Virus record (IMG/VR): IMGVR_UViG_3300009527_000004
Span: 1 to 35,411 of that record
Strand: one strand, 5' to 3'
From: a virus
DNA length: 35,411 nucleotides
Position 1 is the first letter of the stretch, and every line of letters starts with the position of its first letter. Of this stretch, positions 1 through 35,411 are shown in pieces. Under the pieces are notes generated by a model. It did not search any database. It was given only the letters and a program-made list of their open reading frames with translations, and was not told where the DNA came from. Both the position numbers and the translations under genes were made by a program.

Positions 1-123
1 GACGTATTCATATTTGGAGGAAATAATACTACTGAAGGGGCTTACGCATCCATTTTAGTGTTCAACGGTCCGTCTCAAACAGTTACTGCTACTGGCATAT
101 CATTGTTTAATGTTCTCTATGGA
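1..123. repeat. Terminal direct repeat marking contig circularity
   Basis: Bases 1-123 are identical to 35289-35411. The reading frame of the gene leaving the right end (from 34725) continues exactly through this repeat and on to its stop at 312. This is what an assembler leaves when a circular or circularly permuted genome is closed with a fixed overlap. A real 123-bp packaged direct terminal repeat is less likely, because it would lie in the middle of a tail gene. The unique genome would be 35,288 bp. Confidence 0.9.
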
Positions 124-312
124 TCTTGTTCTGCTACCATAGGAACAACAATCTTTACATATGGAGGTACGCTAGGATTTACAAATCCTAGCGTAACTAA
201 TACGGTGTTCAAATTTGATAAAGTTACAGTTACGACTGTAAGTAATAGTTTGCAAGCAACACAAAAATCTGGAGCGACAACATATTCTAGTACTGGATTG
301 TCATTCACATGA
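1..312 (+). CDS. Kelch-like tail adhesin, C-terminal part (joins 34725-35411)
   Basis: This is the C-terminal end of the gene that starts at 34725. Across the circular junction the whole protein is 291 residues. The part here shows two Kelch-type blades with a strand ending in a Gly-Gly pair (VFIFGGNN, then TTIFTYGGTLG), each followed by a short variable loop and a strand that starts VFxF. Position, last of the fibre genes, suggests a receptor-binding or fibre-tip protein of the virion; this is inference. The DNA is AT-rich compared with the next gene, a sign of a separately acquired module. The stop TGA (310-312) overlaps the ATG of the next gene. Confidence 0.8.
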   Translation, partial: DVFIFGGNNTTEGAYASILVFNGPSQTVTATGISLFNVLYGSCSATIGTTIFTYGGTLGFTNPSVTNTVFKFDKVTVTTVSNSLQATQKSGATTYSSTGLSFT

Positions 313-854
313 ACCTCGGTCAATCTGAATTCCAGGACACCTACTTCGTTGCAGGTGCCCAGCTCACACCCTACCGCCAGCTTAGACAGCTCGAGCTCGA
401 GCTCCGCTCCATCGAGGGTGGCATTAAGCAGTCGGAGTTCGCCACTCGCCGCCTCAAGCTCAAGCTTAAGTCTCTCGACCCCACCAACGAGGCCGACCAG
501 ATCGAGATCGATGAGGCCGACTGGGGGCTCTACCAGCAGCAGCAGCTTCTCGAGGACGCCACCAACCGGCGAGCCAACTTCTGGCGCATGCGCGACGACC
601 TGCTTGCACGTATCCCTAAGGCCTACTGGGACGCCGGCTTTGAGCACCACGAGGGTGAGCACTGGAAGCTGTACTTCGCCAAGCAGGTCGCGACCGCCAT
701 GGCCCTTGGCCTGCCACCTCCCGTGAACGCCATCGAGTCGATCCTGCTGCTTCCTGATGACCTCAGGCGAGAGGCCATCGCCCTTGCCCAGCAGCAGGCA
801 GTTCAGCTGCAGCTCGAGTACGGCCCACCGAGGCCGGTCCTGAATTCACCGTAA
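309..854 (+). CDS. Hypothetical protein, helical and charged
   Basis: I do not recognise this 181-residue protein. Residues about 20-95 are rich in Leu, Glu, Gln, Lys and Arg with heptad-like spacing, so a coiled coil is likely. The second half (IPKAYWDAGFEHHEGEHWKL onwards) contains an aromatic and His-rich stretch and two further helices. There is no signal peptide or membrane segment. The ATG overlaps the stop of the Kelch-like gene (ATGA), so translation is probably coupled to the tail fibre operon. It could be a late gene such as a fibre assembly helper, or the first gene of the early cluster. Codon use is GC-rich, unlike the fibre gene before it. Confidence 0.75.
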   Translation: MNLGQSEFQDTYFVAGAQLTPYRQLRQLELELRSIEGGIKQSEFATRRLKLKLKSLDPTNEADQIEIDEADWGLYQQQQLLEDATNRRANFWRMRDDLLARIPKAYWDAGFEHHEGEHWKLYFAKQVATAMALGLPPPVNAIESILLLPDDLRREAIALAQQQAVQLQLEYGPPRPVLNSP

Positions 855-871
855 CGGTATCCCGGTATTGG

Positions 872-901
872 TATAAGTAGGCTTGTAGCACCACTGCTAC
901 A
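872..901 (+). promoter_or_regulatory. Possible promoter and small hairpin before the gene at 939
   Basis: The 84-base gap 855-938 holds three GGTAT words (857-874), then TATAAGTA (872-879), one base away from the T4 late consensus TATAAATA. Next comes a hairpin with 7-bp arms TGTAGCA/TGCTACA (884-890 and 895-901) around CCAC. A strong AAGGAG (928-933) precedes the ATG at 939. A promoter here is inference; a stable -35 box is not evident. Confidence 0.4.
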
Positions 902-903
902 GC

Positions 904-920
904 GACGTCCCCACGTCCCC
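904..920 (+). repeat. Inverted repeat, left copy (partner 1591-1607)
   Basis: GACGTCCCCACG (904-915) has its exact reverse complement CGTGGGGACGTC at 1596-1607. The match extends over about 16 bases with one T/G mismatch (904-919 against 1592-1607). The two copies bracket the gene at 939-1529. A weaker third copy, GGGACGTCC, lies near 1553. No target-site duplication flanks the pair, so a transposon origin is not supported. Paired protein binding sites or a long-range RNA stem remain possible. Confidence 0.6.
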
Positions 921-938
921 TTAACCTAAGGAGCCTAC

Positions 939-1529
939 ATGCGCACCCATACCCACTTCATCCCGCCCGCCATCCGAGGCCGCAACTCCAACACCGTGGT
1001 CGAGTACGTCGACTCCGATCACGGAAACGGCCCCATCGAGGTCGGGTGCCTCGCCCGCCTCATCCGTGTATTCGGCACCCCGGATGCCTCCCCCAAGCAG
1101 CTGGAAACGTTTGAAGACGAGCTCCGGCGCTACGGAAAGGAGGCCCGGGACCTCTTTGAGAACCGCTTCCGGGAGCCGGAGGTGACCCTGGCCCCAATGG
1201 GCCAGCTCATCGAGGAGTTCCTGGACCACGGCGACCTCACCAACCTTCGGATCGCCAAGCTCAATCAAGGCAACCTGGCCGAGCTCAAGAAGTACGTGAC
1301 CGGCAAGGTGGTCGAGATCACGAGAAACGGCAACGTGACCTTCACCCGGTCCACCGACCACGGCGTCATCCAGTTCGCTCCACCTCAGGGCTACAAGGTC
1401 AAGGAGGGCGAGGACATCGTGATCCGCCACGAGAAGGCCGGCACCGTGTCCGAGGTCATCCGGGTTCCGGACCAGCTGAAGGCGACCATTCGCTTCTCGA
1501 CCTTCGCGTCCCTGTTCTCTCGGGGCTGA
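939..1529 (+). CDS. Hypothetical protein bracketed by inverted repeats
   Basis: This is a 196-residue protein I cannot assign. It begins MRTHTHFIPPAIRGRN. The middle (residues about 50-125) is charged and helical. The C-terminal part reads like a small beta domain, with KVVEITRNGNVTFTRSTD, then a loop, then EGEDIVIRHEKAGTVSEVI. There is no signal peptide or membrane span. The start is well supported by AAGGAG eight or so bases upstream. It stands alone between two noncoding stretches and is flanked by a 16-bp inverted repeat, which suggests its own regulation. A DNA-binding role next to the hairpin-rich region would fit but nothing in the sequence proves it. Confidence 0.75.
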   Translation: MRTHTHFIPPAIRGRNSNTVVEYVDSDHGNGPIEVGCLARLIRVFGTPDASPKQLETFEDELRRYGKEARDLFENRFREPEVTLAPMGQLIEEFLDHGDLTNLRIAKLNQGNLAELKKYVTGKVVEITRNGNVTFTRSTDHGVIQFAPPQGYKVKEGEDIVIRHEKAGTVSEVIRVPDQLKATIRFSTFASLFSRG

Positions 1530-1577
1530 CCTTACATCCAACGGGACGTCCTCCCTCCCCGGTGTAAAATACCTCTA

Positions 1578-1648
1578 GGCAGCCCTGACCAGGGGCGTGG
1601 GGACGTCTTCTCGGTTGCTCCAGATCAGAGATACTGGTCATGGCTGCC
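1578..1648 (+). ncRNA. Hairpin A of the structured intergenic region
   Basis: Arms 1578-1592 and 1634-1648 pair over 14 of 15 positions, with a single C/T mismatch at 1585/1641. The 41-base loop holds the right copy of the GACGTC inverted repeat and CAGATCAGAGA (1621-1631), which recurs at 1726-1736. No T-run follows, so this is not a simple terminator. It could be a structured RNA or a cruciform DNA element. Confidence 0.5.
1591..1607 (-). repeat. Inverted repeat, right copy (partner 904-920)
   Basis: This is the reverse complement of the copy at 904-920, exact over 12 bases (1596-1607) and near-exact over 16. It lies inside the loop of hairpin A. Confidence 0.6.
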
Positions 1649-1653
1649 CTTAC

Positions 1654-1689
1654 CTCGACCCGGCTGGGATAACCTCAGACCGGGTCGAG
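1654..1689 (+). ncRNA. Hairpin B of the structured intergenic region
   Basis: CTCGACCCGG (1654-1663) pairs perfectly with CCGGGTCGAG (1680-1689). Inside, CTGGG and CCTCAG can extend the helix past a bulged A. This lies five bases after hairpin A, so the two would stack in tandem in a transcript. Confidence 0.5.
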
Positions 1690-1703
1690 ACGCATGCTCT
1701 CCA

Positions 1704-1715
1704 GGGAAATTTCCC
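1704..1715. repeat. 12-bp perfect palindrome
   Basis: GGGAAATTTCCC reads the same on both strands. A GCATGC palindrome (1692-1697) lies just before it. Such a site could bind a dimeric protein. It lies within the noncoding region between 1530 and 1986. Confidence 0.4.
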
Positions 1716-1752
1716 CGCCCAAATACAGATCAGAGAGCCACATCACCACTCA

Positions 1753-1793
1753 GCGCGCGAGATTAATAGCATTAGCGCACAAATAGCGCGCGC
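1753..1793. repeat. GC-only stem around an AT-rich loop
   Basis: GCGCGCG (1753-1759) can pair with CGCGCGC (1787-1793) around a 27-base AT-rich loop that contains AGATTAATAGCATTAG and the related words TAGCGCAC and TAGCGCGC. An AT-rich loop closed by a GC clamp is a layout seen at some origins. The origin idea is inference. Confidence 0.35.
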
Positions 1794-1827
1794 CACGGAA
1801 AAGTGATCAGCTTAGAGCCCCCGGGCC

Positions 1828-1886
1828 CGGCACATCTTAAAGGGTAACTGAGGAGCCAAACGCCAGTTACCCTTTAAGATGTGCCG
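1828..1886. repeat. 23-bp perfect inverted repeat with a 13-base loop
   Basis: The arms 1828-1850 and 1864-1886 are exact reverse complements over 23 bp, starting CGGCACATC and ending GATGTGCCG. The loop is AGGAGCCAAACGC. The left arm overlaps the palindrome CCGGGCCCGG (1821-1830). No T-run follows on either strand, which argues against a plain terminator. Candidates are a replication origin cruciform, a packaging site, or a very stable structured RNA. It is the strongest inverted repeat I found in the genome. Confidence 0.75.
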
Positions 1887-1952
1887 AGCTATCTCCTCCA
1901 CATCTAACCTACACAAGATATCCTCCAGTATAGATGTCAGGTTGAGTATTCA

Positions 1953-1960
1953 CTAAATAC
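1953..1960 (+). promoter_or_regulatory. CTAAATAC late-promoter-like element
   Basis: CTAAATAC lies 34 bases before the ATG at 1987 and just downstream of the big inverted repeat. It matches the CTAAATAG family found ahead of other transcription blocks and resembles the T4-type late -10 element TATAAATA. The remainder of 1887-1986 holds two similar CCTCCA words and a TGGAGA ribosome binding site at 1975-1980. Confidence 0.45.
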
Positions 1961-1986
1961 TTTTACCACACCAATGGAGACAACTG

Positions 1987-2532
1987 ATGGACCTCACCGT
2001 CATCCGCGACTTTGCCCCAACCACCGCCTATGCCCTCAGGGAGTTCGACTCCTACAAGGCCGCCCTCAAGTCGTTTGAGGTAGCCGCTAAGCGGGTGTGC
2101 CACCTCCGGGGCGACTGCATCGAACCTGACCTGGATATCACCGACCAACGAACCGCCAACGCGCTTGTTCAGTTCCTCCTCTGGACGCGCCGCTTCTCCG
2201 ATGAGCAATGGGCTCAAGGCGTCGAGGTCTCAAAGCCGGAGCTGATAGAGGTGGCTGGGCAGGCCGATCGCCCCCTTGACCAGGCTCGCCGCGCCTGCCT
2301 CGTTCGCATCAAGACCGGCTACCGCAAGGGAGGGGAGTCCGACACCTACTCGCTGTCGCGTCCCCACCTGAAAGGGATCGCGCTGGTCCTGGCCGCCAAC
2401 GCCGCCTACCAGGCGGCCATGTCGATGCGCTCGATGGAGAAGCAGGCGGAGGACATCGACATCGAAGGGCGCCTGAACGCCGCGCTGCGCTGCGACCCGC
2501 TCTACACCAACCCTCTGCTGGAGGCCGCATGA
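1987..2532 (+). CDS. Hypothetical protein heading a five-gene unit
   Basis: This 181-residue protein is not recognised. It is largely helical, with MDLTVIRDFAPTTAYALREF at the N-terminus, two Cys residues near 38 and 45 (CHLRGDC), and an Ala-rich helical C-terminus. It has no signal peptide. The start is supported by TGGAGA six bases upstream and by the noncoding region before it. Its last bases overlap the ATG of the next small gene. It leads a tightly coupled run ending at 4121. Placement next to the hairpin-rich region makes a role in replication or host takeover possible, but the sequence does not show it. Confidence 0.75.
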   Translation: MDLTVIRDFAPTTAYALREFDSYKAALKSFEVAAKRVCHLRGDCIEPDLDITDQRTANALVQFLLWTRRFSDEQWAQGVEVSKPELIEVAGQADRPLDQARRACLVRIKTGYRKGGESDTYSLSRPHLKGIALVLAANAAYQAAMSMRSMEKQAEDIDIEGRLNAALRCDPLYTNPLLEAA

Positions 2533-2675
2533 AGCTGCTCACCGCCATTCGTCTAAGCCACCTCGTTCGAATCGCCCTCAACGAGGCTGAGACCGAGAAA
2601 ACCGCGCGAGACAAGCTTGAGGACCTCCTCCTTCTTCTTGAGCAGCTCATCGCCCGGGAGAAGGAGCCAGCGTGA
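2529..2675 (+). CDS. Small coiled-coil protein, 48 residues
   Basis: A short gene of 48 residues. It starts MKLLTAIRLSHLVRIALNEA and runs through a Leu/Glu-rich helix with five consecutive Leu residues near position 33, ending REKEPA. A single amphipathic or coiled-coil helix is likely. It is called because it fills the gap exactly: its ATG overlaps the previous stop (ATGA) and its stop overlaps the next start (GTGA). Function is unknown. Confidence 0.6.
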   Translation: MKLLTAIRLSHLVRIALNEAETEKTARDKLEDLLLLLEQLIAREKEPA

Positions 2676-2884
2676 ACCCCTACACCCTGCACCGCCATCC
2701 CGGCACACCAGCTGACTTCTACCGGGAGATCGACAACCACATCTGGTTTCTGACCGATGAGCTGAAGCGGCTGAAGAAGCTCAAGCAGGCGGGCCCTGGC
2801 CCAGACGACCTCAGCTTCAGCTACCGGCTCCCGACCATCCAGGAGCAGCTGGACCTCGTGGACCAGGTGCTCAAGGGTCACTGA
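2672..2884 (+). CDS. Small hypothetical protein, 70 residues
   Basis: The start is GTG, overlapping the stop of the previous gene (GTGA). The product has a His/Tyr-rich N-terminus (NPYTLHRHPGTPADFYREID) and a basic helix (LKRLKKLKQA) before a Gly-Pro linker, ending in a second helix. No family is recognised. The stop shares one base with the ATG of the nuclease gene, so the two are probably translated together. Confidence 0.65.
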   Translation: MNPYTLHRHPGTPADFYREIDNHIWFLTDELKRLKKLKQAGPGPDDLSFSYRLPTIQEQLDLVDQVLKGH

Positions 2885-3606
2885 TGTTCCACGTCTACGC
2901 CCTCTCCGATCCGGGTGGCGGTCCCTACCGCTACATCGGTCGAACGGGCGTGGACGCCAACAAGCGCACCTGCGACTACGTCTCCCTGGCCCGCTTTCAC
3001 AGCCGAAGGGGCCGCACCCTCTCCCCCTTCTTCCACTGGCTCCTCCAGCTCGACACCCTCAACCTCCGCCCCAAGATCACGAACCTCCTCTCCTTCTCCT
3101 CCGAGGACCGAGCCAAGGAGTTCCAGCTCCAGCTCCTCGAGACCTACCCGGGCCTCCTCAACGACCCCAGCCCCGCCCGCTGCGTCACCGGCAAGACCCT
3201 CGGCACCCTCGACACCGCCCTCGGCAAGGCCAACAAGCTAGCCGCCAACAAGAACATGGGCTCCAGGAGGGACCTCATGACCATCTCCTACGTCAGAAGG
3301 CGGGCCGCCCTCGGCTACCCCCACCCCGAGCTTCACGTCACCCACCCCCTGAACTGGGACCACTGCCGCCAGGTCAACAACTACCGGCCGACCTACACCT
3401 CTCCCGCCCGCCAGGCCTCCCTCGCCCTCGCCCAGCGCAAGCGAGCCTACACCTGGCGCCTCTTCCTCGGCCTCCCCTTTCCCGAGCACGGCACCCGCGA
3501 TCACCGCAACACCCTCCAGTACTACCACGCCACCCGTCACCCCCGCTTCATGCCCCTGCGGGACTTCCTCAAGACCAAACCCCGACCCAGAAAGCTCTTC
3601 AAATGA
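2884..3606 (+). CDS. GIY-YIG family endonuclease
   Basis: 240 residues. The N-terminal domain fits the GIY-YIG nuclease fold. VYA (4-6) stands for GIY and YIG (17-19) is exact, followed by Arg28, His39, Glu79 and Asn93 at the spacing of the catalytic Arg, His/Tyr, Glu and Asn of the family. Such enzymes cut DNA using one metal ion. The C-terminal 140 residues are very basic (ending KTKPRPRKLFK) and probably bind DNA. It lies inside an overlapping operon, not inside an intron or another gene, so a resident nuclease (host DNA degradation, exclusion of rival phages, or replication) is as plausible as a free-standing homing enzyme. This is the only nuclease outside the terminase. Confidence 0.75.
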   Translation: MFHVYALSDPGGGPYRYIGRTGVDANKRTCDYVSLARFHSRRGRTLSPFFHWLLQLDTLNLRPKITNLLSFSSEDRAKEFQLQLLETYPGLLNDPSPARCVTGKTLGTLDTALGKANKLAANKNMGSRRDLMTISYVRRRAALGYPHPELHVTHPLNWDHCRQVNNYRPTYTSPARQASLALAQRKRAYTWRLFLGLPFPEHGTRDHRNTLQYYHATRHPRFMPLRDFLKTKPRPRKLFK

Positions 3607-4121
3607 AAACCGCCCTTCTCCTTGCCGCCCTGATCTCAACCTCGGCCTCCGCCTTTGACATCAAGGGGTTCAAGGTAGATGAGCCGCTCGACTGCGCCGC
3701 GGTAAAGGCACTTAGCCCCAAGTCACTAGCCATGATCCAGGCCTGCGAGCGGGGGGTGAACCCACGCATCTACGTGGATGGCCCATTTCTCAGCCAATCA
3801 GCTAACTTTATGTTCAAGCGGGGACCTGACAGCGTGCTGCTCGACATCTACGTGACCAACTTCGACTTCGACGAGGCGCTGGCCGCCCTTACCCTCAAGT
3901 GGGGCAAGCCGGTGCTGGAGCACAGCACCGTGACCAATCGAATGGGCGCCACCTTTGATCAGGTAGAGGCCACCTGGAAAAAAGACACGTACACGCTCGT
4001 GCTTAAGAAGCATGCCGGCAAGATCGATCACCCAAGCCTGTTCCTCGTCAGCAGCAGATCGATGGATCGCTTCAACCAGGAGCAGGCCGAGAAGCTGAAG
4101 AAGAACGCAGACAACATCTGA
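3603..4121 (+). CDS. Exported (periplasmic) protein of unknown function
   Basis: 172 residues with a clear Sec signal peptide: Lys2, a hydrophobic core LLLAALI, and an ASA cleavage site after residue 17. The mature protein starts FDIKGFKVDEPLDC and has two Cys (31 and 48) that could form a disulfide. It contains the segment ALTLKWGKP, which is common in small bacterial periplasmic proteins. It has no lipobox, transmembrane helix or lytic motif. A phage protein sent to the periplasm could act in superinfection exclusion, envelope change or lysis control; none is proven. The gene overlaps the nuclease stop (ATGA) and ends the first operon. Confidence 0.75.
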   Translation: MKTALLLAALISTSASAFDIKGFKVDEPLDCAAVKALSPKSLAMIQACERGVNPRIYVDGPFLSQSANFMFKRGPDSVLLDIYVTNFDFDEALAALTLKWGKPVLEHSTVTNRMGATFDQVEATWKKDTYTLVLKKHAGKIDHPSLFLVSSRSMDRFNQEQAEKLKKNADNI

Positions 4122-4135
4122 CCCCCGGGAGCCCC

Positions 4136-4143
4136 CTAAATAG
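4136..4143 (+). promoter_or_regulatory. CTAAATAG element, possible leaderless start
   Basis: CTAAATAG sits in the 25-base gap after the exported protein, within CCCCTAAATAGGGG, which is itself an inverted repeat (CCCCTA/TAGGGG with AA between). The ATG of the next gene follows only three bases later. If this works as a late -10 element, the transcript would start within or just after the ATG. Confidence 0.4.
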
Positions 4144-4146
4144 GGG

Positions 4147-4338
4147 ATGGCCCGACCCACCGATGAAGAGCGGCTTCGGCTCCCGCTCAAGCGGGCCCGA
4201 AAGCTCCGCCTCGCCAACCCTCACCCAGTAGTCCTGCCCTCCGGGCAGGTGCTCGAGCGCGCCCTCGTGATCGCCCTGGGAGAGGTGAAGCCCTCCACCA
4301 TCAAGCGCAGGCGCGCGCTGCTTCTACCTGTCGTCTAA
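4147..4338 (+). CDS. Small basic protein, 63 residues
   Basis: A strongly basic product (MARPTDEERLRLPLKRARKL at the start; KPSTIKRRRALLLPVV at the end). It has no recognised family. The Arg/Lys content suggests nucleic-acid binding. It has no normally spaced ribosome binding site: AGGGG directly abuts the ATG. The stop TAA forms part of the next CTAAATAG element. A real gene is likely because it fills the space before the terminase, but the start is uncertain. Confidence 0.5.
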   Translation: MARPTDEERLRLPLKRARKLRLANPHPVVLPSGQVLERALVIALGEVKPSTIKRRRALLLPVV

Positions 4339-4342
4339 ATAG
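4335..4342 (+). promoter_or_regulatory. CTAAATAG element before the terminase genes
   Basis: CTAAATAG overlaps the stop of the small basic gene and lies 36 bases before the ATG at 4371. A ribosome binding site TGGAGC (4361-4366) follows. This fits the start of the packaging and head transcript. Confidence 0.5.
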
Positions 4343-4370
4343 GCTCTACCCACGCATAGCTGGAGCCTAA

Positions 4371-4790
4371 ATGGACCTCTTTGAACCACCGCCCGAGTGG
4401 AGTAACCCGAAAGTCTTCCGCAGGTCGAAGACGCAGCGAGATATCGCCTTGACGCCCCTCAAGGTGTATGACATGGCGCGCCACTACTACACGCTCGATG
4501 AGATCGCTGAGGCCTTCCAGGTGGAGCGGCTCACCCTGCAGCTGGATGAGGAGTGCCACACCGCCTTCCTCGAGGGCAAGAGGAACGCCATGCAGAAGCC
4601 GCGCATGCTCCTGCTCAAGCTCTTCAACGACTTCACCGACAAGGACCTCTCCGACAAGGACGTGCCCGTTGGGAACCTGCTCAAGGCGATGGAGCTCCAC
4701 GCCAAGAAGCACGAGGGAATGGCCGACAAGGTGGTCGTGCATGAGAAGCCAAGCGTGTCGGACGTCAAGTTTGACCCCCTCACTAAATGA
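4371..4790 (+). CDS. terS: Terminase small subunit
   Basis: 139 residues directly upstream of and overlapping the large subunit gene. Residues about 28-60 (LKVYDMARHYYTLDEIAEAF onward) form a helix-turn-helix of the kind small terminases use to bind the packaging site. The middle (MQKPRMLLLKLFNDFTDK) would form the oligomerising helices, and the C-terminal tail VSDVKFDPLTK may contact the large subunit. The call rests on position, length and the helix-turn-helix. Start chosen at ATG 4371, five bases after GGAG. The last codons ACT AAA TGA also contain CTAAATGA, and the stop overlaps the terL ATG. Confidence 0.75.
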   Translation: MDLFEPPPEWSNPKVFRRSKTQRDIALTPLKVYDMARHYYTLDEIAEAFQVERLTLQLDEECHTAFLEGKRNAMQKPRMLLLKLFNDFTDKDLSDKDVPVGNLLKAMELHAKKHEGMADKVVVHEKPSVSDVKFDPLTK

Positions 4791-6121
4791 GGTTCAAGCT
4801 TACCCCGCACCAGCAGGCATTCTGCGGTGACGTGTCCTCCAACTTCCTGTCGATCATTGGTGGCTTCGGATCGGGTAAGACGCACGCCTTCTGCGTGAAG
4901 TCAATCATCCTCGCGGGTCTCAACGCCGGCTATGAGGGCGCCCTGGCGGAGCCGACCAACTACCTCGTTCGCACCCGCCTCGTGCCTGCTATGCTGGCCC
5001 TGCTGGAGGAGCACCGCATCCCCTATGACTACGAGAAGTCCGATCAGATCTTCCGCCTTCACTTCCGCGAGGGGACCACCACCATCTACTGCCTGTCGGG
5101 TGAGAACTGGGAGCGTCTCGTTGGCTACAACCTGGCCTTCTTCGGCAGCGATGAGACCGACACCTCCAACCAGGACATCGCCGAGGCCATGTGGCTCAAG
5201 GCCATCTCTCGCGTACGGTGGGGCCCGGTCCGTCAGATCTTCAGCACCTCCACTCCTGAGGGCTACAAGTTCCTGCACTCCTTCTTCGTGGAGAAGCCGC
5301 GCCAGCTGGGGACCCTCGAGGTCCTGACGGGCGAGGCCCCTGGGGTAGAGGGGTCCTACGTGCGGGAGCACAAGGGCACGCTGCTGATGGGTGACTCGCA
5401 CTTCACCACGCGCGCCATCCACGCCACGTCCTACGAGAACCCCCTGCTCGACCTGTCCTACATCAACTCGATGAAGGCCAACTACACTCTCCAGCAGTGG
5501 AAGGTGTGGGCGCTTGGGCAGTTCGGCACCCTCTTCAGCCAGCTCGTCTACCCCTACTTCAATCGCGAGAAGAACCACACCAACCGAGAGGTCACCACCT
5601 TCAGCCGGTTTGAGCCCCTCCACGTGGGCATGGACTTCAACGTGGGCAAGATGGCGGCCGTGTGCGCCTTCATCGACGGCAGGGACTGCCTGGTGATCGA
5701 TGAGATCACGGGGCTGGCGGACACGAGAGCCATGATCGCGGAGATCCGGAAGCGGTATCCCCAGCGGCCCATCCTTGTCTACCCCGATGCCAGCGGAAAG
5801 AACCGCTCCGTCACGGGAGTGGACACCTCGCACTCGATGCTCAGGGAAGCGGGCTTCAAGGTGGTCGTGGATCCATCTAACCCGCTCGTGGGGGACCGCG
5901 TCAACTCCGTGAACGCCCGCTTCCTCTCAGCGGCTGACCAGAGGCACCTCTTCCTAAATACCGCGAGGTGCCCCGTGCTTACCCGCTGCCTCGAGCAGCA
6001 GCTCTGGGTCAATGGGGAGCCGGACAAGAAGTCCGACCTTGACCACCCGCCCGATGCGCTGGGCTACCTCGTGCACAAGAACTGGCCGCTCACCGGCCGC
6101 CCGACCCTAAGGAGCAGCTGA
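4787..6121 (+). CDS. terL: Terminase large subunit
   Basis: 444 residues, the usual length. This is the ATP-driven motor that packs DNA into the prohead and cuts it. Walker A is GGFGSGKT (25-32). The Walker B region is LAFFGSDE (116-123), with Asp122 and the catalytic Glu123. A coupling motif FSTSTPEG follows (152-159). The C-terminal RNase H-like nuclease has HVGMDFNVG (Asp283), VIDEI (Asp305/Glu306), VYPDASG (Asp334) and DHPPDALGY (Asp423), giving a full acidic set. The ATG overlaps the terS stop. The stop overlaps the portal ATG (TGATG). CTAAATAC occurs inside the gene at 5954-5961. Confidence 0.95.
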   Translation: MRFKLTPHQQAFCGDVSSNFLSIIGGFGSGKTHAFCVKSIILAGLNAGYEGALAEPTNYLVRTRLVPAMLALLEEHRIPYDYEKSDQIFRLHFREGTTTIYCLSGENWERLVGYNLAFFGSDETDTSNQDIAEAMWLKAISRVRWGPVRQIFSTSTPEGYKFLHSFFVEKPRQLGTLEVLTGEAPGVEGSYVREHKGTLLMGDSHFTTRAIHATSYENPLLDLSYINSMKANYTLQQWKVWALGQFGTLFSQLVYPYFNREKNHTNREVTTFSRFEPLHVGMDFNVGKMAAVCAFIDGRDCLVIDEITGLADTRAMIAEIRKRYPQRPILVYPDASGKNRSVTGVDTSHSMLREAGFKVVVDPSNPLVGDRVNSVNARFLSAADQRHLFLNTARCPVLTRCLEQQLWVNGEPDKKSDLDHPPDALGYLVHKNWPLTGRPTLRSS

Positions 6122-7515
6122 TGGCGTACATGGACCTCTTTGACGAGAAGGCAAAGGCCTTGGCCTGCCGCTGCCTCGACTACTACGATGGGCGCTCGAA
6201 GGAGCACCTCATCAAGTTCCTCCAGACGTACCGCAAGTACGCGCTGGGCAAGGGGCTGATTCCTCGCACCCGCAACCTGACGAAGAAGATCGCCGACAAG
6301 TCAGGCCTCCTCTTCAACGGCAAGCCGCCCATGGTCGAGGTCTACCCGGTAGATGACGCTCCTTCTCCTGATGACGCGCTGAGCGCCCAGCTGCACGAGC
6401 TGTTTGAGTCCGCTCGGTGGGTGGAGTTCTTCAGCAACTTCGACCCGACCGTCCGGCTGCTGAAGACCGCGTGGGTGCTGGTGCAGTACGCGCCTGAGAA
6501 GGACCGGTGGGTCATGGACACGATGACGCAGGCCAACGCGGCCGTGAGCGTCGACCTGTTTGGCGACCTCGAGGTCCTGCTCTACGAGACGGGCAAGGTC
6601 GATGACTACCGCACCTTCAAGGTATGGACGCCGCTGGAGGTGTTTGACCTCTACGTGGACAAGGCGGGCAACGAGGAGAAGCGGGACGCCCTGCCCAACC
6701 CCTACGGCGTCATTCCCGCGGCCGTCTTCTACGACACCAACGTGCCGAGGTCAGGGGCCTGGAACCCGATTCCCGAGGACCTGATCGAGGTCAACGACAT
6801 GTACAACCTCCACATCACGGACTCGGAGTACACCGCCTCGTGGAACAAGCAGCCGACCCTCTTCACCAACGCGCAGATCCAAGGCGGCACGGGCACGCAG
6901 TACGTCGAGAAGCAGGTCTATGGTGAGCCGCTGCCAAGGTGGGTTCCTTCCTCCGCCCCTGGGTTTGTGGGCGGGCCAGGCACCGTGGTCGGCATCGAGA
7001 CCAACGGGGAGCAGGTCTACCTCGAGTACAAGAAGCCCGATGTTGACCTGATGCCCCTCGATGACATCATGTCGAAGTGGGTGGCCGACTACGCGGACGA
7101 CTGGTCCGTCAACATCAAGCTCGACGGGCAGGGGTCCGCGGCCGACTCCGGCTTCAAGCTGGTGGTCGAGGAGCTGCCGAACCTGGAGCTCCGCAAGGCG
7201 CGCCAGCGGATGTTCGAGGCCGGCTTTGAGCGGCTCTTTGAGGTCATCAAGAACGTGGGCGCCTACCACGGCGTCACCTTCCCACCTGAGGCGGTCGTGG
7301 ACGTGACGTTCTCCACCCCTGACCTACCGGTCGATGAGAAGGCGTCCGAGGAGGTGTGGTCGATCCGCATCTCCGAGGGAAGAGCGTCCCGCGTCGACTA
7401 CTTCATGGCCACCAAGGGGCTGTCGCTTGAGGAGGCCGAGGCAAAGGTCGCGGAGATCGACGCCTACGGTGATAAGCCCGCCCCTGTTGCCCCACCAATC
7501 ACGCCAGTGGTGTAA
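6121..7515 (+). CDS. Portal protein
   Basis: 464 residues, right after the large terminase and before the scaffold, the standard place for the portal. Twelve copies form the ring through which DNA enters and leaves the head. The sequence matches the SPP1-type portal style: an N-terminal alpha/beta part with LTKKIADKSGLLFNGKPP, a central beta region with ETGKVDDYRTFKVWTPLEVF, then NDMYNLHITDSEY and a long helical stem near residues 350-400 (LVVEELPNLELRKARQRMFE). The acidic, Pro-rich tail is typical. The ribosome binding site AAGGAG precedes the ATG by six or seven bases. The stop TAA overlaps a GTAAATAG element. Confidence 0.85.
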   Translation: MAYMDLFDEKAKALACRCLDYYDGRSKEHLIKFLQTYRKYALGKGLIPRTRNLTKKIADKSGLLFNGKPPMVEVYPVDDAPSPDDALSAQLHELFESARWVEFFSNFDPTVRLLKTAWVLVQYAPEKDRWVMDTMTQANAAVSVDLFGDLEVLLYETGKVDDYRTFKVWTPLEVFDLYVDKAGNEEKRDALPNPYGVIPAAVFYDTNVPRSGAWNPIPEDLIEVNDMYNLHITDSEYTASWNKQPTLFTNAQIQGGTGTQYVEKQVYGEPLPRWVPSSAPGFVGGPGTVVGIETNGEQVYLEYKKPDVDLMPLDDIMSKWVADYADDWSVNIKLDGQGSAADSGFKLVVEELPNLELRKARQRMFEAGFERLFEVIKNVGAYHGVTFPPEAVVDVTFSTPDLPVDEKASEEVWSIRISEGRASRVDYFMATKGLSLEEAEAKVAEIDAYGDKPAPVAPPITPVV

Positions 7516-7544
7516 ATAGAGCACCTTGAGAGGTGGAACCTCTC
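7512..7544 (+). promoter_or_regulatory. GTAAATAG element and leader hairpin before the scaffold gene
   Basis: GTAAATAG (7512-7519) is a one-base variant of the CTAAATAG family. Nine bases later a perfect 7-bp hairpin GAGAGGT/ACCTCTC (7528-7534, 7538-7544) with loop GGA would lie at the 5' end of the transcript. No T-run follows, so it is not a terminator. It may stabilise the mRNA for scaffold and capsid proteins, which are needed in large amounts. Confidence 0.45.
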
Positions 7545-7588
7545 GCCTAATACGCATCTCATACTTCCGCAAGGAGCACTCCATTTCT

Positions 7589-8173
7589 ATGGAACCAAAG
7601 GACCAACCTGGTGTAGGTGACCAGGGCGAAAGCCAAACGACCGAGGCAGGTGACCTAAAGGCGAAGCTCGCCGACATGATATCGGAGCGAGACAAGCTGC
7701 AGATCAAGCTGCGCGAACTGGGTAAGGACAGCGAGGCACTTAAGTCTCTGAGGAAGCAGGTGGAGGACCTTATGGTCGAGAAGTCCACGGTTGCCAACGA
7801 GTATGAGAGCTTCAAGCAGAACGTACGCGACAAGGAACTTCAGACAGCCGTGACCACCGCCTTGGTTGACGCTGGAGCGAAGAACCCCGACACCGTGAGG
7901 CGCCTGCTCGACCTGGCCAAGCTTAAGTTCGACGATGGAAAGCTCAACCAGGAGAGCCTAGAGGAGCTTGTCAAGGGAATCAAGGAGAGCGACCCGTACC
8001 TGTTCAAGGAACCGGGAAGCAGCGACCCGCCAAAGGGCCCCGTGCCCGAGATCAGGCGCCCCGCCCCTAACCAGGGAAAGAGCGCGTTTGAGCTGGAGCT
8101 GGAAGCGGCCAAGGCCTCCAAGGACCCCTTCAAGGCGATCGAGGACCTCCTTCGGAAGCATGGAAAAGCCTAA
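7589..8173 (+). CDS. Head scaffolding protein
   Basis: 194 residues from ATG 7589. This start is preferred over an in-frame TTG at 7526, because the upstream extension overlaps the leader hairpin and AAGGAG (7571-7576) lies 12 bases before the ATG. The protein is acidic, with a disordered N-terminus (PGVGDQGESQTTEAGD), a long coiled coil (about residues 20-75, AKLADMISERDKLQIKLREL), a small helical region and a Pro-rich linker before a short C-terminal helix (FKAIEDLLRKHGKA), which is where scaffolds usually bind the coat protein. It sits between portal and major capsid genes, as scaffolds do. It is expected to leave the prohead before packaging is complete. Confidence 0.85.
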   Translation: MEPKDQPGVGDQGESQTTEAGDLKAKLADMISERDKLQIKLRELGKDSEALKSLRKQVEDLMVEKSTVANEYESFKQNVRDKELQTAVTTALVDAGAKNPDTVRRLLDLAKLKFDDGKLNQESLEELVKGIKESDPYLFKEPGSSDPPKGPVPEIRRPAPNQGKSAFELELEAAKASKDPFKAIEDLLRKHGKA

Positions 8174-8188
8174 CCAAGGAGCATCAAG

Positions 8189-9115
8189 ATGCCATTCACG
8201 ACCAATCTAACCGGCACCGCGCAGCTGGACGACAGCATCGTCCAGGCGTATGACGCCGCGTTCATCGTAGCCTACGGGCAGAACGACGTAACCACGAGCC
8301 TCGCTCAGTACCGCGCCGACCCCGGCGCCAAGTCGATCGAGTTCCCTCGCTACAGCCTGCTCTCGCTGGCCACCACTCCCCTCGATGAGGTGGAGGACGT
8401 GATCTCCGAGGCCGTTGCCGACACGAAGGTGATCTTCACCCCGGTCGAGTACGGTAAGGCAGTTACCACCACGGCCCTGGCCAACCTTCAGACCGGAGGT
8501 CGCGCGGATGTTGCCGCAGCCCGCCTGGTCGGGGTCAACCTCGGGCAGACCCTCAACAAGCTGGCCACCATCGCCATGGAGGCCACCACCAACACGCTCA
8601 TCATCGGTGGCGTGACGGAGGACCTGCTCACTGATGCCAACATCATGAGCTCGGCGGCCATCAACGGCGTCTACAACAAGCTGGCTCGCGCCAACGTACC
8701 GTTCCACTCGGGCTCGTCCTACGTGGCGGTGGCTCACGACGACGTGCTGCACGACATCCGTGCAGGGGCGGCGGCAGGTGAGTGGCTGGACGTCAACAAG
8801 TACGCCGACCCGAGCACGGTGCTGGCCAATGAGGTCGGCATGTACCGCGGCTTCCGTTGGATCCGGAACAACCACGCCTCGCAGGTGGACCAGTCCGGTG
8901 CCGGCACGGTGGACGTCTACAACACGTGCTTCATGGGCTTCAACGCCCTGGGTGCCGCGATCAGCAAGACCCCGACCCTCACGATCACCGGTCCGTTCGA
9001 CAAGCTGGGTCGCTTCGTGAACCTCGGTTGGCACGGTGTGCTCGAGTTCAAGATCGTTGAGCCGACCGCCATCTGGAAGCTGCGCTCAGCCTCCAGCGTG
9101 GGTGCCAACACCTAA
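8189..9115 (+). CDS. Major capsid protein
   Basis: 308 residues. It begins MPFTTNLTGTAQLDDSIVQA and has features of HK97-fold coat proteins: EFPRYSLLSLATTPLDEVED (the extended loop region), a long helix TLNKLATIAMEATTNTLI, then VPFHSGSSYVAVAHDDVLHD and a C-terminal strand. The fold is inferred from context and pattern, not from a match. It is placed after the scaffold and ends at a strong terminator, consistent with a high-output gene. The ribosome binding site AAGGAG is seven bases before the ATG. No prohead protease gene is present, so maturation by scaffold release is expected. Confidence 0.85.
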   Translation: MPFTTNLTGTAQLDDSIVQAYDAAFIVAYGQNDVTTSLAQYRADPGAKSIEFPRYSLLSLATTPLDEVEDVISEAVADTKVIFTPVEYGKAVTTTALANLQTGGRADVAAARLVGVNLGQTLNKLATIAMEATTNTLIIGGVTEDLLTDANIMSSAAINGVYNKLARANVPFHSGSSYVAVAHDDVLHDIRAGAAAGEWLDVNKYADPSTVLANEVGMYRGFRWIRNNHASQVDQSGAGTVDVYNTCFMGFNALGAAISKTPTLTITGPFDKLGRFVNLGWHGVLEFKIVEPTAIWKLRSASSVGANT

Positions 9116-9135
9116 CAGCTTCCTTGCAGGAGCCA

Positions 9136-9158
9136 GGGGACCTTCGGGTCCCCTTTTT
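9136..9158 (+). terminator. Rho-independent terminator after the capsid gene
   Basis: A perfect stem GGGGACC/GGTCCCC (9136-9142, 9147-9153) closes a stable TTCG tetraloop and is followed by TTTTT. It lies 20 bases after the capsid stop and ends the packaging/head transcript before the minus-strand cassette. Confidence 0.95.
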
Positions 9159-9165
9159 CTGCCTC

Positions 9166-9198
9166 GGGAAAAGAAAAGGGCCCTCACGAGGAGGGCCC
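9166..9198 (-). terminator. Rho-independent terminator of the minus-strand cassette
   Basis: Read on the minus strand, GGGCCCTC/GAGGGCCC (9198-9191, 9185-9178) with a 5-base loop is followed by TTTTCTTTT. It faces the plus-strand terminator, so the two converging transcripts are insulated from each other. Between it and the first minus gene (9199-9253) I see only a GTAAATAC word on the minus strand (9244-9237). Confidence 0.9.
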
Positions 9199-9253
9199 AA
9201 TTTGTCTTGGAGAAGACTGCCTGCAACTCAGGCTGGGTATTTACTGGGCGGGC

Positions 9254-9451
9254 TCAGTTGATGGTCCAGGACAGCGGGCAGAAGCCTTGGCCGATGAAGA
9301 CGTTCGCGTTGCCGGCGCTGAAGCGGTAGACGCAGACGGTGCCGTACTTGCCGGTGACGGACTGGCCTTGATACTGCGTGACGAGGTAGCCCATCTCAGC
9401 GAAGGCCGAGGTGGAGACGATGAGGGCGAGGGCGGCGATCAGGTGCTTCAT
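9254..9451 (-). CDS. Small secreted protein with two cysteines
   Basis: 65 residues with a Sec signal peptide (MKHLIAALALIVSTSAFA, cleavage after Ala18). The mature part is about 47 residues, with Cys40 and Cys58 likely in a disulfide and a closing CPLSWTIN. It resembles the small secreted Cys-containing proteins often found in phages and Gram-negative bacteria, whose role is unknown. It is last in the minus-strand cassette, 18 bases after the previous gene, with no strong ribosome binding site, so low or coupled translation is likely. A periplasmic task such as blocking superinfection is possible but unproven. Confidence 0.75.
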   Translation of the reverse strand: MKHLIAALALIVSTSAFAEMGYLVTQYQGQSVTGKYGTVCVYRFSAGNANVFIGQGFCPLSWTIN

Positions 9452-9469
9452 GTGGGTGCTTTCGGTTGA

Positions 9470-9895
9470 TTACTTCACCAGCGCCTGCAGCAGCTGCAGG
9501 TGCGTGCTCGTCAGCGGCTCGCCTTCGTCGATATTCACGAAGATGGCCGGACCACACACTCGGAAGCCAGCCAGCTTGGAGGCGATGGGGTTGTGGGACA
9601 TGCCATTCAGCAGGAAGCTGTCGTTGATGTAGGCGTAGATGCCGTAGCGAGCGAGGTGCGACTTGAAGATGGGGAGCTCTCCGATGCTGCCCTTGACCAT
9701 CTTCTGGAGGTTGTGCAGCGTGTAGTGCTCGGCGGTGGAGGTGCTGCCATCAGGGTCGATGCAGAAGATGGAAATCGCACCAGGGTTGCTCTTGTCGCAT
9801 TCAATGGGCAGACCGAGCAGGTCTGCCGTGTAGAGCTTCGGACCGCTGGCCTTCAGGGCGTCGATCTCGGACTTGCGGTTTTTGGCTTGACCCAT
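9470..9895 (-). CDS. Hypothetical protein of the MGQAKNR type (moron cassette)
   Basis: 141 residues from the ATG at 9895, eight bases after CGGAG. A longer in-frame version up to 9937 would begin inside the promoter, so it is rejected. It starts MGQAKNRKSEIDALKASGPK, a charged N-terminus seen in many uncharacterised phage and bacterial proteins. The remainder has mixed alpha/beta character (AISIFCIDPDGS, IYAYINDSFLLNG, GPAIFVNIDEGEP). No catalytic motif is evident. It is preceded by its own TATAAT promoter with the shared upstream element. It is probably cytoplasmic and made apart from the late genes. Confidence 0.75.
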   Translation of the reverse strand: MGQAKNRKSEIDALKASGPKLYTADLLGLPIECDKSNPGAISIFCIDPDGSTSTAEHYTLHNLQKMVKGSIGELPIFKSHLARYGIYAYINDSFLLNGMSHNPIASKLAGFRVCGPAIFVNIDEGEPLTSTHLQLLQALVK

Positions 9896-9925
9896 TTGAA
9901 TACTCCGGTTGGTTGCGATAGAGCC

Positions 9926-9970
9926 ATTATACATCAAGCGGGCCGGTTGAACACCAGAGAAGTGTAACCG
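9926..9970 (-). promoter_or_regulatory. Minus-strand promoter P1 with shared upstream element
   Basis: On the minus strand, CGGTTACACT (9970-9961) is followed after exactly 29 bases by TATAAT (9931-9926), inside GATGTATAATGGCT. The -35 position reads GTGTTC, a poor match to TTGACA. The same arrangement with the same 29-base spacing occurs at P2 (10737-10686), so the upstream element probably binds an activator or repressor. Confidence 0.75.
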
Positions 9971-9984
9971 GCCCTAGGTTTGTA

Positions 9985-10656
9985 TCAGGCGCCGCGGCTG
10001 TAGGGCTTGACCACGGAGACCTTGCCGTTCTTGCTGGTGCGGGTATGACCACCAACTTGATTTGGCGTGTAGCCGGCCTGTGTCAGGAAGTACTGGAAGA
10101 CGCTGTTGGTTGCGAGCTCGGTAACCGAGGCGAGCAGCTCGATGTTGGTCATCGTGAGGCTTGCCTTCTTCATCATGTCCATGGCACCCGGGGCAACCGC
10201 ACCGGAGATGTAGCCGTAGGTGCCGTCCTTGCAGCGGAAGGAGAGGAGCATCATCGAGGTCGTGGTACCAACTACACCGCGCTGCTTGAAGGTGGGGTTG
10301 TTGGCAACGAGCTGAGCAGCTAGCTGCTCAACTTCCTTGCGGGCTGCCTTGTCATCGCAGCGATCACCATCGAGGAGGTAGCCGAGACGCTGGGCAACAA
10401 CCAGCTGCTCCGCCACGGTGAGGACGGGTGCCAGGGCGGCCTGCTCTTCGGTGAGCAGGATATCCACGAAATCTGTCTCGCCGGTGATGTTGATGTGGCA
10501 GGCACCGACTGAGTGGCTGGCATCAGCGAAGCGCTGCTTCAGGCTGGGGTCCATGCCGAAGGTGTGGCCGGTCTGTTGGTTGATACCAGGGTAGCGCTTC
10601 AGGGTCTTGGCAGCTTCACGTTCCAGGGCTCGGCGTTGTTGGCGGCTGATAATCAT
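9985..10656 (-). CDS. Hypothetical protein, first gene of the minus-strand cassette
   Basis: 223 residues, start ATG at 10656 about eight bases after AAGGA. The N-terminus MIISRQQRRALEREAAKTLK is basic and helical, like the starts of many small phage proteins. The centre has two helical stretches (LTEEQAALAPVLTVAEQLVV, DDKAARKEVEQLAAQLVANN), then GVVGTTTSMMLLSFRCKDGT and a Met-rich region. The C-terminus is Gly/Lys-rich and basic. There is no signal peptide and no family I recognise. It has its own promoter P2. The gap to the next gene (9896-9984) holds promoter P1, so each gene can be read separately. Confidence 0.75.
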   Translation of the reverse strand: MIISRQQRRALEREAAKTLKRYPGINQQTGHTFGMDPSLKQRFADASHSVGACHINITGETDFVDILLTEEQAALAPVLTVAEQLVVAQRLGYLLDGDRCDDKAARKEVEQLAAQLVANNPTFKQRGVVGTTTSMMLLSFRCKDGTYGYISGAVAPGAMDMMKKASLTMTNIELLASVTELATNSVFQYFLTQAGYTPNQVGGHTRTSKNGKVSVVKPYSRGA

Positions 10657-10685
10657 CTTGAGGTCCTTTGGTTGTTGATGTAGCC

Positions 10686-10737
10686 ATTATACATCACCCA
10701 CCCAGGAAGTAAACAGCTCAAGTGTAACCGTTACACT
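10686..10737 (-). promoter_or_regulatory. Minus-strand promoter P2 with 17-bp operator palindrome
   Basis: TATAAT (10691-10686 on the minus strand) lies in GATGTATAATGGCT, identical over 14 bases to P1. Twenty-nine bases upstream is AGTGTAAC-C-GTTACACT (10721-10737), a 17-bp palindrome with 8-bp arms. One arm plus CG is the AGTGTAACCG also present at P1. The -35 position is GTTTAC. Full palindrome here and half-site at P1 suggest a dimeric regulator with stronger binding at P2. Confidence 0.75.
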
Positions 10738-10756
10738 CGCCATACTGGGTTTTCCC

Positions 10757-10825
10757 CTAAATAGAAGACAAGATGAAGGAACGTTCAACCTTCTCCCCTG
10801 GTGCAACGCCAGCAGCAGGTTGAGC
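10757..10825 (+). promoter_or_regulatory. CTAAATAG element and structured leader
   Basis: CTAAATAG (10757-10764) restarts plus-strand transcription after the inverted cassette. The 126-base leader before the ATG at 10891 contains a long stem GTTCAACCT/AGGTTGAGC (10783-10791, 10817-10825; one G-T pair) enclosing a second stem CTGG/CCAG (10798-10801, 10809-10812). The rest of the leader (10826-10878) shows nothing I can name. A 16-codon open frame at 10773 lacks a ribosome binding site. Confidence 0.45.
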
Positions 10826-10890
10826 GCACCGGAAGCGAGGAGGGCCGAGCAGACCTTCCGAGGTTCCAATGACCGCATCAAGGAGCTCCA

Positions 10891-11415
10891 ATGGCAGTTG
10901 ACGCCGACCCATCCAGCCCAGTAATGAACTGCTACGTGGACCTCGCGTACGCGGACTCCTACTTCGCCCTCAAGTTCGGGGCGGCCAACTGGGCTGAGTT
11001 TGACCAGCCCGTGAAGGAGTCGCTGATCGTCTCGGCCACCCGCCAGCTCGATGTCTTCGAGTACGGCGGCATGAAGGTCTCCAAGACGCAGCCCCTCAAG
11101 TGGCCCCGTTCCAACATCATGGACTCGGAGGGCTACACCCTCCCGACCATCCCGCTGCCGCACCAGCTGAAGGACGCCACCTGTGAGCTCGCGTTCTGGT
11201 ATTGGACCGAGGATGACCGCTTCTTCACGGACGTGGACCTCAAGCAGGTGCAGTCGTACGAGGTAGGCCCGCTGAAGGTCGACCAGAAGAACCCGTCCAT
11301 GGCCTTCCCTGAGTACGTGCTCGACCTCATCGAGTCCATCGGCCCAGGCGTTGTGATCGACACGGGCGACGTGGCAGGCCAGGGCAAGGCCAAGTCCATG
11401 AACATGTGGCTATGA
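10891..11415 (+). CDS. Head completion / head-tail adaptor (DnaT-like family)
   Basis: 174 residues. The N-terminal two thirds match the phage family often labelled DnaT-like ssDNA-binding protein: YVDLAYADSYFALKFGAANW, a helix with KESLIVSATRQLD, then Gly-Gly and LKWPRSN. Its usual place between capsid and tail genes points to a helical-bundle adaptor ring under the portal rather than a DNA-binding role. The C-terminal helix region CELAFWYW and the tail KVDQKNPSMAFPEYVLDLIE fit this. The ribosome binding site AAGGAG lies six bases before the ATG. The gene is first after the minus-strand cassette. The stop overlaps the next ATG. Confidence 0.7.
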   Translation: MAVDADPSSPVMNCYVDLAYADSYFALKFGAANWAEFDQPVKESLIVSATRQLDVFEYGGMKVSKTQPLKWPRSNIMDSEGYTLPTIPLPHQLKDATCELAFWYWTEDDRFFTDVDLKQVQSYEVGPLKVDQKNPSMAFPEYVLDLIESIGPGVVIDTGDVAGQGKAKSMNMWL

Positions 11416-12014
11416 TCGACGTACAGGTCTACCGCGACGAGGGACCCGTGACGGGAGGTAGAGGGACGCCTCTTCTCGTTGATAACTTCAACATGAAGAA
11501 GTCCGCGTCCTACACCACCTACTACTACCCCACGAAGGAGACGAGCGGTGCCCCGATGGTGCGCCCTCTCCAGCTGGGCGAGCAGGACATCTCGTTTCCC
11601 GTCTACACCTTCTTTCGGCTGATGGGTGGAGGCGAGCAGGTGAAGAACCTTCGCATGAACTTCTCCATCACGCCTCCCAAGCCACCCGATCCTGAAGATC
11701 CGAATATTGTGCAGATGTCGGACAAAATGCAGCTCTTCTACAAGCTGACCAACGTCTACGCTGAACCTGCCGCTGCCTACGATGGCTCGATGATCCTTCT
11801 CTCGATGGACAACGGCCTGCAGCAGGTGCAGTTCTACCCCTTTCTCTCTCCGGTTGGCCCTCACCAGGCCACCACCAGGCAGACCGCCTACACGCTGACC
11901 ACTCCGATGTTCACGAACTACTTCGTTACCCAGGTGCGGGTTCCGAAGGGCTGCCTCGTTGGCAACTCGGCTGAGTTCACCCTTCAGTGCACCGTTGACG
12001 AGTACGAGGTCTAA
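11412..12014 (+). CDS. Virion protein of unknown role, 200 residues
   Basis: The start ATG 11412 overlaps the previous stop (ATGA). It is chosen over the in-frame GTG at 11406. The protein is rich in beta strands, Tyr, Phe and Pro: MKKSASYTTYYYPTKETSGA, DISFPVYTFFRLMGG, a Pro-rich loop ITPPKPPDPEDPN, and a C-terminal half that reads like a jelly-roll or Ig-type sandwich (FTNYFVTQVRVPKGCLVGN). No family is recognised. Located between a head completion gene and the fibre pair, it could be a capsid decoration protein or the collar to which the fibre attaches. There is no signal peptide. Confidence 0.7.
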   Translation: MIDVQVYRDEGPVTGGRGTPLLVDNFNMKKSASYTTYYYPTKETSGAPMVRPLQLGEQDISFPVYTFFRLMGGGEQVKNLRMNFSITPPKPPDPEDPNIVQMSDKMQLFYKLTNVYAEPAAAYDGSMILLSMDNGLQQVQFYPFLSPVGPHQATTRQTAYTLTTPMFTNYFVTQVRVPKGCLVGNSAEFTLQCTVDEYEV

Positions 12015-12380
12015 ATGGAAGCCGGCAAGCTCAACATCATCATCAACAAGAAGGCCACCTTCAGGCAGCGCGTCTACCTCCTACAGACGTATGACCCGCT
12101 CCTGCCCGTGGATGACCCGCTGCAGGTGCCGGTCGATCTTACCAACGCGGTCGCGACCGCCAAGGTCAAGAAGAAGATCACGGACACCGCGATCGTCATC
12201 GCGCTGGACGCCACCATTCCCGAGCCCACGAAGGGCTACGTGGACCTCTACCTCTCACCCGCGCAGACCTCCTCGTTGAACTTCGAGACGGGCGTGTGGG
12301 ACCTCTTCATCGCGTTTGGGCTTGGCGACGTGGTGAAGTATCTCGAGGGCTCCGTGGTGCTTGACAAGGCGGTGACATGA
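12015..12380 (+). CDS. Fibre-associated beta protein (BppU-N-like pattern)
   Basis: 121 residues. The pattern, an N-terminal [13 protein letters not shown] strand, then [20 protein letters not shown], a repeat of strands, [40 protein letters not shown] and a final VVLDKAVT, is typical of small Ig-like proteins that precede collagen-like fibres in phages and resemble the N-terminal domain of baseplate upper proteins. It probably anchors or caps the fibre encoded next. The sequence CTAAATGG spans its start (stop TAA of the previous gene, then ATG). Its stop overlaps the fibre ATG. Confidence 0.65.
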
Positions 12381-15300
12381 GTGATGTAACCGCCGTTGCG
12401 CTTCCTCTACAGATAAAGGTAGTCACGCTCACTACTGATATTACTGTAGTTGCGCTGCCTCTGCAAACTAAGGTCATTACTCTTGAGGAAGAGGTAGCGG
12501 TAGCTGTAGTTGGGGTGCAAGGAGCACCGGGAGCGGGTGGACCACCAGGTCCACAGGGCGATCCAGGACCCGCTGGTCCGACTGGAGCACCAGGCGCAGA
12601 TGGAGCACCAGGCGCAGATGGAGCAATTGGGCCACCAGGTCCACAAGGTGACCCAGGACCCGCTGGTCCGACTGGCGCAGATGGTGCCATTGGCCCGCCT
12701 GGTGCCGATGGGGCGACTGGCCCACAGGGTGACCCAGGGCCAATCGGACCTCAAGGTATCCAAGGCGTACCCGGTGCAGATGGGGCAACTGGTGCAACGG
12801 GGCCACAAGGAGATCCAGGTCCGATTGGCCCACAGGGCATTCAAGGCGTACCCGGTGCGGATGGAGTGGATGGGGCGATTGGCCCAGCCGGTCCTCAAGG
12901 CGATCCAGGACCACAAGGTGATCAGGGGGTCCAAGGCGACACTGGAGCCACAGGGCCGGCCGGCCCTGGCGTGGCTGCAGGGGGAATCGCCAATCAGGTT
13001 CTTACCAAGGTCGACGCCACGGACTTCAACACGCAGTGGGTTGACCCAAGTATTCCACCGGAGACGCTCGAGGACCTCACGGACGTCGATCTAGGCACGC
13101 CTTCCGACGGGCAGGTGCTCACCTTCTCCTCAGGTGAATGGACGAACGCCCAGCCTACGGGTACCTGGGGCCTCATCACGGGTGCCCTTGAGAACCAAGG
13201 TGACCTCAAGGAGGTCCTCACCAGCCTCGCCCACATCGCCAGCACCACGGGTGTCACGCGGACCTCCGACAGCGCCGGGCTCACCGCGCTGTCGGACACC
13301 GTCCTGCGCATCAACGCGCTGCAGCAGGGCATCTTCTACAACCAGCTCAACGCGGGCGTCAACAACGCGGTGCGGACCTTCGCGCAGCAGGACTGGCCGC
13401 TCTCCAACCTCGGGCTCTCCACCGACGGTTTCTTCATCCGCTACATCGGCTACCTCGAGAACGGCGATGTCGTTGTCTCCAACGACAACCTCAACTCGAA
13501 CTCGAACGCCCTTCAGCTCGGCTACATCCTCGTCAAGCGCGTGGGTGGGGTCACGACCTTCATCGATGGGGCCGCAGGTCCGCGCAACGCCCACTCGCAG
13601 CCTGACTTCGCGGGCAACACCGCCCTCCTTGAGGCCTTCGCCACCGCGGCCTCCGATGTGTTCGTGGAGCCCAAGGGCTCGCTCACCGTCCGCTCCTCCT
13701 CGGGGCTGGTGAAGGGCGAGTCCATCAACTGGGGCTCCGGGGACGTCAACGTGCGGGCGGTCGGTGCCCAGGACCCAACGACCTTCACGACCTACAACCC
13801 GGGCACGATGCTCTCGACCACGGCCCCAACTCCAGGCTCCACCGTCCAGGTGACGCAGTTCTGGAACGGGACCGCGATGCAGACCCTGGGCAACAACAAC
13901 CGGGCCTCCGTCCAGCGGTTCCTGGTCTCCATCCGCGGGCAGTTCGCCCTCCAGGTCGGTGAGGTCGAGTACTCGTCCTACCAGGACGCGATCGACAACA
14001 TCAACTTCGCGCCCTTCACGGAGCTCTTCCCGCAGCAGACCTTCATCGAGCTCTGCCGCTTCGCCTCAACGCGGGGCACCGTCAACCTCCAGACGGGCGC
14101 GACCTTCATCTACGGGCAGGGTGGCTCAGGCACGGGCGGTGGAGCCGCGGGCACGGTCACCTCGGTCGACGCCTCAGGTGCGACCACGGGGCTCACCTTC
14201 ACAGGTGGCCCGGTCACAAGCACGGGCGTCCTCACGCTAGGTGGCACGCTTGCCATCGGCTCAGGAGGCACGGGAGCTACTACAGCCAACGACGCGCTCA
14301 ACGCGCTGCTTCCAGCGCAGCCCACCCACGAAGGCGAGGCCCTCCTCACGGACGGCACCAACTCCTACTGGGGCCTGCCGGTCAGCTCGAGCGCGCAGCT
14401 CCTCAGCTACCGCTTCGTCACGGCCACCACGCCTCCTCCGGCCGGTGGTGACATCCGCTACAACAACGCGACCCAGACCGCGGCAACCCACATCTTCGTC
14501 AACAAGATCACCGCGGGCACGGCCACCGACCTCACCAACTACTACCGGAAGATCGTGCCCAACACCGTCTTCTTGGTCCAGTCGCGCGTCAACAACGGGC
14601 AGTACCATCGCTGGAACATCACCGCGGTAGTTGAGCAGAGCACGTACTTCGACTGGACGGTGGAGCTGCTTGACGCGAGCGGGGCGCCGTTTGGCAACAA
14701 CACGAACCTCGTGGTCGGCTACGTCTTCGCGGGTTCCGAGACGCTTGATCTAACTGACCTCGGGGACGTCACGATCACGACGCCTATCTCGAGCCAGGTA
14801 CTGAGCTACAACGGGTCGCAATGGGTTAATGCGGCATCCGCTGCTGGCAGCACTAATCAGCTCCAATACAACAATGCAGGTGTGTTAACTGGAACAACAG
14901 GTATCACATATAGCACCGCAAATGGCGGTCACTTAAAGGTTGGAACAGGCAATGCCTTGCTGGGTTCAACTACTAACTCGACGGTGTTTGGCGCAGGCAA
15001 CGGGATCAATTCTGGTGGTTCACTTAATACATACGTGGGTTTTGAGGTTGCTCACCTGCTATCAGGTGGTGGTGGTGGTAATACCTTTATTGGAGCAAGA
15101 GCAGGTAGGTCTGCTGCAGTTAATAGCAGTCAAAATGTACTTGTTGGTGCTGATGCGGGCATCTCTAGCAGTGGAAGCGGCAGCGTTGTTATAGGTTCAG
15201 GTGCTCTTTTTGGATCACAGACAGGGACGGGGGGCAATGTAATCATCGGCATGAGCGCAGGTGGTTCCAAGGCACGAAGCGGTTCTTTGAATATTCTTAT

Positions 15301-17533
15301 TGGCCGTGGTGCTGGATTTGATTTGCCGAGCAGTGCGTCATCAGTAGTGCTTATCGGCGGAAATGACGGAGCTACTCTAGCTAGTGGTGAAATTGCACTT
15401 TCTAGATCCGGTCTTACCAGTGGTGACTCACCACTACGCCTTGTAATCAATAATGCAGGTGCCTTCGGCATCGGTGGGTCCAACTACGGTACTTCAGGAC
15501 AGGTGCTTACTTCCGCGGGTACGGAGGCTCCTCCCACGTGGTCATCTGTTGTTGGCGAACAGGGACCGCCAGGACCACAAGGAGACCCGGGACCAGTCGG
15601 TCCGCAGGGCATTCAAGGTGACACAGGACTGCAGGGCGATCAAGGTATTCAAGGTGAGCCCGGTGCAGATGGGGCAACTGGTGCAACTGGTGCAACGGGG
15701 CCACAAGGAGATCCAGGTCCGGCCGGTCCACAGGGTGAGGTAGGACCTGAGGGTCCTCAAGGTGATCAGGGTCCACAGGGCATTCAGGGAGTTCAAGGTG
15801 AGGTAGGGCCTGAGGGTCCACAGGGCATTCAGGGCGATACAGGAGCCACTGGCACAGGCGTGGCTCCAGGCGGCTCCGCCAACCAGGTGCTGGCCAAGGT
15901 CGATGCCACGGACTTCAACACGCAGTGGGTGGACGCGGGTGGCGGCTCAGGCACGGTGACCTCGGTGGGTGTCACTTCCTCCGACCTCACCGTGGGTGGC
16001 TCGCCTGTCACCACCTCAGGCACGATCACCCTCGCCCTCAACACGGTCCCAGTTGCCAAGGGCGGCACGGGCTCAACGACCGCTCCTGCCGCTTTGACCG
16101 CCCTTGGTGCCTACCCGGCGACCAACCCGTCCGGCTTCACCGCCAACACGGGCACCGTGACCTCGGTCGAGGTCGGCTCTGTCAACGGGGCCCTCTCCAT
16201 CAGCGGCACGCCCATCACCTCGGCGGGCATCATCTCCATCACGGCCAACACCTTCACGACCGTCCAACCAGGCGTGGTGCCTGGGTCGGGTGGAGGCACC
16301 ACCAACTTCCTACGGGCCGACGGGACATGGGCTGCAACACCTGCTACACCTTTAACACCAGGCGGAGCCGACACCAACGTCCAGTTTAACAACGCAGGCG
16401 TCCTTGCCGGCGGGCCCAACTTCACCTTCAACTTTATCACCAATGGGCTCACCCTGGGCACAGGGTCCGGTGGGGTCACTCTTATACCCACCGGCATCGG
16501 CACGCTGAGCCTGAAGTCCTCACCGCTGGCTGCTAACCTCTATGAGTCCACCTTCATCGGCATGGACTGCGCCATCTCGCGGACCAGCGGGGACAACAAC
16601 ACCTACCTGGGCTGCGGCTCGGGCGCAAACGCCATCACGGGCAACGGGAGCACCGGGTTTGGGGCCTACACCCTCAACCAGACGACGGGAGCCGGCAACA
16701 CGGCGGTCGGCGCAAGCGCCATGCGCCAGGCCGCCACTACTACCGACAGCACCGCCATTGGCAAGGGAGCCGGTCGCTCGCTAGGGGCGGTCTCAGGAGC
16801 GGTTGTCATCGGCTCCGACGACGCCGCAAACCTCCTGTCCAACGAGCTGGTCCTCACGGTAGGCACCGAGGCGTCGCCGGTGCGGAGGCTCCGCATCAAC
16901 ACCAGTGGGGCCTTCGGCATCGGGGGCACCGCCTACGGCACCAGCGGCCAGGTCCTGACCTCCGCCGGTACAGGTGGTCCGCCCACCTGGACTACCGTAG
17001 GTGGCTCAGGCACGGTGACGTCCGTTGCGGCTACCTCGGCCAACTCAGCCATCTCGGTGAGTGGCTCGCCTGTCACGACCAGCGGCACCCTTGCGCTGAC
17101 CAGCAACGCCTTCACGTCCTCCACCCCAGGGCACGTGCCCGCATCGGGTGGTGGGACGACGACCTTCCTTAGGGCGGATGGGACGTTTGCTGCGCCAGCG
17201 GCAGCCGCTCCAACCGGCATCCCGCAGAACCTCCAGACCACCAGCTACACCTGTGTGCTGGGCGACGCAGGAAAGCACATCTACAACAACTCGGCCTCCG
17301 GGGTCACCTTCACCATCCCGTCAAATGCCTCGGTGGCCTACGGCATCGGCACCACGCTAACCTTCGTGAATAAGTTTGGAGGTGGCACGGTCACACTTGC
17401 CATTACCACCGACACGATGTACTTCGCGCCGTCAGGAGCGACAGGGTCGCGCACCATCAGCGCCCCCGCTCTGGTGACCGCCATCAAGGTCACCGCAACT
17501 ACCTGGATCGTCTCAGGGTCAGGCATCACATGA
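12377..17533 (+). CDS. Giant collagen-like fibre, candidate head fibre
   Basis: 1718 residues. In order: a tandem N-terminal repeat VALPLQxKVxTL (residues 7-36); collagen-like Gly-X-Y repeats (about 46-198); a linker [20 protein letters not shown]; a globular region (about 225-590); fibre motifs GTVTSV (592, 1192, 1257, 1543); a NTxxG-type beta-roll (about 869-1002); the segment [18 protein letters not shown]; a second collagen block (about 1061-1160) followed by the same linker; a second beta-roll (about 1388-1485) and the same GIGG segment; two copies of GGGTTxFLRADGTxAAP; and a terminal domain ending [16 protein letters not shown]. It probably forms trimers. It lies among head and neck genes, not with the tail fibres, so it may project from the capsid or collar. 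The collagen block and first beta-roll are AT-richer than the rest. Confidence 0.85.
12512..12970 (+). repeat. Collagen-like Gly-X-Y repeat block 1
   Basis: About 50 consecutive Gly-X-Y triplets, many [10 protein letters not shown] and GPPGADG units, encoded by near-repetitive DNA (GGTCCACAAGGTGACCCAGG variants). Bases differ between copies mostly at third positions. Asp and Gln in place of hydroxyproline is usual for bacterial collagens. It is directly followed by the linker that also follows block 2. Confidence 0.9.
15556..15930 (+). repeat. Collagen-like block 2 and duplicated linker
   Basis: A second Gly-X-Y run (about 33 triplets, [10 protein letters not shown] and [10 protein letters not shown] units) followed by a linker whose DNA (about 15880-15930) is almost identical to 12998-13043. 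Shared flank and shared order indicate an internal duplication of a collagen-plus-linker cassette within one gene. Confidence 0.85.
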
Positions 17534-18519
17534 CCATCCCCGCTCTGCTCTTCACGCCAAGCCGGCCTAAGCCGTACCTGCTGCTGCGCGGCGATGTCAA
17601 CAATGAGACCCTGACTGGCCATGAGATATACCGGCCTTGGGCAGCCCCTGTGACCTTTACCTCTGGTGCGACCGGGGGTTCAGGTGGTTCGCCCCGAACC
17701 ACGCTAAGCCCACGGCTGCGATCGGCGGCGGTCTATCAGAACACCACTCCCTTCGTCTGCGGGTTCCCGCTGAATGGGCTTACCTGGGGTGCCAAGTTCA
17801 CCGCCATCTCTCCCGCCCTCGCGGCGAGCCCCAACACCATCGCCTTCTCCCCGTCAGGGCGCACCATCATCTGCATGGTAGGCACCACCATCCACGCCCA
17901 CCCCTGGTCGGAGACCACCGGCTTCGGAACCCGCCTAACCAACCCTGGGGTGACCCCACCTGGTTCTGCCGTTGCGTTCTCACCTGATGGTCGGGCTGTT
18001 GCCTTCGCGGGCGGAGGGACGGTCCACGTGTGGGCCTGGAGCGACGACACAGGCTTTGGTACTCAGTACGCGGCCCCCAGTGTGGCTCCATCAACCACCT
18101 CTATCAACGGGGTTGCCTTCTCCCATGACGGCATCTTTGTCGTAGGCAGCAACATGAACGGCTACCAGTGGAACAGCGAAACCGGCTTCGGCACCCGCTA
18201 CGTGGCTACCACCAGCGCGGTTACGGCTGGCAGCGTGTCGGTACATCCTAACGGGAAGTGGGTCGCTCTGTACGTTTCAGACCTGAACTTCCTGAAGTAC
18301 TACCCTTGGAACCCCGCCACTGGTTTTGGGACCGTCACCGCATCCAACATTGGGCCTAGCTCATCAACAGGTATCGACTTCAACTACGATGGCACCTACC
18401 TCGCGGTCTCTCAGAGCAATGGGTCCGTAAACATCATCAACACCGCCACCCTACCTACCGGGTTGTCCGTGGCTGGCACCGCTGGCAGCTCCGCAACCGG
18501 CTACCCGAGCTTCTCATGA
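17530..18519 (+). CDS. WD40-like beta-propeller virion protein
   Basis: 329 residues. After an N-terminal region (1-64) come at least five blades of about 45 residues, each with AFSPSGR (105), AFSPDGR (149), AFSHDG (196), VHPNGK (238) or FNYDG (284), followed by strands with HVWAW-type tryptophans and a recurring TGFGT turn in four of them. A degenerate sixth blade may lie at 65-95. WD40-type propellers bind ligands or proteins. The ATG overlaps the fibre stop, so it is co-translated with the giant fibre and is a good candidate for its tip or adhesin. No enzyme motif is seen. Such a protein is unusual in a phage head/neck cluster. Confidence 0.75.
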
Positions 18520-18716
18520 AGATCATCTCTCGCTACCAGCCCACCTTGACCTACGCCTACCTGACGGGCGTCAAGGAGTGCGCCAACCTCTTCCTGCTTT
18601 CCCTCGAGGAGGCCCGTGCCCAGGTAGAGAAGCTCCCTGAGAATGAGGTCTTTCTAGCGCTCCTAAATATGATCGAGAACGACCTCAACAGCTACGACTT
18701 CGTGGAGTTTGAATGA
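18516..18716 (+). CDS. Small acidic helical protein, 66 residues
   Basis: It starts [20 protein letters not shown] and is mainly helical with an acidic C-terminus (NSYDFVEFE). No family is recognised. It overlaps both neighbours (ATGA at each end), so it is translated with the propeller gene and the neck protein. A CTAAATAT word (18663-18670) inside it lies 50 bases before the next gene and may act as an internal late promoter. It could be a small assembly chaperone. Confidence 0.65.
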   Translation: MKIISRYQPTLTYAYLTGVKECANLFLLSLEEARAQVEKLPENEVFLALLNMIENDLNSYDFVEFE

Positions 18717-19339
18717 CCGCCAAGAGCATCGACAAGAAGGTTCAAAAGGGCTTCAAGAAGGTCGGCCAGAAGCTCGGCTCCGCCTTTGACCAGCACCGCC
18801 CCGATTCCTGGATCGTGCCGCTCCAGAACCGCGCCTTCCTCCGCTCCGTCCCGCTCGCCTACTCCCAGGACGAGCGCTTCACGAAGAACCCCGAGGACGT
18901 CCTCGACTACTTCACCCTCTACACGGGCTACAGCGACGTCAAGCAGGGCGACATCTTCTCCAACTCGGATCGCACCCTCGTGGTGATGGACACCATGGAC
19001 ATCCGCGGCCCAGTGGGCGTGGCGTGCGACTTCATGGCCGACGTCCTTCGTCCGATCTACTCGATGAACACGGACAAGAAGACGTCCTTCCAGGAGGTCG
19101 CCACCGCCGTGCCCTGCGCCTTCAAGACCGTTGGGGCCCTGCAGGACAACCCCAGCCAGGTCCCTTCGAAGATGACGGGCGGCCAGTCCCGCGTTGAGGC
19201 GTGGTTCTGGACCCCACCTGGGCTCGTGAAGCTGAACGACGTCCTCCAGGTCCAGGGAAACCGCTACCTGCTGCAGGAGGTCCTTACCTCTCGCTCCGGC
19301 ACCAAGGTCCGTGGCATCAGCACGAGGCTTGGTCTGTGA
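18713..19339 (+). CDS. Head closure / neck protein
   Basis: 208 residues. The N-terminus (KKVQKGFKKVGQKLGSAFDQ, then HRPDS) matches the pattern KxxGKxxxxLGxxxdxYRP found in head-tail joining proteins of many proteobacterial phages. The rest is beta-rich, with VLDYFTLYTGYSDVKQGDIF and a C-terminal KLNDVLQVQGNRYLLQEVLT, as in stopper-type proteins that plug the neck below the portal. It is placed just before the tail completion protein. Confidence in the exact ring (stopper or adaptor) is moderate. The stop overlaps the next GTG start (GTGA). Confidence 0.6.
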   Translation: MTAKSIDKKVQKGFKKVGQKLGSAFDQHRPDSWIVPLQNRAFLRSVPLAYSQDERFTKNPEDVLDYFTLYTGYSDVKQGDIFSNSDRTLVVMDTMDIRGPVGVACDFMADVLRPIYSMNTDKKTSFQEVATAVPCAFKTVGALQDNPSQVPSKMTGGQSRVEAWFWTPPGLVKLNDVLQVQGNRYLLQEVLTSRSGTKVRGISTRLGL

Positions 19340-19758
19340 TCACCGTCAAGGTCACCACCGAGGAGATCTCCGCCCTCATCCGCAACCTCCAGCGGCCTCA
19401 GCCGCTGATGCAGCGGATCGCGGACCACCTGGTCGCCTCCACCCGTGCCCGCATCCGGACCACGAAGACGAGCCCAGACGGCACCCCTTGGCGGCCCTGG
19501 GCTCCAGCCACCGCGGATGCCCGAACCGCGGACGGCTCCGCCGTCTTTGGCCTGCTCTTTCGCACCGGCTTTCTCTACCAGTCCATCCAGGCGTCCGTTC
19601 AAGGGACGCAGGTCACCGTCTTCTCGGACGCTCCCTACGCCAAGCACCTCCAGCAGGGCACGACCCGCATGCCCGCGCGCCCCTTCCTCGGCATCTCGCA
19701 GGGCGACCAGGACGCCATCATGGGCTTCGTCGACCGATACATCCTAAGGACTAAATAG
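19336..19758 (+). CDS. Tail completion / virion morphogenesis protein (Mu gpG-like)
   Basis: 140 residues from GTG 19336, which overlaps the previous stop. It has the typical signature of the phage virion morphogenesis family: helical N-terminus (ALIRNLQRPQPLMQRIADHL), RIRTTKTSPDGTPWRPWAPA, then LLFRTGFLYQSIQASVQGTQ, VFSDAPYAKHLQQGTTRMPA and RPFLGIS. Family members join tail to head. Its final codons ACT AAA TAG create a CTAAATAG element for the next block. Confidence 0.85.
   Translation: MITVKVTTEEISALIRNLQRPQPLMQRIADHLVASTRARIRTTKTSPDGTPWRPWAPATADARTADGSAVFGLLFRTGFLYQSIQASVQGTQVTVFSDAPYAKHLQQGTTRMPARPFLGISQGDQDAIMGFVDRYILRTK
19751..19758 (+). promoter_or_regulatory. CTAAATAG element at the end of the tail completion gene
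   Basis: CTAAATAG coincides with the last codons and stop of the previous gene. The GTG of the next gene is one base away, so a transcript from this site would start at or after it and would serve mainly the genes from 19942 on. AAGGA (19745-19749) upstream can serve the GTG on read-through transcripts. Confidence 0.35.
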
Positions 19759-19759
19759 A

Positions 19760-19945
19760 GTGCTTATCACGCTGCTAAGACCGCACGTTCACAGCGGCAC
19801 CCGCCATGAGGCCGGTGCCACGATTGATGTGGATAAGGCCACGTTTGACCAGCTGGTGGAGTACTACAACCGAATTCGTGAGGAGCAGTGGCAGCGCCTG
19901 GAGAAGGAGCGGCTGCTCATCGACACAGTGGAGGGCCGGGTATGA
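19760..19945 (+). CDS. Small tail-region protein, 61 residues
   Basis: GTG start, ten bases after AAGGA. It begins with a beta-type segment LITLLRPHVHSGTRHEAGAT and ends in a charged helix (IREEQWQRLEKERLLIDTVE). Similar small proteins with an N-terminal LxxxHxHxGxxxxxG motif occur in Mu-like and other phages between tail completion and tail terminator genes; their role is not known. The stop overlaps the next ATG. Confidence 0.65.
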   Translation: MLITLLRPHVHSGTRHEAGATIDVDKATFDQLVEYYNRIREEQWQRLEKERLLIDTVEGRV

Positions 19946-20373
19946 TCAAGGACGTCACGTCCGACCTCGTGGAAAAGCTATCGACGGTCACCGCCTTAGG
20001 CGGGAGGGTGGCCGCCTCGCTAGGTGGGACAGAAGCTGACCCCACCCTGGCGCTGATTGAGGTGCCTGCTGCCTGGGTGGTGTTCATCGGTTCCGTGAAC
20101 ACCGCCGAAAGGGACCAGCGGTTCCAACTGATGCGCTTGAACTACTCGGTCGTGCTCGTTCTCGAGTACGGAGCAGGGGAGTCAGACTTCATTGATACCC
20201 AACTGAAACTAATTGATGACGCTTCTCAGGCGGTGAGAGGCACGAAGGTGGCAGGAGCAGACAACCTCGTCTGGAGCTTTGACGGTGCCAACTTGATCTC
20301 GGTAAATCCGGATCGGGTCGTCTACCAGCTCCAGTTCTCGGCGCTCCAGGCCTACTCTAAACAGCTTTCCTGA
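19942..20373 (+). CDS. Tail terminator-like protein (Mu gp37-like)
   Basis: 143 residues from ATG 19942 (ATGA overlap); longer upstream starts run into the previous gene. The pattern DLVEKLSTVTALGGRVAASL, two central strands (AAWVVFIGSV, LNYSVVLVLEYGAG), a helix with DTQLKLIDDASQAV, and the C-terminal VVYQLQFSALQAYSKQLS is that of gp37-like proteins that cap the tail tube and set where it joins the head. Its place directly before the tube protein fits. The ribosome binding site of the tube gene follows the stop. Confidence 0.7.
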   Translation: MIKDVTSDLVEKLSTVTALGGRVAASLGGTEADPTLALIEVPAAWVVFIGSVNTAERDQRFQLMRLNYSVVLVLEYGAGESDFIDTQLKLIDDASQAVRGTKVAGADNLVWSFDGANLISVNPDRVVYQLQFSALQAYSKQLS

Positions 20374-20385
20374 AGGAGCAACCAA

Positions 20386-21138
20386 ATGGCAGATAAGTAC
20401 TACGCCGTAGGCCAGGGTAAGGTCTACCTGGCCGTACGCGACGCGAACGGACCCGCGGCCCCCTTCCAGTGGATCGGGGACGCGGACAACTTCGCGGTCA
20501 CGGGCACGGAAGAGAACCTCGAGTTTCGGGAGTCGTGGAGCGGCCTGCGGGTGAAGGTCATCGACCTGATCACCGCGACTGACCTCTCGGTCACGATGAC
20601 GATTCGCAACATCGACGCGAAGAACCTGGCAACGGCCTTCTACGGCACGATGTCCACGGGCACGGGTGCCTCGGTGACCGGCGAGGCCCACTCGGCCTAC
20701 GTTGGCTCACCGGTGTTCCTCGCCAACCCGGGGGTATCGGCGGTCGTGGCAACGAAGGGGGTAACGCCTCTCGTGGCCGGCACGGACTACACGCTTGACG
20801 CGAAGTACGGCCGCCTCGACATGATCCCGACCTCCACGGTCATCACAGGACCAGGGGCCAACGCCATCACGGTGAACTACACCTACGCCTCGTACGAGGG
20901 GAAGGTGGAGGCCCTCACCGCCGGTGCGCGCAACTACTCGATTCGCTTCGAGGGGTCGTCGGCCTACGACCAGCTACCAATGATCGCGACGCTCTACAAC
21001 GTCCGCCTCTCCGTTCCGGCGAACCTCGAGTTCATCGGCACCGAGGTTGGAGCGCTGGAGCTCACCGGTGGCGTGCAGATCGCCAACGAGGTCACGGCGG
21101 TTGGCCTGTCGAAGTTCATGAGCATCATCCGCGGCTAA
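20386..21138 (+). CDS. Major tail tube protein
   Basis: 250 residues, beta-rich, between tail terminator and tail chaperone genes, the normal position for the tube subunit. It starts MADKYYAVGQGKVYLAVRDA and includes GDADNFAVTGTEENLEFRES, DLSVTMTIRNIDAKNLATAF and a central domain with PGVSAVVATKGVTPLVAGTD, which looks like an Ig-type insertion seen in several tube proteins. The C-terminus returns to NLEFIGTEVGALELTGGVQI. The ribosome binding site AAGGAGC lies eight bases before the ATG. A terminator-promoter junction follows. Confidence 0.8.
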   Translation: MADKYYAVGQGKVYLAVRDANGPAAPFQWIGDADNFAVTGTEENLEFRESWSGLRVKVIDLITATDLSVTMTIRNIDAKNLATAFYGTMSTGTGASVTGEAHSAYVGSPVFLANPGVSAVVATKGVTPLVAGTDYTLDAKYGRLDMIPTSTVITGPGANAITVNYTYASYEGKVEALTAGARNYSIRFEGSSAYDQLPMIATLYNVRLSVPANLEFIGTEVGALELTGGVQIANEVTAVGLSKFMSIIRG

Positions 21139-21160
21139 CCAGGCCAAGGAGCACAGCTCA

Positions 21161-21194
21161 CTAAATAGGGGGTGCCTACAGGGCACCCCTTTCT
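21161..21194 (+). promoter_or_regulatory. CTAAATAG element merged with a terminator hairpin
   Basis: CTAAATAG (21161-21168) is followed at once by the stem GGGGTGCC/GGCACCCC (21169-21176, 21182-21189) and TTTCT. Transcripts coming from upstream would form the hairpin and may stop. If the octamer acts as a -10 element, new transcripts would start within the left arm and could not form it. This may separate the tail tube block from the chaperone/tape measure block. Confidence 0.55.
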
Positions 21195-21217
21195 ACATCC
21201 ATACCCAAAGGAACCCC

Positions 21218-21658
21218 ATGTCGGACCTGTCAGTTCTCTTTCCCAACCGAACCCTCGCCATCGGCGACTCGACCCTTGAGGTGCGGCCCTTCACGTTTGG
21301 GCAGCTTCCCAAGGTGCTGGCCAAGGCGCGCACCATCTACGGGGCCATCGCCCACCTGCTTGACGCAGGCTCCAACGAGGCGGCCATCGTCATCGAGATC
21401 ATGGCGGTCGGGGGTGAGGACCTGCTTGAGCTGGTCTGCCTCTCCATTGGCAAGGACCGCGCCTTCTTCGACACCCTCCCAATGGATGAGGGCGTCATGG
21501 TGGTGGCCGCCTTCCTGGAGGTGAACCTCGGTTTTTTCGTCCAGCGGGTCCTGCCCCAGTTCAAGGACGCCATGGAGCGAGTACAGGCAGCGACTGGGGA
21601 GAGGTCGTCACCTACCTCCGCGGCTACGGATTCAACCTCGCTGAGATCGGTGCAATGA
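21218..21658 (+). CDS. Tail assembly chaperone, zero-frame product (gpG-type)
   Basis: 146 residues. It begins MSDLSVLFPNRTLAIGDSTL and contains EVRPFTFGQLPKVLAKARTI, the usual start of tail chaperones in proteobacterial siphophages, then helices through LLELVCLSIGKDRAFFDTLP and VVAAFLEVNLGFF. The product binds the tape measure during tail assembly and is absent from the mature tail. The T TTT TTC slippery site at 21532-21538 lets a fraction of ribosomes shift into the downstream frame. The zero-frame end after residue 107 (rich in Ser/Thr) looks like read-through of out-of-frame DNA. Confidence 0.85.
   Translation: MSDLSVLFPNRTLAIGDSTLEVRPFTFGQLPKVLAKARTIYGAIAHLLDAGSNEAAIVIEIMAVGGEDLLELVCLSIGKDRAFFDTLPMDEGVMVVAAFLEVNLGFFVQRVLPQFKDAMERVQAATGERSSPTSAATDSTSLRSVQ
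21532..21538 (+). promoter_or_regulatory. -1 ribosomal frameshift site T TTT TTC
   Basis: In the zero frame the codons are GGT TTT TTC GTC, so the heptamer T TTT TTC fits X XXY YYZ exactly. Both tRNAs can re-pair after slipping one base back. The -1 frame is then open to 21804. Two Phe codons give the hexa-T run; it is a rare feature in this GC-rich gene. Confidence 0.85.
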
Positions 21659-21804
21659 CCCTTGACCAGCTTACCCTCTACACGCGCTACGCGCGGAAGC
21701 TGGGTAACCGCCGCCTGGCCGAGCTGACGCACGTGGCCGCGATGGGGGCGCGCGGTGAGGACAAGGCGCTGCGTGAGTTTATGAGGAGTCTGGAGGGATC
21801 ATGA
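21538..21804 (+). CDS. Tail chaperone extension made by -1 frameshift (gpGT-type)
   Basis: This frame has no start of its own at the domain boundary. Joined at the slippery site it adds 88 residues to the first 107, giving about 195. It starts with a flexible linker (RPAGPAPVQGRHGASTGS) and then a conserved-looking domain DWGEVVTYLRGYGFNLAEIG, AMTLDQLTLYTRYARKLGNR and AAMGARGEDKALREFM. The motif L-EI-MTL-QL-LY is typical of the T part of GT chaperones. The stop overlaps the tape measure ATG (ATGA). An ATG at 21655 could start a short separate protein but has no ribosome binding site. Confidence 0.8.
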   Translation, partial: RPAGPAPVQGRHGASTGSDWGEVVTYLRGYGFNLAEIGAMTLDQLTLYTRYARKLGNRRLAELTHVAAMGARGEDKALREFMRSLEGS

Positions 21805-24689
21805 TTCAAGAGTCGCTACGCATTCTCGCTGAGTTCAAGGACAACGCGTCCGCGGGCCTGAAGAAGGTCAAGGACGGGCTTACCGGGCTGGAGAAGCAGT
21901 CGAAGGCGCTCAACCCGCTGGCCAACTCCCAGGTCGACAAGAAGCTGAAGGACATCACTCGAGAGGCCCAGACCGCCGCGAAGGTGGGGGTCGGTGGCCT
22001 GACGACCGCCTTTGAGAAGCTGAAGGGCACAGTTGTTGGGGTTCTCTCAGGCGGGCAGCTCAACATCGGTGACGCGATCGTAAGTGGTGCAAGCAGCGCT
22101 TCCTCCGCTCTGACCAGCTTTGGGGCGGCGGCAACTGGCGCTGGTGCGGCGGTTGTTGCGGCAAGTAAGGCGACAACTGTGTCTCTCAAGGACACCGAGG
22201 CCGTTCTTGCCACGCTCACCAAGCGCTACGAACAGCTAGGTAAGATCAAGACCCCGTTCAAGCCAACTGATGTCGCGGGTGGGTTGAAGGCGTTTGATTC
22301 GGCCAAGCTTGATTCTAAGAAGCCTGATGACACCCTGTTTAACGCAGGTGCTAGAGAGGCGTACAAGTACGCTAGGGCTCTAGGGTTTGCCAGCTTGCAG
22401 GCTGGAGAATTTAGAAACACGGTTACAAGTCTGGCGAGTGCTGCTCAGCAGACAGCCACCCCGCTCGGTATCCTCAAGACACTGCTTCACACCATATTTG
22501 TCGGCAATGTCACAGGTGCAGAGAGATCCGCAAATACGCTGGCGCTGCGCGCGATCGGTTCAGCTGCGCTAACCGCTACCGCTGCGGTAGCTGCTCTCGG
22601 TACGGTGGTTGCTGGCGTTGCGGGGGCCATCGGCCTCTCGCTCAACGCAGCCGCGGACGACGCAGCGGAGCTCGCTGACAAGCTGGGCATCACCGTTGAC
22701 CGCCTCGAGGCCCTCAAGCTGATCGCCAACGAGACGGGCACCTCGGTTGAGGCCCTGCAGAAGACCTACGATCGACTTGCCAAGGTCCTTGACAAGACAG
22801 ATGAGGAATCGGACAAGGCGGCGGTCTCGCTCGCCAACCTCGGGCTCTCCTTCGAGGACATCAAGAAGCTCAAGCCAGAGCAGTCGGCCGCGCTCATCCT
22901 CCAGCGCTACGAGGACCTCGGCCGCACCTCCGAGGCCACCGCGGCCGCGCAGGTGCTGCTTGGACAGGGCTTCCGCGAGTCCAGCATCGGCATCAAGCAG
23001 GCCGCCACTGAGTTCGACAAGTACGCGGACCGCGTCAAGGAGTTCGGTGCGGGTGAGTCGAAGCTGCTTGCGGCTCAAGGGGCCGAGCAGGAGGTGGCGG
23101 TCAACAACCTCGCGCTCTCCTTCAAGGGCCTCGGCATCCAGATCGCCGAGAACATCGGGCCCACCATCAGCCGCCTGGTACAGTCCTTCGCGGACCTCGT
23201 CAACCTCCTTCGCCAGACGAAGGTCGTTGGTATGATCGTCAACGGGGTCTTCAGCGTTCTCAACCTCGTCTTCAATGACTTCGGTCGCCTGCTTGGTGGC
23301 ATCGCGGCCACCTTGGTCGCCTTCTTCTCAGGTGAGTTCAGGCAGTCGTTTGAGATCGCCAAGGCGACCGTTGCTGATGCAACCGCGGCGGTCAAGAACT
23401 TTGGTGACCGCTCCAAGGACAGCGCCGCGCAGGCGGTGGCGGCCGCTGAGGCAACCACCAAGGCCGATGAGGCGGCCGCTGAGGCCCGTAAGAAGGCAGC
23501 TGAGGCGGAGGCCAAGCGGCTAAAGGCACTGGCCGCCGCCAAGAAGGCCGCTGAGGAGCAGCTGAAGCTCTTCAACGACGCCAAGTCAGGGCTTGAGCAG
23601 CAGCTTGGGCTGCTGGGTAAGGAGACGCAGCTCGAGAAGACCCTCTGGGACATCCAGAGCGGCCGCTACCGGACGCTCAACGATGGACAGAAGGCGGAGC
23701 TCGCTGGGCTGGCCGCCAAGATCGACCTCAAGAACAAGGAGCTCGAGAACGCCCAGAAGCTGAAGGACCTGCAGGGCGGGCTTGATGAGCAGAAGGTAGA
23801 GGTCTCGCTGGCCGAGGAGGAGGTCAGGTTCGCCGCCCTCACAAGTGAGGAGCGGGAGAAGCAGGTCTTCCTCATGCGCGAGCTCAATCGCCTGCGCGTT
23901 GAAGGTGCGGGTCAGTCGCAGCAGGACCAAGAGGACCTTCACCTTCAGGTGAAGGTCCTCGCCAACAAGCGTCTCGCTCTCAAGCAGGCGCAGGCAGACG
24001 CAGCGGTCATCTCAGGGCTCATCGACAACTCCGAGGCCGCCATCACCGCCTCGGTCCAGCGCAACATCCAGATCGCGGCAGGCCTGCTCGAGCAGCGCAA
24101 GATCAGCGAGCAGGACTACGTCCGCTTCGTGCAGGACCAGGTCAAGCGCATCACCGACCTCAACAAGGAGGCGGCCGAGGAGGTCACCGCCTTCTGGACG
24201 GAAGCCGCCCGTGGCATCCAGCAGGCGCTCTCCACCTTCCTCTTCGACTTCATGCAGGGCAAGCTGGGCGACCTCGCTGGCTCCTTCAAGAAGGTCATTG
24301 ATCAGATGGTCGCGAACGCCCTCGCGGCCCGCCTGGGTGAGGCCCTCTTCGGCAAGGGCTTTGAGAAGGGCGGAAACCTCGGTGGCCTGGCAGGTCAGGG
24401 CCTGGCTGCCCTGTCCGGTCTCTTCGGTGGAGGTCGCGCCAACGGGGGCCCTGTGGAACCCGGTCGAGCCTACATGGTCGGTGAGCGTGGTCCCGAGCTC
24501 CGCACCTTCTCAAAGGCAGGCAGCATCATCCCGACGGAGGCCCTCATGGGTGGAGCAGGTTCGATGGTCACGGTCAACATCTCAGCGGTCGACTCGAAGT
24601 CCTTCCTCCAGCAGATCGACTCGGTCAAGCGGGAGCTTACTGAGGCGGTCATTACCTCGCAGCGCCGCTACAACCTAAGGAGCGCGTGA
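21801..24689 (+). CDS. Tape measure protein
   Basis: 962 residues, the second longest protein, in the canonical place after the chaperones. It sets tail length and leaves the tail during DNA ejection. The N-terminus is helical (SLRILAEFKDNASAGLKKVK). A hydrophobic stretch (about 251-282, AIGSAALTATAAVAALGTVV onward) could cross a membrane. A long Ala/Lys/Glu coiled coil covers about 530-735. The C-terminal GGPVEPGRAYMVGERGPEL (about 880-900) is the well-known end motif of tape measures. At the common ratio of about 1.5 A per residue the tail would be roughly 140-150 nm. A segment at about 22230-22560 has a less GC-biased codon use than its flanks. Confidence 0.92.
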   Translation: MIQESLRILAEFKDNASAGLKKVKDGLTGLEKQSKALNPLANSQVDKKLKDITREAQTAAKVGVGGLTTAFEKLKGTVVGVLSGGQLNIGDAIVSGASSASSALTSFGAAATGAGAAVVAASKATTVSLKDTEAVLATLTKRYEQLGKIKTPFKPTDVAGGLKAFDSAKLDSKKPDDTLFNAGAREAYKYARALGFASLQAGEFRNTVTSLASAAQQTATPLGILKTLLHTIFVGNVTGAERSANTLALRAIGSAALTATAAVAALGTVVAGVAGAIGLSLNAAADDAAELADKLGITVDRLEALKLIANETGTSVEALQKTYDRLAKVLDKTDEESDKAAVSLANLGLSFEDIKKLKPEQSAALILQRYEDLGRTSEATAAAQVLLGQGFRESSIGIKQAATEFDKYADRVKEFGAGESKLLAAQGAEQEVAVNNLALSFKGLGIQIAENIGPTISRLVQSFADLVNLLRQTKVVGMIVNGVFSVLNLVFNDFGRLLGGIAATLVAFFSGEFRQSFEIAKATVADATAAVKNFGDRSKDSAAQAVAAAEATTKADEAAAEARKKAAEAEAKRLKALAAAKKAAEEQLKLFNDAKSGLEQQLGLLGKETQLEKTLWDIQSGRYRTLNDGQKAELAGLAAKIDLKNKELENAQKLKDLQGGLDEQKVEVSLAEEEVRFAALTSEEREKQVFLMRELNRLRVEGAGQSQQDQEDLHLQVKVLANKRLALKQAQADAAVISGLIDNSEAAITASVQRNIQIAAGLLEQRKISEQDYVRFVQDQVKRITDLNKEAAEEVTAFWTEAARGIQQALSTFLFDFMQGKLGDLAGSFKKVIDQMVANALAARLGEALFGKGFEKGGNLGGLAGQGLAALSGLFGGGRANGGPVEPGRAYMVGERGPELRTFSKAGSIIPTEALMGGAGSMVTVNISAVDSKSFLQQIDSVKRELTEAVITSQRRYNLRSA

Positions 24690-25066
24690 TGGCCTTCATC
24701 GACCAGTTTCTTCCGATGCCTCGGCTCATCCACGGCCTGGAGAAGGAGCTCCTTCTTCCGACCACGGTCGTGGGCAACGGGACCACGGAGTACCGCATCA
24801 ACAAGGTCGCCAACCCGCGTAGGCGCTGGCGCTACCCCGCTCGCCTTGTGCCCTACGCCGACCTCGTGACCCTCGTCACCTTCTACCAGACCGTCGCCCT
24901 TGGCTCCTTGAACTCCTTCAAGTTCCGGGACCCCGACACGGACGTCATCCACCGGGTGCGCTTCGACCAGCTGTCGATCCAGTGGACGATGGACGCCCTC
25001 ACCATGTCCAACAGGTCCGCCGGCAACACGCAGGGGGACATCACCCTGGTGGAGGTCATCGAGTGA
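24689..25066 (+). CDS. Distal tail protein, short DUF2460-like
   Basis: 125 residues from ATG 24689; AAGGAG lies six bases upstream, so this start is preferred to the GTG at 24686. The core PRRRWRYPARLVPYADLVTL and FYQTVALGSLNSFKFRDPD resembles the middle of the DUF2460 family of GTA-type distal tail proteins, which form the ring joining the tube to the tip. At 125 residues it is much shorter than the roughly 200 usual for the family, so it may be a minimal version. It leads the set of tip genes and overlaps the next GTG. Confidence 0.65.
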   Translation: MAFIDQFLPMPRLIHGLEKELLLPTTVVGNGTTEYRINKVANPRRRWRYPARLVPYADLVTLVTFYQTVALGSLNSFKFRDPDTDVIHRVRFDQLSIQWTMDALTMSNRSAGNTQGDITLVEVIE

Positions 25067-25911
25067 AGACCATCTCGCCTGCGCTCAAGGCGGAGCTCGA
25101 CTCAGGCACGCCCCGCATCTGTCGGCTGCTGAAGCTGACGACCAAGGGAAACGTCACCTACGGCTGGACCGATCACGACACCACCCTCACGGTCGATGGG
25201 ACCCCCTATGAGCCCGCCCCTGGGCTTTCCTCGCTGCGCTACACCGCCACCTCGGACGCCTCGGTCTCCACGCAGGAGCTGGGTGCGGCGGTGGTCGATG
25301 TGCCGGGTGAGGACCTCGCAGGTGGGGTGTTTGACGAGGCCCTCGTTGAGGCCGCCTGGGCCTCGTGGTCCAATCCCGCAGCGGGTAGGCTGATCGTCTT
25401 TACCGGGCAGGTGGGCTCCATCGCCTGGTCTCAAGACGGGTTTCGAGTTGAGCTGACCAGCTACCTCAAGCAGCTCGAGAAGCAGATCGGGCACACCTAC
25501 ACCGCCTCCTGCCGCCACGAGCTGTACGGCCAACCAGGACCAGGCAAGGTCGGGGCCTGCAAGGTGGACCCCTCTGCCTTCACCTTCACCGGCTCGGTCG
25601 GGGTGGTCACGGTTTCCAAGTGGAAGTTCTCCATCGCTGGTCCAGCCGCGGGCCAGCCGACCACGACCTTCACCAACGGGGTGATCACGTTCACCTCAGG
25701 GCTCAACAACGGGCTGAGCACGATCGTGAAGCGACACGAGGCCGGCTCCATCGAGCTGTTCCTACCTACTGCCTTTACCATCTCACCTGGTAACACCTTC
25801 ACCGTGAAGGCCGGCTGCGACAAGACGCTCGAGACCTGCCGCACGAAGTTCAACAACGTCGCCAACTACGGTGGCTTTCCCCACCTCAATACGGATGTCA
25901 CGTTCCGCTGA
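25063..25911 (+). CDS. Tail tip hub protein (DUF2163 / phage BR0599 family)
   Basis: 282 residues from GTG 25063 (GTGA overlap). Features of the family: the N-terminal ISPALKAELDSGTPRICRLL, YGWTDHDTTLTVDGTPYEPA, the central YLKQLEKQIGHTYTASCRHE, and the C-terminal GCDKTLETCRTKFNNVANYG followed by GFPHLN. The Cys residues in the last motif and near GKVGACKVDP are a hallmark and may bind metal or an iron-sulfur cluster, as known for related tail hubs (GTA). It forms part of the tip through which DNA exits. Confidence 0.85.
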   Translation: MKTISPALKAELDSGTPRICRLLKLTTKGNVTYGWTDHDTTLTVDGTPYEPAPGLSSLRYTATSDASVSTQELGAAVVDVPGEDLAGGVFDEALVEAAWASWSNPAAGRLIVFTGQVGSIAWSQDGFRVELTSYLKQLEKQIGHTYTASCRHELYGQPGPGKVGACKVDPSAFTFTGSVGVVTVSKWKFSIAGPAAGQPTTTFTNGVITFTSGLNNGLSTIVKRHEAGSIELFLPTAFTISPGNTFTVKAGCDKTLETCRTKFNNVANYGGFPHLNTDVTFR

Positions 25912-26317
25912 GATCATCCAGGCCGCCCTCTCGTGGGTCGGCACGCCCTACCACCACCAGGCCCGCGTGAAGGGCGTGGGGGTGGACTGCGCGCAGCTGA
26001 TCGCGGGCATCGCGGAGGACGTGGGCATCATCGAGCCAGGCACCCACATTCCCTTCGACTACTCACGGGAGTGGCACCTCCACTCCAGAGAGAGCCTGCT
26101 CGTGCGCAACCTGGAGCACTTCGGGTGTGTAAAGAAGGACAAGGCGGAGCCAGGGGACATCCTCTGCTTTCAGTACGGGCGCTGCATCAGCCACCTGGGC
26201 ATCCTCGTCCCGGGCAACCGCGTCGTCCATGCCGCCACCTACCTGGGGAAGGTGGTCCTAAATACCCTCGGTGAGGAGCTCCTCAGGCGGCACCGTCAAA
26301 CCTACTCATACCCATGA
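25895..26317 (+). CDS. NlpC/P60-type tail peptidase
   Basis: 140 residues from ATG 25895, overlapping the previous gene by 17 bases; a GTG at 25871 is possible but less likely. The papain-like catalytic set is visible: Cys32 in GVGVDCAQLI, His100 in CISHLGILVP and His112 in RVVHAATYL. Members of this family in GTA and lambda-like tails cut peptidoglycan peptides during entry. It is the only cell-wall hydrolase recognised in the genome. No holin is next to it. It may therefore also serve in lysis, but its neighbours say tail. CTAAATAC (26258-26265) lies inside, 56 bases before the next start. Confidence 0.85.
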   Translation: MSRSAEIIQAALSWVGTPYHHQARVKGVGVDCAQLIAGIAEDVGIIEPGTHIPFDYSREWHLHSRESLLVRNLEHFGCVKKDKAEPGDILCFQYGRCISHLGILVPGNRVVHAATYLGKVVLNTLGEELLRRHRQTYSYP

Positions 26318-26580
26318 ACGACATCAAAGACATCAACTACGTCCACTACGAGTACCCAACTACCGACATCGTCCTTGCAGCTGCTCTTAAGCTCAACGGT
26401 GCCCGCCTGCAGCGCATCGAACTGGTGGACGGCAGGCGCGGCATCTTCTACTTCGGGGAGACGGCCCAGTCCTTCCTCGACGCGTTCAACACCGGACAGG
26501 TGATGGTGGAGGCGGTGGCGTTTCACGCCGAGATCCGAGCCCTCACCACCGCCATCTCACGCATGAAGGGTAGGCAGTGA
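26314..26580 (+). CDS. Small protein, DUF5659-like
   Basis: 88 residues. The pattern YEYPTTDIVLAAALKLNGAR, LQRIELVDGRRGIFYFGET and a closing helix with FHAEIRALTTAISRMKGRQ resembles DUF5659, a family of small phage proteins of unknown role that have the layout TTD-LAA-L-LNG. It overlaps both neighbours by four bases within the tip operon, so it may be a tip assembly factor. Confidence 0.65.
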   Translation: MNDIKDINYVHYEYPTTDIVLAAALKLNGARLQRIELVDGRRGIFYFGETAQSFLDAFNTGQVMVEAVAFHAEIRALTTAISRMKGRQ

Positions 26581-27167
26581 CGCAGCTGATCATCCCCGCC
26601 GCGGCCGCGTTTGGCGGCTTCATGATCGGTGGTCCCACTGGGGCCCAGGTCGGCTGGGTCGTGGGGTCCGCCTTCGCGGCCTCTCGTCAGGAGATTCGCC
26701 AGGACCAGGTCGGGGACCTTCGCGTTCAGGCTGCCTCGTATGGGGTGCCCATCGTCCAGGTGGTCGGTCGCCAGCGGGTGGCCGGCAACATCATCTGGGC
26801 CAGCGAGAAGAAGCCCTACGAGATCAAGAGCCGCACCGGCAAGGGAGGCCCTACCTCCATCACGACCGGCTACCGGCTGGACTGCCTCATCGGCATCTGC
26901 GCGGGTCCCATCACGGGCATCAGCAAGGTGTGGGCGGACGGTGACCTCATCGTGGATAGCTCCACCGAGGAGAAGCCGCTGATCGGCATCCTCTACCTTG
27001 GAACGGACACGCAGCCCGCGGACCCAACCTACCAGGCGGCCGTGGGGGTGGACAACGCGCCCGCCTACCGCGGGCTGGCCTACATCGCGCTCACCGACTT
27101 CGACCTTGGGGTCCAAGGACGGGTGCCCAACTTCTCCTTTGAGGTGCTTAGGGGGTACTCGCTGTGA
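26577..27167 (+). CDS. Tail tip protein, N-terminal module as a separate gene
   Basis: 196 residues, GTG start overlapping the previous stop. The Gly/Ala-rich hydrophobic start (IPAAAAFGGFMIGGPTGAQV) and the block YGVPIVQVVGRQRVAGNIIW, then GYRLDCLIGICAGPITGISK, VWADGDLIVD, LYLGTDTQPADPTYQA and APAYRGLAYIALTDFDLG match the N-terminal part of GTA-type and J-like tail host-specificity proteins. In those phages this block is continuous with the Phage-tail_3 core. Here it ends at SFEVLRGYSL and the core appears in another gene 1.3 kb downstream. The two proteins are expected to assemble together at the tip. Confidence 0.8.
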   Translation: MTQLIIPAAAAFGGFMIGGPTGAQVGWVVGSAFAASRQEIRQDQVGDLRVQAASYGVPIVQVVGRQRVAGNIIWASEKKPYEIKSRTGKGGPTSITTGYRLDCLIGICAGPITGISKVWADGDLIVDSSTEEKPLIGILYLGTDTQPADPTYQAAVGVDNAPAYRGLAYIALTDFDLGVQGRVPNFSFEVLRGYSL

Positions 27168-28474
27168 GCTGGATCTTCGACAAGGTCTACCGCAGCCTCG
27201 GGACGGAGCTGACCGTGCCAGGGCTTTCGACCGCTCTCTCCACGCCCAACCAGGTGCTGTACGACGGGCGCTACATGTGGGTGTCCAACGGGACAAACGG
27301 ACTCTATGTCTATGAGCTATGGGGAGCGACCACCAACCACGAGCCTGCCTGGGACCAGCTTGACCTGCTGACCTACCCGCGCTACGACTCAGGAATCAAC
27401 CGCAAGCCGAGGCTCGTCACGGTCATCAAGCTGACCGCAACGGCGATCCAACGCGTCACCTGTGAGCCTTCGCTCAAGGAGGAGGGCTCCACCGAGCACA
27501 CGCTCGCCTCAGGTGAGAAGGCGTGGTACAAGAGCACAGCCCGAACCGGCAGCGCGCTGAACGCCTACTGGCTGGCGCAGCTTGGCGAGCGACTGTACGT
27601 GACCAACGGCTCCAGCTTCAGCGAGATCTACGAGTTCAATGTGCAGACACAGAACTTCACGGGCACCCCTGTCGCCAACGTGGCGGAGACCTTTGATGGC
27701 AGCCCTCGCGCCATGAGGAGCAACCTCTGCGCCTCTGGTGCCCGCCTTTGGTTTGTGGGTGGCTACACGGACACGACAGACAAGCAGGACCCGATTCGCC
27801 AGCGCTTCTACGCCTACGACCCAGTTGCCTCAATCAAGACCATCTACGACATGACGCAGCGCCCCACTGTGGATGCGATTACCCAGATCGCGGATGGGAA
27901 AAACGGCTCCGTCTACCTTACGCTCTACAACGACGTAGGTGTGCTGAAGGTGAACAACCTTACAGGAGCGCAGACCTATGTGCGCTTCAACGCGGCACCT
28001 ACCGCCATCTGCTCGGATGAAAGTCGCCGTATCTGGGTCAACAGCTTCGCCGGAATGCAGACGCTCATCGACTGGGACGACAGCCAGGTGCACAACGACT
28101 GGGGCACCGAGCTGACAGCGCGTTGGTTTCAAGTGCAGCCCGACAACGGAAACCTACTGTGGTTCATCCGCAATGACAACATGTTCGTGCGCTACGACCT
28201 TAACACGAAGCAGCAGTATGAGCTTGGCACCACAGAGGACTGGCACTTCAACGACGCGCTGCTGGCGGGGCTGAAGACCGGAACGCTCACCTATGAACAG
28301 CACTACCAGAAGGAGGACGGAACTGATGTCACCGTCAAGCCCTACTTCTGGGGGATCAACGCCAACGCCCTTGTCGGCTTTCGCCTCGATCGCTACCTCA
28401 GGCGGCCTGCCTACATGAAGCTTACCGGCAATGCGGCGGTCAGCTCCGGTCCTGAGTTCTACTTCGGAGACTGA
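27164..28474 (+). CDS. Beta-propeller protein inserted between tip modules
   Basis: 436 residues, ATGA overlap with the previous gene. Repeated units of a variable segment, then a strand such as YDGRYMWVSNGTNGLYVYEL, GERLYVTNGSSFSEIYEFNV, SGARLWFVGGYTD, DGKNGSVYLTLYNDVGVLKV, ESRRIWVNSFAGMQTLIDW and NLLWFIRNDNMFVRYDLNTK give six or seven blades of an NHL/Kelch-like propeller. The C-terminus ends with EFYFGD. No catalytic motif is seen. Its position inside a split tip gene suggests a receptor-binding domain mounted on the tip. It is a different propeller type from the WD40-like protein at 17530. Confidence 0.7.
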   Translation: MSWIFDKVYRSLGTELTVPGLSTALSTPNQVLYDGRYMWVSNGTNGLYVYELWGATTNHEPAWDQLDLLTYPRYDSGINRKPRLVTVIKLTATAIQRVTCEPSLKEEGSTEHTLASGEKAWYKSTARTGSALNAYWLAQLGERLYVTNGSSFSEIYEFNVQTQNFTGTPVANVAETFDGSPRAMRSNLCASGARLWFVGGYTDTTDKQDPIRQRFYAYDPVASIKTIYDMTQRPTVDAITQIADGKNGSVYLTLYNDVGVLKVNNLTGAQTYVRFNAAPTAICSDESRRIWVNSFAGMQTLIDWDDSQVHNDWGTELTARWFQVQPDNGNLLWFIRNDNMFVRYDLNTKQQYELGTTEDWHFNDALLAGLKTGTLTYEQHYQKEDGTDVTVKPYFWGINANALVGFRLDRYLRRPAYMKLTGNAAVSSGPEFYFGD

Positions 28475-28476
28475 GC

Positions 28477-30771
28477 ATGAGCTACTGCGCCCGCAACTCC
28501 AACACAACGAAGACCGCCTATGGCACGCCCGCCACCAAGACGGTAAACCCACCGCCAACGCGCACTGAGTCCTGCACACCTTCGCAGTCAACAGTGATAA
28601 GCGGTGGTGGCTCCAACACCGAGACAGAGGTTTCTGTTCCAGGACCAGCCGGACCTCCTGGACCAGCCGGACCACCAGGTAAGGACGGTTGGGGCTTCAT
28701 CTGGAAGGGGCAGTTCACCCTCAACGTGGAGTACAAGAAGCAGCAGGACTCCAACCCGCTGGCGGACGTGGTCGAGTACGCGGGCTCCTCGTGGATCGCA
28801 GTTGAGGACAACACCTCCACCGACCAGGACAACCCTGAGCATGAGCCAGGTAACTCGCCCTCTTGGCAGCTGGTTGCCCAGAAGGGAGTGGACGGGGCAG
28901 GCAGCAGTGACGGCTCCATCGGCCTGCCTGGCTTTGACTTCTTCAACTGGGGCGACGTCCTCAACTGGTTCAAGAACGCCTCCATAACCGACCTCATTAC
29001 CGCGGGCATCATAACTGCAGGCGTGATCTGGGCAGGAGCCGAGATCATCGACGCCATCACGGACGACGGAGAGGGCGATGGTCAGGCGGACACCCGCTAC
29101 GATGGCACACCAGGCACCATCTACACCAGCTACACGGCCCCCAACCTCCGTCAGGTGGTGGCCGCCCTCTGCGACCAGGCGCTGATCGCCTCGGACGTGA
29201 CCGCCCTGCCGACAACTCCCTGCGAGTTCATCATCGGGGCCAACACCTCCACCCGCGCCATCCTCGAGCAGCTCTCCCTCGTCCATGACTTCGACATGGT
29301 CGACACGGGCACGGTGCTCAAGTTCGTGCCGCGCAAGGTGGTAGTTGACCGCGTCCTCACCCTCGAGGACCTCGGCTTCAGCAACCCAGGCGAGCTGCAG
29401 TCGCGCTACGCGGCGCAGCGGCTGCAGGGAACGGACCTCCCACGGACCGTCACGTTCAACTACTCCGCCTTCGACATCGACTACAACACCTTCAGCCAGC
29501 GGGCGGAGCTGTTCCCCTACTCACAGGGGCAGGACGTCACGATCAGCGTGCCGTTCGTGCTGGACCACGAGCAGGCGCGCAACGCGGCCGAGACCACCCT
29601 CGTCAGCTCCCACCTCGAGCGCCAGTCCTACACCTTCGTGGTCAACTACCGCCACGCGGACCTGGAGCCAGGCGACGTGCTTGACACCCCGCTCGGCCTG
29701 CTGAAGGTCACTCGTGTCGATGAGAAGGAGGAGGGCCTCCTTGAGCTGACCGCGGTTGAGACCGGTGGTGGAGCCGCGGTGACCGCCTTCGCGGGCTCGC
29801 GCATGCCCGTGCAGCGCCCACCTGCCAGCACCAACGTGCCTACCTCGATCGGCTACTCAGGAGCCCTCTTCGTTGACGTGCCGGTGCTGAGCGTGGGCGA
29901 CCAGGGCGTCCGCCTCTACGCGGCCCTCCATGGCTTCAACCGACCCGGCTGGCCTGGAGCTCAGCTCTACTCGTCCGACAACGGAGGCGTCTCCTATGAC
30001 CTCGTAGGCACCGCCTACCAAGAGAGCACCTTCGGTCTCGTGGCTGCAGCTACTCCAGCGGCCGACTGGCACGTGTGGGACGACACCACCCAGATCTCAG
30101 TCACCCTCAAGACGGGCACCCTCTCCTCGGTCACGGAGTTTGACGTCCTCTCAGGTAAGAACTGGGCGATGGTAGGGCGGGAGCTGATCGGCTTCAAGAA
30201 CGCCGTCCTCACCGGGCCTATGACCTACACGCTGTCACGGTTGATCCGAGGCAGGCAGGGCACCGAGCCCAACGTAGGCACCCACGTGGCCGATGAGCTG
30301 TTCCTCCTGGTCGATGCCGCCCCGCTGCGGATCACCATGAACGCGGCCGACCGGCAGAAGGTCAAGAAGTACAAGGTCGTCACCATCGGCTCCTCGCTGG
30401 ACAAGGTCGACCCAGTTGACGTGGCCGTCGTCTCCTTCAACACCGTCCCCTGGACGGTCGCCAACGCGAAGGCCCTCAAGGTCGGAGCCGACTACCAGTT
30501 CTCCTGGGACGAGCGCAACCGCTTCGACAACGACCTCCAGGACTACACCGCCTCCCCACGCGACCCTGACTGGGGCGGCTTCTCGGTGGTCGTGTATGAT
30601 ACCAACGGAACGACCGTGAAGAAGTCCTACATGACGACCTCGGAGACCTTCACCTACACGAGCGCGATGCAGACCACCGACTTCGGGGCTCCACGGCCTA
30701 CCATCAAGGTGGACATCGTGCAGTACTCCCAGGTCTGGGGTCCTGGCATCCCAGTTACCCTCAACGCCTAA
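28477..30771 (+). CDS. Tail tip / host specificity protein core with collagen and carbohydrate-binding insert
   Basis: 764 residues. Residues 1-55 are low-complexity; 56-68 are a short collagen stub (GPAGPPGPAGPPG); 71-137 (GFIWKGQFTLNVEYKKQQ, DVVEYAGSSWIAVEDN, SWQLVAQKG) fit the small carbohydrate-binding modules often linked to collagen stubs in fibres; about 170-195 are hydrophobic. From about 210 on the sequence follows the Phage-tail_3 core of GTA/J-like tips: STRAILEQLSLVHDFDMVDT, VLTLEDLGF, VTFNYSAFDIDYNTFSQRAE, VVNYRHADLEPGDVLDTPLG. C-terminal Ig-like domains with GFNRPGWPGAQLYSSDNGGV and LSRLIRGRQGTE end the protein. It works with the N-terminal module at 26577. Confidence 0.85.
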   Translation: MSYCARNSNTTKTAYGTPATKTVNPPPTRTESCTPSQSTVISGGGSNTETEVSVPGPAGPPGPAGPPGKDGWGFIWKGQFTLNVEYKKQQDSNPLADVVEYAGSSWIAVEDNTSTDQDNPEHEPGNSPSWQLVAQKGVDGAGSSDGSIGLPGFDFFNWGDVLNWFKNASITDLITAGIITAGVIWAGAEIIDAITDDGEGDGQADTRYDGTPGTIYTSYTAPNLRQVVAALCDQALIASDVTALPTTPCEFIIGANTSTRAILEQLSLVHDFDMVDTGTVLKFVPRKVVVDRVLTLEDLGFSNPGELQSRYAAQRLQGTDLPRTVTFNYSAFDIDYNTFSQRAELFPYSQGQDVTISVPFVLDHEQARNAAETTLVSSHLERQSYTFVVNYRHADLEPGDVLDTPLGLLKVTRVDEKEEGLLELTAVETGGGAAVTAFAGSRMPVQRPPASTNVPTSIGYSGALFVDVPVLSVGDQGVRLYAALHGFNRPGWPGAQLYSSDNGGVSYDLVGTAYQESTFGLVAAATPAADWHVWDDTTQISVTLKTGTLSSVTEFDVLSGKNWAMVGRELIGFKNAVLTGPMTYTLSRLIRGRQGTEPNVGTHVADELFLLVDAAPLRITMNAADRQKVKKYKVVTIGSSLDKVDPVDVAVVSFNTVPWTVANAKALKVGADYQFSWDERNRFDNDLQDYTASPRDPDWGGFSVVVYDTNGTTVKKSYMTTSETFTYTSAMQTTDFGAPRPTIKVDIVQYSQVWGPGIPVTLNA

Positions 30772-30775
30772 ATAG
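30768..30775 (+). promoter_or_regulatory. CTAAATAG element before the tail fibre genes
   Basis: CTAAATAG overlaps the tip gene stop, within GCCTAAATAGGC (5-bp arms around AA). The ATG at 30803 is 35 bases downstream, after AAGGAG. This likely starts the fibre transcript that runs through the circular junction to 312 or beyond. Confidence 0.5.
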
Positions 30776-30802
30776 GCTGTCTCTACAAGGAGCGATACCC
30801 AA

Positions 30803-31036
30803 ATGGCCACGACACCCAACCTTGGCCTCACCCAGCTGGAGGTGGGGCAGTCCGAGAAGGAAGTCACCATCAACACCAACAACGCGATCTTGGACTCCAA
30901 GAGCGCGCGCGTGCTGGCGGACGCGGCCTCCGACCCCGTGACCACTGGGATGGCTCCAGGCACGACCTACTACAACACCGCCCTCAGCAAGGTAAAGTGG
31001 CTTCGGCCCAACCTTACGTGGGTCACGCTGAACTGA
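30803..31036 (+). CDS. Small tail fibre-region protein, 77 residues
   Basis: It starts MATTPNLGLTQLEVGQSEKE, followed by VTINTNNAILDSKSARVLAD. This opening (TPNLGLxxLExGQxxKEVTxN) is the common start of a group of phage structural proteins, often the N-terminal part of longer fibre or DUF2793-like proteins. It ends with LSKVKWLRPNLTWVTLN, a short fibre-tip-like strand. It may connect the fibres to the tail. AAGGAG lies ten bases before the ATG. Confidence 0.7.
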   Translation: MATTPNLGLTQLEVGQSEKEVTINTNNAILDSKSARVLADAASDPVTTGMAPGTTYYNTALSKVKWLRPNLTWVTLN

Positions 31037-31037
31037 C

Positions 31038-32684
31038 ATGGCACAGGCAACCAACACCACCGAAGGCGAGATCGTTCTTGCGGGCGACCTGACTGGGGAC
31101 GCGAATGCACCCGCGCTGAGGGCGAGTGGGGTTGTTCCTGGAAGCTACCAGTTCATCCATCGCGTGAGCGCGGACAGCAAGGGCCGCCTCACCAGCATCG
31201 GTGCCACCACGGTTGAGCAACTGATCGCTCTCATCCCAGATGCTACCACTACCTCGCGTGGGGTGGTCTCCATTGGGCAGAACTTCGCGGTGTCGAGTGG
31301 GCTGATCAGCCTTCCAACGGCTACCACCTCGGTTAGAGGGCTGTTTAGCATCGATGGAAGCACACTTACGGTAAGTGGCAGCGAGGTCTCAGCTGGTGGT
31401 CTCTATTTCCAGGATGCAAGCACCACTGTCAAGGGGCGTGTGCAGGTAGACCCTGTCGGTCTTGTTGTACAAAATGGGCTGCTGTGGCGGTTTATCGATG
31501 CGACCTACACCAACAAGGGCATCGTTCAGATCGGTAACGGCTTCATCCTCATCACTGGTAGACTGAATATCCAAGAAAACTACCTAATAGCGACTTCATC
31601 ATCTCTTGGTCTTGCTGCCTTTGGACCATCGTTTAACATCACTGACGGTGTTGTTTCTATTCCGTTTGCCACAAATGCTGAGCATGGAATTACTAAGGCA
31701 GGTTCGCACCTCTCGATCACCGGTGGTAACCTGGTAGCTGATGTCATCACTCCTACCACACCAGGCATCTTCAAGATAGGCACCAACCTAAGCATGGACG
31801 GTGATACATTCAATGGTCTGCCACCTGATGCAACAATGAACAGCAAGGGGATAGTTAGTGTAGGGTCAGGGCTTGTTGTAACTAATGGAATAGTAAGCGT
31901 TGATGATCACCCAATTGCGTCCACATCAGCAATAGGGGTTGTCCAGATCGCTGCTGGTGATCCATATCTCACAATTTCAGGTGGGGTGGTTTCGATGAGC
32001 GTTCCAGACGCCACTGCTGTAACTAAGGGGCTTGTTAGTATTGCTGCTAACAGTGGGCTAGATTCAATAGGCGGGTCACTCAGCATACAACTTGCTACTC
32101 CTTCACTAAAGGGAATTGTCCGGCCTGGAAATAATTTTTCTCTTTCTGGTACTTCTATCAATGCTACGGTGCCTGATGCTTCACCAAGTGTAATAGGTGT
32201 TGTGCAGCTAACGGCTGGGCAGATCAGTGTAGATGCCAATGCTATTATCGGTTTAGTGCCTGCTACAAATTCAACTCTTGGAGCTGTTCAACCTGCATCT
32301 GTTGATTTCTCTATTTCTAATGGACAACTGTCAATTGCAAATGGGGCTGCATTAAACAGGGCTAATGTTTACACGGCGGCACAAGTAACTCAGTCAAGTG
32401 TTGCTGCCTATAGTGCCACATTTGTTCCTAATTTTTCAGTTAACACCTGTGAAATTACACTTGCTGGAAATATCTTGATTCAGGCACCAACTGGTGTGGT
32501 TGCTGGAGGGGTTTACTTGCTTCTGATTCGAACAGATACAGGGGCACGTTCTATTACATTTAGTAGCGAGTACAAATTTAATAAGACACTTGCATGGAGT
32601 TCTACACCAAATGCAATTGATGTGCTTCAATTTATTTGTGTCACTCCTACAATATTATTGTGCTCACAGGCTCCAGGTTTCTAA
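31038..32684 (+). CDS. Tail fibre protein with short tandem repeats
   Basis: 548 residues. The N-terminus ATNTTEGEIVLAGDLTGDAN is shared with the next gene and marks a family of phage fibres. The middle consists of about 18-25 residue repeats of the form DATTTSRGVVSIGQNFAVSS-G-IS, a beta-solenoid type of shaft. The last 100 residues (YTAAQVTQSSVAAYSATFVP onward, ending CSQAPGF) form a tip domain shared with the next gene. GC content falls from about 31560 to the end, and codon use changes. The ATG lies one base after the previous stop with no clear ribosome binding site, so translation is probably coupled. Confidence 0.8.
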   Translation: MAQATNTTEGEIVLAGDLTGDANAPALRASGVVPGSYQFIHRVSADSKGRLTSIGATTVEQLIALIPDATTTSRGVVSIGQNFAVSSGLISLPTATTSVRGLFSIDGSTLTVSGSEVSAGGLYFQDASTTVKGRVQVDPVGLVVQNGLLWRFIDATYTNKGIVQIGNGFILITGRLNIQENYLIATSSSLGLAAFGPSFNITDGVVSIPFATNAEHGITKAGSHLSITGGNLVADVITPTTPGIFKIGTNLSMDGDTFNGLPPDATMNSKGIVSVGSGLVVTNGIVSVDDHPIASTSAIGVVQIAAGDPYLTISGGVVSMSVPDATAVTKGLVSIAANSGLDSIGGSLSIQLATPSLKGIVRPGNNFSLSGTSINATVPDASPSVIGVVQLTAGQISVDANAIIGLVPATNSTLGAVQPASVDFSISNGQLSIANGAALNRANVYTAAQVTQSSVAAYSATFVPNFSVNTCEITLAGNILIQAPTGVVAGGVYLLLIRTDTGARSITFSSEYKFNKTLAWSSTPNAIDVLQFICVTPTILLCSQAPGF

Positions 32685-32696
32685 AGGAACACCGAA

Positions 32697-34724
32697 ATGA
32701 CACAGGCAACCAACACCACCCTCGGTGAGATTCGACTAGCAGGCGACCTGGCAGGTGGCAACGACGCGCTTCTCCCGACCCTCACCACGGTAAACGCCAC
32801 CCCCGGAACCTTCACGGTTCCAGTGCTCACCGTTGATACGAAGGGCCGTATCACGGCGATCGCGAACGGAACTCCACCTAACCTAGGTGCTCTCATTCCT
32901 GATGCCAGCACGACCACCAAGGGCGTGGTGCGGATCGGCACGAATGTAAGCATCACGGACACGACCACGAAGGCCTATCACCAGGTGAACTTCAACGGGA
33001 CGCTTACTGGAGCATCTCCAACCGGGTTTACCTCAGACGATGCAATCTACACGTTTACGCTGATCCGCGACACGGTCAGCATGCCGGTTTCCGTGACAGG
33101 AAGCTCGGCTCAAACGATAACGCAGCTGATCACGCAGGTGAACGCCGACATCGCCCCAGCTGCAATGACGCTGGAGAGCGGCAACCTGCGCATCTCGTCT
33201 GGCACATCAGGGGTAGCTGGGTCTATCTCGATTACCGCTGACGACCTGTTCGAGTTCGTGGATGGGTTCGTTAGCTTCGATGTAGCAGTTCCTGGAATGG
33301 GGGACGCGGCCATTTATGTGCCCAACGTCTCAACTGGGGTGCTGGGCATCGCGTCCTTCAACACCACGCAGTTCAACGTAAGCAGCGGGGCTGTCTCATT
33401 GAAGCCGCTTCCTGATGCCACCTACACCACCAAGGGCGTGGTGCAGATCCAGAGCGGCGGTGGTATCGCAGTCACAAATGGAATCATCTCAACAACTGCT
33501 ATTCCAGACGCCAGCACCACAGTTAAGGGCATCGTCCAGATCAGTGACAATTCAGGCATTGACGTAACCGCTGGAGTTATTTCGCTACGGACAGCAACAA
33601 ATGCAGTGAAGGGGGTTGTCCAGATCGGAGCCAACCTCTCGGTTACTGGAGGAGTCGTAACTACATCCTTTGGAAACGCAACAAATGTTGCGTATGGATT
33701 GGTACGCATTGGCAACAACATTAACGTTGCAGATGGCGAGATCAGTATTCCACTCGCATCTGCATCTGTTGCTGGTGTAGCGAAGGTAGGTGATGGGTTG
33801 ATTTTAACTGGAGACACAATTAGTGCTCTCCCAGTTCCTGATGCTACTCTAAGCACTAAAGGAATTATTCAGGTAGGCAGCGGTCTTACTGTAAACACAG
33901 GCGTGCTAAGCGTGGCATTTCCGACAGCATCTACTTCACAGCTTGGTATTGTTCAAATTGCTACACCGACATTACTGTCAATCAATGGTAGTGGCTTGTT
34001 GTCAAGTGCTGTGCCTAATGCAAGTACAAGTATAAAAGGTATTGTCAATGTTCCAGCTGGAAGTAACATTACAGTGTCAAATGGAGCTCTTTCACTATCA
34101 GGAATTCCAAATGCCACAGATGTAACTCCAGGGCTTGTGACAATAGGAAGTGGTATTTCAGTATCTGATGGTGTTATCTCTATTTCATTGCCTAATGCAA
34201 CAACAACATCTAAGGGTGCGGTTCAGATTGATAATACTAAGGGGCTTGCCGTCACCGCAGGTGTTCTCAGCACAGCACCAGCAACCAATAGCACCATGGG
34301 TGTGGTCACAACTGCTGATCCAGGAGTAATCACAATATCTAATGGAGTTATGTCATTAGGCACACAAGTTGTGAGGTTAAATGTTCAAAATACATTTACT
34401 GCAGCTCAAGTTGTGGCTTTGGTTTCACCGAGTTTCTCAGCGTCGATTACTCCAAATTTCGCTCTCAGCAATGTTTTCTTTTATACAGCGACAAGCAACT
34501 TCACGTTGAATGCACCAACGAATGTTGTAGCTGGTGGAACCTACATAGTTATCATTAGACAGGATTCAGTAGGTGGTAGAGCGTGTGTTTTTAATTCTGC
34601 ATACAAGTTTGGGACCGGTGCGATAACTTCATTAAGTGTGATCGAAAATACCTATGATGTCATAAGTATTGTTGCTCAATCACCTAGTGTGTTGTTGTGC
34701 ACCACACAGATAGGGTACCGTTAA
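32697..34724 (+). CDS. Second tail fibre protein, paralogue of 31038-32684
   Basis: 675 residues. It starts MTQATNTTLGEIRLAGDLAG and shares the N-terminal domain, the repeat type (DASTTTKGVVRIGTNVSI and so on) and the C-terminal domain (TAAQVVALVSPSFSASITPN ... YIVIIRQDSVGGR) with the gene before it. It has an extra domain at about 95-220 (AYHQVNFNGTLTGASPTGFT, VSVTGSSAQTITQLITQVNA). The two genes look like an old duplication. The DNA becomes AT-rich from about 33660. AAGGA lies nine bases before the ATG. Two different fibres in one phage may widen receptor choice or form a hetero-assembly. Confidence 0.8.
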   Translation: MTQATNTTLGEIRLAGDLAGGNDALLPTLTTVNATPGTFTVPVLTVDTKGRITAIANGTPPNLGALIPDASTTTKGVVRIGTNVSITDTTTKAYHQVNFNGTLTGASPTGFTSDDAIYTFTLIRDTVSMPVSVTGSSAQTITQLITQVNADIAPAAMTLESGNLRISSGTSGVAGSISITADDLFEFVDGFVSFDVAVPGMGDAAIYVPNVSTGVLGIASFNTTQFNVSSGAVSLKPLPDATYTTKGVVQIQSGGGIAVTNGIISTTAIPDASTTVKGIVQISDNSGIDVTAGVISLRTATNAVKGVVQIGANLSVTGGVVTTSFGNATNVAYGLVRIGNNINVADGEISIPLASASVAGVAKVGDGLILTGDTISALPVPDATLSTKGIIQVGSGLTVNTGVLSVAFPTASTSQLGIVQIATPTLLSINGSGLLSSAVPNASTSIKGIVNVPAGSNITVSNGALSLSGIPNATDVTPGLVTIGSGISVSDGVISISLPNATTTSKGAVQIDNTKGLAVTAGVLSTAPATNSTMGVVTTADPGVITISNGVMSLGTQVVRLNVQNTFTAAQVVALVSPSFSASITPNFALSNVFFYTATSNFTLNAPTNVVAGGTYIVIIRQDSVGGRACVFNSAYKFGTGAITSLSVIENTYDVISIVAQSPSVLLCTTQIGYR

Positions 34725-35411
34725 ATGTTTTCATTTCGCCCTCACGCCAGAAGTGCTATGGCTCTGAATAGTGGCACACCATACATGTACATTATAGGTG
34801 GTACTGTAAGTCCTTCGAATAGGTCAATTAGATTTGATAATACTTTGTTCGTAACATTGGCAGATATACCATATTTCCACAAATATAATGTGTGCGCTTC
34901 TCTAGATACCGGCATTTTCTTTCAAACTGAAGCTGCTACGGCATTGGTAAAATTCGATGGCGTTAGCACTTATACAGTTGCTGGTAATTTTGCTACAAGC
35001 GCATATACAGCTTCTGCGAGAAATGGTTTAGTAATTTTGGCACTGTACATATCGAGCGTTAAGTCATTCGATGGTACCACTTTCGCTACTCTACCAGGGA
35101 TGTTTTACGGGACATACAATGCCTCTGCTTCTACAGTTGGATTAAAAACATATATTTTTGGTGGAGATACTAGTGGTACCGCAGGTGATGAATCTGACAT
35201 TATTCAGTGGCACGATGGAAGCACATCTGGTCAATCTACTGTGCTTCCATACAAATTGGTATCATCAACTACATCAGTGATAGGTAGTGACGTATTCATA
35301 TTTGGAGGAAATAATACTACTGAAGGGGCTTACGCATCCATTTTAGTGTTCAACGGTCCGTCTCAAACAGTTACTGCTACTGGCATATCATTGTTTAATG
35401 TTCTCTATGGA
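34725..35411 (+). CDS. Kelch-like tail adhesin, N-terminal part (continues at 1-312)
   Basis: 229 codons run to the window edge; the frame continues at base 124 to a stop at 312, for 291 residues in all. It begins MFSFRPHARSAMALNSGTPY and has Kelch-type strands YMYIIGGTV, LKTYIFGGDTSG and VFIFGGNNT, each with Gly-Gly and followed by a loop and an FDN/FDG/FNG turn. About five or six blades are likely. The ATG directly follows the TAA of the fibre gene (TAAATG) with only a weak AGGG upstream. The DNA is the most AT-rich of the genome. A receptor-binding tip protein or fibre chaperone is the best guess. Confidence 0.75.
   Translation, partial: MFSFRPHARSAMALNSGTPYMYIIGGTVSPSNRSIRFDNTLFVTLADIPYFHKYNVCASLDTGIFFQTEAATALVKFDGVSTYTVAGNFATSAYTASARNGLVILALYISSVKSFDGTTFATLPGMFYGTYNASASTVGLKTYIFGGDTSGTAGDESDIIQWHDGSTSGQSTVLPYKLVSSTTSVIGSDVFIFGGNNTTEGAYASILVFNGPSQTVTATGISLFNVLYG

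Follow-up and report, generated by a model that had tools for sequence, protein, structure and literature searches.

The short word CTAAATA stands before nearly all of the forward gene blocks of a 35-kb siphovirus and is probably a T4-late-type promoter of this virus, a reading of the sequence that we hold at a probability of roughly 0.8. The over-representation, strand bias, and positional bias of CTAAATA in the 35,411-nt stretch of DNA that we analyzed (here called the window) are confirmed to be real, and the anatomy of the sites supports T4-type late promoters as the best reading of the putative element. From these observations we infer promoter function, together with a start site, late timing, and a factor that would read the word.

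CTAAATA is over-represented on a single strand

The + strand of the window carries 10 copies of CTAAATA (at positions 1953, 4136, 4335, 5954, 10757, 18663, 19751, 21161, 26258, and 30768), versus ~0.14 expected under an order-2 Markov model, and the - strand carries 0. None of 400 genomes simulated with the order-2 model had more than 2 copies. With a GTAAATAG variant at 7512 on the + strand, there are 11 sites in total. The sequence-only reading had located these motifs, and all of its coordinates proved correct on recount. In an unbiased, genome-wide ranking of all 7-mers by over-representation, CTAAATA is first, and the corresponding top 6-mer and top 8-mer are TAAATA and CTAAATAG. Among 105 anagrams of CTAAATA that we compared, CTAAATA has 10 copies, the runner-up has 4, and the median is 0. 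The full octamer CTAAATAG is the commonest form, with 6 copies (4136, 4335, 10757, 19751, 21161, and 30768), and octamers with one mismatch occur 10 times on the + strand and once on the - strand.

Position of the word relative to genes

Seven of the 11 sites are not wholly within a gene, versus 4.5% of genome positions (binomial P, 1e-7). The only gene blocks that lack the T4-type word are gene 939, the moron cassette, and the fiber run-on gene 309. Beyond position 1530, CTAAATA overlaps or adjoins the beginning of every forward gap of at least 25 nt that precedes a + strand gene, or lies inside that gap, with the sole exception of 21659 to 21800, which sits behind the tail assembly chaperone, a place where tailed phages commonly have a frameshift product. 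Gaps that precede minus-strand genes contain no CTAAATA. The distance from the word to the start codon is typically 34 to 57 nt (6 of 11 sites, all but 4136, 5954, 7512, 10757, and 19751), and at four sites (4335, 7512, 19751, and 30768) the word covers the stop codon of the upstream gene.

All of the sites are on the + strand. The CTAAATAC at 1953 to 1960, with no other candidate in its 457-nt gap, would be the late promoter for an operon at 1987 to 4121, the first ATG of which (1987) is 34 nt on. This block had been taken for the terminase block; it is instead an operon of + strand genes with no assigned functions, with products of 181, 48, 70, 240, and 172 aa, of which the 240-aa product is GIY-YIG-like by eye. 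The 172-aa protein (3603 to 4121) has an apparent signal peptide, and no relative of it was found in genome_contigs. The CTAAATAG at 4136 to 4143 precedes ORF 4147 and the terminase operon, and a second copy at 4335 to 4342 lies 36 nt before TerS, with the stop codon of ORF 4147-4338 inside it as C-TAA-ATAG. The TerS, TerL, portal, scaffold, and major capsid genes (4371 to 9115, + strand) include the CTAAATAC at 5954 to 5961, which is within terL, has the portal gene 167 nt on, and is the weakest site by position, and the GTAAATAG variant at 7512 to 7519, which has the scaffold gene 77 nt on and holds the portal stop codon as G-TAA-ATAG.

The connector, tail, tail tip, and fiber genes (10891 to 34724, + strand) are preceded by the CTAAATAG at 10757 to 10764, in the divergent region past the moron cassette and 134 nt before gene 10891. 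The CTAAATAT at 18663 to 18670 is within ORF 18516-18716 and 50 nt before gene 18713. The CTAAATAG at 19751 to 19758 covers the stop codon of 19333-19758 and precedes 19760/19942 and the major tail protein gene; a GTG start (19760) follows the word directly, so that as a promoter this site would serve genes further down. The CTAAATAG at 21161 to 21168, with the tail assembly chaperone gene 57 nt on, directly abuts an 8-bp hairpin at 21169 to 21189 (GGGGTGCC-TACAG-GGCACCCC; 21161 to 21189 with the word). The CTAAATAC at 26258 to 26265 is within the NlpC/P60 tail gene, with gene 26314 at 56 nt, and the CTAAATAG at 30768 to 30775 holds the stop codon of 28477-30771 as C-TAA-ATAG, with fiber gene 30803 at 35 nt.

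Three copies of CTAAATA (5954, 18663, and 26258) are wholly coding, versus 0.18 expected from synonymous-codon resampling (P, 0.0005; at least 3 copies in 0.05% of trials). All three read CTA AAT A in frame, with rare codons. For two of them, the proposal that intragenic copies lie 50 to 56 bases before a gene start was upheld (18663 to 18713, 50 bases; 26258 to 26314, 56 bases).

Sigma70-like elements of the minus-strand cassette

A minus-strand cassette of three genes (9178 to 10713), typical of a moron, lies between the capsid and connector genes. It has a sigma70-like promoter sequence, TTTACT-16-TATAAT (10713 to 10686), followed by genes at 10656 to 9985, 9937 to 9470 (weak DUF3846 match), and 9451 to 9254 (65 aa, apparent signal peptide), and it ends with a terminator-like hairpin (9198 to 9178). 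A second exact TATAAT in this cassette is at 9931, and, AT-rich fiber genes aside, exact TATAAT is found only before minus-strand genes. No conserved -35 box accompanies the CTAAATA sites; upstream of them there is just a weak preference for A at offset -37. Thus, there are two promoter-like classes in this genome, CTAAATA and sigma70-like.

On the + strand, an intrinsic-terminator-like hairpin (9135 to 9154) just past the capsid gene comes before the minus-strand cassette, which has a TATAAT promoter of its own. Beyond the cassette, + strand transcription has to begin again, and CTAAATA is found there, at 10757. This CTAAATAG would restart forward transcription for the connector and tail genes. 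Another structure, a perfect inverted repeat of 23 bp (1830 to 1885; loop, 13 nt; fold z-score, -7.5), lies in the 457-nt gap shortly ahead of the first CTAAATA. No T run follows it, which speaks more for an origin, packaging site, or operator than for a plain terminator. Neither tRNAs nor Rfam families were found in the window.

The sites resemble late promoters of T4-superfamily phages

The putative late promoter consensus of Aeromonas phage Aeh1 is CTAAATA, from -12 (PMC1524935), and the late promoter consensus sequences of cyanophages and T4 are NATAAATA and TATAAATA, respectively (PMC2984593). The attribution of CTAAATA to cyanophages in the sequence-only reading was therefore inexact, the published cyanophage form being NATAAATA and CTAAATA being that of Aeh1, but CTAAATA counts on the two strands are indeed strongly biased in three cyanophages (Syn9, 23/2; S-RSM4, 2/28; S-PM2, 17/4). 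The sites in the window share with those of Aeh1 (Straboviridae) the identical seven bases, the single element, and the location upstream of late genes. In contrast, Aeh1 is a 233-kb T4-like phage with its own diverged gp55 and a gp45 clamp, neither of which is recognized in this 35-kb siphovirus.

T4-superfamily phages of GC-rich hosts also have more CTAAATA than reversed control (pf16, 13 versus 0; DLP6, 10 versus 1; phiM12, 26 versus 9). In the parts of the pf16 (52.5% GC) and DLP6 (55% GC) genomes that we fetched, NTAAATA lies 29 to 60 nt before a start codon at 11 of 15 and 5 of 7 sites, respectively (16 of 22 combined), and several of these hold the upstream stop as N-TAA-ATA. Thus, pf16 and DLP6 resemble the window in start distance, in the excess of CTAAATA over reversed control, and in the stop overlap seen at 4335, 7512, and 30768. 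They differ from it in that both mix ATAAATA and CTAAATA, whereas the window has almost only CTAAATA, and DLP6 differs further in having an annotated gp55.

Of the T4-like late regulon that had been proposed, the anatomy holds: the window has the T4-type traits of a short NTAAATA element before late genes and no -35 element, and the element is single, forward only, and overlaps stop codons. The gp55 sigma factor of the T4 system was not recognized. We propose that CTAAATA is a single-element late promoter that would act like those of T4-superfamily phages. RNA polymerase with a gp55-type factor would recognize just this word, placed at about -12 to -6, with no -35 element, and each late block would have its own RNA start about 5 nt past the octamer. 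The role of host sigma70 would be limited to the moron cassette and probably gene 939-1529. Several features count against this model. Neither TATAAATA, the exact T4 form, nor ATAAATA occurs in the window. At two sites, 4136 and 19751, the word is followed within 1 to 3 nt by a possible start codon, so those genes would need to lack a leader or be transcribed from promoters further upstream. The start expected at 21161, ~5 nt past the word, falls inside the left arm of the hairpin, so that the whole hairpin would be present only in read-through RNA.

Searches for a late sigma factor and for relatives

In the known cases, T4-type late promoters are accompanied by a gp55 sigma factor of their own. 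At E ≤ 10, nothing in the genome matches PHROG 234 (late sigma factor), Sigma70_r2, or Sigma70_r4_2. A gp55 profile that we built from ten phages detected the control proteins, four held-out gp55s, with 99.6 to 100% probability, whereas the top-scoring window ORF of at least 60 aa reached 2.2%. This bears out the earlier statement that no sigma factor is recognizable here; although its promoters resemble those of the T4 system, the window has no recognizable gp55 of its own, the gene by which that system is defined. A gp45 sliding clamp is also absent from the PHROG and Pfam matches of the scanned proteins. A 196-aa protein of no detected family is encoded at 939 to 1529 (+ strand) with no CTAAATA upstream, which makes it a candidate early gene and a candidate reader or activator. 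Single-sequence AlphaFold models of 939-1526 (pLDDT 33) and 1987-2529 (pLDDT 43) were too poor for use.

In IMG/VR we found no close relatives in which the placement of the word could be compared. The major capsid protein, portal, tail hub, and gene 939 have no relative there, and the major tail protein has one 29% match. The terminase has relatives with identities of up to 39%, in which CTAAATAG is not comparably in excess. We also considered paired-CTAAATAG loci in IMG/VR as regulons; among the matches listed, the five examined closely are repeat clusters rather than regulons. Eleven papers that contain CTAAATAG and speak of promoters are, judged by title or abstract, not about phages. No host was obtained from the secreted protein 3603-4118 and moron gene 9985-10656.

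The genome is apparently complete and largely structural

The ends of the contig (35289 to 35411 and 1 to 123) are identical over exactly 123 bp, giving what is apparently a complete circle of 35,288 bp. A + strand fiber ORF (34725 to 35411) is open across the join and continues in frame at 1 to 312, with GG-turn repeats in its protein on both sides; the overlap and the in-frame ORF are as expected for a closed assembly graph. The fiber run-on gene 309-854 matches a PHROG of unknown function. GC content falls from ~62% to 41 to 53% in the fiber genes (31000 to 35411), which suggests a recent exchange of the host-recognition region. Between the connector and tail genes, a 1,718-aa protein (12377 to 17533) has collagen-like GPQGDPGP repeats near its N terminus, and the adjoining 329-aa protein (17530 to 18519) has WD40-like repeats (Pfam WD40; E, 1e-9).

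Structural genes occupy about 30 of the 35 kb, and the genes outside the head, tail, and fiber sets are 309-854, 939-1529, those at 1987 to 4338, and the moron. PHROG and Pfam searches of the scanned window proteins recognized no replication, lysis, lysogeny, or RNA polymerase genes, and no integrase, which along with chromosomal residence is a trait of PICIs and cf-PICIs, is among the matches. The window has one trait of Flayer/Mulch-type satellite viruses, its own capsid and packaging genes; for a second, no replication genes are recognized, but six genes (939 to 4121) have no assigned function. This content is compatible with helper dependence and is suggestive only, since the genes without assigned function could hide replication, lysis, lysogeny, or RNA polymerase functions.

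What might read the word

If CTAAATA is a promoter, its reader would most plausibly, at somewhat less than even odds, be an unrecognized factor encoded here, with gene 939-1529 as the first candidate; gp55 supplied by a co-infecting T4-superfamily phage ranks just after this, a gene missing from the contig is improbable, and a host factor is more improbable still. An early phage factor that switches on late genes is the usual logic of phage late control, and we tentatively favor the possibility that gene 939-1529 is expressed early through host sigma70 and that its product then steers the RNA polymerase of the host to CTAAATA. The gene precedes the first CTAAATA, is outside the regulon, and is the only gene without a site that is neither moron nor fiber linked, and its sequence is novel. 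On the other hand, profile searches show no gp55 or sigma70 similarity in it, and its predicted fold is uninformative. It is about a one-in-three matter, in our estimation, whether the genome is instead that of a helper-dependent siphovirus, the late genes of which would fire only in cells infected by a T4-superfamily phage that provides gp55. The apparently complete, mostly structural circle with no recognized replication, lysis, lysogeny, or sigma genes, and with the T4-type word on nearly all blocks, is consistent with this, and there are precedents in bacteriophage satellites that have capsid genes and lack key replication genes (PMC10690885) and in Sputnik, which has mimivirus late promoters (PMC11998528). 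However, the six genes at 939 to 4121 could carry replication functions, and a lack of recognized genes is common in metagenomic phages.

It is unlikely that the contig is a late-region piece closed by a repeated fiber segment, with a gp55-type gene in the missing part. Nearly all of its genes are late, the join is within an AT-rich fiber gene, and the IMG/VR record carries no completeness estimate, but the 123-bp overlap is exact, the ORF is in frame across it, and further GG-turn repeats are present on either side. An alternative sigma factor or DNA-binding protein of the host would require no phage factor at all, yet the word matches T4-superfamily late promoters exactly, and CTAAATA is not, to our knowledge, the -10 element of a housekeeping, heat-shock, flagellar, or sigmaS promoter; we regard a host reader as quite unlikely. 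We give very little credence to the word being a stop-codon or RNA element rather than a promoter. TAA and TAG do occur in the word, in two frames, and it covers four upstream stops, but the sites at 1953, 4136, 10757, and 21161 are beyond stops (10757 is past a divergent cassette), the coding copies at 18663 and 26258 are away from them, and T4-superfamily late promoters show the same stop overlap.

A possible promoter-sharing satellite

In its fullest form, dependence on a helper would mean that a complete siphovirus builds a virion of its own, has nearly all of its genes controlled by late promoters of a T4-superfamily phage, and needs the gp55 of that helper, and probably also its replication and lysis functions. 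We consider this somewhat unlikely. If true, it would be a bacterial counterpart of the virophages that share the late promoters of a giant virus, and we know of no earlier satellite that shares promoters and has a complete tailed virion. Like this genome, the Flayer and Mulch satellites of Streptomyces (MiniFlayer and MulchRoom) have capsid and packaging genes and no recognized replication genes, but they are 15 to 17 kb with known helpers and direct terminal repeats (DTRs) of at least 1 kb, whereas the window has a full tail and fiber set and no known helper; promoters are not mentioned in the main text of that paper (PMC10690885). The Sputnik virophage would be alike, if the siphovirus does depend on a helper, as a smaller virus whose late promoters are of the type found in a larger virus, and it differs in its eukaryotic host, proven helper, and unrelated proteins (PMC11998528). 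A T4-type regulon without a recognizable gp55 would mean either that a new class of late-transcription factor chooses the same word or that this virus is timed by the late program of another virus.
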